DNA of 64,000 nt from Lathyrus oleraceus. Its lineage: Eukaryota > Streptophyta > Magnoliopsida > Fabales > Fabaceae. Shown here piece after piece: positions 1 through 64,000 of this stretch. The DNA lies in contig NC_066579.1 in assembly GCF_024323335.1 (NCBI RefSeq), forward strand, positions 130,185,354-130,249,353, read 5' to 3'. Position numbers and translations under genes: made by a program. The notes beneath the pieces were generated by a model, which worked only from the letters and a program-made list of their open reading frames with translations, had not been told where the DNA came from and ran no database searches. Every line of letters starts with the position of its first letter. Position 1 is the first letter of the stretch.

Positions 1-759
1 GTGTTGCCTAAGCAGATTCTGAAGAAGATTGATGTGGAAGGGTTTGTGCTTACTCCCAGTGACCTGATCGTTCGTGCTTTCGACGGCTCCAAACGTTCTG
101 TGTGTGGGGAAGTTACCTTGCCTGTGAAGATAGGTCCTGAGGTATTCGATATCATCTTCTATGTTATGGACATCCAGCCCGCCTATAGTTGTTTATTGGG
201 GCGTCCATGGATTCATGCAGCAGGGGCAGTCTCGTCGACTCTCCATCAAAAGCTCAAGTATGTCTGGAACGGTCAGATTGTGACCGTGTGCGGTGAAGAA
301 GAGATTCTGGTGAGTCATCTATCCTCGTTCAAATATGTTGAGGTGGATGGCGAGATCCACGAAACCTTATGCCAGGCGTTTGAGACTGTGGCTCTTGAGA
401 AAGTGGCGTACGCTGAGCAGAGGAAGCCAGGTGCTTCAATTACTTCTTACAAGCAGGCTAAGGAGGTTGTTGATTCTGGCAAAGCTGAAGGCTGGGGCAA
501 GATGGTGGATTTGCCTGTCAAAGAAGACAAATTTGGCGTTGGTTATGAGCCTCTCCAAGCAGAGCAGAATGGTCAAGCGGGTCCGAGTACCTTTACCAGC
601 GCTGGGCTGATGAATCATGGCGACGTCTCTGCAACCGGTAGTGAAGACTGTGACAGTGATTGTGATTTGGACAACTGGGTTCGCCCGTGTGCACCAGGGG
701 GGTCTATCAACAACTGGACGGCTGAAGAAGTGGTTCAAGTTACTCTTCTGACAGAGTAA
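1..759 (+). CDS. pol: Ogre-type pol: C-terminal part of aspartic protease and linker (first exon, partial)
   Basis: The frame is open from the window edge to a TAA at 757-759. The first 110 residues or so resemble the C-terminal half of a retropepsin-like protease, with a family-typical LLGRPWIH motif near residues 65-72. The catalytic D-S/T-G would lie upstream, outside the window. About 130 residues of acidic, weakly conserved linker follow. The stop is probably not used in the spliced RNA, because a GTAAT donor begins at 756, one base before it. The protein would process the Gag-Pol polyprotein in virus-like particles. The assignment rests on the LGRPW motif and the downstream RT. Confidence 0.75.
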   Translation: MLPKQILKKIDVEGFVLTPSDLIVRAFDGSKRSVCGEVTLPVKIGPEVFDIIFYVMDIQPAYSCLLGRPWIHAAGAVSSTLHQKLKYVWNGQIVTVCGEEEILVSHLSSFKYVEVDGEIHETLCQAFETVALEKVAYAEQRKPGASITSYKQAKEVVDSGKAEGWGKMVDLPVKEDKFGVGYEPLQAEQNGQAGPSTFTSAGLMNHGDVSATGSEDCDSDCDLDNWVRPCAPGGSINNWTAEEVVQVTLLTE

Positions 760-1005
760 TTTTCTGTTGTTTTTTCATTTTGCATGAAAATCCTACGATC
801 TGCCCAAGGCGTAGTGATTCATTGTAGGGCCTCATCATGTTTTAATGATTATCATTAATGAAGGACATTTTTTGCAATCAAACTTTGTGATCCCTGTCTT
901 TCTATTTTTTGTTTTCATCTTTTTCAAAACAATAAAAATGGCAATGTTTTTGTTTTTTGTGACTTTATTGAACTCTTTTTCTAAAACAAAGCATTAAACA
1001 TGCAG
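756..1005 (+). other. Probable spliceosomal intron between protease and RT of element A
   Basis: The 250 bp segment starts GTAATT and ends TGCAG after a T-rich stretch, and it is much more T-rich than its flanks. Removing 756-1005 joins the protease frame to the RT frame without changing phase: two bases of a codon remain before the donor and one is supplied after the acceptor. The TAA at 757 then falls inside the intron. Ogre elements are known to carry an intron at this place. The splice sites are predicted by eye. Confidence 0.7.
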
Positions 1006-2290
1006 AAGCGATCTTATGGCATTCACTATGAACAGTTCTGTTATGGCTCAGTATGATTTCGACAATCCCATCTACCAAGCTGAAGAGGAGAGTGAGGAAG
1101 ACTGTGAACTTCCTGCAGAATTGGTCAGATTGCTGAAGCAGGAGGAAAGGGTCATCCAACCTCATCAGGAGGAGTTGGAGGTTGTTAATTTGGGTACTGA
1201 GGACGCCAAAAGAGAAATCAAGATTGGGGCTGCTTTAGAGGACTCTGTCAAGAGGAGGCTGATTGAGATGCTGAGAGCATATGTGGAGATATTCGCCTGG
1301 TCATATCAAGATATGCCTGGGTTGGATACAGACATTGTGGTGCATCGATTACCTCTTAGAGAAGGATGTCCTTCGGTCAAGCAGAAGCTTCGTAGAACGA
1401 GTCCTGATATGGCAACTAAGATCAAGGAAGAGGTTCAGAAGCAGTGGGATGCAGGTTTTTTGGCTGTCACAAGTTATCCCCCATGGGTGGCCAACATCGT
1501 TCCTGTACCGAAGAAGGATGGAAAAGTCAAAATGTGTGTCGATTACCGGGATTTGAATAGAGCGAGTCCGAAAGATGATTTCCCATTACCTCACATTGAT
1601 GTATTGGTTGATAATACGGCTCAATCCTCGGTATTCTCTTTCATGGATGGTTTCTCTGGATATAATCAGATCAAGATGGCGCCAGAGGACATGGAAAAGA
1701 CGACATTCATTACACCTTGGGGCACGTTCTGCTATAAGGTGATGCCATTTGGGCTAAAGAATGCTGGTGCTACCTATCAGAGGGCAATGACGACTCTTTT
1801 TCATGACATGATGCACAAAGAAATTGAAGTGTACGTAGATGATATGATCGCGAAGTCGCAGACAGAAGAGGAGCACCTGGTTAATTTGCAGAAGCTGTTT
1901 GACTGGTTGAGAAAGTTCAAGCTGAGGTTGAATCCGAACAAGTGTACGTTTGGGGTGAGATCAGGGAAGCTTTTAGGCTTCATTGTCAGTGAGAAAGGGA
2001 TTGAGGTTGATCCAGCAAAAGTCAAAGCTATTCAAGAGATGCCTGAACCGAAAACGGAAAAGCAGGTCCGTGGGTTTTTAGGGAGATTGAACTACATTGC
2101 AAGGTTCATATCTCATCTAACAGCCACGTGCGAACCAATTTTCAAACTGCTTAGAAAGAATCAGGCGATCAAGTGGAATGATGATTATCAGAAAGCTTTT
2201 GACAAGATTAAAGAGTATTTACAGGGAACCTCCAATCCTTATACCTCCAGTTCCAGGGAGACCTTTGATAATGTACCTGTCAGTGACTGA
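1006..2290 (+). pseudogene. pol: Ogre-type pol: reverse transcriptase (frame broken at its 3' end)
   Basis: This is a Ty3/gypsy reverse transcriptase that copies element RNA to DNA in the cytoplasmic particle. The frame is open from 998 and the first ATG is at 1016. Visible motifs include PPWVANIVPVPKKDG, CVDYRDLNRASPKDDFPLP, FSFMDGFSGYNQI, MPFGLKNAGATYQR and the catalytic YVDD near residue 273 (about nt 1832-1846). The thumb motif LLGFIVSEKGIEVDP follows. At about 2223-2226 the true frame leaves this one: a run of three G after ACA appears to carry one extra base. The last 20 or so residues up to 2290 are therefore out-of-frame sequence. The RNase H and integrase part continues in the +1-related frame, so this copy probably cannot make an intact Pol. 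Confidence 0.88.
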
Positions 2291-4484
2291 GAACTCGATG
2301 GGGTGTGTATTGGGACAGCATGACGAGTCTGGTCGAAAAGAGCATGCCATATACTACCTTAGCAAAAAGTTTACCGACTGTGAAACAAGATATTCACTGC
2401 TCGAGAAAACTTGCTGTGCTTTGGCCTGGGCTTCTCGCCGACTGAGGCAGTATATGTTGAACCATACTACCTTATTGATTTCTAAGATGGATCCAGTGAA
2501 GTACATCTTTGAGAAACCGGCTCTCACCGAGCGCGTTGCTCGTTGGCAGATGATTCTAACAGAATATGATATTCAGTATACGTCACAAAAGGCCATCAAA
2601 GGTAGTATTCTGTCAGACTACCTCGCCGAGCAACCAATTGATGACTATCAGCCTATGATGTTTGAATTCCCTGATGAAGACATCATGTATCTGAAGATGA
2701 AAGATTGTGAAGAGCCTCTTGTCGAGGAAGGACCGGATCCTGATGACAAGTGGACACTGATGTTTGATGGGGCTGTGAATATGAACGGTAACGGTGTTGG
2801 GGCAGTATTGATCAATCCTAAAGGTGCTCATATACCTTTTTCTGCCAGATTGACGTTTGACGTCACCAACAACGAAGCTGAGTATGAGGCTTGTATCATG
2901 GGGATAGAAGAAGCCATTGATCTGAGGATCAAAACTCTTGATATATTTGGAGATTCAGCTCTAGTGGTCAATCAAGTCAATGGAGATTGGAATACGAATC
3001 AGCCGCATTTGATTCCGTATAGAGATTACACCAGAAGAATACTGACGTTCTTCAAGAAGGTGAAGTTGTATCATGTCCCCCGGGATGAGAATCAAATGGC
3101 TGATGCCTTGGCTACTTTGTCGTCTATGATCAAAGTTCATTGGTGGAATCATGTGCCACATGTTGCGGTGAATCGACTCGAGAGGCCTGCGTATGTGTTT
3201 GCAGCCGAGTCTGTTGTGGGTGATGAGAAGCCGTGGTATTATGACATCAAGAACTTCCTCAAGACTCAGGAGTATCCTGAAGGTGCGTCGAAGAATGACA
3301 AGAAAACCCTGAGGAGGCTAGCTGGAAGCTTCTATTTGAATCAGGATGATGTGCTGTATAAGAGAAACTATGACATGGTCTTGCTCAGATGCGTGGACAG
3401 ACCCGAGGCGGACATGTTAATGCAGGAAGTTCATGAAGGTTCCTTTGGTACTCATGCCGGCGGACATGCAATGGCTAAGAAATTGTTGAGAGCGGGTTAT
3501 TACTGGATGACTATGGAATCCGATTGTTTCAAGTATGCTCGGAAGTGCCATAAGTGTCAAATCTATGCTGATAAGGTGCATGTACCACCAAGCCCTCTGA
3601 ATGTCATGAATTCGCCTTGGCCGTTTGCCATGTGGGGCATTGATATGATTGGGAAGATTGAGCCTACTGCTTCGAATGGACATCGCTTCATCTTGGTTGC
3701 GATTGACTATTTCACCAAGTGGGTGGAAGCAGCTTCCTATGCTAACGTTACCAAACAAGTGGTTACCCGGTTCATCAAGAAAGAAATCATATGTCGTTAT
3801 GGAGTTCTTGAGAGAATCATCACTGACAATGGTTCGAATCTCAATAACAAGATGATGAAAGAGCTTTGTAAAGATTTCAAGATTGAACATCACAATTCTT
3901 CTCCTTACAGACCGAAGATGAATGGTGCTGTAGAAGCGGCGAACAAGAATATCAAGAAGATTGTGCAGAAGATGGTCGTTACGTACAAGGATTGGCATGA
4001 GATGCTGCCTTTCGCTTTGCATGGGTACCGTACCTCAGTACGTACGTCGACCGGGGCAACCCCTTACTCCCTTGTGTATGGTATGGAAGCTGTCCTACCT
4101 GTTGAAGTGGAGATTCCTTCTCTGAGAGTTTTATTGGATGTCAAGCTGGACGAAGCCGAGTGGATTCGAACAAGGTTTAACGAGTTGAGCCTTATCGAAG
4201 AGAGACGGCTAGCAGCTGTATGCCATGGACAGTTGTATCAACGAAGGATGAAGCGAGCCTTTGATCAGAAAGTGCGTCCTCGAAGCTATCAGATCGGTGA
4301 TCTAGTTTTGAAGAGGATCCTCCCTCCCGGTGCAGATAACAGGGGCAAGTGGACTCCTAATTATGAAGGTCCATATGTTGTGAAAAAGGTATTCTCCGGT
4401 GGAGCCTTGATGCTTACAACTATGGATGGTGAAGATTTTCCGTCTCCTGTTAACTCAGATGTAGTCAAAAAATACTTCGCATAA
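2178..4484 (+). pseudogene. pol: Ogre-type pol: RNase H, second RNase H and integrase
   Basis: The genuine coding part begins about 2226, after the frameshift; the beginning of this frame is out-of-frame RT. The order is: classical RNase H (about 2250-2640, with YYLSKKFTDCETRYS and ending DYLAEQ); a second, archaeal-type RNase H (about 2750-3130, with acidic residues in FDGAVN, NNEAEYEA, FGDSALVVNQ and DENQMADALA); and integrase (about 3400-4480). Integrase shows an HHCC finger ending CHKC, and catalytic D, D and E in WGIDMIG, ITDNGSN and NGAVEAANK. A GPYVV motif near the C-terminus matches the GPY/F module. The protein ends 10 bp before the first stem-loop of the 3' region. The tandem duplication breakpoint (2808) lies inside the second RNase H. 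Confidence 0.92.
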
Positions 4485-4493
4485 ATTGACCCG

Positions 4494-4700
4494 CTGGACA
4501 AAAAGAAAAAAAGAGTCCAGGCAAAAAAAGGGCATCCCGGCGAACCAAAAAACAGAAAAAAAGGTTCGGGCAAAAATTAGGGAATAAAATGAAAAGAATT
4601 TGTACACCCGGTAAGTCGAAAACCCGCAAGGGCGGCTTAGGCAAAAATGGGTATCCCGGTGGATTGAAAACCCGAAAGGGCGATCCAGCCAAAAGAGGGA
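4494..4700 (+). other. Four consecutive stem-loops, each followed by GCAAAAA-like or GCCAAAA text
   Basis: The stems are CTGGAC/GTCCAG (4494-4499 with 4515-4520), CGAACC/GGTTCG (4541-4546 with 4563-4568), TAAGTCG/CGGCTTA (4612-4618 with 4633-4639, one G-U pair) and GGATTG/CGATCC (4661-4666 with 4681-4686, one G-U pair). Each is followed at once by GGCAAAAA, or GCCAAAA for the last, and then a G-rich GGG..ATCCCGG-type linker. The stems are unrelated in sequence but all pair; loops are A-rich. They begin 10 bp after the integrase stop. A similar pair occurs in element B at 19967-20050. Confidence 0.7.
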
Positions 4701-5881
4701 TTAAAGCGAAGACTACAGTCTGAGTTGTCTGTACTTCATCAAGCTTTGTCGTCTGCCATCCGAAAGAGGTGATCCGTCCAGTCATTCTTCTCAGAAAGCA
4801 GGGAGTTGGGAGGAAAACTGATGATCTGTGAGTTATAACAGAATTGGGAAATAGTGGATGCCGTGTTCACATTGCCATTAGGATAGATTTTTCCTTTTAT
4901 GTGCAATTACCTCTTTCTAGGAATTGCTTCCCCATGTATTTGCCTTTTCAGGCGCATTTTCAATCAATAAAAGTCGTTATTCAGATAAATGGCTCTTTTG
5001 TTTTTATTTTTACTGTTTTGTTTGCAAAAATGTCCGAATTTTTGATAAGCATTGCATATAAGAACATGAAGGCTACACAATAACGTGCAAAAAGACAAAA
5101 CATTTGAAAATCATTTTGAATGTTGAGGACACTTGAGCGTATCTTGTCCATGTATCCCCTGGGGGCATTTTGTTGTGCTGTTTTTCAGGATTGGCATCTG
5201 TGAGGACGTTTCCTCAGCAGATATTTTCCCCAAGCAAGTTTGGAAGCTATCAGAGCTATGTTCCCCTGCGGAGATGTCTGTGGATAGTTCTATTTCCCAA
5301 CAGATCTAAGGATTGCCTATTCCCAGCAGGCCTGTATTTGCCGTTTTCCTCCCCGAGTGAGGCAGGTTCATTGAAATTTATCTCCAGCATTTATCCTATC
5401 TGTGGACTGAAGGATATCCCCAGCGGAGTTTACCTTTCCCCGGCAGCAGTGCTATTCTCCAACATGAGTGAGAAGTCGTTGCTCTCCCTGCAGAGTCTCC
5501 CCGCAGAGTTGAAGTACCCGATCAGTTTTGGCTCCCCAGCCGGAGTTTTTCATCATTTTTGCATTTTTGCATTTTAGTGATCATTGCATCCTCAAACTGC
5601 GTAGCATTCCCATTCAATATGGAGCATTACGCCATAGAAAAATTCAAACATATGCATTCATTTGTTAACCTCACCAGACCGTATCCCCGGCAGAGGCGGA
5701 TCATTTCATTCAACATCAGCACAGCAAGTCTGCTACAGTGGCTCTTGACAGCATTCAGGATTGATATTCCTCAGAGAGGTTTATTTCCTCACCCGTCCGA
5801 GGACGGAAAGTTTGTTTCTCCCCAGTAAGATCCCCAGCAAGTGGTCAACCTTGCCTTGACATATCTAAGATGACGTTCTTG
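4701..5881 (+). other. Non-coding 3' region of element A
   Basis: I see no coding sequence here. Open frames of 79-135 codons exist but have no recognisable motif and lie among stem-loop and repeat sequence. From about 5200 to 5830 the text repeatedly carries C-rich words of the form TCCCCAGC or CCCCGCAG, often flanked by short complementary arms: CCTC/GAGG around 5346-5360, GCCT/AGGC around 5317-5333, and the compact hairpin CCGTCCGAGGACGG around 5793-5806. Confidence 0.6.
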
Positions 5882-6912
5882 TGATACCGGTAAGTGTCAT
5901 GCCAGCACCCACGTGTGTTTCTTTGTTTGGTGTCGGTAAACACCATTGTTTCGGTGTCTGTAAACATCGAGTCTCATTCCAGTCATCAGTAAATGTCTGG
6001 TCATCATTTTTGGTGTCGGTAAACACCATTGTTTCGGTGTCTGTAAACATCGGGTTTTCTCCCCAATCGTCGGTAAATGTCTGGTCATCATTTTTGGTGT
6101 CGGTAAACACCATTGTTTCGGTGTCTGTAAACATCGGGTTTTCTCCCCAGTCATCGGTAAATGTCTAGTCATCATTTTTGGTGTCGGTAAACACCCTTGT
6201 TTCGGTGTCGGTAAACATCGAGTCTTTTCTGCAGTCATCGGTAAATGTCTGATAATCCCCAGCTAGAGATCCCCAGTAGAGTCATCGGTAAATGTCCTAT
6301 CTGGTTTCCAGTTGCAAATATTTGTTTTTTCCCTTAGTGAAGTGTTCCCCGGTCATCGGTAAATGTCTGGTCATTTTTGGATGTCGGTAAACGTCATCTT
6401 TCGATGTCGGTAAACGTCGAGTCTCATCCCAGTCATCGGTAAATGTCTGGTCATGCTTTGTTTCCTTGTTGATAAAATCAAGACCCCCAGAAGTCGTCGG
6501 TAAACGTCTTGTCTGATTACACCACAAAGATTTTTTCCCCCAAAGTGGAGACGCCATCGGTAAATGGCCCTGTATGCTTCGATATCGGTAAATATTGAAT
6601 GCCCAGTTTTATCCGCCATCGGTAAATGGCCCCGTTTTCTTCGATATCGGTAAATATCAGATCCCCAGTTGCAGTAGCCATCGGTAAATGGTCGAGTTGA
6701 AGTTGATATCGGTAAATGTCAAGTTTCTTTGAAGCCACCATCGGTAAATGGTTTTGCTTCCTTTTACATCAGAAGTTGTTTCCCAGCAGCCATCGGTAAA
6801 TGGTCTTGCTGAAGTTGATATCGATAAATATCAAGTTACCAGTTTCTAACCATCGGTAAATGGTTTCGCTTTTCTGAAGTTGTCAATTGCAGGCGTCATC
6901 GGTAAGTGACGT
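5882..6912 (+). repeat. Array of about 30 short hairpins with constant CGGTAA loop
   Basis: The array is of 16-20 nt inverted repeats sharing the loop CGGTAA (a few CTGTAA, CAGTAA or CGATAA). Stems vary but stay complementary: GGTGT/ACACC, GCCAT/ATGGC, ACCAT/ATGGT, GATAT/ATATC, AACCAT/ATGGTT, CGTCAT/GTGACG. Another class is CAGTCAT/ATGTCTG and AAGTCGT/ACGTCTT, where one T-T mismatch is kept at the same place. Spacers are 15-40 bp of unrelated text. The reading frames across it, on both strands, only reflect the repeat. Confidence 0.9.
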
Positions 6913-7030
6913 GGTTCTCCTTGTATCATATCCGGCAGAGTGCAAATTTCTACGGTTCTTGGTATTCAATCCCTGTTTACCCTGAAAGTCTGACAGCCGT
7001 TGCTATCATCCGTTCGGGTTCCCAACTGAT

Positions 7031-7044
7031 TGAATAGGGGCAGC
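7031..7044 (+). other. Polypurine tract of element A
   Basis: The sequence TGAATAGGGGCAGC stands directly before the LTR start TGTAGC. It would prime plus-strand DNA synthesis. The same core ATAGGGGCAGC precedes the 3' LTR of element B. Confidence 0.8.
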
Positions 7045-8069
7045 TGTAGCACCTCAAATTTGCACTTATCATTGTACATACATTTTCATTATTAGGTCAT
7101 TAACATTTAACATAGTCCACTGCATAGCATTGCATTGTCCTTTGCCCCAAGTGCAAGTCATCAGAAGAATTAAGTCAAACTGGTCAGGAGATCAGTCAGT
7201 CAAGCAAGCAAGTACAATTTCCAAGGAGACAAAGCCCTAGGGTTGGTCCAACATGTTCACATGACTTGGGGATCCATTTGAAGTGTTTTGATCAAGGATT
7301 GGATGTTCAGAAGTCATCAGTCAATGCACAGTCAGTCAGAAACCCTAAAAAGTCAAACTTGGTCAACTGGGCTTGATTTTATGGTTTTGATGGTTGGATT
7401 TGGTTTGAGAGAGCTCATTCATGTCCAAATAGGCCTCATGTATCATGTCAAAGACCATTATTGAAGAATTGGAAGCCAAATCAGAAATTTCCAAAAATAG
7501 AAATTGGACCTGTAACTGAAACTTGCCAAAAATGGAAACTTCTTGATCCCAAACTTATATCATGATACAAGCTTCAAATGAATTTTTGCCCAACATGAAA
7601 GTTGAATATCTTGTTCTCCCATTTCCAAAAAGTCCAAGAACTCTGAATTCCCATGTATGGTTGGCAAGATATGATCAATTCATTTTCAAAAATTCTTGAA
7701 CTTCAAAAGGCCATATCTCTCAAACCATTTGGCCAAATTTGGTGAGGTTTTTTCCAACAAGCCACATTTGACCTCCTCTTTCCAAAAATGTAACCCTCAT
7801 GCACCAAAACCTCATGGATCAAAATGGCCTTTTTGAACTTGCTTGAATTAATTTCAAGTGAGGTTGAAATTTGACTTTTCCAAATAAACATTTCTAATCA
7901 TTTTGGCCAATTGGGAATGTCTTGAAATGTCATTTGAAACATGTTGGAAGGCCCATTTTAGTGCTCTTGCCATTACACCTCACCAGATGGACAAAAGTGG
8001 CCAATTAGCAACTTTGATTTTAAAAACAAAACATGATTAGCACCTTGCTTATGCAACCTAAAAAAGACA

Positions 8070-8077
8070 TATATAAG
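8070..8077 (+). promoter_or_regulatory. Probable TATA box of LTR A
   Basis: TATATAAG, about 1 kb into the LTR, followed by AAACCCTAGCAGCC-type leader sequence. A sensible U3/R promoter position, inferred from sequence only. The duplicate is at 29458-29465. Confidence 0.55.
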
Positions 8078-10329
8078 CACATTTTCTGCCAAAAGAAACC
8101 CTAGCAGCCACTGAAAACCAACAGAACATCTCATTTTTCTCTCAAACACCATTTTTCTCATTCTTGCATTTTCTGACCAAAACCTCAAAGGAACTCGAGC
8201 CTTGGTTAGTGTTGCATCCTTCATCATCATTATTGAACCATTTGCCAACCTCATTCCACAACTGTAAGGCTTTCTTCATGGACTGCATTAAAGGAGCTCA
8301 TCAATGGCAGATGTCGAGTTAAGCCATGTCAAGGGTTGCTGAGCTAAACTTTCTTCACCATTCACCTTGTGGAAGCTAGTGGAGCATCTGTTTTGAGCCA
8401 ATACATCCAAACAACACCTGTTTCATCATCTTCTTCAAGATCAAGTAAGTTTTCGAGTTTCTCTATTTACAAAACTATGCTATGCTTATGATAGAGTGTG
8501 TTGTGCTGGTCATTTTGAAACTTGAATCATTGAAAACGGTTGGCTATTATGAAATTTATGACGATTTAAAGTTTGTTGCTCCAATATGTTTTTGCTCGAT
8601 TCATGATGCTGGGCTTGATTCATAGAAAATGGCTTTTGGAATGTTGATGTGTGTGGTTTGCTGGTCATGATGATGCCTTCATTTCGAATTTCTGGAAAAT
8701 AATTTTTTTTCGAATTTGATTGATGAAGATGAAGCACTGTAGCGTACGAAACCCTAGCTTCCTGCCCAGAAACACGTTTCGCCCTTGCATTGCATGTTCC
8801 TCCCAATTTCTGGGCCATGAAACCAATGACCGGATGCCACCTCACCAATCGCTGCGCACCGTTTCACTTAAAGTTCCCAGGAATTACCAATATGCCACTC
8901 CACGTTTTAATATTTATTTAAGTCATATTATTTCTTCAACATTTGTTCCATTTTGATGCTCAACTTATAAAAATCATTGCGCACCCAATTTTAATCCAAA
9001 ATTCATGGGGTTTTTTGTGGAATGTTCATCTCCATCTCTAGTTTTTTATCATATTTTTGCCAGATTTTTTTGATGAGTGGTTTTTAAATTATGCTAGGGT
9101 TTTGTTCATGTGTCCATATTTTGTACCTTTTGCCAAAAACATTTGTGAAATAATGATGCTTTATCCAATGGCTCCCAAATTTTTTGTGCTTAAACTAGAC
9201 ACATTAATGGTGATTTTGGTGTGGAGTTTGTGAATTTATCATTGCTGGTTTGTGAGTTATTATTTTTTGAATTAGGGTGTGACAATTTGTGTCACACCAA
9301 TGATGTGCAACTTCTTGATTTTCTTTACCATGCCTCTTGACCTCAAATTGGATTGAATTTTTGCATGAACCTACTCTTGGATGTCTAGTTTACATGTGAA
9401 TTTTCTTGGAATTATTTGTGGCATTTCCTAATTGTTTGGGATTTTCTCCCTTGTTTGGTCTTATGTTGACTTTTTGTGACACATGTACCCATTTCATTTG
9501 TGAAATTCTCATACTTTATTGGATGGACATGAAATTTGATATGTGATTAGTAGACATCTTAAGCTTTGCCATGGTTTTGATCCCATTCATTTCTCATATG
9601 CTATCACTGAGTTATGAGTTTTTGAAGTTGATACATGTTTGGTTGACTTCTTTGAGCATGTTTGAACTTGCCTTGCCTTTCTGATTTTCATTGACCTACT
9701 TCCTATGATCCAATTGAGTTGAAATTTGGTGTGCTTACCATGCTATGGATTATGTTTGATCATGATTTATTTGATGATTTTTGGGATTGTTTATGATTGG
9801 TTTTGAGTTGAGTCTTGCTGTTAACTTCTATGGGCTTCTAAATGCCATGCTTTGACCTAATCTGTTCATGAAATGATGATGATGATTGATATGAACATGA
9901 AACCAATTGAGTTTGCTTCTTTATTGCTTGAACTTGATTTTGATTGAAATTCATTTGCTGTTTTGACTTTCTTATCTCTTTTTGACCCTAGGCTTGTCCT
10001 AGTGGTCATGTTGCTCATGTTTAAGTTTGTTGTTTCAGGTTAAGCAACAAATACCCAAAGAGACCATTTCTTTTTGATTGAGCTTGCTTGAATATCATTG
10101 ACTAACTTGTTTGTTTTGTAGGTGGCTTGGCTCACATGCCTTAAGCCTTATGCCTTGCACATCCATTTGCTTCTGATTAACTGTTGATGTCTGTTTCTTT
10201 TTGCTTTGTTTGAAGTTGTATACTAATGTCTGCTTGACTATCTCAGGTGCTTTTAGTTGCTCAGTTCCTTGTGAACTTTTGCTTTGCTTTGCTTGTATAA
10301 GAAATTTGCATTGAGGTATATTTCTCATC

Positions 10330-10760
10330 TTCATGTAGTCTGGAAGACCTGGCCTGTTACTTGGCCAGGCAACTGTCTGAAGTCCTCCTTAAGAGGCAAT
10401 GTTTGTGTATGTTTACAATTTGTCCCTGTACATATGCAAAGACCTCCTAAGTGAAGAGGCAATTGGCAGAACTCAAGGGATATGCAACCTATCCCCTGCT
10501 ATTCTGTGTGTCATCTGCTTTGCTCACATCACTGTGTTGATGCATTGCAGATGCAAACCCAAGATCTTGTACAATTGTACAGTTGAGTCAGTTTCAAATG
10601 TGTAGAGGGGTTCCCACTTTCTGAACCCACACATTCTTGTCTTAAGCTCTCCCAGGCCAGGGATAAGAGCTGTGAAGTCTCATCTTCACTCACCTTTCAT
10701 CTGCTTCACCTTAGCCCCTCAATGGCAAGGTTAAGAGCTAACACTACCCAGTTCCAGTGG
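10330..10760 (+). other. Run of perfect hairpins in LTR A
   Basis: A dense series of short perfect inverted repeats: CCTGGCC/GGCCAGG about an 8 nt loop (near 10347-10368), CCTC/GAGG twice, GGGATA/TATCCC about 7 nt (near 10477-10495), TGTACAATTGTACA (near 10568-10581), GGGTTC/GAACCC (near 10607-10627) and AGCTCT/AGAGCT. No coding sense is visible. The duplicate runs at about 31718-32147. Confidence 0.55.
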
Positions 10761-10862
10761 TTTGTTTGTTGAGGTTGATATGACCCCTCGACTAAAACCT
10801 GACCTTGTTTGAGCCCATTGCTTGCATATAGTGTGTGCTACTTGTGTTTGTGTGTTTGCTTT

Positions 10863-11006
10863 AGCTTGCTTCCTGTGCAAGTTAGGTTTAATTTGACTTG
10901 CTTCCTGTGCAAGTTAGGTTTAGTTTGACTTGCTTCCTGTGCAAGTTAGGTGTGGCTTGCTTCCTGTGCAAGTCATGACTAGGATAGGCTGGCTCCCTGT
11001 GCCAGT
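10863..11006 (+). repeat. Five tandem hairpins with TTCCTGT-type loop in LTR A
   Basis: Four units of (A)CTTGC-TTCCTGT-GCAAG(T) spaced 20-40 bp apart, then a fifth, CTGGC-TCCCTGT-GCCAG, in which both arms of the stem have changed together. The same loop word occurs in the hairpin array of element B at 21508-21940. Confidence 0.85.
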
Positions 11007-11120
11007 TAGCTAGAAACTTTAACTTAGGGACGATTTTGCATGATAACATCTAGGCTCGAGTCGTAGTCTCCCTAGTTGTGTCTCCCTCTGTTATCTGGTT
11101 AGGCTAGTCCTGTATCCCTC

Positions 11121-11197
11121 CGTAGGGGAACTACGTCGCCCTGATCCTCATACCAGATGAGGTACGTAGGCAGGAGATGAGCTGATCTCTCCGGGCG
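11121..11197 (+). other. Conserved multi-stem fold with GTAGGCAGGAGAT in LTR A
   Basis: A leading hairpin CGTAG-GGGAA-CTACG (11121-11135) is followed by an outer stem CGCCC/GGGCG (11137-11141 with 11193-11197). This encloses CCTCAT/ATGAGG, the invariant word TACGTAGGCAGGAGAT, and GAGAT/ATCTC. Element B has the same arrangement with different but complementary stems (16308-16388). Confidence 0.7.
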
Positions 11198-11228
11198 CCT
11201 GTGTCTTTGTTTTGTCTTGTTGTGTGCT

Positions 11229-11415
11229 TGGAAGCTGATGTAAGTCCATCGAGTGGCATTTGGGTTCCAGTGTGGGTTTGTTGGTTCGGATGCTGATGTA
11301 AGTCCAGTGATTGGCATTCAGGCTCCACGTTTGCCTCTTTGTGTGTGTTTTGGTTCAGATGCTGATGTAAGTCCAGTGATTGGCATTCAGGCTCCACGTT
11401 TGCCTTTGCCAGTGT
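11229..11415 (+). repeat. Three tandem repeats in LTR A
   Basis: Units of 55-70 bp built on GATGCTGATGTAAGTCCA, GATTGGCATTCAGG and CTCCACGTTTGCC. The first unit is diverged and the last two nearly identical. Duplicated at about 32616-32802. Confidence 0.8.
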
Positions 11416-11497
11416 TTGTTTGTGTGTGTGTGAGTCCGAGCAGTGTTTAGCAACCATTTTCCTTTCTATTGTGCGTGGATCTCGTCGAGTACGACGG

Positions 11498-11530
11498 ATG
11501 CGTAGGGGTGCTAATACCTTCCCTTCGCAT
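11498..11530 (+). other. Hairpin with TGCTAATACCTT loop near the end of LTR A
   Basis: Stem ATGCG/CGCAT extended by AGGG/CCCT with one mismatch, around the loop TGCTAATACCTT. The same loop on a different stem (ACGTA/TACGT) is in all three LTRs of element B. Confidence 0.75.
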
Positions 11531-11681
11531 AACCGACTCCCGATCCCATTCTCTTTGGTCGCGAGACCTTTCCTTTCCCAGGTTTACTCTGAGCGTTTCC
11601 TTTCCCTCTTTTGGGATAAATAACGCACGGTGGCGGCTCTGTTGTTCTTGTTTTCCCGCCGGTTTTTCGCGTGATGCGACA

Positions 11682-12696
11682 AGTATAATAATCATATCAA
11701 GAAGGTGAGTAAAAATTAAAACCATAATTTGGTCGAGAGAAGCAACAAAGAGTTTATTTTACCTTGGAAATTGAAGAACAATTGTGTGCAAAAATAGAGG
11801 GCAAGTCGCGGATGATACAACTTGACAAGGGAGTGCACGTGGCATAATTTATGGTCTTTGAAGGCCATTTTTAAGGGCTTTGAATTAGTATTCGGGTTAA
11901 AAGTGAACTTTTTCAAAAGAAAGATGTATGGGTTAAACACTTCTGATATTTTCTTAGAAGCAGGGGCAGATTTTCTAAGTTGTTGTGCTGATAAAATCCT
12001 GTTTAAATTCCTTGGCATTGTGGTTGGTTCTAATCCTAGGAGGATAGCTTTGTGGAAAGGAGTTATCGATTATTTGAAGTCCAAAATTTTAACTTGGAAA
12101 GGTAAGTTTATTTTAATTGGAGGATGGATCACTCTTTTGAACTCTACCCCCAATAATATCCCGACTTTTTTGATTTCATTCTATAAAGCTCCCAAAGCGG
12201 TTTTGAAGGCGATTATTTCGATTCAAGTGAGATTCTTATGGTTGGGGGATAATGATAAGAAAGGAATTACTTGGGTTAGTTGGGTAATGGTTTGCAAATC
12301 TAAAGAGGATTGAGGGTTGGTTGTGAAGGATATTTCTTTGGTTAAGTTGGCTCTTTTAGCTAAGTGGAAGTGGAGATTTCTTCACGATCGGGAAGCGGTT
12401 TGGAAGGGTTTACTGGATTTTAGGCACGAAAACTTGGTGATGGAAGCTCTCAACCAAACTTCTTCTAAGCCCCTGAAATTGGCTTCCATTAGGTGGAGGG
12501 ATTCGAAAGGTTTGGGTTCCAATGTAACCAACAATTTGGATTGGTTTGAAAGTAACATTCAATGCAAGTTGGAAAGCGGAGAAAGAATGTTATTTTGGTG
12601 GAATAAATGGTGTGGGGAGCAGTCGTTGTGTCCTAGGTTTCAGGAAGTGTTCTCGTCTACAACATCAACGTTTGCCACTGTCAGTGAGTTGGGTAG
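11682..12696 (+). pseudogene. L1-type LINE ORF2 fragment, copy 1: RT C-terminus
   Basis: From about 11808 this matches the plant L1-type LINE reverse transcriptase after its A-D-D box (GCG GAT GAT at 11808-11816). A one-base frame change follows near 11820, then an open frame from 11822. Family-typical words are FELVFGLKVNFFK, KFLGIVVGSNPRR, LTWKGKFILIGGWITLLNS and FYKAPKAVLKAI. A TGA at 12311-12313 interrupts it, and the same frame continues with VKDISLVKLALLAKWKWRF and GERMLFWWNKW until element B breaks it at 12697. The piece between 11682 and about 11805 is unassigned flank, possibly more LINE. It cannot encode a working enzyme. Confidence 0.82.
12692..12696. other. Target-site duplication GGTAG, left side of truncated B
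   Basis: GGTAG directly before the LTR B start. The partner is at 49744-49748. The duplicate of this left side is at 34079-34083. Confidence 0.85.
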
Positions 12697-13436
12697 TGTC
12701 ATACCCCAATTTTGTCCGGGCATATTTAAATTTTTGTAAAATCGATTTCATTTTTAATTTGCATCATATGCACAGCAGGACATGCATTCCATCATAAATA
12801 ATAACTAAAATATCAGTCATAATAAATTTATTGAAAATACAGACAAACTGGTTAAATCATTTCCTCAAGTACGGACAAAATCAGCGGATAAAAAGTTTCG
12901 AAATTAAAATTACAGACACCAATATTATTAATCTACAGTTCATGTAGTTTAACCTGGTATGTTCGTTGTATTTTTCAGCAGCTGTTTCAATTGCGTTTTG
13001 ACCCGCCTGAGCCTTTTAACTGGTGCAAACTTATTTCAGAATTTGAAGAAACGTTGTATTTTTTCAATAAGTATATTTTGTGCTGATCATTTTAGTGTGT
13101 CTGATTTAATTTTTTGAGCAAATTTTTATCCGACTTATATTTATAATCGATCACTATTTTTGTTAGGTTAATTATTCAACTAAAATAATTATAATTTATT
13201 CAAATCAAAATATTTATTAGAAATTTAAAATAGGAAATTCTAAATAATAGTAATTGTTTTTTAAAAAAAATTAGCATTGGATTCCTATTTGTTTTACAGC
13301 TGGTACCTAGCACACTCATTTCCCATCACTACTTGGCCGCCCCATTTTTCAGAAACACATTTCCTCTCTCCCTCACGCTTCCTCTCTCTCACACTCACAC
13401 GTTACCCTTCATTTTGAAAACACCATAACACATTCT

Positions 13437-13443
13437 TTATATA
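13437..13443 (+). promoter_or_regulatory. Probable TATA box of LTR B
   Basis: TTATATA followed about 10-25 bp later by a T/CT-rich start region. Repeated at 34824-34830 and 46509-46515. Inferred from position and sequence only. Confidence 0.5.
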
Positions 13444-15122
13444 TTCATTTTTTTCTCTCTAACAGTAACCTTAAAACCACCCAATCTCTCTCAGCGAAAA
13501 AGAAAAAACAAAAGCAAAAACAGAGAAGCTCTTCTTCTCCACTTCACCCTTTCCACTCGCTATCACCAACCACCACTGTTACCTTCCGACGCGACTAAAT
13601 CAATGTCGCCGAAACCATCCGAACATCTCCACGACCATAAATCGTCCCTTACATCTTCTTCTCCAAAACGAAACGCCACCATCTCTTCCGACTCACCTAC
13701 ACAAAACATCTTCGACAACCACACATCCGCCGTTTCCGTCGCTTAACCCACAGCCGCAACAACCTGACTCTCCCTTCCGTTAACCTCCAACGAACCAATT
13801 ATCACGCCGACGAACGCAAAACAACAACCTTCCTTCCGCCGCGGTTCACACCGGAAATCTTCACCGCCGACGTCCTCGCCAACACACATTCAACTATTGG
13901 AAACTCGGAAGAGGAAGGAGAAGCGAAATCTGACGAAAACATCTCATTTCCGGATCCGGTCAAAATTGCTAAAAGGGAATGCGGAGATTTTCGTGAATCA
14001 AGTTGTGTATTTCTGTTGAATGTTCCATTTGCAGGTTGGAAATTGGCTATGGTTATGGTAGTTGATCTTGAAGCATGAAGCGGTAACGATTCGCGAAGGT
14101 AACGACTCAAAACTAATTCTTATGATGTATGATGTTGTTTCTTGCTTCGATATGTATTTGTGTTTACCAATTCATTTGCACTGTGTTTGTTGGATTTGTT
14201 GGGTATTTGAAGCTTTATGATAAGCTTGTAAATAATATTACCTCATGTAGCTACTGAAGTTTTTGTTCTGTTTTAATTTAGTGTAGCCTTGTTCAACTTA
14301 GAAAGAAAATTCATTCATAAAGTAAGAAAAGAAATTTTGAGAAAAATGCCCATATTCATTTTCCTTTTGTAATGTGGATTTGAAGCATAAACATATATAT
14401 TATTCTGTTATGTTATTGTATGTTAATTGATGGTGATGCTTAGTCAATGCTCATATTCATTTTCCTTCTGTAATGTGGATTTGAAGCATAAATATATATA
14501 TTATTATGTTATATTGTGATTGTATGTTAATTCATGGTGATGCTTATTAAATGGCTTCATTTATGGTGATGCGGTTTTGTGGTAGCTTCCATTTGTAAAT
14601 TGGCACGGGAAGTTACCTCACATCGTGGTGATGATTATTCCAGCATAGTCTTTATGATTATGTCACTAAATAGTAATGTTCTTGTTTGAATAATTATAAG
14701 TCTGTACTTAATTTCTATTTATTAGTATTCAAGTTCTTCTTATCTCTTTCATTATGAACATTCCAAAAAGCACAGCCACGTAAATAATATTTCATTTCAC
14801 GAATAAGTCTGAAGCATGGCCACGTAAATAATTCAATTGCGTATGAGCATGTTTATTCTTTCACTTTTTGTAGCCAAATGCATTTGATTTTTATTATTTC
14901 ATTTATTTATTTTGGTGCAACTATTTAAACAAATGGATAATAATTAAATTGATATATTCAAATATATTTAAAAAACTTAGTCCAATATCAAATGATCCAT
15001 TTTTAAACCCGATTTAAATTCGATCAACCGTGCAAATTTTAAAACCTCGATCCGACATCGAATATTCTTTATAAAAGTTAAATTAAAATACTTAATCACA
15101 TTTAAACAACACTTAATTTGAA

Positions 15123-16050
15123 AATGAAAAGGGGGATGGTTTTGAGTTTTTAACTCTTCTCCTCGATTATTTGAATACGAGTTTTCTTACTCGGTTAGTC
15201 AAATAGTCGTCATTTCTAATCCATTTAAGCACAAACAAATCAAATCCTTTTATAACAAGAAACCAAAAGGGAGATACCTTTGAGTCTTCAATTTTTTCTC
15301 CACGACTATTTGAATACAAGTTCTCTTACATGGTTAGTCAAATAATTGTCGTTCCTCTACAAATTTCCAAACCCCGATTAAATCAAAATATTTTCACAGT
15401 AAGCTAAATGAAAAGGGAGTTGACTTTGAGTTTTCAACTTCACTCCTCAGTTGGTCGAATACGAGTTCTCTTACTCGGTCAGTCGAACAACTGTCATTTT
15501 TCCACAAACATACAATTTAATCAAACCACTTTCATAATAAATTATGTGAAAAGGGAGATGACTTTGAGTTTTCAACTTCTCTTCTCAATTGTTTGAATAC
15601 GAGCTCTCTTACTCGGTCAGTCGAACTATTGTCATTTTTTTGCTAACTCATACTGTAAGTCAAATCGCTTTCATAATAAACTGTACGAAAAGGGAGATGG
15701 TCTTGAGTTTTCAATTCCTCTTCTCAAATGCTTGGATATGAGTTGTCTTACTCAGCCATTCAAATACTTGTCGTCTATTCTAAAAATACCAACCATACAC
15801 AAACTTATTTTCATAATTACTCAGATGAAAAAGAAAGTGGTCTAGAGTCTTCTATTCCCTTTCCCGATTATTAGGATACGAGTTGTCTTACTCGATTATC
15901 CGAGTATTTGTCATCCATTCAAAACACCTTAATCATCATTAAAATCCTTTTACAATTAAGGATGAAAAAGAGAGTGGTCTAGAGTCTTCTATTCCCTTTC
16001 CCGATTATTAGGATACGAGTTGCCTTACTCGAATATCCGAGTAATCGTCA
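15123..16050 (+). repeat. About seven imperfect 135 bp repeats in LTR B
   Basis: Each unit has AAAGGGAGATG..TTGAGT.TTCAA, then ATACGAGTT.TCTTACTCGGT with stem CGAGT/ACTCG. An outer pair varies with it, for example ATTTGA/TCAAAT in the first unit and GGAT/ATCC in the last two. One unit changes the inner stem to TGAGT/ACTCA on both sides. Repeated at about 36508-37435 and 48197-49060. Confidence 0.8.
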
Positions 16051-16087
16051 TCCAACAAAATGTCTCAACACATCAAATATATCTTTC

Positions 16088-16161
16088 TCGCCCCCGTGCG
16101 ATCAAAACCAATCAAACAAAACATCCCACATAATTTATTCAACTTGTCACCCCCGTGTGAC
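16088..16161 (+). other. Two hairpins with CCCCGT loop in LTR B
   Basis: TCGC-CCCCGT-GCGA (16088-16101) and GTCAC-CCCCGT-GTGAC (16146-16161): same loop, different complementary stems. Both are kept in the other two LTR B copies. Confidence 0.75.
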
Positions 16162-16307
16162 CAAAACTATTTTCAGAAAGAACAATGTTAATCCTTTCTA
16201 ATGTGCACAACAAACTAGTGCTTAAGCCTCCGCCGAGAGAAGACAAACCAACGTTTAGCCTTTAGAACGCGATCTAAACAGATGTTCGGTAAAAGACACC
16301 AACCAAC

Positions 16308-16388
16308 CGTAGTTCCCCGAACTACGAATGCTCTGATTTCCTTATTTAAGGATATGTAGGCAGGAGATTACTGTATCTTCGCGAGCAT
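16308..16388 (+). other. Conserved multi-stem fold with GTAGGCAGGAGAT in LTR B
   Basis: Hairpin CGTAGTTC-CCC-GAACTACG, then outer stem ATGCTC/GAGCAT enclosing TCCTTA/TAAGGA, the shared word ATGTAGGCAGGAGAT and AGAT/ATCT. Same order and spacing as LTR A 11121-11197, with every stem changed in both arms. Confidence 0.7.
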
Positions 16389-16533
16389 ACTAATAAAAAA
16401 CCTCCCTTTTCCCTTTTAGAGGTTCACATCCATTTCTATTTTCAATATATTTATAACCCAAAGATAACAAACAAACATAAATTAACACTCGAAACGCAAA
16501 TTAGAACTAAAAGGTTCCCGTTGAGTACAACGG

Positions 16534-16565
16534 ACGTAAGGGGTGCTAATACCTTCCCATTACGT
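16534..16565 (+). other. Hairpin with TGCTAATACCTT loop in LTR B
   Basis: Stem ACGTAAGGG/CCCATTACGT here (one mismatch). In the 3' LTR (49540-49571) the stem is a perfect ten base pairs, ACGTAAGGGG with CCCCTTACGT. Confidence 0.75.
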
Positions 16566-16740
16566 AATCCACTCCCGAACCTGAATATGGTTGCGGCGGC
16601 CATTATTCCATTTCCTAAAGGTTTTATTGATATTTTCTTATCCCTTCATTTGGGATAAATAAAGTTCGGTGGCGACTCTGTTCGAACGTAATTTTTTCCG
16701 CGACCATCGCGAGGAATCGTATTTTTCGAGATGCGACAGA

Positions 16741-16759
16741 TGGCGACACTGCTGGGGAC
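16741..16759 (+). other. Primer-binding site of element B
   Basis: TGGCGACACTGCTGGGGAC, two bases after the LTR end. Starting TGG and G-rich, it fits pairing with a tRNA 3' end. Ogre elements are reported to use tRNA-Arg; I have not matched this one to a tRNA. Confidence 0.75.
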
Positions 16760-17720
16760 TAGCTCAAAGAAAAAGAGAGTGAAGCCTAATTAAGTTCAGT
16801 TTTTGTATTGTGTTTTAATCTTGTTTGTTTGTCCGTTATTTTTTATTTATTATTATTCTGTCATAATTATTATATTGTGATTTATTGACTATGTCTCATT
16901 TGGTGTTCTCTGGTTGGTGATACTTTGTGAGATAGGCTCTCCACCCGAGTCTGAGAAAAACCATAAGCTTAAGTTGGTGGTTGCGTAGTGGGCGCCCACA
17001 AGGAGTCTTCCTTGTTGGGAAGATACGAGGACCCCGCCTAGAGGAGATTCTCTTGAGATATTATTGTCCGACGAGTTTTCGTCACAACGATAGTATTCTC
17101 AAGTTGGATCAATGACTCTAGGGACCTTTTAACCCACTCTATTCGGCGGTTATGTAGTATTAACCTACGAAGTTTCAGACTTGTTGGGTTAATACGAAAG
17201 CCCCAATCAGATGAGATCCCTTGGACGTATTGCTATCTTACAATAATATTTCCAACCTCGATCTATGACTCTGAGAACCTTGTTAGAACCCTGGACTCAA
17301 GAGTCGTGTAGTAGAATCCCCATGGAGCCTTCCTTGTTGGGACAATACGAAGACCTCACCTAGACGAGATCTTCTTAAGGATATTATTGTCCGGCGCGTC
17401 TTCATCACGGCAGTGACGTTCTCAAGAAATATTTGTGACTCTAGGAACCTACCAACTGTAGAGCCTACCCCTGGGGTTACATTATTCAGAGATACCCGTC
17501 ATTCACCCGTTATGCTGATCCATCTGAGAACACTTTGAACCTGTGATCCTAAACATGTCACTACCTTCATACACATATCATTGCATTTGCATTCATCATC
17601 ATACATTTCATATCATTTTCCACACAAAAATAAATACAAAAAACTCATCCATCCTTCGTCCATAACCCACAGTTGAATTCCCGACACTCATATCGGACTT
17701 GGAGTAGCTCTTGAAAAACC
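16760..17720 (+). repeat. Non-coding leader of element B with three imperfect repeats
   Basis: Between about 16975 and 17460 a unit of 160-190 bp occurs three times, recognisable by CTTGTTGGGA, ATACGARGACC, AGAGGAGAT/AGACGAGAT, TATTATTGTCCG and GACTCTRGGAACCT. The middle one is the most diverged. This may be a packaging or dimerisation leader, but that is a guess. No start codon with a long frame occurs before the gag ATG at 17721. Confidence 0.65.
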
Positions 17721-19265
17721 ATGGATCCATTGGAGCAAAATCACACTGCATTAAGGGGAGATGTTGACTCGATGAAAAACCAGGTAGACCAACTTGTGGA
17801 GGCTATGATAGCTTTAGGAAAGAGGGAGGACAACATTCAGCAGACTGCAGTCGTAGAGAATGTTATTCCAGCTCCAGTAAATGGTCCTACCCAACCTCAG
17901 CTTGTGTGAACCCCAATTGATAACTCTATTATACAAGAACGTCATGTTGTTCAAGATCCCTGACGTGATGATGCTGTTGAGTATCACAGTTTTGCATTCT
18001 CCGTGCCAGATTGCCATGGAACAAGCCTAGTGGTTAATGCTGAACAACCACAAGATGATGAGATTTCTAAAAGATGTTGCGTGCTAGAGAAAGGACTCAA
18101 GGCCATAGAAAGGCAAGATACGGTTGAACTGAATGCCTTAGGCATGTGTTTGGTACTTGACCTGGTTATACCTCCAAAATTCAAAGCACCAGAATTTGAG
18201 AAGTACAGAGGGGATGGCTGTCCAAAGCACCATTTGGTGATATTTTGTCGAAAAATGACCTCTCATGCCCACAATGATAAGTTGATGATTCGCTGTTTCC
18301 AAGACAGTTTGACTGGGGCATCATTAAGTTGGTACATGAAGTTAGAAAGGAATCATGTCCAATCATGGTTGGACCTAGCTAACGCATTCTTGAAGCAATA
18401 CAAATATAATATGGACATAGCTCCTAATCGCATACAGCTAAGAGCCTTATCTCAGGAAGACAATGAATCCTTTAGAAGGTATGCCCAAAGATGGAGAAAG
18501 TTAGCGGATTGCATTGAGCCACCACTCTTAGACAAATAATTGATGGAATTATTCAGGGACACCCTGCAAAGTCCATACTTCGAAAGGATGATTAGCAGCG
18601 CAGCATCAGACTTCGCTAACTTAGTGATAATTGGAGAACGCATCGAGAGTGCCCTAAAAAGTGGAAGAATCCAAGGCGCCTCGAGCAACCAAGCTAGCGA
18701 GACATAATACCTCAATGATTCCCAAAAGGAAGAAGATGATGAAACAAATGCAGTCATGGCAGATGTTGGGTATTCTCACGATGCACCAGCCATACCTTAT
18801 GGTTCTTCACCTTCTCAGTAATCACCATTTCCAACACCACGTTATCCTTATAGGAAAATGGCAAGGCCTAGAGCACCATTCAAGCAACCATGGACTGTTC
18901 CTCATACAAATCAAAGATCTCGTGGTCAAGGATATCAGAATCAACATCAGAACCAGCATAAGCCTCGAAACAATCTGGAAAGAAGGAATGCTCATCTCGA
19001 TCCAATTCCTATGTCATGCAGTCAACTTCTACCATATCTAATTCAAAGCTCGCTGGTGGAGCCCAAGTATCTCAGGCCATTGTCAGAACCATACCCACCT
19101 GGATATGATCCTGATGTGCGATGTGGATATCATGCCGGAACAATAGGGCATTCAACTGAAGACTGCAATGCTTTCAAGGCTAAAATGCAACAATTGATCG
19201 ACAAAAGGTACATATCCTTTTCAGATGGAAGCCTGTTGGTGCACGTTAACCTCTCGTCAGAATGA
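17721..19265 (+). pseudogene. gag: gag of element B, one frame with five internal stops
   Basis: The ATG follows AAAACC. One reading frame of 515 codons runs without any frameshift but holds TGA at 17907 and 17961, and TAA at 18537, 18705 and 18819, before the final TGA at 19263. Residues read like Tat/Ogre Gag: an N-terminal coiled-coil-like segment (MDPLEQNHTALRGDVDSM..), the capsid core (IPPKFKAPEFEKYRG, LTGASLSWYMKLE, SWLDLANAFLKQYKYN, ESFRRYAQRWRKLA), then a nucleocapsid region with RCGYHAGTIGHSTEDCNAF, a CCHC-like knuckle. It would form the particle shell. The stops should prevent a full product unless read through. Confidence 0.85.
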
Positions 19266-21507
19266 GTTCAAAGATTTCATAGAGTATCTCCTAATGCCAG
19301 TAGTTCACACAGAAAGACATCCTTAACACTGGCAATCGTTGGACTGATTTCTTTCTATTTTTGCATTTGTAGTTTCTTTGTTGTTAAAAGCTGCTTGTGT
19401 TTAAACATTGTTTGTTTTTAATGGTAGTATTGATGAAGTAATGATGCATGTTTTGAATTAATCATCTTGCATTCGCTCATCTTTCTTCTCTTATATCAAA
19501 AACAAAAAAATACATCAGTGTTTCTCCCATTCACTTTTTTTTATCATAACTTTTGTTTTAGCAAAGATTGGAGGGAGGATGACGAAAACAAAATACCCAT
19601 AATTGCTGACTGTATGCTTTCGGATAAAATCCTGCTGATGATGTACAGGCATTGTTTCAAATCCCCAAACACTGGAGAGATAAGGAGTTAATCCCTAGTC
19701 AACCACTTCGAGCCTAGAAGTAGGATTTCTTTTGGATCTAAAAAACCCTACATTAAACTTGGGGCAGGGTAGTGTTCAGTTAATCTGACTACACATTCAA
19801 ATTACAAGACGAAGCATCCCGTTTGTAGATCAACCGCGTGATATTATTTGCACACATCCTGAAGCGTAGAAGGAATCAGGAAAAATCCAAAGGTTATGTT
19901 GGATTGTTCTTCAAATGACCAATGACTTGGCAGTCACAATTCTAAAAAATAAAATAAAAAAGCCCGCTAAGTCGATACCCCAAAAGGAGACTTAGGCAAA
20001 AACCGGGGCAATCCCGATGGACTAAAGCTTCAAAAAGCGGTCCATGCAAAAGTTAGGGATCAAAACAAAAATCAAAGGAGGTCACGAAAACCCTCAACAA
20101 AATAAAAACAAGATTTAGTGACCACCATATCAAGAATCAAAGGGTCACCAATATCCATGAAGAGCAAAATAAAGTGTCTGTCATTTCAAGAGATCTTACA
20201 CCTGTAAACTCTCTTAAAAGTTGAATGTGTATGGCGAATTAGCTAAGCATAGGACTGGAGTTTATCAAGAAGAAGGGTGGGTACAAAAACAATTTTGAGC
20301 CTCATATCCTTTGTTTTGATAACCGTGAACCAAGCCACGTTACAACCCTCAAAAGACCTAATTGAGGTAGGGTTATTTCCGAAGGCATATTACAGCAAAG
20401 TTGCGTAAACTGACTCCTAAAGATTTGCTAATATTCAACATCAATGTAATTCTTCTCACTGTGTCTTTCACACTTTAAATTGCTAAATCAGCATTACATT
20501 TGGACTCATGGTCCACTGTCACATACTATCACATCATTCCAATAAATGATTCTTTTTCAAAACTTGCATGAATATCGCATTAAAATTACCATTTATAAGC
20601 GAACTATTTTAATTGCAATTCAGTACTCAACATCATTGAAATTTCAACAAAGAGCAACCAGTGGAACTTGATCATTCACCCGAATCAAGACTACCTCATA
20701 ACCCACGAATCAGGTGCATGCCACCTAAACATCGGTTGATCATAGGAAGATTACTCCAAGAATTGGTCAGTCTTAAACAGTCTCCAACATCTGTTAATAA
20801 ATGTGCAAATCATTTCAAGAATCAGTTGATCCAGAGCAAAGCATCTCAGGACTCTATTAACTAGGGGAAGACCACCTAGAGGTTCTGTTGGCCAGGGGCA
20901 GACCCCTTCAATGTTCAGTTAGGGTGAGTTAAGTCGCTTCAACGCTCATACCGGGGCAAGCTACCTCAAGAGCACAGAAAAGTCAACCACTCAAAGAATC
21001 GATTAACCAAGGATAAATCCTTTCATGGATCAAAATTCTAGGGCAGTCCATCTCCAAATTATGGTACAATTGCTTTCAAAATCCTTTCGAGGTAAACGTT
21101 TTGCATAGACCCGTCACATTGGGGCAAGATGAGCCATACAGGAGCAAGTCATCTCCCTTACTTCAAGTTGTTCAAGGGAAAGCTTTTTCACACGTCATCA
21201 ACTGCAAAGTTCAAGATGAGTGTCGGGGAATCACGCTATCACCCCATAAAATAACCTTTTGACAGACAAAAGCCTTTCTACAAAAAAAAAAACCTTCTCT
21301 TCCAATACCCGCACATGGGCATTTTGGAAACCTTCCAATCATTACATAAATCATCATCATGCATTAGTCATGTCGCTTTGCTCTAGCATAAAGCCATGCA
21401 TATCATATCATTTATCAGGCATAACCCATAACATGAACCTGACATCAAAAAGCCTTGAAACACAAAATCTGACACCAAAGCCCAACATCGCTTGGCCATT
21501 TCAAAAT
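19266..21507 (+). other. Non-coding region of element B downstream of gag
   Basis: Where pol would be expected there is only AT-rich text without recognisable domains. Loosely repeated GGGGCAGACC- and GGGGCAAG-type phrases lie between about 20860 and 21140. A short frame at about 19575-19690 has no identifiable motif. I read the region as the 3' untranslated part joined directly to gag by loss of pol. Confidence 0.6.
19967..20050 (+). other. Two stem-loops followed by GCAAAAA in element B
   Basis: CTAAGTC/GACTTAG (19967-19973 with 19989-19995) followed by GCAAAAA, and TGGAC/GTCCA (20018-20022 with 20040-20044) followed by TGCAAAAG. The linker GGGGCAATCCCGATGG echoes the GGGCATCCCGG linkers of element A (4494-4700). 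Confidence 0.65.
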
Positions 21508-21940
21508 CCAGTTCTCGTCTGGCAATTTATTTCAAAAAAAACCAGTTCCCGTCTGGCAACTTATTTCAAAAGCCCAGTTCCCGTCTGGCAAACCTTTTTC
21601 AAAAAACCAGTTCCCGTCTGGCAATTTATTTCAAAGCCCAGTTCCCGTCTGGAAATTTATTTCAAAGTCCAGTTCTCGTCTGGCAACTTATTCTAAAGTC
21701 CAGTTCCCGTCTGGAAAACTATATCAAAAATCAGTTCTTATACGACAAATTATTTTCCAAATACCAGTTCTCGTCTGGTAAATTATCTCTTAATACCAGT
21801 TCTCGTCTGGTAGGTCACCTATTTCGATACCAGTTCTCGTCTGGTAGCCTACTTTAAAAATCAGTTCCTGTCTGACAAACAAAAACAAATTCAGTCTCGT
21901 CTGACATTTCAATTATTTTCACCAGTTCGCGTCTGGTAAC
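21508..21940 (+). repeat. Hairpin array with TTCYCGT loop in element B
   Basis: About a dozen units spaced 30-38 bp apart. Stems are CCAG/CTGG, TACCAG/CTGGTA and TCAG/CTGA; loops are TTCCCGT, TTCTCGT, TTCCTGT or TTCGCGT. Degenerate units continue to about 22006. Apparent proteins of repeating SSRLAIYFK-type are only translations of this array. Confidence 0.85.
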
Positions 21941-22617
21941 ATATCCTTCGAGTGTTGTCCTCATCTGGCAGTTCAATCTCCTTCACTAGTTCTCATATGG
22001 CAGTTCCCATTTAAAGTCCAACCTCATTGGCAATCAAGAATTAAACCCTACAAAAACATCCAATTACCCAGTTGCATTCCCACATGCATCACACGAATCA
22101 TCCATACATGGTTTTCCTACCAAACAGAAAATTAAAAAACACAGTCATATCAATCATCAGCATACTCATGCATAACACTCCCACAAAAGGGGAATTTCAA
22201 CAAAATAAAAAAAAATCATTCGCATTCCTATATGCACATCCAAATACCCCTAGCAATTGCATACTGCATACGTCTCATGCATCCTCCCATGCATAGTATT
22301 CCCACCTAAAGTGGGACATCATACAAAAATCAAATATAAAATAACAGGATCCAAAGTCATTCGTATATGTCTTGGGCATTCCTCATTTCCAAATGAAGTT
22401 ATTACCTTACATAGGCTCGTAGGGTTATTTCTCAGCAAATCATTTTTCAACTTTTTTTAATAATGATATTCCCAGCATTTTTCTTTACAGTCATTGCTCC
22501 CCAAGCAGAGGTTACCCTAAAAAGTCTCTTATGAGCTTTTTCCCATGCAATGAATTTTTAGTAAATCTCTCTCAAAAGGAGTCTTTTCAAAAAAATTCCC
22601 CCAACAGACGAATATTC

Positions 22618-24196
22618 GAGACACTACTTCATTTATCTGAAGAATCTCATTTATCTGTTCGAGATACTGCTTCATTTATCTGAAGAATCTCATTTATCTG
22701 TTCGAGATACTGCTTCATTTATCTGAAGAATCTCATTTATCTGTTTGAGATACTACTTCATTTATTTGAAGAATCTCATTTATCTGTTTGAGATACTGCT
22801 TCATCAATATGAAGAGTCTCATTTCAGATTTTTTAGAGATACTGCTCTAATATCCTCGGAGAGTCTTAGATTCAATTAAGGTATCTTTCCCTTGCTGGAA
22901 TATCTTAATTCTATCATATAAGATGCTGCTTCGACTCAATACAGAGAATCTCATTTTTACTGTTTGAGATACTGCTTCATCAATATGAAGAGTCTCATTT
23001 CAGATTTTCTTTAGAGATACTGCTCTAATATCCTCGAAGAGTCTTAGATTCAATCAAGATATTTTTCCCTTGCCGGAATATCTTAATTCTATCATATAAG
23101 ATGCGGCTTCGACTCGATACAGAGAATCTCATTTTTACTGTTTGAGATACTGCTTCATCAATATGAAGAGTCTCATTTCAGATTTTCTTTAGAGATACTG
23201 CTCTAATATCCTCGGAGAGTCATAGATTCAATGAAGGTATCTTTCCCTTGCTGGAATATCTTAATTCTATCATATAAGATGCTGCTTCGACTCGATACAG
23301 AGAATCTCATTTTTACTGTTTGAGATACTGCTTCATCAATATGAAGAGTCTCATTTCACATTTTTTTCTAGAGATACTGCTCTAATATCCTCGGAGATTC
23401 TTAGATTCAATTAAAGTATCTTTCCCTTGCTGGAATATCTTATTTCTATCATATAAGATACTGCTTCGATTTGATACAAAGAATCTCATTTTGCTGTTTG
23501 AGATACTGCTTCATCAATATGAAGAGTCTCATTTCATATTTTTTTAGAGATACTGCTCTAATATCCTCGGAGAGTCTTAGATTCAATTAAGGTATCTTTC
23601 CCTTGCTGGAATATCTTAATTCTATCACATAAGATGCTGCTTCGACTCGATACAGAGAATCTCATTTTTACTGTTTGAGATACTGCTTCATCATTATGAA
23701 GAGTCTCATTTCAGATTTTTTTCTAGAGATACTGCTCTAATATCCTCGGAGAGTCTTAGGTTCAATTAAAGTATCTTTACCTTGCTGGAATATCTTATTT
23801 CTATCATATAAGATACTGCTTCGATTTGATACAGAGAATCTCATTTTGCTGTTTGAGATACTGCTTCATCAATATGAAGAGTCTCATTTCAGATTTTTTT
23901 AGAGATACTGCTCTAATATCCTCGGAGAGTCTTAGACTCAATTAAGGTATCTTTCCCTTGCTGGAATATCTTAATTCTATCACATAAGATGCTGCTTCAA
24001 CTCGATACAGAGAATCTCATTTTTACTGTTGAGATGCTGCTTCATCAATATGAAGAGTCTCATGCCAGACTTTTTTGAGATACTGCTCTAGCATCCTGGA
24101 AAAGTCTTGAGATTTAGTTGAGGTATCATTCCATTACCGGAATATCTTGATTATGACATCCAAGATACTGTTCTGACGATTCCCAGAGAGTCCCGA
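22618..24196 (+). repeat. Tandem repeat of imperfect hairpins, 178-180 bp period, element B
   Basis: Four short starter units (about 45 bp) are followed by seven to eight higher-order units of about 178 bp. Each higher-order unit contains four hairpins. Most have the plan GAGAT-ACTG-CTTCAT..ATGAAG-A-GTCTC, two paired segments separated by an asymmetric ACTG/A bulge. A different hairpin, AAGGTAT..ATATCTT, lies between them. It ends just before the duplication junction. Confidence 0.88.
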
Positions 24197-24214
24197 CTGT
24201 TTCAGTTTACCTTT

Positions 24215-25891
24215 TTGATCAATCCTAAAGGTGCTCATATACCTTTTTCTGCCAGATTGACGTTTGACGTCACCAACAACGAAGCTGAGTATGAGGCTTG
24301 TATCATGGGGATAGAAGAAGCCATTGATCTGAGGATCAAAACTCTTGATATATTTGGAGATTCAGCTCTAGTGGTCAATCAAGTCAATGGAGATTGGAAT
24401 ACGAATCAGCCGCATTTGATTCCGTATAGAGATTACACCAGAAGAATACTGGCGTTCTTCAAGAAGGTGAAGTTGTATCATGTCCCCCGGGATGAGAATC
24501 AAATGGCTGATGCCTTGGCTACTTTGTCGTCTATGATCAAAGTTCATTGGTGGAATCATGTGCCACATGTTGCGGTGAATCGACTCGAGAGGCCTGTGTA
24601 TGTGTTTGCAGCCGAGTCTGTTGTGGGTGATGAGAAGCCGTGGTATTATGACATCAAGAACTTCCTCAAGACTCAGGAGTATCCTGAAGGTGCGTCGAAG
24701 AATGACAAGAAAACCCTGAGGAGGCTAGCTGGAAGCTTCTATTTGAATCAGGATGATGTGTTGTATAAGAGAAACTATGACATGGTCTTGCTCAGATGCG
24801 TGGACAGATCCGAGGCGGACATGTTAATGCAGGAAGTTCATGAAGGTTCCTTTGGTACTCATGCCGGCGGACATGAAATGGCTAAGAAATTGTTGAGAGC
24901 GGGTTATTACTGGATGACTATGGAATCCGATTGTTTCAAGTATGCTCGGAAGTGCCATAAGTGTCAAATCTATGCTGATAAGGTGCATGTACCACCAAGC
25001 CCTCTGAATGTCATGAATTCGCCTTGGCCGTTTGCCATGTGGGGCATTGATATGATTGGGAAGATTGAGCCTACTGCTTCGAATGGACATCGTTTCATCT
25101 TGGTTGCGATTGACTATTTCACCAAGTGGGTGGAAGCAGCTTCCTATGCTAACGTTACCAAACAAGTGGTTACCCGGTTCATCAAGAAAGAAATCATATG
25201 TCGTTATGGAGTTCTTGAGAGAATCATCACTGACAATGGTTCGAATCTCAATAACAAGATGATGAAAGAGCTTTGTAAAGATTTCAAGATTGAACATCAC
25301 AATTCTTCTCCTTACAGACCGAAGATGAATGGTGCTGTAGAAGCGGCGAACAAGAATATCAAGAAGATTGTGCAGAAGATGGTTGTTACGTACAAGGATT
25401 GGCATGAGATGCTGCCTTTCGCTTTGCATGGGTACCGTACCTCAGTACGTACGTCGACCGGGGAAACCCCTTACTCCCTTGTGTATGGTATGGAAGCTGT
25501 CCTACCTGTTGAAGTGGAGATTCCTTCTCTGAGAGTTTTATTGGATGTCAAGCTGGACGAGGCCGAGTGGATTCGAACAAGGTTTAACGAGTTGAGCCTT
25601 ATCGAAGAGAGACGGCTAGCAGCTGTATGCCATGGACAGTTGTATCAACGAAGGATGAAGCGAGCCTTTGATCAGAAAGTGCGTCCTCGAAGCTATCAGA
25701 TCGGTGATCTAGTTTTGAAGAGGATCCTCCCTCCCGGTGCAGATAACAGGGGCAAGTGGACTCCTAATTATGAAGGTCCATATGTTGTGAAAAAGGTATT
25801 CTCCGGTGGAGCCTTGATGCTTACAACTATGGATGGTGAAGATTTTCCGTCTCCTGTTAACTCAGATGTAGTCAAAAAATACTTCGCATAA
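24215..25891 (+). pseudogene. pol: 5'-truncated Ogre-type pol: second RNase H (partial) and integrase, copy 2
   Basis: This begins at the duplication junction inside the second RNase H, so the first acidic motif (FDGAVN) is missing while NNEAEYEA, FGDSALVVNQ and DENQMADALA remain. Integrase is complete, with CHKC finger, D-D-E residues and GPYVV. It differs from copy 1 at five residues, among them a Ser for Pro in the DRPEAD word, a Glu for Ala in GGHAMAKK, and a Glu for Ala in STGATPYS. No start codon of its own is likely: the leading TTG is simply where homology starts. It is downstream of truncated element B and could be read only as part of its RNA. Confidence 0.9.
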
Positions 25892-28417
25892 ATTGACCCG
25901 CTGGACAAAAAGAAAAAAAGAGTCCAGGCAAAAAAAGGGCATCCCGGCGAACCAAAAAACAGAAAAAAAGGTTCGGGCAAAAATTAAGGAATAAAAATGA
26001 AAAGAATTTGTACACCCGGTAAGTCGAAAACCCGCAAGGGCGGCTTAGGCAAAAATGGGTATCCCGGTGGATTGAAAACCCGAAAGGGCGATCCAGCCAA
26101 AAGAGGGATTAAAGCGAAGACTACAGTCTGAGTTGTCTGTACTTCATCAAGCTTTGTCGTCTGCCATCCCGAAAGAGGTGATCCGTCCAGTCATTCTTCT
26201 CAGAAAGCAGGGAGTTGGGAGGAAAACTGATGATCTGTGAGTTATAACAGAATTGGGAAATAGTGGATGCCGTGTTCACATTGCCATTAGGATAGATTTT
26301 TCCTTTTATGCGCAATTACCTCTTTCTAGGAATTGCTTCCCCATGTATTTGCCTTTTCAGGCGCATTTTCAATCAATAAAAGTCGTTATTCAGATAAATG
26401 GCTCTTTTGTTTTTATTTTTACTGTTTTGTTTGCAAAAATGTCCGAATTTTTGATAAGCATTGCATATAAGAACATGAAGGCTACACAATAACGTGCAAA
26501 AAGACAAAACATTTGAAAATCATTTTGAATGTTGAGGACACTTGAGCGTATCTTGTCCATGTATCCCCTGGGGGCATTTTGTTGTGCTGTTTTTCAGGAT
26601 TGGCATCTGTGAGGACGTTTCCTCAGCAGATATTTTCCCCAAGCAAGTTTGGAAGCTATCAGAGCTATGTTCCCCTGCGGAGATGTCTGTGGATAGTTCT
26701 ATTTCCCAACAGATCTAAGGATTGCCTATTCCCAGCAGGCCTGTATTTGCCGTTTTCCTCCCCGAGTGAGGCAGGTTCATTGAAATTTATCTCCAGCATT
26801 TATCCTATCTGTGGACTGAAGGATATCCCCAGCGGAGTTTACCTTTCCCCGGCAGCAGTGCTATTCTCCAACATGAGTGAGAAGTCATTGCTCTCCCTGC
26901 AGAGTCTCCCCGCAGAGTTGGAATACCCGATCAGTTTTGGCTCCCCAGCCGGAGTTTTTCATCATTTTTGCATTTTTGCATTTTAGTGATCATTGCATCC
27001 TCAAACTGCGTAGCATTCCCATTCAATATGGAGCATTACGCCATAGAAAAATTCAAACATATGCATTCATTTGTTAACCTCACCAGACCGTATCCCCGGC
27101 AGAGGCGGATCATTTCATTCAACATCAGCACAGCAAGTCTGCTACAGTTGCTCTTGACAGCATTCAGGATTGATATTCCTCAGAGAGGTTTATTTCCTCA
27201 CCCGTCCGAGGACGGAAAGTTTGTTTCTCCCCAGTAAGATCCCCAGCAAGTGGTCAACCTTGCCTTGACATATCTAAGATGACGTTCTTGTGATACCGGT
27301 AAGTGTCATGCCAGCACCCACGTGTGTTTCTTTGTTTGGTGTCGGTAAACACCATTGTTTCGGTGTCTGTAAACATCGAGTCTCATTCCAGTCATCAGTA
27401 AATGTTTGGTCATCATTTTTGGTGTCGGTAAACACCATTGTTTCGGTGTCTGTAAACATCGGGTTTTCTCCCCAATCGTCGGTAAATGTCTGGTCATCAT
27501 TTTTGGTGTCGGTAAACACCATTGTTTCGGTGTCTGTAAACATCGGGTTTTCTCCCCAGTCATCGGTAAATGTCTAGTCATCATTTTTGGTGTCGGTAAA
27601 CACCCTTGTTTCGGTGTCGGTAAACATCGAGTCTTTTCTGCAGTCATCGGTAAATGTCTGATAATCCCCAGCTAGAGATCCCCAGTAGAGTCATCGGTAA
27701 ATGTCCTATCTGGTTTCCAGTTGCAAATATTTGTTTTTTCCCTTAGTGAAGTGTTCCCCGGTCATCGGTAAATGTCTGGTAATTTTTGGATGTCGGTAAA
27801 CGTCGAGTCTCATCCCAGTCATCGGTAAATGTCTGGTCATGCTTTGTTTCCTTGTTGATAAAATCAAGACCCCCAGAAGTCGTCGGTAAACGTCTTGTCT
27901 GATTACACCACAAAGATTTTGTTTCCCCCAAAGTGGAGACGCCATCGGTAAATGGCCCTGTATGCTTCGATATCGGTAAATATTGAATGCCCAGTTTTAT
28001 CCGCCATCGGTAAATGGCCCCGTTTTCTTCGATATCGGTAAATATCAGATCCCCAGTTGCAGTAGCCATCGGTAAATGGTCGAGTTGAAGTTGATATCGG
28101 TAAATGTCAAGTTTCTTTGAAGCCACCATCGGTAAATGGTTTTGCTTCCTTTTACATCAGAAGTTGTTTCCCAGCAGCCATCGGTAAATGGTCTTGCTGA
28201 AGTTGATATCGGTAAATATCAAGTTACCAGTTTCTAACCATCGGTAAATGGTTTCGCTTTTCTGAAGTTGTCAATTGCAGGCGTCATCGGTAAGTGACGT
28301 GGTTCTCCTTGTATCATATCCGGCAGAGTGCAAATTTCTACGGTTCTTGGTATTCAATCCCTGTTTACCCTGAAAGTCTGACAGCCGTTGCTATCATCCG
28401 TTCGGGTTCCCAACTGA
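25892..28417 (+). other. 3' region of element A, copy 2
   Basis: Duplicate of 4485-7030: the four GCAAAAA stem-loops lie at about 25901-26110 and the C-rich-loop stretch at about 26610-27240. No credible coding sequence. Confidence 0.8.
27291..28300 (+). repeat. CGGTAA-loop hairpin array, copy 2
   Basis: Duplicate of 5882-6912, lacking one hairpin near 27787. The CGATAA loop of copy 1 (near 6830) is CGGTAA here, with the TTGATAT/ATATCAA stem unchanged. Confidence 0.9.
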
Positions 28418-28432
28418 TTGAATAGGGGCAGC
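28418..28432 (+). other. Polypurine tract, element A copy 2
   Basis: TTGAATAGGGGCAGC directly before the LTR start at 28433. Confidence 0.8.
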
Positions 28433-31400
28433 TGTAGCACCTCAAATTTGCACTTATCATTGTACATACATTTTCATTATTAGGTCATTAACATTTAACA
28501 TAGTCCACTGCATAGCATTGCATTGTCCTTTGCCCCAAGTGCAAGTCATCAGAAGAATTAGGTCAAACTGGTCAGGAGATCAGTCAGTCAAGCAAGCAAG
28601 TACAATTTCCAAGGAGACAAAGCCCTAGGGTTGGTCCAACATGTTCACATGACTTGGGGATCCATTTGAAGTGTTTTGATCAAGGATTGGATGTTCAGAA
28701 GTCATCAGTCAATGCACAGTCAGTCAGAAACCCTAAAAAGTCAAACTTGGTCAACTGGGCTTGATTTTATGGTTTTGATGGTTGGATTTGGTTTGAGAGA
28801 GCTCATTCATGTCCAAATAGGCCTCATGTATCATGTCAAAGACCATTATTGAAGAATTGGAAGCCAAATCAGAAATTTCCAAAAATAGAAACTGGACCTG
28901 TAACTGAAACTTGCCAAAAATGGAAACTTCTTGATCCCAAACTTACATCATGATACAAGCTTCAAATGAATTTTTTCCCAACATGAAAGTTGAAGATCTT
29001 GTTCTCCCATTTCCAAAAAGTCCAAGAAATCTCAATTCCCATGTATGGTTGGCAAGATATGATCAATTCATTTTCAAAAATTCTTGAACTTCAAAAGGCC
29101 ATATCTCTCAAACCATTTGGCCAAATTTGGTGAGGTTTTTTCCAACAAGCCAAATTTGACCTCCTCTTTCCAAAAATGTAACCCTCATGCACCAAAACCT
29201 CATGGATCAAAATGGCCTTTTTGAACTTGCTTGAATTAATTTCAAGTGAGGTTGAAATTTGACTTTTCCAAATAAACATTTCTAATCATTTTGGCCAATT
29301 GGGAATGTCTTGAAATGTCATTTGAAACATGTTGGAAGCCCCATTTTAGTGCTCTTGCCATTACACCTCACCATGTGGACAAAAGTGGCCAATTAGCAAC
29401 TTTGATTTTAAAAACAAAACATGATTAGCACCTTGCTTATGCAACCTAAAACAGACATATATAAGCACATTTTCTGCCAAAAGAAACCCTAGCAGCCACT
29501 GAAAACCAACAGAACATCTCATTTTTCTCTCAAACACCATTTTTCTCATTCTTGCATTTTCTGACCAAAACCTCAAAGGAACTCGAGCCTTGGTTAGTGT
29601 TGCATCCTTCATCATCATTATTGAACCATTTGCCAACCTCATTCCACAACTGTAAGGCTTTCTTCATGGACTGCATTAAAGGAGCTCATCAATGGCAGAT
29701 GTCGAGTTAAGCCATGTCAAGGGTTGCTGAGCTAAACTTTCTTCACCATTCACCTTGTGGAAGCTAGTGGAGCATCTGTTTTGAGCCAATACATCCAAAC
29801 AACACCTGTTTCATCATCTTCTTCAAGATCAAGTAAGTTTTCGAGTTTCTCTATTTACAAAACTATGTTATGCTTATGATAGAGTGTGTTGTGCTGGTCA
29901 TTTTGAAACTTGAATCATTGAAAACGGTTGGCTATTATGAAAGTTATGACGATTTAAAGTGTGTTGCTCCAATATGTTTTTGCTCGATTCATGATGCTGG
30001 GCTTGATTCATAGAAAATGGCTTTTGGAATGTTGATGTGTGTGGTTTGCTGGTCATGATGATGCCTTCATTTCGAATTTCTGGAAAATAATTTTTTTTCG
30101 AATTTGATTGATGAAGATGAAGCACTGTAGCGTACGAAACCCTAGCTTCCTGCCCAGAAACACGTTTCGCCCTTGCATTGCATGTTCCTCCCAATTTCTG
30201 GGCCATGAAACCAATGACCGGACGCCACCTCACCAATCGCTGCGCACCATTTCACTTAAAGTTCCCAGGAATTACCAATATGCCACTCCACGTTTTAATA
30301 TTTATTTAAGTCATATTATTTCTTCAACATTTGTTCCATTTTGATGCTCAACTTATAAAAATCATTGCGCACCCAATTTTAATCCAAAATTCATGGGGTT
30401 TTTGTGGAATGTTCATCTCCATCTCTAGTTTTTTATCATATTTTTGCCAGATTTTTTTGATGAGTGGTTTTTAAATTATGCTAGGGTTTTGTTCATGTGT
30501 CCATATTTTGTACCTTTTGCCAAAAACATTTGTGAAATAATGATGCTTTATCCAATGGCTCCCAAATTTTTTGTGCTTAAACTAGACACATTCATGGTGA
30601 TTTTGGTGTGGAGTTTGTGAATTTATCATTGCTGGTTTATGAGTTATGATTTTTTGAATTAGGGTGTGACAATTTGTGTCACACCAATGATGTGCAACTT
30701 CTTGATTTTCTTTACCATGCCTCTTGACCTCAAATTGGATTGAATTTTTGCATGAACCTACTCTTGGATGTCTAGTTTACATGTGAATTTTCTTGGAATT
30801 ATTTGTGGCATTTCCTAATTTTTTGGGATTTTCTCCCCTGTTTGGTCTTATGTTGACTTTTTGTGACACATGTTCCCATTTCATTTGTGAAATTCTCATA
30901 CTTTATTGGATGGACATGAAATTTGATATGTGATTAGTAGACATCTTAAGCTTTGCCATGGTTTTGATCCCATTCATTTCTCATATGCTATCACTGAGTT
31001 ATGATTTTTTGAAGTTGATACATGTTTGGTTGACTTCTTTGAGCATGTTTGAACTTGCCTTGCCTTTCTGATTTTCATTGACCTACTTCCCATGATCCAA
31101 TTGAGTTGAAATTTGGTGTGCTTACCATGCTATGGATTATGTTTGATCATGATTTATTTGATGATTTTTGGGATTGTTTATGATTGGTTTTGAGTTGAGT
31201 CTTGTTGTTGACTTCTATGGGCTTCTAAATGCCATGCTTTGACCTAATCTGTTCATGAAATGATGATGATGATTGATATGAACATGAAACCAATTGAGTT
31301 TGCTTCTTGATTGCTTGAACTTGATTTTGATTGAAATTCATTTGCTGTTTTGACTTTCTTATCTCTTTTTGACCCTAGGCTTGTCCTAGTGGTCATGTTG

Positions 31401-33068
31401 CTCATGTTTAAGTTTGTTGTTTCAGGTTAAGCAACAAATACCCAAAGAGACCATTTCTTTTTGATTGAGCTTGCTTGAATATCATTGACTAACTTGTTTG
31501 TTTTGTAGGTGGCTTGGCTCACATGCCTTAGGCCTTATGCCTTGCACATCCATTTGCTTCTGATTAACTGTTGATGTCTGTTTCTTTTTGCTTTGTTTGA
31601 AGTTGTATACTAATGTCTGCTTGACTATTTCAGGTGCTTTTAGTTGCTCAGTTCCTTGTGAACTTTTGCTTTGCTTTGCTTGTATAAGCAATTTGCATTG
31701 AGGTATATTTCTCATCTTCATGTAGTCTGGAAGACCTGGCCTGTTACTTGGCCAGGCAACTGTCTGAAGTCCTCCTTAAGAGGCAATGTTTGTGTATGTT
31801 TACAATTTGTCCCTGTACATATGCAAAGACCTCCTAAGTGAAGAGGCAATTGGCAGAACCCAAGGGATATGCAACCTATCCCCTGCTATTCTGTGTGTCA
31901 TCTGCTTTGCTCACATCACTGTGTTGATGCATTGCAGATGCAAACCCAAGATCTTGTACAATTGTACAGTTGAGTCAGTTTCAAATGTGTAGAGGGGTTC
32001 CCACTTTCTGAACCCACACATTCTTGTCTTAAGCTCTCCCAGGCCAGGGATAAGAGCTGTGAAGTCTCATCTTCACTCACCTTTCATCTGCTTCACCTTA
32101 GCCCCTCAATGGCAAGGTTAAGAGCTAACACTACCCAGTTCCAGTGGTTTGTTTGTTGAGGTTGATATGACCCCTCGACTAAAACCTGACCTTGTTTGAG
32201 CCCATTGCTTGCATATAGTGTGTGCTACTTGTGTTTGTGTGTTTGCTTTAGCTTGCTTCCTGTGCAAGTTAGGTTTAATTTGACTTGCTTCCTGTGCAAG
32301 TTAGGTTTAGTTTGACTTGCTTCCTGTGCAAGTTAGGTGTGGCTTGCTTCCTGTGCAAGTCATGACTAGGATAGGCTGGCTCCCTGTGCCAGTTAGCTAG
32401 AAACTTTAACTTAGGGACGATTTTGCATGATAACATCTAGGCTCGAGTCGTAGTCTCCCTAGTTGTGTCTCCCTCTGTTATCTGGTTAGGCTAGTCCTGT
32501 ATCCCTCCGTAGGGGAACTACGTCGCCCTGATCCTCATACCAGATGAGGTACGTAGGCAGGAGATGAGCTGATCTCTCCGGGCGCCTGTGTCTTTGTTTT
32601 GTCTTGTTGTGTGCTTGGAAGCTGATGTAAGTCCATCGAGTGGCATTTGGGTTCCAGTGTGGGTTTGTTGGTTCGGATGCTGATGTAAGTCCAGTGATTG
32701 GCATTCAGGCTCCACGTTTGCCTCTTTGTGTGTGTTTTGGTTCAGATGCTGATGTAAGTCCAGTGATTGGCATTCAGGCTCCACGTTTGCCTTTGCCAGT
32801 GTTTGTTTGTGTGTGTGTGAGTCCGAGCAGTGTTTAGCAACCATTTTCCTTTCTATTGTGCGTGGATCTCGTCGAGTACGACGGATGCGTAGGGGTGCTA
32901 ATACCTTCCCTTCGCATAACCGACTCCCGATCCCATTCTCTTTGGTCGCGAGACCTTTCCTTTCCCAGGTTTACTCTGAGCGTTTCCTTTCCCTCTTTTG
33001 GGATAAATAACGCACGGTGGCGGCTCTGTTGTTCTTGTTTTCCCGCCGGTTTTTCGCGTGATGCGACA
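28433..33068 (+). repeat. LTR of element A, copy 2 (4636 bp)
   Basis: Nearly identical to 7045-11681. Its TATA box is at 29458, TTCCTGT hairpins at 32250-32393, GTAGGCAGGAGAT fold at 32508-32584 and TGCTAATACCTT hairpin at 32885-32917. Confidence 0.92.
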
Positions 33069-34083
33069 AGTATAATAATCATATCAAGAAGGTGAGTAAA
33101 AATTAAAACCATAATTTGGTCGAGAGAAGCAACAAAGAGTTTATTTTACCTTGGAAATTGAAGAACAATTGTGTGCAAAAATAGAGGGCAAGTCGCGGAT
33201 GATACAACTTGACAAGGGAGTGCACGTGGCATAATTTATGGTCTTTGAAGGCCATTTTTAAGGGCTTTGAATTAGTATTCGGGTTAAAAGTGAACTTTTT
33301 CAAAAGAAAGATGTATGGGTTAAACACTTCTGATATTTTCTTAGAAGCAGGGGCAGATTTTCTAAGTTGTTGTGCTGATAAAATCCTGTTTAAATTCCTT
33401 GGCATTGTGGTTGGTTCTAATCCTAGGAGGATAGCTTTGTGGAAAGGAGTTATCGATTATTTGAAGTCCAAAATTTTAACTTGGAAAGGTAAGTTTATTT
33501 TAATTGGAGGATGGATCACTCTTTTGAACTCTACCCCCAATAATATCCCGACTTTTTTGATTTCATTCTATAAAGCTCCCAAAGCGGTTTTGAAGGCGAT
33601 TATTTCGATTCAAGTGAGATTCTTATGGTTGGGGGATAATGATAAGAAAGGAATTACTTGGGTTAGTTGGGTAATGGTTTGCAAATCTAAAGAGGATTGA
33701 GGGTTGGTTGTGAAGGATATTTCTTTGGTTAAGTTGGCTCTTTTAGCTAAGTGGAAGTGGAGATTTCTTCACGATCGGGAAGCGGTTTGGAAGGGTTTAC
33801 TGGATTTTAGGCACGAAAACTTGGTGATGGAAGCTCTCAACCAAACTTCTTCTAAGCCCCTGAAATTGGCTTCCATTAGGTGGAGGGATTCGAAAGGTTT
33901 GGGTTCCAATGTAACCAACAATTTGGATTGGTTTGAAAGTAACATTCAATGCAAGTTGGAAAGCGGAGAAAGAATGTTATTTTGGTGGAATAAATGGTGT
34001 GGGGAGCAGTCGTTGTGTCCTAGGTTTCAGGAAGTGTTCTCGTCTACAACATCAACGTTTGCCACTGTCAGTGAGTTGGGTAG
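33069..34083 (+). pseudogene. L1-type LINE ORF2 fragment, copy 2
   Basis: Duplicate of 11682-12696 with the same in-frame TGA (33698-33700) and ending in the same GGTAG target site. In this copy the continuation of the LINE lies on the far side of a complete element B, at 49749. Confidence 0.85.
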
Positions 34084-37000
34084 TGTCATACCCCAATTTT
34101 GTCCGAGCATATTTAAATTTTTGTAAAATCGATTTCATTTTTAATTTGCATCATATGCACAGAAGGACATGCATTCCATCATAAATAATAACTAAAATAT
34201 CAGTCATAATAAATTTATTGAAAATACAGACAAACTGGTTAAATCATTTCCTCAAGTACGGACAAAATCAGCGGATAAAAAGTTTCGAAATTAAAATTAC
34301 AGACACCAATATTATTAATCTACAGTTCATGTAGTTTAACCTGGTATGTTCGTTGTATTTTTCAGCAGCTGTTTCAATTGCGTTTTGACCCGCCTGAGCC
34401 TTTTAACTGGTGCAAACTTATTTCAGAATTTGAAGAAACGTTGTATTTTTTCAATAAGTATATTTTGTGCTGATCATTTTAGTGTGTCTGATTTAATTTT
34501 TTGAGCAAATTTTTATCCGACTTATATTTATAATCGATCACTATTTTTGTTAGGTTAATTATTCAACTAAAATAATTATAATTTATTCAAATCAAAATAT
34601 TTATTAGAAATTTAAAATAGGAAATTCTAAATAATAGTAATTGTTTTTTAAAAAAAATTAGCATTGGATTCCTATTTGTTTTACAGCTGGTACCTAGCAC
34701 ACTCATTTCCCATCACTACTTGGCCGCCCCATTTTTCAGAAACACATTTCCTCTCTCCCTCACGCTTCCTCTCTCTCACACTCACACGTTACCCTTCATT
34801 TTGAAAACACCATAACACATTCTTTATATATTCATTTTTTCTCTCTAACAGTAACCTTAAAACCACCCAATCTCTCTCAGCGAAAAAGAAAAAACAAAAG
34901 CAAAAACAGAGAAGCTCTTCTTCTCCACTTCACCCTTTCCACTCGCTATCACCAACCACCACTGTTACCTTCCGACGCGACTAAATCAATGTCGCCGAAA
35001 CCATCCGAACATCTCCACGACCATAAATCGTCCCTTACATCTTCTTCTCCAAAACGAAACGCCACCATCTCTTCTGACTCACCTACACAAAACATCTTCG
35101 ACAACCACACATCCGCCGTTTCCGTCGCTTAACCCACAGCCGCAACAACCTGACTCTCCCTTCCGTTAACCTCCAACGAACCAATTATCACGCCGACGAA
35201 CGCAAAACAACAACCTTCCTTCCGCCGCGGTTCACACCGGAAATCTTCACCGCCGACGTCCTCGCCAACACACATTCAACTATTGGAAACTCGGAAGAGG
35301 AAGGAGAAGCGAAATCTGACGAAAACATCTCATTTCCGGATCCGGTCAAAATTGCTAAAACGGAATGCGGAGATTTTCGTGAATCAAGTTGTGTATTTCT
35401 GTTGAATGTTCCATTTGCAGGTTGGAAATTGGCTATGGTTATGGTAGTTGATCTTGAAGCATGAAGCGGTAACGATTCGCGAAGGTAACGACTCAAAACT
35501 AATTCTTATGATGTATGATGTTGTTTCTTGCTTCGATATGTATTTGTGTTTACCAATTCATTTGCACTGTGTTTGTTGGATTTGTTGGGTATTTGAAGCT
35601 TTATGATAAGCTTGTAAATAATATTACCTCATGTAGCTACTGAAGTTTTTGTTCTGTTTTAATTTAGTGTAGCCTTGTTCAACTTAGAAAGAAAATTCAT
35701 TCATAAAGTAAGAAAAGAAATTTTGAGAAAAATGCCCATATTCATTTTCCTTTTGTAATGTGGATTTGAAGCATAAACATATATATTATTCTGTTATGTT
35801 ATTGTATGTTAATTGATGGTGATGCTTAGTCAATGCTCATATTCATTTTCCTTCTGTAATGTGGATTTGAAGCATAAATATATATATTATTATGTTATAT
35901 TGTGATTGTATGTTAATTCATGGTGATGCTTATTAAATGGCTTCATTTATGGTGATGCGGTTTTGTGGTAGCTTCCATTTGTAAATTGGCACCGGAAGTT
36001 ACCTCACATCGTGGTGATGATTATTCCAGCATAGTCTTTATGATTATGTCACTAAATAGTAATGTTCTTGTTTGAATAATTATAAGTCTGTACTTAATTT
36101 CTATTTATTAGTATTCAAGTTCTTCTTATCTCTTTCATTATGAACATTCCAAAAAGCACAGCCACGTAAATAATATTTCATTTCACGAATAAGTCTGAAG
36201 CATGGCCACGTAAATAATTCAATTGCGTATGAGCATGTTTATTCTTTCACTTTTTGTAGCCAAATGCATTTGATTTTTATTATTTCATTTATTTATTTTG
36301 GTGCAACTATTTAAACAAATGGATAATAATTAAATTGATATATTCAAATATATTTAAAAAACTTAGTCCAATATCAAATGATCCATTTTTAAACCCGATT
36401 TAAATTCGATCAACCGTGCAAATTTTAAAACCTCGATCCGACATCGAATATTCTTTATAAAAGTTAAATTAAAATACTTAATCACATTTAAACAACACTT
36501 AATTTGAAAATGAAAAGGGGGATGGTTTTGAGTTTTTAACTCTTCTCCTCGATTATTTGAATACGAGTTTTCTTACTCGGTTAGTCAAATAGTCGTCATT
36601 TCTAATCCATTTAAGCACAAACAAATCAAATCCTTTTATAACAAGAAACCAAAAGGGAGATACCTTTGAGTCTTCAATTTTTTCTCCACGACTATTTGAA
36701 TACAAGTTCTCTTACATGGTTAGTCAAATAATTGTCGTTCCTCTACAAATTTCCAAACCCCGATTAAATCAAAATATTTTCACAGTAAGCTAAATGAAAA
36801 GGGAGTTGACTTTGAGTTTTCAACTTCACTCCTCAGTTGGTCGAATACGAGTTCTCTTACTCGGTCAGTCGAACAACTGTCATTTTTCCACAAACATACA
36901 ATTTAATCAAACCACTTTCATAATAAATTATGTGAAAAGGGAGATGACTTTGAGTTTTCAACTTCTCTTCTCAATTGTTTGAATACGAGCTCTCTTACTC

Positions 37001-38124
37001 GGTCAGTCGAACTATTGTCATTTTTTTGCTAACTCATACTGTAAGTCAAATCGCTTTCATAATAAACTGTACGAAAAGGGAGATGGTCTTGAGTTTTCAA
37101 TTCCTCTTCTCAAATGCTTGGATATGAGTTGTCTTACTCAGCCATTCAAATACTTGTCGTCTATTCTAAAAATACCAACCATACACAAACTTATTTTCAT
37201 AATTACTCAGATGAAAAAGAAAGTGGTCTAGAGTCTTCTATTCCCTTTCCCGATTATTAGGATACGAGTTGTCTTACTCGATTATCCGAGTATTTGTCAT
37301 CCATTCAAAACACCTTAATCATCATTAAAATCCTTTTACAATTAAGGATGAAAAAGAGAGTGGTCTAGAGTCTTCTATTCCCTTTCCCGATTATTAGGAT
37401 ACGAGTTGCCTTACTCGAATATCCGAGTAATCGTCATCCAACAAAATGTCTCAACACATCAAATATATCTTTCTCGCCCCCGTGCGATCAAAACCAATCA
37501 AACAAAACATCCCACATAATTTATTCAACTTGTCACCCCCGTGTGACCAAAACTATTTTCAGAAAGAACAATGTTAATCCTTTCTAATGTGCACAACAAA
37601 CTAGTGCTTAAGCCTCCGCCGAGAGAAGACAAACCAACGTTTAGCCTTTAGAACGCGATCTAAACAGATGTTCGGTAAAAGACACCAACCAACCGTAGTT
37701 CCCCGAACTACGAATGCTCTGATTTCCTTATTTAAGGATATGTAGGCAGGAGATTACTGTATCTTCGCGAGCATACTAATAAAAAACCTCCCTTTTCCCT
37801 TTTAGAGGTTCACATCCATTTCTATTTTCAATATATTTATAACCCAAAGATAACAAACAAACATAAATTAACACTCGAAACGCAAATTAGAACTAAAAGG
37901 TTCCCGTTGAGTACAACGGACGTAAGGGGTGCTAATACCTTCCCATTACGTAATCCACTCCCGAACCTGAATATGGTTGCGGCGGCCATTATTCCATTTC
38001 CTAAAGGTTTTATTGATATTTTCTTATCCCTTCATTTGGGATAAATAAAGTTCGGTGGCGACTCTGTTCGAACGTAATTTTTTCCGCGACCATCGCGAGG
38101 AATCGTATTTTTCGAGATGCGACA
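34084..38124 (+). repeat. 5' LTR of the complete element B (4041 bp)
   Basis: Duplicate of 12697-16738. Fold with GTAGGCAGGAGAT at 37694-37774 and TGCTAATACCTT hairpin at 37920-37951. Confidence 0.92.
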
Positions 38125-38126
38125 GA

Positions 38127-38145
38127 TGGCGACACTGCTGGGGAC
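38127..38145 (+). other. Primer-binding site of the complete element B
   Basis: Same 19-mer as at 16741, two bases after the LTR. Confidence 0.75.
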
Positions 38146-39105
38146 TAGCTCAAAGCAAAAGAGAGTGAAGCCTAATTAAGTTCAGTTTTTGTATTGTGTT
38201 TTAATCTTGTTTGTTTGTCCGTTATTTTTATTTATTATTATTCTGTCATAATTATTATATTGTGATTTATTGACTATGTCTCATTTGGTGTTCTCTGGTT
38301 GGTGATACTTTGTGAGATAGGCTCTCCACCCGAGTCTGAGAAAAACCATAAGCTTAAGTTGGTGGTTGCGTAGTGGGCGCCCACAAGGAGTCTTCCTTGT
38401 TGGGAAGATACGAGGACCCCGCCTAGAGGAGATTCTCTTGAGATATTATTGTCCGACGAGTTTTCGTCACAACGATAGTATTCTCAAGTTGGATCAATGA
38501 CTCTAGGGACCTTTTAACCCACTCTATTCGGAGGTTATGTAGTATTAACCTACGAAGTTTCAGACTTGTTGGGTTAATACGAAAGCCCCAATCAGATGAG
38601 ATCCCTTGGACGTATTGCTATCTTACAATAATATTTCCAACCTCGATCTATGACTCTGAGAACCTTGTTAGAACCCTGGACTCAAGAGTCGTGTAGTAGA
38701 ATCCCCATGGAGCCTTCCTTGTTGGGACAATACGAAGACCTCACCTAGACGAGATCTTCTTAAGGATATTATTGTCCGGCGCGTCTTCATCACGGCAGTG
38801 ACGTTCTCAAGAAATATTTGTGACTCTAGGAACCTACCAACTGTAGAGCCTACCCCTGGGGTTACATTATTCAGAGATACCCGTCATTCACCCGTTATGC
38901 TGATCCATCTGAGAACACTTTGAACCTGTGATCCTAAACATGTCACTACCTTCATACACATATCATTGCATTTGCATTCATCATCATACATTTCATATCA
39001 TTTTCCACACAAAAATAAATACAAAAAACTCATCCATCCTTTGTCCATAACCCGCAGTTGAATTCCCGACACTCATATCGGACTTGGAGTAGCTCTTGAA
39101 AAACC
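38146..39105 (+). repeat. Leader of the complete element B with three imperfect repeats
   Basis: Duplicate of 16760-17720; the repeats run from about 38355 to 38845. Confidence 0.65.
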
Positions 39106-40650
39106 ATGGATCCATTGGAGCAAAATCACACTGCATTAAGGGGAGATGTTGACTCGATGAAAAACCAGGTAGACCAACTTGTGGAGGCTATGATAGCTTT
39201 AGGAAAGAGGGAGGACAACATTCAGCAGACTGCAGTCGTAGAGAATGTTATTCCAGCTCCAGTAAATGGTCCTACCCAACCTCAGCTTGTGTGAACCCCA
39301 ATTGATAACTCTATTATACAAGAACGTCATGTTGTTCAAGATCCCTGACGTGATGATGCTGTTGAGTATCACAGTTTTGCATTCTCCGTGCCAGATTGCC
39401 ATGGAACAAGCCTAGTGGTTAAGGCTGAACAACCACAAGATGATGAGATTGCTAAAAGATGTTGCGTGCTAGAGAAAGGACTCAAGGCCATAGAAAGGCA
39501 AGATACGGTTGAACTGAATGCCTTAGGCATGTGTTTGGTACTTGACCTGGTTATACCTCCAAAATTCAAAGCACCAGAATTTGAGAAGTACAGAGGGGAT
39601 GGCTGTCCAAAGCACCATTTGGTGATATTTTGTCGAAAAATGACCTCTCATGCCCACAATGATAAGTTGATGATTCGCTGTTTCCAAGACAGTTTGACTG
39701 GGGCATCATTAAGTTGGTACATGAAGTTAGAAAGGAATCATGTCCAATCATGGTTGGACCTAGCTAACGCATTCTTGAAGCAATACAAATATAATATGGA
39801 CATAGCTCCTAATCGCATACAGCTAAGAGCCTTATCTCAGGAAGACAATGAATCCTTTAGAAGGTATGCCCAAAGATGGAGAAAGTTAGCGGATTGCATT
39901 GAGCCACCACTCTTAGACAAATAATTGATGGAATTATTCAGGGACACCCTGCAAAGTCCATACTTCGAAAGGATGATTAGCAGCGCAGCATCAGACTTCG
40001 CTAACTTAGTGATAATTGGAGAACGCATCGAGAGTGCCCTAAAAAGTGGAAGAATCCAAGGCGCCTCGAGCAACCAAGCTAGCGAGACATAATACCTCAA
40101 TGATTCCCAAAAGGAAGAAGATGATGAAACAAATGCAGTCATGGCAGATGTTGGGTATTCTCACGATGCACCAGCCATACCTTATGGTTCTTCACCTTCT
40201 CAGTAATCACCATTTCCAACACCACGTTATCCTTATAGGAAAATGGCAAGGCCTAGAGCACCATTCAAGCAACCATGGACTGTTCCTCATACAAATCAAA
40301 GATCTCGTGGTCAAGGATATCAGAATCAACATCAGAACCAGCATAAGCCTCGAAACAATCTGGAAAGAAGGAATGCTCATCTCGATCCAATTCCTATGTC
40401 ATGCAGTCAACTTCTACCATATCTAATTCAAAGCTCGCTGGTGGAGCCCAAGTATCTCAGGCCATTGTCAGAACCATACCCACCTGGATATGATCCTGAT
40501 GTGCGATGTGGATATCATGCCGGAACAATAGGGCATTCAACTGAAGACTGCAATGCTTTCAAGGCTAAAATGCAACAATTGATCGACAAAAGGTACATAT
40601 CCTTTTCAGATGGAAGCCTGTTGGTGCACGTTAACCTCTCGTCAGAATGA
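39106..40650 (+). pseudogene. gag: gag of the complete element B, five internal stops
   Basis: Same single frame as 17721-19265, with stops at 39292, 39346, 39922, 40090 and 40204. Two substitutions are visible near the start of the second open stretch (Lys for Asn in VVNAEQ, and Ala for Ser before KRCCVLEKG). The capsid-like and knuckle motifs are unchanged. Confidence 0.85.
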
Positions 40651-42890
40651 GTTCAAAGATTTCATAGAGTATCTCCTAATGCCAGTAGTTCACACAGAAA
40701 GACATCCTCAACACTGGCAATCGTTGGACTGATTTCTTTCTATTTTTGCATTTGTAGTTTCTTTGTTGTTAAAAGCTGCTTGTGTTTAAACATTGTTTGT
40801 TTTTAATGGTAATATTGATGAAGTAATGATGCATGTTTTGAATTAATCATCTTGCATTCGCTCATCTTTCTTCTCTTATATCAAAAACAAAAAAATACAT
40901 CAGTGTTTCTCCCATTCACTTTTTTTTATCATAACTTTTGTTTTAGCAAAGATTGGAGGGAGGATGACGAAAACAAAATACCTATAATTGCTGACTGTAT
41001 GCTTTCGGATAAAATCCTGCTGATGATGTACAGGCATTGTTTCAAATCCCCAAACACTGGAGAGATAAGGAGTTAATCCCTAGTCAACCACTTCGAGCCT
41101 AGAAGTAGGATTTCTTTCGGATCTAAAAAACCCTACATTAAACTTGGGGCAGGGTAGTGTTCAGTTAATCTGACTACACATTCAAATTACAAGACGAAGC
41201 ATCCCGTTTGTAGATCAACCGCGTGATATTATTTGCACACATCCTGAAGCGTAGAAGGAATCAGGAAAAATCCAAAGGTTATGTTGGATTGTTCTTCAAA
41301 TGACCAATGACTTGGCAGTCACAATTCTAAAAAATAAAATAAAAAAGCCCGCTAAGTCGATACCCCAAAAGGAGACTTAGGCAAAAACCGGGGCAATCCC
41401 GATGGACTAAAGCTTCAAAAAGCGGTCCATGCAAAAGTTAGGGATCAAAACAAAAATCAAAGGAGGTCACGAAAACCCTCAACAAAATAAAAACAAGATT
41501 TAGTGACCACCATATCAAGAATCAAAGGGTCACCAATATCCATGAAGAGCAAAATAAAGTGTCTGTCATTTCAAGAGATCTTACACCTGTAAACTCTCTT
41601 AAAAGTTGAATGTGTATGGCGAATTAGCTAAGCATAGGACTGGAGTTTATCAAGAAGAAGGGTGGGTACAAAAACAATTTTGAGCCTCATATCCTTTGTT
41701 TTGATAACCGTGAACCAAGCCACGTTACAACCCTCAAAAGACCTAATTGAGGTAGGGTTATTTCCGAAGGCATATTACAGCAAAGTTGCGTAAACTGACT
41801 CCTAAAGATTTGCTAATATTCAACATCAATGTAATTCTTCTCACTGTGTCTTTCACACTTTAAATTGCTAAATCAGCATTACATTTGGACTCATGGTCCA
41901 CTGTCACATACTATCACATCATTCCAATAAATGATTCTTTTTCAAAACTTGCATGAATATCGCATTAAAATTACCATTTATAAGCGAACTATTTTAATTG
42001 CAATTCAGTACTCGACATCATTGAAATTTCAACAAAGAGCAACCAGTGGAACTTGATCATTCACCCGAATCAAAACTACCTCATAACCCACGAATCAGGT
42101 GCATGCCACCTAAACATCGGTTGATCATAGGAAGATTACTCCAAGAATTGGTCAGTCTTAAACAGTCTCCAACATCTGTTAATAAATGTGCAAATCATTT
42201 CAAGAATCAGTTGATCCAGAGCAAAGCATCTCAGGACTCTATTAACTAGGGGAAGACCACCTATAGGTTCTGTTGGCCAGGGGCAGACCCCTTCAATGTT
42301 CAGTTAGGGTGAGTTAAGTCGCTTCAACGCTCATACCGGGGCAAGCTACCTCAAGAGCACAGAAAAGTCAACCACTCAAAGAATCGATTAACCAAGGATA
42401 AATCCTTTCATGGATCAAAATTCTAGGGCAGTCCATCTCCAAATTATGGTACAATTGCTTTCAAAATCCTTTCGAGGTAAACGTTTTGCATAGACCCGTC
42501 ACATTGGGGCAAGATGAGCCATACAGGAGCAAGTCATCTCCCTTACTTCAAGTTGTTCAAGGGAAAGCTTTTTCACACGTCATCAACTGCAAAGTTCAAG
42601 ATGAGTGTCGGGGAATCACGCTATCACCCCATAAAATAACCTTTTGACAGACAAAAGCCTTTCAAAAAAAAAAAACCTTCTCTTCCAATACCCGCACATG
42701 GGCATTTTGGAAACCTTCCAATCATTACATAAATCATCATCATGCATTAGTCATGTCGCTTTGCTCTAGCATAAAGCCATGCATATCATATCATTTATCA
42801 GGCATAACCCATAACATGAACCTGACATCAAAAAGCCTTGAAACACAAAATCTGACACAAAAGCCCAACATCGCTTGGCCATTTCAAAAT
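40651..42890 (+). other. Non-coding region after gag, complete element B
   Basis: Duplicate of 19266-21507. The two GCAAAAA stem-loops are at 41352-41435. No pol remnant recognised. Confidence 0.6.
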
Positions 42891-43322
42891 CCAGTTCTCG
42901 TCTGGCAATTTATTTCAAAAAAAACCAGTTCCCGTCTGGCAACTTATTTCAAAAGCCCAGTTCCCGTCTGGCAAACCTTTTTCAAAAAACCAGTTCCCGT
43001 CTGGCAATTTATTTCAAAGCCCAGTTCCCGTCTGGAAATTTATTTCAAAGTCCAGTTCTCGTCTGGCAACTTATTCTAAAGTCCAGTTCCCGTCTGGAAA
43101 ACTATATCAAAAATCAGTTCTTATACGACAAATTATTTTCCAAATACCAGTTCTCGTCTGGTAAATTATCTCTTAATACCAGTTCTCGTCTGGTAGGTCA
43201 CCTATTTCGATACCAGTTCTCGTCTGGTAGCCTACTTTAAAAATCAGTTCCTGTCTGACAAACAAAAACAAATTCAGTCTCGTCTGACATTTCAATTATT
43301 TTCACCAGTTCGCGTCTGGTAA
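42891..43322 (+). repeat. TTCYCGT-loop hairpin array, complete element B
   Basis: Duplicate of 21508-21940 with the same unit order. Confidence 0.85.
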
Positions 43323-44000
43323 CATATCCTTCGAGTGTTGTCCTCATCTGGCAGTTCAATCTCCTTCACTAGTTCTCATATGGCAGTTCCCATTTAAAGT
43401 CCAACCTCATTGGCAATCAAGAATTAAACCCTACAAAAACATCCAATTACCCAGTTGCATTCCCACATGCATCACACGAATCATCCATACATGGTTTTCC
43501 TACCAAACAGAAAATTAAAAAACACAATCATATCAATCATCAGCATACTCATGCATAACACTCCCACAAAAGGGGAATTTCAACAAAATAAAAAAAAATC
43601 ATTCGCATTCCTATATGCACATCCAAATACCCCTAGCAATTGCATACTGCATACGTCTCATGCATCCTCCCATGCATAGTATTCCCACCTAAAGTGGGAC
43701 ATCATACAAAAATCAAATATAAAATAACAGGATCCAAAGTCATTCGTATATGTCTTGGGCATTCCTCATTTCCAAATGAAGTTATTACCTTACATAGGCT
43801 CGTAGGGTTATTTCTCAGCAAATCATTTTTCAACTTTTTTTAATAATGATATTCCCAGCATTTTTCTTTACAGTCATTGCTCCCCAAGCAGAGGTTACCC
43901 TAAAAAGTCTCTTATGAGCTTTTTCCCCTGCAATGAATTTTTAGTAAATCTCCCTCAAAAGGAGTCTTTTCAAAAAAATTCCCCCAACAGACGAATATTC

Positions 44001-45580
44001 GAGACACTACTTCATTTATCTGAAGAATCTCATTTATCTGTTCGAGATACTGCTTCATTTATCTGAAGAATCTCATTTATCTGTTCGAGATACTGCTTCA
44101 TTTATCTGAAGAATCTCATTTATCTGTTTGAGATACTGCTTCATTTATTTGAAGAATCTCATTTATCTGTTTGAGATACTGCTTCATCAATATGAAGAGT
44201 CTCATTTCAGATTTTTTAGAGATACTGCTCTAATATCCTCGGAGAGTCTTAGATTCAATTAAGGTATCTTTCCCTTGCTGGAATATCTTAATTCTATCAT
44301 ATAAGATGCTGCTTCGACTCAATACAGAGAATCTCATTTTTACTGTTTGAGATACTGCTTCATCAATATGAAGAGTCTCATTTCAGATTTTCTTTAGAGA
44401 TACTGCTCTAATATCCTCGAAGAGTCTTAGATTCAATCAAGATATTTTTCCCTTGCCGGAATATCTTAATTCTATCATATAAGATGCGGCTTCGACTCGA
44501 TACAGAGAATCTCATTTTTACTGTTTGAGATACTGCTTCATCAATATGAAGAGTCTCATTTCAGATTTTCTTTAGAGATACTGCTCTAATATCCTCGGAG
44601 AGTCATAGATTCAATGAAGGTATCTTTCCCTTGCTGGAATATCTTAATTCTATCATATAAGATGCTGCTTCGACTCGATACAGAGAATCTCATTTTTACT
44701 GTTTGAGATACTGCTTCATCAATATGAAGAGTCTCATTTCATATTTTTTTCTAGAGATACTGCTCTAATATCCTCGGAGATTCTTAGATTCAATTAAAGT
44801 ATCTTTCCCTTGCTGGAATATCTTATTTCTATCATATAAGATACTGCTTCGATTTGATACAAAGAATCTCATTTTGCTGTTTGAGATACTGCTTCATCAA
44901 TATGAAGAGTCTCATTTCATATTTTTTTAGAGATACTGCTCTAATATCCTCGGAGAGTCTTAGATTCAATTAAGGTATCTTTCCCTTGCTGGAATATCTT
45001 AATTCTATCACATAAGATGCTGCTTCGACTCGATACAGAGAATCTCATTTTTACTGTTTGAGATACTGCTTCATCATTATGAAGAGTCTCATTTCAGATT
45101 TTTTTCTAGAGATACTGCTCTAATATCCTCGGAGAGTCTTAGATTCAATTAAAGTATCTTTACCTTGCTGGAATATCTTATTTCTATCATATAAGATACT
45201 GCTTCGATTTGATACAGAGAATCTCATTTTGCTGTTTGAGATACTGCTTCATCAATATGAAGAGTCTCATTTCAGATTTTTTTAGAGATACTGCTCTAAT
45301 ATCCTCGGAGAGTCTTAGACTCAATTAAGGTATCTTTCCCTTGCTGGAATATCTTAATTCTATCACATAAGATGCTGCTTCAACTCGATACAGAGAATCT
45401 CATTTTTACTGTTGAGATGCTGCTTCATCAATATGAAGAGTCTCATGCCAGACTTTTTTGAGATACTGCTCTAGCATCCTGGAAAAGTCTTGAGATTTAG
45501 TTGAGGTATCATTCCATTACCGGAATATCTTGATTATGACATCCAAGATACTGTTCTGACGATTCCCAGAGAGTCCCGAC
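44001..45580 (+). repeat. 178 bp-period hairpin tandem repeat, complete element B
   Basis: Duplicate of 22618-24196. Confidence 0.88.
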
Positions 45581-45602
45581 TGTTTCATTTTACCTTTTTG
45601 AT

Positions 45603-45768
45603 AATTTTTCTTACTGTATTTCTCACTGCATTTTCTTTTTTGCATTTCTTCCTTGCATTTCAAAGGACAAAATTTGGGTCTTTTCGTATTTAATTACCTT
45701 CCACTACGAATGTATGAAGACTATTGTCATTCTTACCTTCTAGTTCAAGATAACGAAATAGGGGCAGC
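45603..45768 (+). other. End of element B internal region and polypurine tract
   Basis: Unique sequence absent from the truncated copy. It ends with CGAAATAGGGGCAGC (45754-45768) immediately before the 3' LTR; this is the polypurine tract. Confidence 0.8.
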
Positions 45769-48700
45769 TGTCATACCCCAATTTTGTCTAGGCATATTTA
45801 AATTTTTGTAAAATCGATTTCATTTTTAATTTGCATCATATACACAGCATGACATGCATTCCATCATAAATAATAACTAAAATATCAGTCATAAAATTTT
45901 TATTGAAAATACAGACAAACTGGTTAAATCATTTCCTCAAGTACGGACAAAATCAACGGATAAAAAGTTTTGAAATTAAAATTACAGGCACCAATATTAT
46001 TAATCTACAGTTCATGTAGTTTAACCTGGTATGTTCGTTGTATTTTTCAACAGCAGTTTCAGTTGCATTTTGACCCGCCTGAGCCTTTTAACCGGTGCAA
46101 ACTTATTTCAGAATTTGAAGAAACGCTATAATTTTTCAATAAGTATATTTTGTGCTGATCATTTTAGTGTGTCTGATTTAATTTTTTGAGCAAATTTTTA
46201 TCCGACTTATATTTATAATCGATCACTATTTTTGTTAGGTTAATTATTCAACTAAAATAATTAGAATTTATTCAAATCAAAATATTTATTAGAAATTTTA
46301 AATAGGAAATTCTAAATAATAGTGATTGTTTTTTAAAAAAAATTAGCATTGGATTCCTATTTGTTTTACAGCTGGTACCTAGCATACTCATTTCCCATCA
46401 CTACTTGGCCGCCCCATTTTTCAAAAACACATTTCCTCTCTCCCTCACGCTTCCTCTCTCTCACACTCACACGTTACCCTTCATTTTGAAAACACCATAA
46501 CACATTCTTTATATATTCATTTTTTTCTCTCTAATAGTAACCTTAAAACCACCCAATCTCTCTCAGCGAGAAAGAAAAAACAAAAGCAAAAACAGAGAAG
46601 CTCTTCTTCTCCACTTCACCCTTTCCACTCGCTATCACCAACCACCACTGTTACCTTCCGGCGCGACTAAATCAATGTCGCCGAAACCGTTCCGAACATC
46701 TCCACGACCATAAATCGTCCCTTACATCTTCTTCTCCAAAACGAAACGCCACCATCTCTTCCGACTCACCTACACAAAACATCTTTGATAACCACACATC
46801 CTCCGTTTCCGTCGCTCAACCCACAACCGCAACAACCTGACTCTCCCTTCCGTTAACCTCCAACGAACCAATTATCACGCCGACGAACGCAAAACGACAA
46901 CCTTCCTTCCGCCGCGGTTCACACCGGAAATCTTCACCGCCGACATCCTCGCCAACACACATTCAACCATTGGAAGCTCGGAAGAGGAAGGAGAAGCGAA
47001 ATCTGACGAAAACATCTCATTTCCGGGTCCAGTCAAAATTGCTAAAAGGGAATACGGAGATTTTCGTGAATCAAGTTGTGTATTTCTGTTGAGTATTCCA
47101 TTTGCAGGTTGGAAATTGGCTATGGTTATGGTAGTTGATCTTGAAGCATGAAGTGGTAACGATTCGCGAAGGTAACGACTCAAAACTAATTCTTATGATG
47201 TATGATGTTGTTTCTTGCTTCGATATGTATTTGTGATTACCGATTCATTTGCACTGTGTTTGTTGAATTTGTTGGGTATTTGAAGCTTTATGATAAGCTT
47301 GTAAATAATATTACCTCATGTAGCTACTGAAATTTTTGTTTTGTTTTAATTTAGTGTAGCCTTGTTCAACTTAGAAAGAAAATTCATTCATAAAGTAAGA
47401 AAAGAAATTTTGAGAAAAATGCCCATATTCATTTTCCTTTTGTAATGTGGATTTGAAGCATAAACATATATAATATTCTGTTATGTTATTGTATGTTAAT
47501 TGATGGTGATGCTTAGTCAATGCTCATATTCATTTTCCTTTTGTAATGTGGATTTGAAGCATAAATATATATATTATTCTGTTATATTGTGATTGTATGT
47601 TAATTCATGGTGATGCTTATTAAGTGGCTTAATTTATGGTGATGCGGTTTTGTGGTAGCTTCCATTTGTAAATTGGCACCGGAAGTTACCTCACATCGTG
47701 GTGATGATTATTCCAGCATAGTCTTTATGATTATGTCACTAAATAGTAATGTTCTTGTTTGAATAATTATAAGTATGTACTTAATTTCTATTTATTAGTA
47801 TTCAAGTTCTTCTTATCTCTTTCATTATGAACATTCCAAAAAGCACAGCCACGTAAATAATATTTCATTTCACGAATAAGTCTGAAGCATGGCCACGTAA
47901 ATAATTCAATTGCGTATGAGCATGTTTATTCTTTCACTTTTTGTAGCCAAATGCATTTGATTTTTATTATTTCATTTATTTATTTTGGTGCAACTATTTA
48001 AACAAATGGATAATAATTAAATTGATATATTCAAATATATTTAAAAAACTTAGTCCAATATCAAATGATCCATTTTTAATCCCGATTTAAATTCGATCAA
48101 CCGTGCAAATTTTAAAACCTCGATCCGACATCGAATATTCTTTATAAAAGTTAAATTAAAATACTTAATCACATTTAAACAACACTTAATTTGAAAATGA
48201 AAAGGGGGATGGTTTTGAGTTTTCAACTCCTCTCCTCGATTATTTGAATACGAGTTTTCTTACTCGGTTAGTCAAATAGTCGGCATTTCTAATCCATTTA
48301 AGCACAAACAAATCAAATCCTTTTATAACAAGAAACCAAAAGGGAGATAACTTTGAGTCTTCAATTTTTTCTCCACGACTATTTGAATACAAGTTCTCTT
48401 ACTTGGTTAGTCAAATAATTGTCGTTCCTCTACAAATTTCTAAACCCCGATTAAATCAAAATATTTTCACAATAAGCTAAATGAAAAGGGAGTTGACTTT
48501 GAGTTTTCAACTTCACTCCTCAGTTGGTCGAATACGAGTTCTCTTACTCGGTCAGTCGAACAACTGTCATTTTTCCACAAACATACAATTTAATCAAACC
48601 ATTTTCATAACAAATTATGTGAAAAGGGAAATGACTTTGAGTTTTCAACTTCTCTTCTCAATTGTTTGAATACGAGCTCTCTTACTCGGTCAGTCGAACT

Positions 48701-49743
48701 ATTGTCATTTTTTTGCTAACTCACACTGTAAGTCAAATCGCTTTCATAATAAACTGTACGAAAAGGGAGATGGTCTTGAGTTTTCAATTCCTCTTCTCAA
48801 ATGCTTGGATATGAGTTGTCTTACTCAACCATTCAAATACTTGTCGTCTATTCTAAAAATACCAACCATATGAAAATTGGGATACGAGTTGTCTTACTCG
48901 ATTATCCGAGTATTCGTCATCCATTCAAAACACCTTAATCATCATTAAAATCCTTTTACAATTAAGGATGAAAAAGAGAGTGGTCTAGAGTCTTCTATTC
49001 CCTTTCCCGATTATTAGGATACGAGTTGCCTTACTCGAATATCCGAGTAATCGTCATCCAACAAAATTTCTCAACACATCAAATATATCTTTCTCGCCCC
49101 CGTGCGATCAAAACCAATCAAACAAAACATACCACATAATTTATTCAACTTGTCACCCCCGTGTGACCAAAACTATTTTCAGAAAGAACAATGTTAATCC
49201 TTTCTAATGCGCACAACAAACTAGTGTTTAAGCCACCGCCGAGAGAAGACAAGCCAACGTTTAGCCTTTAGAACGCGATCTAAATAGATGTTCGGTAAAA
49301 GACACCAACCAACATTAGTTCCTGGAACTACGAATGCTCTGATTTCCTTATTTAAGGATACGTAGGCAGGAGATTGCTGTATCTTCGCGAGCATACTAAT
49401 AAAAAACCTCCCTTTTCCCTTTCAGAGGTTCCCATCCATTTCTATTTTCAATATATTTATAACCCAAAGATAACAAACAAACATAAATTAACACTCGAAA
49501 CGCAAATTAGAACTAAAAGGTTCCCGTTGAGTACAACGGACGTAAGGGGTGCTAATACCTTCCCCTTACGTAATCCACTCCCGAACCCGAATATGGTTGC
49601 GACGACCATTATTCCATTTCCTAAAGGTTTTATCGATATTTTCCTATCCCTTCATTGGGATAAATAAAGTTCGGTGGCGACTCTATTCAAACTTAATTTT
49701 TTCCGCGACCATCGCGAGGAATCGTATTTTTCGAGATGCGACA
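45769..49743 (+). repeat. 3' LTR of element B (3975 bp)
   Basis: The same LTR as 12697-16738 and 34084-38124 but more diverged, with many single-base changes and a deletion of about 65 bp near 48869 that removes part of one 135 bp repeat. CGTAGTTC became TTAGTTCC with a matching GGAACTA arm (fold at 49314-49394), and the TGCTAATACCTT hairpin is at 49540-49571. Confidence 0.92.
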
Positions 49744-49748
49744 GGTAG
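49744..49748. other. Target-site duplication GGTAG, right side of element B
   Basis: Matches 34079-34083 and 12692-12696 exactly. Confidence 0.9.
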
Positions 49749-50574
49749 TTGGGTCAATAAATTTTGGAATTGGAATTTGTCTCTTTTTTCTGTTTCATGT
49801 CAATAATGTGTGACTCAGCTCTCAAGCTTTAGGCAAGTGATGTCGATGGTTTGTCCGGTCATAGACGTGGAAGACAACTTTGTTTGGTCCGGTGAATTCT
49901 CGAGTTTGTTTTTGATGAAATCGTGTTATAAAGGGTTGTTTAAATCTCAACATGTTAACAGGGGGTAGTTATGAGGTTCAATTGAAGCTCAAGAGGTTAT
50001 GGAGAATAAAAGTCTCGTCAAAAAGTCAAATTTTTGGTTGGTGCGTGTTTATTAATAGACTCCCTTCTAAAAAGGAATTGGATAAGAGGGGGTATTTCAT
50101 ACTTTCATTGATCTTATGTATGTTTCTTGTTTTTCTCTTCAAAAAGATTTATTTCACCTTTTAATTTCTTGTCCTTTTGCCTCAAGGGTATGGTATTCCA
50201 TTGGTGAGTGGTTGAAGATGGATCATATCTTTGAAAACTCAATCTTGAGTCATGCTGAGAAATTATATTCTTTTATGAGAGGTAAAGTTGTTAGGAGCAA
50301 GAAGTTATCGGTTTGGTTGACGACGTGTTGGTGTTTGTAGTTACAGAAAAACAATATTATTTTCAACAACGAGGGAAGGAACGTAGAAGAAACTTGTTAT
50401 CATATTAAACTTACTTCTTATAATTGGATTGGATTGGGATTGAAGAGTATATTGTTTTTTATTTTTATAATTGATGGAGAAATCCGATAGAATATCTCAA
50501 ATTACTATGATATTGTAATTTGTTTGAGCACTGTTTATGCTCACATTCAATCAATTTGCTTATTGAAAAAAAAA
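49749..50574 (+). pseudogene. L1-type LINE, 3' end with zf-RVT-like region and poly-A
   Basis: Continues the LINE interrupted by element B. The first words (WVNKFWNWNLSLF) fit directly after GERMLFWWNKW..SELG. A zf-RVT-type segment follows in broken frames: LKRLWRIKVSSKSQIFGWCVFINRLPSKKELDKRG and LISCPFASRVWYSIGEWL. The region ends with TTATTG and nine A at about 50566-50574, a probable LINE poly-A tail. It is degenerate, with several stops and shifts. No 5' end or matching target duplication could be identified. Confidence 0.78.
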
Positions 50575-50599
50575 TAGTCCATTTTCTAACCAACTTACC

Positions 50600-50808
50600 T
50601 GTTGGTGCAAAGGTAGAATAAATGATGAATGGAAATATTCTATTAAGAGAATGACGGCTACAAAACATGATAAAAGTTACAATGATTGTCACCCTATTTA
50701 TAAGCTAAAACTAGGGTTACTAGAATAGGATAAAATACTAAAATACCCTCTAACAAACTTAGGGGATAAGAAAATAGTATAACTAATAAATATGAATTAC
50801 TTCTAATA
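50600..50808 (-). repeat. 3' LTR of the copia element
   Basis: On the plus strand it runs from TGTTGGTGC to TTCTAATA; in element orientation, TATTAG to CAACA. The start is TA rather than the usual TG. The matching LTR is 55175-55383. Confidence 0.92.
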
Positions 50809-50820
50809 CCATCCCTTAAT

Positions 50821-53800
50821 TCATATTCCATCAAAACTTGAAACACCAATTCCATCCCTTAATCTGAGAAATTGATCAGTCTTGATAGCTTTCGTCAGAA
50901 CATCTGCCAACTGTTTCTGAGTGCTGCAGTGTATAACTTCTAACATTCCCTTCTGAACTTGATGTCTCAGAAAATGATACTTGGTCTCAATGTGCTTGCT
51001 TCTCCCATGCAACACTGGGTTTCTGGCAAGATTGATTGCAGACTTGTTGTCAATCATCAGCTTCAGAGGTTTGTTTAGTTTAATCTTCAGATCCTGCAAT
51101 AGATTCAGAATCCACACAGCTTGGCATGCAGTAACAGCACCTGCAATGTATTCAGCTTCACAAGTTGACAACGCCACAACAGGTTGCTTCTTGGAACACC
51201 AAGAAATGGGACCTCCAAAAAATTTGAATAAGTACCCAGACGTACTTCTTCTGTCAATTCTGTCTCCACACCAATCAGAATCTGAATAACTCAGAAGTTC
51301 TGACTCATCCTTTCTTCCAGAAGGAAATAATACTCCATACTTCAGAGTTCCCTTGATATACCTCAGAATCCTGACAGCAGCTTGGTAATGGGACCACTTA
51401 GGTTTACTCATGAACCTACTAACCATCCCAACTGAATAGCAAATATCAGGTCTGGTATTGCACAAATACCTCAGAGAACCAACCAACTGTTTGAAGGTTG
51501 TAGCGTCCACATCCTTTCCATCAGAGTCAGAATCCAGTTTCTGATTTGTATCAGAAGGTGTGACAGCAATCTTACAATTCTTCAGATTAAATCTCTTCAG
51601 AATTTCTAATTCATACTTGAGCTGATGCAAAATAATACCTTTCTCAGAGTATCTGAACTCCATCCCTAGAAAGTATGTCATTTTGCCTAGATCAGTCATT
51701 TCGAATTCATTCATCAGAACTTTCTTGAACTTGGCTATCTCCTGTTCAGAACTTCCAGTCAGCAGTATATCATCAACATATAAACATACCAGAGTCATAT
51801 TTCCTTCAGAAGTATGTTGAACATAGACACCGTACTCCATCTCACATTTCTGAAAGCCTTGCTTCTTGAAAAATGAATCAATCTTCTGATTCCAAGCTCT
51901 GGGCGCTTGTTTTAATCCATATAGAGCTTTGTATAATCTGTACACCATCCCTTCCTAATTCTTTTTCACAAATCCAGGAGGTTGTGACACGTAAACTTCT
52001 TCTTCTAATGGACCGTTCAGAAATGCAGATTTTACATCTAAATGCATCAGAAGCCAATTCCTATTAGCAGCTATTGCAATCACCATTCTGATTGTTTCAT
52101 GTCTTGCTACAGGTGCAAACACTTCAGAGTAATCCAGCCCAGGTTTCTGTAGAAATCCTCTGGCTACCAACCTTGCTTTATGTTTTCCAATTGAACCATC
52201 TGGCTTTAACTTCTGCTTGAAAACCCATCTGACGCTGATGGCTTTCTTGTCTTTTGGAAGTTCTGTCAGCTTCCAAGTCTTGTTTCTCTCTATAGCATCA
52301 AGTTCTTCTTTCATGGCTTTCAGCCAGAGCTTCTGCTTAAGAGCCTCTTCTGTACTTATGGGTTCAGAGTCTACTAACATGACACACTGAATAACTTCTC
52401 CTTCAGAGTCTACTTCAGTGTCTTGCAGCATGTCAAATTCTGCATATCTTCTGGGGATGTTTCTGATTCTTTGTGGTCTCTGAACTTAATCAGAGTCTTG
52501 AGCTTCAGAGTTTCTAGCTTCAGATGGTTGACTTCCTCCAGAGCTTTGGCCATCTTCAGGGTTTGGCATATTTCCAGAGTTTGAATTGCCACCAGAATCT
52601 GGATTACCATCAGAGTCTGGGTCATCAGAGTCTGGATCATCAGAGTCACCTTCATCTTCTGAGTCTTCTCCAGAGTCAGACTCACTATCAGAATCAGAAT
52701 CAACGTCTTCAGAAATTCTTAACTCTGACCTTTCTTCAGAGGTTCTAACATCAGAATCAGATTGAGACTTATCCCAATTCCAAACTTCTGATTCCTTCAC
52801 AATCACATCTCTGCTGAATTCAATTTTATTGGTTTCTGGACAATAGAGCTTGTATGCACCTGTACTGTGGTACCCTATCAGAATCATCACTTTGCTTCTT
52901 TCATCCAGCTTCTGTCTTCTAGCTTCTGGAACATGTTTATAACAAACAGAACCAAACACCTTCAGATGACTAACACTTTGCTTATCTCCAGTCCACTTTT
53001 GTATTGGAACTATTTCCTTCAACTTCTTCGTAGGACATCGGTTGAGTACATACGTTGCAGTGGCAACAGCTTCTCCCCAGAGCTTCTGAGGAAGTTTCTT
53101 CTCCTTTAGCATGCTTCTCACCATATCAAGCAAAGTGCGGTTTCTTCTTTCAGCAAGACCATTGTGTTGAGGGGTATAAGGAGCAGTAACCTCATGCTCA
53201 ATTCCATTCTCCTCACAGAACTTCTGGAACTCTTTGGAGTTATACTCACCTCCACCGTCAGTTCTAAGAATCTTCAACTTCTGACCACTCTGATTCTCAA
53301 CCTTCATTCTGAACTTCTTGAATTCATCAAACACCTCGTGTTTAAACTTAATAAGGGATACCCATGTCATTCTTGTGAATTCATCAACAAATAACACAAA
53401 GTATTTATTCCCTCCAATCGATGCTACTGGAAATGGACCACACACATCAGAATGTACAACTCCCAAGGCATGTTTTGCTCTTGGAGCAGTTTCTGACGCA
53501 AATGGCAATCGTGGTTGTTTTCCTTCCATGCAAACTTTGCATGACTTTTCAGGCTTCTTAATTGCAGGAATTCCATGTACCAACTTCTTTGAATTCAGAT
53601 GTTTTAAGCTTCTGAAATTCAAATTACCAAATCTTCTGTGCCACAGCTCACTCTCCTTCTCAGCACTTCTTGCACTAAGACATTCTGAGTCTGCAGTTCT
53701 GACATTCACCTTGAATGTTCTATTCCTTCCCTGTTCTGACTCCATAATCAACTTCTGATTGCAGTCATACAGCTTCAGAAGATTGTCCTTCATGGTAACC

Positions 53801-55038
53801 GAAAAACCTTTCTCAATTAATTGTCCCACACTCATCAGATTGCTTCTGATGCCAGGTACATACCACACGTTCTGAATCAATGCTGTTTTCCCATTGTTCA
53901 GAATCACTCTGACATTTCCCATACCTTCTGCATTAAGATATTTGTCATCAGCACATCTGATCTTTGTCCTCTTTTCAGAGTCAAAGTCAACCAGCCATTT
54001 CTTGTTTCCAGTAAGATGATTTGAACAACCAGTGTGCATATACCACCAGTCTATCAGATCCATATCATCAGATTCAAAGGCCATCAATAGCACAGATTCG
54101 TCATCAGAACTTCTGGCTATATTTGCTTCTTCTGATTTTCTCTCCTTGTTTGACCAACAGTCTCTAGCAAAGTGACCAAACTTCTTACAACAGTAACATT
54201 GGATCTTCTTCTTGTCATACTTCTCTTTTCCCTTCTGAGCATTCTTTTGTCTATCAGAGGTTGAGCTTTCTGACTTCTGACCACCATCAGATCTTCTCCT
54301 GGCTTCTGACTGCTTCTGATACCTCCTACCAGAAGTTGCTTTCAGAGCCTGCTGCTCTACTTCCCTTTCAGAAGTTCTCTCAGTCAAACGCAACTCTTGC
54401 GCTTCTAGACTGCTCTGCAGCTCTTCAATTCTCATGGTGCTCAGATCTTTGGAATGTTCTATTGCTACCACAATGTAATCAAATTGAGAGGTAAGGGATC
54501 TCAATACCTTCTCCATGATTGTTTCTTCAGAAAGAGTTTCTCCACACGCTTTCATCTCATTAGTGATCAGAATCACTCTGGAGATGTGTTCAGAAACTTT
54601 CTCATTATTCTTCATGTTGAGATTCTCATATTGCTTTCTCAAGGACTGAAGCTTCACCTTCTTCACTGATGCGTCACCAGCATAACATCTAACCAGTGTG
54701 TCCCACGCAGCCTTTGCTGTCGTTGAATATGCAATCTTCTCAAACACATTTACATCAACACATTGATGAATGAAGAACAATGCGTTTTGATCCTTCTTCC
54801 TTACTTCCTTCTGCGCGTTTTTTTGTTCATCCGTCGCATCTGCTGCTACCGGAACATAACCATCAGTGACAAGATCTAGAACATCTTGAGCACCGAACAG
54901 TACACGCATTTGGATCATCCAACGATTCCAATTTTTACCGTCAAATACTGGAAGTTTGGTGTTCATGTTGTCGTTTCCGTTCATCTTTCTACCTTGCACA
55001 GTACACTCAGATTTCTCACACAGTGTTTCCCAACCCAC
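50821..55038 (-). pseudogene. gag-pol: Ty1/copia Gag-Pol polyprotein with two in-frame stops
   Basis: One frame of 1406 codons reads from 55038 down to 50821, broken by TAA at 52486-52488 and TAG at 51955-51957, with no frameshift. In order: Gag ([17 protein letters not shown]); CCHC knuckle [14 protein letters not shown] near residue 280; protease near residue 334; integrase with catalytic D, D and E in [17 protein letters not shown] and NGLAERR; a Ser/Asp-rich linker; RT with WVFKQKLKPDGS, LDVKSAFLNG, ALYGLKQAPRAW and YVDD; RNase H with SDSDWCGD, STCEAEY and LADVLTK. Two key residues look wrong: the protease word reads MHTGCSNH where Asp is expected before T-G, and integrase reads HRRFGNLN where the second zinc-binding His is expected. 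The frame may begin at the later Met of MNGNDN. Confidence 0.93.
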
Positions 55039-55159
55039 AGAATTAAAATTCTGATCAGATTTTGTTCAAGATTCAACACGAATCTAAGAATCAAAATCAA
55101 ACACACAAGACCTCACGTTCACTCGTGTTTCCCGTGTTTCCCAATGAATCCGAACCGGA

Positions 55160-55172
55160 GCTCTAGATACCA
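55160..55172 (-). other. Primer-binding site of the copia element
   Basis: On the minus strand TGGTATCTAGAGC, three bases after the LTR end. It resembles the initiator tRNA-Met site TGGTATCAGAGC of plant copia elements, with one extra T. Confidence 0.8.
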
Positions 55173-55174
55173 AT

Positions 55175-55383
55175 TGTTGGTGCAAAGGTAGAATAAATGA
55201 TGAATGAAAATATTCTATTAAGAGAATGACGGCTACAAAACATGATAAAAGTTACAATGATTGTCACCCTATTTATAAGCTAAAACTAGGGTTACTAGAA
55301 TAGGATAAAATACTAAAATACCCTATAACAAACTTAGGGGCTAAGAAAATAGTACAACTAATAAATATGAATTACTTTTAATA
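55175..55383 (-). repeat. 5' LTR of the copia element
   Basis: 209 bp, about 97.6% identical to the other LTR by eye. In element orientation it also starts TATTA and ends CAACA. The TTACC target duplication follows. Confidence 0.92.
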
Positions 55384-55388
55384 TTACC

Positions 55389-56231
55389 CACCAAACAAAA
55401 ATTATTAACAAAAAAAAATTAATTCATCCCATATATTTTATTGAACACTCCATAAAAAATTCCAGTTGTATTCCTTTTAGTAAGAATCATTTTGAGTGCA
55501 CCTGTCTGAAATTCTAGAGTAAAAGAAATAAATACACAAGAAAAAATGCAACAAATAAAAGAAATCGAAAATAAATCTTCAACTAATATCTTTAAATATT
55601 TTAAAAAGTTATTAAGTCATTTAACTTATTTGTTAAATAATTAAAAAAGTCTTATTTTTAAAATGTTTTTGATTATTTATAAATTATGAAATATATTAAA
55701 CATCAAAATAACTGCAATATAAAGAACTAACTTAAGATATTTTGAATATTATGATTCAAAACTTTAATAATGTTTTTGTTCATGTTACCTTCTTCTTTAA
55801 AAAAATATTGAAGTAGATAATATCAATTCTTATATATTAGTTCATATTATCTTTAGTTGTGAATCTGATTAGATTAAATAATTTTAATTTTTTAAAAAAA
55901 CTCTATTAGCTGTGAATTTTTTTTAATTTACTTGCAATTTCTTTCGCCACTAATGGAAGATTTTCTTTACTATAAACATACATTTTATAAAGAAACTTTT
56001 GGACAACTTTCTTTTGAAAAGTAAAATCAGTAATAAAAATATATAAAAAAAAACTGCAAATAAATCTATAATTAATAAACATGCACTTTGAAAAAAAAAA
56101 TTCGAATTATATATATTTTGATATGTATTTCTAAAAAAAAAAAGACAATTGAAATTTTAAGGAGTTCTTGAAAAATGTGTATTGAGAATCTCCTATAATT
56201 ATACTAGGATGAAAATTCCTATATAATCCAT
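55389..56231. other. AT-rich intergenic DNA
   Basis: Very AT-rich with homopolymer runs. I see no gene, RNA or element boundary in it. Confidence 0.6.
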
Positions 56232-56775
56232 CTAGGGTGGTAAAATGGGTCGTGACCCGTCGAGTCGACCCGCGCATCAGCCAAAAAATGGTGGGTTGGG
56301 ATTTTGTGTCCGCCTATCCACTTTGCCCGCCCCACTTTAGACCCGTCCCGCTCTAAGCTCGTCCAAAAAAGGGACGGATTGACCGCCAATCCATCAATCT
56401 AGTTATCAAGCACTCAAAATATTTATTTTCTTTGGTTTAAAATTAATACTGTAACTATAGATTTTATATATTTATTTGTGAATATATGGAATATTTTTTA
56501 AAGTAGAATTTGTTAAAAATATGCTTTATAAAAATTATTCTAAAAATAAGTGAAAAATCTAATATAAATGTAAAAATAAATCTATTAATCAATTAAAAAA
56601 AATGAAAAATAAATATATATAAAATATATGGGCAAATCCGCTGACCGTCAATCCGTCACCTTAGCGGAGCGAGTTATATTTTTAAACCCAATTTTATTTG
56701 GTGGGCTTGTCCGCCCCGCCCCTTTTTTGACGGGCTTAAGGCGGGACGGGACAGGTGACCCGTTTTACCACCCCT
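56232..56775. mobile_element. Probable hAT-type MITE
   Basis: About 544 bp with terminal inverted repeats: left TAGGGTGGTAAAATGGGTC, right end the complement of TAGGGGTGGTAAAACGGGTC. The GC-rich subterminal parts also mirror each other (GGGACGGATTGACCG against CGGTCAATCCGTC-type text), around an AT-rich middle. Flanks TAATCCAT and AACTCCAT match at 6 of 8 positions, an imperfect 8 bp target duplication as expected for hAT. No transposase is encoded. Confidence 0.65.
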
Positions 56776-57190
56776 AACTCCATTCATCCGTTTTAAAATT
56801 ACTATCGTTTTAATAAATAAAATTTTAATTAAAATGATTGTCATTTTCACTTTTTAAAATAAGAATAATTGTTACTTTTTCAATTATTTTTTTAATTATT
56901 ACTCTTCACATTAATGTATCAATAAAATTAATTTAATAAAAGTGTAATATTTTATGACAATATCATTATATTTTTTAGTTTATATGCAAAAAAATTTAAA
57001 CAACCAGAAAAAATGATACAACTCAAGCTAGTCTAATTTAGATATGAGCAAACTAATTTCAATTTTTTTTTTAAAAATCTTATTTTTTTGTGTCTTTTAT
57101 AATATATATTTTAATTAAATTTTAAAGGGTAAGAGAGTCTGCAGGGGGGGTCATGATTTTAAAAAATGCATATAAATTGAATTATGTCAA
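56776..57190. other. AT-rich intergenic DNA
   Basis: Long T and A runs. Nothing recognisable apart from a G-run at about 57143-57150. Confidence 0.55.
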
Positions 57191-57905
57191 AATTCAAATT
57201 CTTAAATATCCTAGTATTTTTGCTGTCTTGTACACTTTTTTATCTCATAGGAAACTGACGAGAAAAGTTATAAAAGTGAAAACGAAAAGACATGTCCTTT
57301 CAACATTTTCACGTAACTCATTGGCTGATATGAGACATCATATGTAGATGGTCATTTTCTTTCTCTTCGTCTTCTCCATTAATTATCATAATCTAGTTTT
57401 ATGTGTTGTTTGAGTTGATTTGTAAAAGTTGCTCCAAAACAACACTATTTTTAGTATAGGAAAAATAACAAAAAGAAATAAGTTAGTATAATTTTTGGTC
57501 TTAAACTCCAGTTTTCAGGAGAATTTAAGAAGTCTGATAATTTAGAATTTAACTGAAAAATCTGATTAAGATTATCTAATTATGATTTATATTTAGGTCT
57601 TCACAAATAATTTATTTTTAATAAAACTTCTTAATCAATTGTGTCAAATCACATTGACTTAAGATTAGATATGTGATAGAAAAGTGAAGAGAAATAACAT
57701 AGTTAAAATTGAATGCATCTACAAAACACTATATTATTGACAAAAGGCTAGCCGATTTCATACTTTATAAGGAACATTTGTGTTTTTCAGAAGTGGCTTA
57801 AGGATAAAGAAAGATAAGCATAATGCACCTTATCCTTGCAAATAATTGTCCTAGCTTCTTAGTGCATGTATCCCATTTTCACTCACCCAAAAAAATCTAA
57901 ACCAA
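57190..57905. repeat. AT-rich segment with a diverged second copy at 62605-63000
   Basis: Shares with the distal copy the words CAAATTCTTAAATATCCTAG, AAAAGGCTAGCC.ATTTCAT, AGTGGCTTAAG.ATAAAG, AAAGATAAGCATAAT and CTTATCCTTGCAAATAAT in the same order and orientation. Each copy has a TATA-like TTTATAAGGAA or TATATAAGGAA and GATAAG/CTTATC boxes nearby. It could be an old element end or a duplicated promoter-like segment; I cannot identify it. Confidence 0.7.
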
Positions 57906-59051
57906 AATATGACAAAACATCGCCCTTTCTAAAGAAAGGAAAAAAAAATTTAAGGGGGAGAAGGATAGTGATATAGTGTGAATGAGTGGGTGGTGTGTTT
58001 ATTTAAAGAAATTTTAACGGGTGATAAATAGTGCAAACATTAAGTATGTGAAATTATAATTTTGAGAAAGGACAAACAAAAGTGCGCACATTGGTTCACA
58101 TGTGGGTCTTTGAAAGTGAACGACCAATAATATTGTTGATATGTGTGAGAGTAATAGGAGTGATAGTAGGAACAAAATTGATACTTGTATGTCCATGGCA
58201 TAATAGTGGTTTTTGATTAAAAAATCCAAACCAAGTGCAACATTAATAGTGATGAATGCTCGAACTGGCCAAGTCACGAAGCGGACATGGTCGCCTGAAT
58301 TGGGTTTGTTCGACCATAATATATTATTACTTATCCATTCGAGCTTGTAATTGGGTCCGTAGAGACTCTTATAAATATCTCAACCTCATAATTAGGAAAA
58401 AAATTCCAAGAATTCTACATAAAATACATTATTATATTAAGAAATCTTCGCTGGATAGAGTCTGCAATGATTAGCCACTATCATACGAACAATAATCTTA
58501 TTCATCACTAGAATCCTATGTTCTATGTGGTGACCTTCTACGATCCGATTGACGGTATCGTCACCTAACTCGAACACATGAATCCTCTACAATCATAAAC
58601 TGCATCTAATTCTTCCGACAAGGGTTAAAAACACAGAGAACCACATAGGCGACATCGATGACGAATGTTCACATGGTGTATCAAATCAGAATGTCTCTGA
58701 ATTGGAAAACTCTAGGATTGTGGTGACAAATACATAAAAAAAAGTTTATCCATCAACTATCGAAGAGTTCATCGGTACTCCGAGTTGAACTTTTAGCGTC
58801 AATTATTACAGTGATAATCACTTCATCTTTTGGATTGAGGCACAATCCTACTCAAATATATAAGCCTAAGTCTCATACCGAAAAGCATCAGCGATGAATC
58901 AGATTAAAAAATATATCAGCTTTTTTTCCTACCACAAAGTAATTACTTAAGTAATGCAATAAAGAGATAAGTCTTTTTTTTATCTTTCTTTTCCTTTTCT
59001 AATTTATAAATTGAAAGCCATTGTGTTTTAGGATTTTTTTTGTTTGCCTTT
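57906..59051. other. Unassigned AT-rich DNA, possibly decayed retroelement
   Basis: Contains TATA-like CTTATAAATATC near 58370 and less AT-rich text to about 58880 resembling worn LTR or leader sequence. No frame with recognisable motifs and no boundary found. Confidence 0.35.
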
Positions 59052-60460
59052 TGATAAGTGTCAAAAATACATTAAATATGTAGACATGTATCAATTTGTT
59101 TTACAAGAAATCAAATGAACAAATCGTGACTTATTAGTAAAAAATGATAAAAAAAACCTCTTTCTAAACATTTTAACTATGCATTGATTGAAAATAGGAA
59201 AAATAGATCAAGAAACCACCAAAACAACACAAGATACCAAACAAAAGACTTTTCACAACAAATCAAGGATCAATAAATAAAGAATACAGACACACTTAGT
59301 GAGAAAAGGTGAATCTTTGCTAAGTCAGGAAACACATGCATTCTCAACGAGGAAAGACAGTTCAAAAACTTTAGGATTAAGTTACTTCAAGGTAAGCAAG
59401 GATTTTGTGGCTAAGCGAGCTTGAGAGGTTTGCTTAGTAAGCATAGGCATCAAGGATATGCTAAAGGCAACAAACATACTTAACCTAGAAGAAAGTAGGT
59501 GCACTAAGCGGTCCTGGATGGTGCGCTTAGCCAACCTACCTTTACTAAGCCTATAAATAGGGGTTCCAGACCTTCGTTTGAGATATTCAATTCATTCAAT
59601 TCAAGAATATTAGATCACATTTAGTGGAATTCAAAGTGGTTCATGGGTGAAACTAGGTTCTCATCACAAATCACAACAAGAGAGAATACGAGAAGAAGAC
59701 TGAGGACAGATGCATTGTTCGAGGAATCATCAATATGTGTTTTTCAACTTCCTTCTTCTAGGGATTTATTGTAAAGCTACGATGAGTAAGCGTAGATAAC
59801 TTTATTATTTGTTGGGGATATATTTAGTTGTCTTGTTACTTATGTTTTGATCTCGACAATGGTGTTCTATGTAATTCTTCTTAAGTTTTAGTATTTATGG
59901 ATTATTTGTTCTTAATGCTTATTTTGGATTAACTACCTGAAACATGTTTTCATGGTATGCCTTGATATTCGAAAGGTACTGGTTATTACTATATCCAAGT
60001 CTATTATCTATTGGATGTTGAAGTCTAGACATATATTTAGGTTTAATATTCGAACAAATAAGTATATTTGATGAAAATGGACATTGATATATGCATTCAC
60101 TATTGTAACTTAATGTGGGCATATTGGTTAATAGGCTAAGAGATCGTCTATTTGGTAATACAATTGATCTTACATCATTGAATCAGACATGAGATGCGAT
60201 GACAGAAACATGCAATAATATTAGTTTTGGTCAAGGCAACATAAGAATAAGTCAATATAGTCTAACCCCAACAAATTTTCCTCACTATTGAAACACAGAA
60301 AGTTTATTTTCTCTTATTTTATTTTTCAACTATTCACCAAACAATACATTTTATGATAAACCAAACTTAAAGCAACATAGACTATTGAGCCGTTTTTAAA
60401 ACACAACTAATCCATGTGGACATCATAAAAATTGCACTTGTTATCTGCATTGCAACGAAA
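59052..60460 (+). repeat. Putative 5' LTR of an Athila-like element
   Basis: Starts at about TGATAAGTGTCAAAA, contains CTATAAATAGGGG near 59550 followed by leader-like text, and is followed by a primer site at 60461. No second LTR lies in the window, so both ends are uncertain. Confidence 0.45.
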
Positions 60461-60480
60461 TGGAACCGTTGTCGGGGAAT
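60461..60480 (+). other. Degenerate primer-binding site, Athila-like element
   Basis: TGGAACCGTTGTCGGGGAAT resembles the plant gypsy primer site TGGCGCCGTTGCCGGGGA with three changes. Confidence 0.6.
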
Positions 60481-60764
60481 GGCGTTAGTTTTTAAAGACT
60501 TTGCAATAGTTATTTTTATCATTTTAAGTTTTTTGTTTATACATGTGAGTATTTGTGCATATTTTATTTATATTCGCTAATATAATAATCATGTTAGTTA
60601 GTTTTATTATTACTTGTTTATGCAAGGTAAGAATCCAACAGAAAAGTTTTTGTTTGATCCCGAAATCAAATGAATCTTGCGCTGAAATAATAGTAAGAAC
60701 AGAAAGAAAATGTTGCAAGCCAAGTAGCATGATTTATAAGAGTCATTTATTTCAAATCAAGAAA

Positions 60765-61697
60765 CATGGACAACAACAACAATGGCAACAATGTGAACAA
60801 TGTAAATAATGTTGGTGGCATGACATGCCACAACAGTCTGAGACATGTGGGATACATAGAGAGTCTACAAAGGAATGTCCGTCAAACGAAGACAAAACGG
60901 GATTGTTACAAATTTTTAATGTTAACCAATTTGGAGGATTAGACCATGAGGATTACACCTCACAAATTTCTACGATATTTATGGGACGCTAGGAACTCTA
61001 GAAACTGAAGACAAAGCGGTATTCTTGAGATTGTTTCCACATTCATTGATTGGCAAAGGAAATTGGTATCTAGACCAAATCAATATTGACGATGACAAAT
61101 TAGGATGCATTAGAGGAATAGTTCTTGAACAAATTCTTTCCTCACAACAAATTCATGAAAGAAAAGACAACCATTGCAGTGTTCTCCCATGGCAAAACTT
61201 AAACTCTTTGTGAAGCGTGAGAGAGGTACAAATCTATATTGAAAAGATGTATAATCCACAATTTTGACGATATTAAACAGATTTAAATCTTCATAAATGG
61301 ATTTGAAGCTGGTCCAAACAACAACTTCTCAAGGAACAACAACTTCAATCAAATATGTAGATTTGAGGTTGGTCCTTCAAGTAGACAATCTTATTAGCAG
61401 TTTACACAAGCACATCCACAATAAGACAAAGCAACAAAGTTAGAGAAAACACTCAATCGGTTTATGCAGGTGTCTATGGCCAGCCACAAGAACACTGAAG
61501 CCTCCATAAGAAACCTTGAGACACAAATTGGTAAATTAGAAAAATAATTTATTGACCACCAAAAAGACACATTCAATTTCAATACACCAACTAATCCAAA
61601 AGAGCATTATAGTGCAATTGTTGTTGATGAAATCATTGTTGTTAGTGTCCGGGAAAAAGAAAAAGAAAGTCCTAACAAAAAAAGTCCCAGGACGTAA
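60765..61697 (+). pseudogene. gag: Athila-like gag remnant
   Basis: Starts with an Asn-rich N-terminus (MDNNNNGNNVNN). In shifting frames it then shows NQFGGL, AVFLRLFPHSLIGKGNWYLDQ, TLCEAWERYKS, NFDDIKQI and ASIRNLETQIGKLEK, ending KEHYSAIVV. These are landmarks of Athila-type Gag (Ty3/gypsy). Several stops and at least three frame changes make it non-functional. No protease or RT follows. Confidence 0.75.
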
Positions 61698-61857
61698 GCT
61701 GTGAGATTAATCAACAATATCTACCCTAGAAAAAAGCAGATCATGGTGTAATCATATTTCCTACATCCATTGGTAATATGTGTTGTACCCTAATATTGTC
61801 AGAATATTTTAAGTCGGTATCTTGATTTTTATCACTTATTTATTAAAATTCAAAATA

Positions 61858-61918
<61 letters not shown>

Positions 61919-62604
61919 TTAGTCTTTCATTTTCATCACAGTTACCTTTGTTTTTAATCTCATAATAAAATAAAATAAAATTGTTTCTAACAAATCACCA
62001 AAATTTAAAATTCAAATTTAAATATTAGAGGCAAAATGACAAAACTTGTTTTATCATAGTGAAATACAAATCAAGAATTAATTTGCATCATGAACCAAAA
62101 AATTTCTCGTTTGATTTGGTGCTAAGTTTCTTTCACTTTCTCATTTACCATTTTTTACCTTGTCATTTTATTGTCTTGCATCTTAAACAATAAGTTCAAA
62201 AACCCTTTTACCTCCCCTAAACATGCATAGAACACAGGTAAATTGTTTAATTATCCATCTTACAGAGTCTTGACTTTTACTACCTCACACTCAATCATGT
62301 TTGTATTTACTTAATCTCTTATGAACGGGGAAAAGATTCCATATTATTAAATCTTTTATTGATCGATCTTATCTAATAAACTATTTATTTTTAATGTGTA
62401 AACATATTGCTATATATTTGCTATTGTGTTTTTATCGTTATTCCATATCTTTATAGGGTTTGATTAGATTAACCATTATAAGATTGATTTTAGTTATCCT
62501 ATAGGCCAAAATTCAAATTAAAAAAGGTACAAAAATGGTTATAGAGCCTTGAGATGTAAGTGAGGGGCGCACGATTTACAATTACAAGCATATAATTGAG
62601 TATA
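61698..62604. other. AT-rich DNA with an AAT microsatellite
   Basis: Holds an (AAT)n run of about 18 units at 61861-61916. Otherwise I see nothing recognisable. Confidence 0.6.
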
Positions 62605-62998
62605 GTACCTCCAAATTCTTAAATATCCTAGTCTTGTTTGTTCTATTGCACACTTTTCATCTCAAGAAATGGACAGCACAAGTTTTAAAAGTGAAAAAGA
62701 AAAAATGATTTGTCTTTATCAAAAGTTTATTAACCATAATTGAATCAAAACACTATATTTGACACATTGATTTGACATAACATAGGTAAGAGTAAAGTGA
62801 AGAGGAGTCAACAATGGGTGCATCCATAAAAGACACTAAAAATAGAATTGATAAAAGGCTAGCCAATTTCATGCTATATAAGGAAGATATTTGGCTTAAG
62901 GAGTGGCTTAAGAATAAAGAAAGATAAGCATAATACACCCTTATCCTTGCAAATAATCTTAGTTCATGTATCCCATTTTACTCAAAGAGATAATCTAA

Positions 62999-63000
<2 letters not shown>
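62605..63000. repeat. Second copy of the AT-rich segment at 57190-57905
   Basis: Same word order as the first copy but shortened and diverged; it abuts the AT microsatellite at 63003. Any short frames in it are not shared between copies. Confidence 0.7.

Positions 63001-63002
<2 letters not shown>

Positions 63003-63091
<89 letters not shown>
63003..63091. repeat. (AT)n microsatellite
   Basis: About 44 uninterrupted AT units. Confidence 0.98.
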
Positions 63092-63096
<5 letters not shown>

Positions 63097-64000
63097 AGAA
63101 ATTGGATCGGACGCATAAAGTAATCGGGTTGACTCATCCCAATTCACTCTATCATTCTTTGAAATTAAAAATAAGAATTTTACTTTTTTTTCAAAATAAA
63201 AATGTTAAAAATGTTTAAAAAAAATTATTTACCTAACTATATTTTGAAATAAATGTTTGAGGGTGACTGATTTAATTTCTTAGACTAATTAAGCAAAAGT
63301 AATTTTCATCCTTTAATTCTCTATTTGACAAAAGGAAAAAATATTGAAGCCTTCTCTTTCAGTGTATTCGTGCAAACTAAAATCTTCCGTTTGAGATTCA
63401 AACATCTCTAAGTTTGCTTCTTTATGGTTTTAAGACTTTCAAAACAAAGTTTGACTAGAATAGTCTATAAGTTAGGCACTAGTGATTGCAAAAGTGTCTT
63501 CATATATACGTGGAGTTGTGAATACCTACAAATCAAATTATGTGTTGATGAGCTTATTTTTTTATTTAAGATACTTGATTTTGGTTCTTTTATTTATTTA
63601 CAATTGAAGTTTCATCTAATTATTTAAAAAAGAAATCGAAGTTTCTGTTGAAAGTATAGTTGAGCATAAGAAAAAGAGATTATTAAATTATTTTGTATTA
63701 ATTTAATAATAAGATGATTATTACAATGAATATGTAATACATTTTTATAGGGTTAATATGATCAAATTAACAAATTTTAACTAATTTATAACCAAATTTA
63801 CTAATTAATAATCACATACAACTAGATATAACTAGACATAACTACTAATATAATTAACTAACAATTTCATTTAAAAAAAACACTAAGTTTCTATCCTCCA
63901 ATGTCTATTTTTCTTGAGTTTTGGTCTACATTCTATTTTTGAATTATTTTCTTGACGTGACAAATTTCATATGTATGACATATTTGACATGTTTGTTCAT
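63092..64000. other. AT-rich intergenic DNA
   Basis: No gene, RNA or element boundary recognised. Confidence 0.55.

Follow-up and report, generated by a model that had tools for sequence, protein, structure and literature searches.

Organization of the locus

Two LTR retrotransposons, elements A and B, in the genome of Lathyrus oleraceus carry series of short hairpins with constant unpaired and changing paired bases. This raises the question whether the hairpins are RNA structures maintained by selection, and what might read them. The window, that is the whole stretch of DNA analysed, comprised 64,000 nt (GCF_024323335.1, NC_066579.1:130,185,354-130,249,353, forward strand), of which positions 1-49,743 are shown; the features are collected in Table 1. 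Comparison of the window with itself revealed that 2808-24223 is repeated in tandem as 24215-45605 with 99.5% identity, thus the second copies are not independent and should not be counted twice. Among them are a copy of the A array (first exact CGGTAA at 27297, last at 28288), of M2 of A at 32864 and of M2 of B at 37899.

A single open reading frame of element A encodes RT_RNaseH (26-130), RVT_3 (196-313) and rve (482-579), hence a second RNase H between RNase H and integrase, which is described as a feature of the Tat clade (Ogre/Retand) of Ty3/gypsy elements (PMC6317226). The interval from pol to the 3' LTR also contained tandem repeats, a further mark of the Tat clade. Searches with conserved words in viral contigs and prokaryote genome contigs yielded no relatives, and the RH-INT protein of element A had no match in viral contigs. 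Rfam covariance models applied to both strands of 1-24215 (E up to 5) gave nothing at the curated threshold; the lone match below it, SNORD49 at 13898-13955, was outside the modules.

Table 1 Features of the window and of two further stretches of the genome
Feature	Position	Strand	Evidence
Element A pol: reverse transcriptase ORF 1016-2290; RNase H, second RNase H and integrase ORF 2178-4484	1016..4484	+	Pfam RVT_1; RT_RNaseH, RVT_3, Integrase_H2C2, rve
M3 of A: four hairpins, each followed by G(C)CAAAA; stems CTGGAC, CGAACC, TAAGTCG, TGGATTG	4494..4695	+	site and stem tests
CGGTAA array of A: 30 units, loop C-N-R-TAA, varying stems	5882..6911	+	arm-swap test, tree-aware null, 28 other genome copies
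Element A 3' LTR, TGTAGC...GATGCGACA	7045..11681	+	read from sequence
Five TTCCYGT hairpins in A LTR; stems CTTGC (four), CTGGC (one)	10865..11006	+	unit search, arm-swap test
M1 of A: CTACG, stem P1, TGAT, hairpin hp1, TACGTAGGCA, hairpin hp2	11126..11200	+	module search, cross-family tests
M2 of A: stem P1, hairpin P2 with loop AGTA, hairpin P3 enclosing TGCTAATACC	11477..11546	+	module search, cross-family alignment
Element B 5' LTR	12697..16738	+	window self-comparison; ends and GGTAG target duplication
Seven 137/138-bp repeat units; inner stem around loop YNYCTT, outer stem	15166..16045	+	repeat scan, unit comparison
M1 of B	16316..16390	+	module search, cross-family tests
M2 of B	16513..16581	+	five two-sided changes against A, none broken
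Putative primer binding site of B	16741..16758	+	placement directly after LTR, read from sequence
M3 of B: two hairpins, stems CTAAGTC, ATGGACT, each followed by GCAAAA	19967..20053	+	site and stem tests
TTCYCGT hairpin array of B; stem mostly CCAG/CTGG	21508..21945	+	unit search, arm-swap test
43-bp and 178-bp tandem array with ACTG/A internal-loop hairpins	22615..24180	+	repeat scan, unit comparison
Tandem duplicate of 2808-24223, with copies of A array, M2 of A and M2 of B	24215..45605	+	99.5% identity
Element B 3' LTR; M1 at 49322-49396, M2 at 49519-49587	45769..49743	+	self-comparison, module searches, LTR ends
RTTCAG array of stretch L047	3933-4326	minus	
TARCGTAC array of stretch L045	1753-2354		

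Hairpin density

An earlier note on this DNA had attributed much of the non-coding bulk of both elements to hairpins. This was not confirmed; in the LTRs, counts were near those of shuffled sequences: 136 hairpins in the A LTR against 119.3 (sd 13.6) and 135 in the B LTR against 121.2 (sd 13.1). LTRs and 3' regions folded mildly better than shuffled sequences (mean z -0.18 to -0.89); the z-scores were weak and uneven and therefore were not relied on as main evidence.

Hairpin arrays with constant loops

The strongest series in the window was the CGGTAA array of element A. In its 14 distinct 5-bp arm pairs, 66 of 70 stem cells were paired compared with 55.5 after swapping of arms, and none of 20000 swaps was as good. 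Pairing and covariation also exceeded a tree-aware null (0/1000). Folding of the array was better on the minus strand (z -1.16) than on the plus strand (-0.73). The ratio of G.U to A.C cells was 8:1 at a swap expectation near 2:1, which is not convincing.

Support independent of this locus came from twenty further stretches, each of 10 kb, in the same genome of 3.8 Gb. Scans without a preset loop found arrays with the loops RTTCAG (L040, L047) and TARCGTAC (L045); at least five stems were present in 6 of 54 source strands, and in none in each of five shuffles. The RTTCAG array occupies the place of the CGGTAA array between the same flanks, the flanks of element A matching both sides of the array of L047. 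A strict scan, limited to exact loops and Watson-Crick pairs and thus missing degenerate loops, returned CGGTAA and one poly-T loop, the latter in a flank with a copia element. At k=4, G.U:A.C was 2:2 for RTTCAG and 1:2 for TARCGTAC.

The 28 copies of the A array elsewhere in the genome bear on a purely mutational origin, which the earlier note had listed among its options. In such a process hairpins would serve as templates for correcting themselves, either when the element is reverse transcribed or when its DNA is repaired, and so acquire perfect stems in the absence of selection. Copies differed in unit number (25-40 units), the region is therefore mutationally active, as such a process would have it. 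However, none of the 80 changed stem cells was changed on both sides and 18 broke a pair, and the constancy of loops beside diverged spacers (change per site 4.6% in the loop, 10.7% in the flank) is not predicted by self-correction. Recent changes in these copies had a G.U:A.C ratio of 17:11.

The LTR module M2

A series that the earlier note had reported with the loop TGCTAATACCTT was confirmed; it forms the loop side of helix P3 and belongs to a more extensive LTR module, M2, which in element A lies upstream of a polyA-like GGGATAAATAA at 11613. For the pair changes between the M2 copies of A and B, only 18 of 200000 permutations were as good as the observed arrangement. With the twenty other stretches, a cross-family set of 12 distinct rows was obtained, in which M2 recurred with different stems and 9 of the 16 pairs of P2 and P3 were changed on both sides. 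Paired cells amounted to 98.6% in P2 and 93.3% in P3, compared with 39-44% in slid controls. Under the tree-aware null, pairing of P2, mutual information of P2 and mutual information of P3 were each reached in 0/1000 cases; P3 pairing alone was unexceptional (111/1000). The total of pair types in M2 was not above that of shuffles (288/500). The outer stem P1, compensated between A and B, was yet unsupported across families, with a tree-aware pairing result of 572/1000 and three A.C and no G.U cells.

P2 and P3 together had 12 G.U and no A.C cells, and A.C was this rare in none of 5000 shuffles. As a sign of selection at the RNA level, the excess of G.U over A.C is usable for M2, not for the arrays. 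The persistence of G.U without A.C, together with the 0/80 two-sided changes in the array copies, is the reason why mutational self-templating fits poorly; moreover, M2 occurs once per LTR end and is no tandem repeat. We regard this origin as very unlikely.

M1 and M3

M1 resembles M2 in its near-constant loops and joints and varying stems. The pairing of hp1, P1 and hp2 was in each case matched by 0 of 20000 randomizations, while M1 of A had a folding z of -0.02. Most copies combine CTACG with a complementary YGTAG; a pseudoknot formed by the two was considered but not adopted, as the two words do not covary. The same pair of words is one of the points in favour of RNA-RNA contacts, in which loops or joints would base-pair with other RNA molecules or across two genomes and so serve dimerisation or the positioning of a primer. 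Kissing loops would also predict conserved loops with free stems, and TARCGTAC includes the self-complementary ACGT. Against this stand the missing covariation of CTACG/YGTAG and the loops CGGTAA, RTTCAG and TTCYCGT, which are not self-complementary, and such contacts appear distinctly unlikely as the explanation.

The 3' regions of both elements contain nine GC(C)AAAA sites, of which six carry a fixed-span stem of 6-7 bp directly on the 5' side, at a background of about 1%. These M3 hairpins behave like the LTR modules: the stems change and the flanking word is fixed. The series of stem-loops followed by GCAAAAA in the earlier note thus stood for six clustered sites, while those at 5024, 5087 and 20164 did not fit.

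Weaker series

The remaining series carried less. TTCCYGT was weak in B alone (6639, 407 and 244 of 20000 arm swaps at k=4, 5 and 6) and improved with the units of the A LTR (331 and 6 of 20000 at k=4 and 5). Treating the loop of the A LTR and the B 3' region as one family was rejected: the twenty random stretches held only two such hairpins, at a chance expectation of about 0.9. The B array itself recurred at 38 other genome places among the primary matches listed (92-97%). The ACTG/A bulge was present in 20 called units, mostly near-identical repeats with 8 distinct combinations, and added little covariation by itself; the same applied to CCCCGT, with its small number of two stem-loops per B LTR. 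In the 137-bp units, seven in each B LTR, two inner-stem changes were compensated. Most of the series listed earlier are real; the count of seven independent ones was overstated, since TTCCYGT, ACTG/A and CCCCGT carry little covariation alone.

The ACTG/A array may be no more than an ordinary tandem repeat whose palindromes arose by chance and serve no function; repeats of this kind are described as frequent in Ogre and Retand elements, where no role is known for them (PMC3305785, PMC11963269, PMC7004042), and ACTG/A and CCCCGT add little to the case for structure. For CGGTAA, RTTCAG, M1 and M2 this reading is disfavoured by covariation beyond arm swaps and tree-aware nulls, which includes the single-copy module M2, and as a general account it is highly improbable. 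The central observation of the earlier note, fixed unpaired and changing paired bases, was borne out by covariation above arm swaps, column shuffles and the tree-aware null, and other copies and families had the hairpins at corresponding positions, with different loops between common flanks.

A model of two structural layers

The hairpins are very probably sense-strand RNA structures under selection. In the transcript of a Tat/Ogre-type LTR retrotransposon, selection would keep the loop sequence and the pairing, not the sequence of the stem. A first layer, common to many families, would consist of M1 and M2, which precede the polyA-like signal in the LTR, and of M3 directly after pol, with nearly constant loops and joints and covarying stems; M1 and M2 may be leader or terminal structures for packaging, dimerisation or reverse transcription. 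The second, family-dependent layer would be a cassette in the interval from pol to the 3' LTR, in which short hairpins with one common loop form an array. An RNA-binding protein could dock on these loops in a multivalent manner. A single host genome contains families with different loops, which favours a protein encoded by the element, most likely Gag, over a host factor. Landing sites for such a protein, most likely Gag during packaging, are a plausible candidate role, which we put forward with reserve; the array would mark and compact the RNA of its own family for packaging. Among the options of the earlier note, packaging signals or protein landing arrays fit best.

More tentatively, the cassette may be an exchangeable RNA address: in the same slot, a family-specific loop word (CGGUAA, RUUCAG, UARCGUAC, perhaps UUCYCGU) would be read by the family's own protein and the stem left unread. 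Loop words would be replaced from family to family on an array of constant design, the RNAs of many co-resident families would therefore be distinguishable, and the hypervariable 3' repeats and the satellites arising from them would be by-products.

Alternatively, host proteins might read the arrays as export or other nuclear-fate signals similar to the constitutive transport element (CTE) of simple retroviruses, a kind of element that binds NXF1/NXT1 and takes unspliced RNA out of the nucleus, repeated loops near the 3' end helping the intron-containing element RNA to leave the nucleus. The location between pol and the 3' LTR is suitable, copies of an export element add up, four CTE copies outdoing one (PMC4829213), and the soybean Ogre Gmr9 has been drawn with a gag-pol intron (PMC3305785). 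The difference in loops among families of one host genome would, however, be odd for a single host reader, and we consider export signals unlikely.

Relation to known systems

Assembly of STNV favours the loop ACAA whatever the stem sequence (PMC3593212), and multiple packaging signals have been described in enterovirus and HBV (PMC7793301, PMC7612645). The CGGTAA, RTTCAG and TARCGTAC arrays resemble such signals in that numerous stem-loops repeat one loop on stems of free sequence; they differ in being clustered in one cassette instead of dispersed over the genomic RNA, and in a loop that changes between families. With the retroviral CTE and RRE they have in common that they are cis-acting structured RNA, with copies adding up in CTE function (PMC4829213), but not the family-specific loops within one host. 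Non-coding RNA of the non-autonomous plant LTR elements LARD and TRIM is likewise said to specify a well-conserved secondary structure; the structure of Cassandra, in contrast, derives from 5S RNA, and fixed-loop arrays are unmentioned in the available part of that source (PMC7215508). The ends of Ty1 and Ty3 genomic RNA are also structured and tied to reverse transcription and Gag binding, and their packaging sequences are described as not precisely defined (PMC4974528). A literature search that covered few subscription papers brought up no description of Ogre/Tat elements with arrays of fixed-loop hairpins or with covariation in the LTR, and a search on the sequence words returned no retroelement work among the best 20 of 122 matches.

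A further likeness is to the 3' tandem repeats of Ogre/Retand, such as the Gmr9 minisatellites and the Lathyrus satellites, which share the slot between pol and the 3' LTR, the variable unit number and the family-specific sequence. They are common, a source of plant satellites and, in the available parts of these papers, treated as tandem repeats of unknown function with no mention of hairpins, constant loops or covarying stems (PMC3305785, PMC11963269, PMC7004042). Read as loop-constant hairpin arrays under selection for pairing, these 3' repeats would make the question of their function directly testable. M1 and M2 would supply signatures at the RNA level that apply to many families together, and would offer an entry point to the choice of RNA and its reverse transcription in plant retrotransposons.

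Arrangement of the elements

Element A, a Tat/Ogre-type LTR retrotransposon, codes for RT, RNase H, a second RNase H and integrase in this order, which is the order that an excerpt of PMC6317226 gives for Ogre and Retand. Element B, of the same type, has LTRs with 96.9-97.7% identity in the aligned pieces. From its 5' LTR to position 24215, ORFs of 200 aa were absent and 14 ORFs of 60-178 aa were present; judged from these lengths, element B appears to be without pol. Positions 24215-45605 repeat 2808-24223 with 99.5% identity, a tandem duplication of 21.4 kb that starts within the RNase H coding part of element A, ends just past the 178-bp array of element B and has TTGAT at all three breakpoints. 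The duplication may be a real event or an assembly effect; because of it, the hairpins in 24215-45605 do not count as independent. The copia-type element had terminal direct repeats of 209 bp with 97.6% identity. By eye, the flank between A and B (11690-12690) resembled a fragment of a non-LTR (LINE) reverse transcriptase, and element B was inserted within it with the target duplication GGTAG. GGTGGCGRCTCTG was located at 11629-11641 and 16668-16680, within the LTR directly past the polyA-like signal; it is like the start of the stretch behind the LTR of B (16741-16758; TGGCGACACTGCTGGGGA), a second PBS-like copy inside the LTR.

Features of the window and distribution of the M3 hairpins
Feature	Position	Strand	Remark
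Element A, 3' region	4485-7044
CGGTAA array of element A	5882-6911		30 units, loop C-N-R-TAA
Element A, 3' LTR	7045-11681
Element B, LTRs	12697-16738 and 45769-49743		GGTAG outside both
Copia-type element	50600-55383	minus	gag, integrase, RVT_2 (Pfam)
M3 hairpins judged genuine			window six, L031 one, L045 two, L047 three, L049 one

Hairpin array of element A

The 14 distinct 5-bp arm pairs of the CGGTAA array, named after its loop word, comprised 58 Watson-Crick, 8 G.T, 1 A.C and 3 other cells, versus 40.3, 15.2, 7.6 and 7.0 expected for swapped arms. Swaps matched the observed pairing in 0 of 20000 cases at k=5, 1 at k=4 and 77 at k=3. In a tree-aware null, with substitutions re-placed on a neighbour-joining tree of the 28 distinct 34-mers, pairing in the first five pairs extended to 131 of 140 cells (null maximum 124), and their summed mutual information was 2.51 (null maximum 1.14); each value was reached in 0 of 1000 trials. 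The mean folding z of the array was better on the minus strand (-1.16) than on the plus strand (-0.73).

Thirty of 40 scored genome copies of the array were taken, and 28 remained after leaving out the window's own two (L001, L002). They held 25-40 units each and 295 distinct units, a loop match at at least 3 of 6 places being required for candidate units. Compared with the nearest reference unit, 10.7% of the flank, 4.6% of the loop and 2.9% of the stem sites differed. None of the 80 changed stem cells was two-sided. Pairing was present after the change in 61, including 17 new G.T cells, and was lost in 18, among them 11 A.C. With no two-sided change and 18 pairs lost, recent change was not visibly corrected, unlike the long-term change between units, which is compensated. 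A preference of G.U over A.C in the hairpin arrays was not convincing.

Hairpin modules of the LTR

M1 and M2 are hairpin modules upstream of the polyA-like signal. M2 has 70 bases in A and 69 in B, and the 10 paired positions changed between them form five two-sided changes without a broken pair (18 of 200000 permutations equally good). Twenty stretches of 10 kb from the same genome were chosen by position, without regard to content; the loop word alone had 12 matches there. A looser rule listed 24 places, of which 14 were aligned, giving 12 distinct rows. Left out were two window duplicates, two chance matches on the window's minus strand, five stemless satellite matches in L048 and the match in L035, which has kept P3 and lacks P2; a copy truncated by the end of L040 is absent from the 24. 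In the 12 rows, 98.6% of the P2 cells and 93.3% of the P3 cells were paired, with two-sided changes in 4 of 6 and 5 of 10 pairs, respectively. Over the whole module 89.7% of the cells pair versus 79.9% in shuffles (0/500 as high), and 39-44% when the partner was slid by 1-3 columns; further pair types had no excess over shuffles (288/500). Tree-aware trials gave 0/1000 for pairing and 0/1000 for information in P2, 111/1000 and 0/1000 in P3, and 572/1000 and 39/1000 in P1. P2 and P3 together had 12 G.U and no A.C cells, P1 had 3 A.C and no G.U. The loops are near-constant, not invariant (AGTA to ATAA in L031-type copies), and the folding z was -1.24 in A and -1.13 in B.

M1 consists of an invariant CTACG, stem P1, TGAT, hairpin hp1, the little changed TACGTAGGCA, hairpin hp2 and the P1 partner. 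Of 39 loose matches 17 were kept; two window duplicates and 20 matches without this arrangement, as judged by eye, were dropped. A further match on L047, from the loop-word search, lacks the 5' part. Paired were 42 of 45 cells in hp1 (30.9 swapped), 73 of 80 in P1 (62.0) and 75 of 75 in hp2 (66.3), each with 0/20000 swaps as good; for P1 and hp2, the highest-scoring placement was used with the data as well as with the null. Two or three close-set copies occur at L034:4998-5480, L040:4177-4381 and L046:1576-2185, and within one LTR their stems differ from copy to copy. The folding z was uneven (-0.02 in A, -3.66 in B, -1.53 in the 3' LTR of B). CTACG and YGTAG (11126-11200 and relatives) are complementary and nearly invariant; if they pair, the three-way junction would be pseudoknotted, with a topology recalling that of exonuclease-resistant viral RNAs.

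The claim of an earlier note, fixed loops on changing stems with pairing kept, was borne out by the arm swaps of CGGTAA (k=5) and M1 and by the tree-aware pairing of P2.

Hairpin module after pol

The 3' regions of A and B, between pol and 3' LTR, contain nine GC(C)AAAA sites. Directly upstream of six (4521-4688 and 19996-20046) is the stem of module M3, 6-7 bp with a span of 26-30, at a background of 0.8-1.4% for a span picked after the six had been seen; at the other three a stem of that span did not fit. A looser rule listed 75 matches, mostly chance (background 190/4000), and 13 hairpins were judged genuine by eye. Their 10 distinct 6-bp stems had 55 Watson-Crick, 5 G.U and no A.C cells, which is no test since pairing was required for selection. 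The motif CAAAA[AG]?TTAGGG alone had 12 sites, five with a stem of at least 6 bp and one with 5 bp; the stem was absent from six satellite copies in L048. There, a tandem repeat with a 387-base period (L048:1562-3510) carries CCCAAAATTAGGG without the M3 hairpin.

Arrays with other loops

A scan for exact loops in the 20 stretches found three, two spellings of RTTCAG (L047) and TAACGTAC (L045); ten shuffles of 200 kb yielded 3 loops in total. Allowing one wildcard, 27 sources were scanned on both strands. Five or more distinct stems per array were present on 6 of 54 source-strands (L040, L045, L047, 3' region of A) and on none in five shuffles, four or more on 10 versus 0, 1, 0, 1 and 2. Both scans missed the TTCYCGT array of element B because of its little stem variation. 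Arm swaps were as good in 0, 0 and 6 of 20000 cases for RTTCAG and in 639, 1 and 0 for TARCGTAC of L045 (k=3, 4, 5). L040 and L047 share RTTCAG and are 92-94% identical in the three longest pieces.

The L047 array is flanked on both sides by matches to blocks of the 3' region of A (76.5%, 87.0%, 77.7%), and shorter matches (67.9-86.1%) surround the L045 array. Thus, by sequence comparison, one slot carries different loop words among related families. Hairpins at matching places in other copies, also expected from the earlier note, were found as M1 and M2 in other stretches and as arrays between shared flanks. The loops of A, L045, L047 and M2 partly resemble splicing signals (GGTAA, TTCAG, CTAAC or CTAAT), possibly as spliceosome decoys or by coincidence.

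The same note's view that hairpins make up much of the non-coding bulk of the elements did not hold, counts in the LTRs being barely above shuffles. Strict counts were 77 in the 3' region of A (shuffled 54.4, sd 8.9) and 211 in that of B (133.3, sd 13.1), with a mean folding z of -0.41 and -0.89; an excess was also present in pol of A (131 versus 96.3, sd 12.2) and in the copia-bearing flank (724 versus 457.1, sd 26.0).

Possible function

Tandem repeats between pol and 3' LTR are already known. Among the open-licence texts, as far as these were accessible, no report was found of loop-constant, stem-covarying hairpins as the nature of such repeats. Conserved loops, covarying stems, matching positions and different loops between shared flanks characterize the hairpins. 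If TATATAAG, at 8070 in the LTR of A, is the promoter, M1 and M2 would be located at both transcript ends. For Ty1 and Ty3, an excerpt of PMC4974528 states that packaging sequences lack a precise definition. STNV provides a precedent: its capsid protein favours a certain loop, whatever the sequence of the stem (PMC3593212). We infer that the array loops may be read by a protein, encoded by the element more likely than a host factor, since the host is constant and the loops are not. Gag would be the obvious candidate, as it must select its own RNA.
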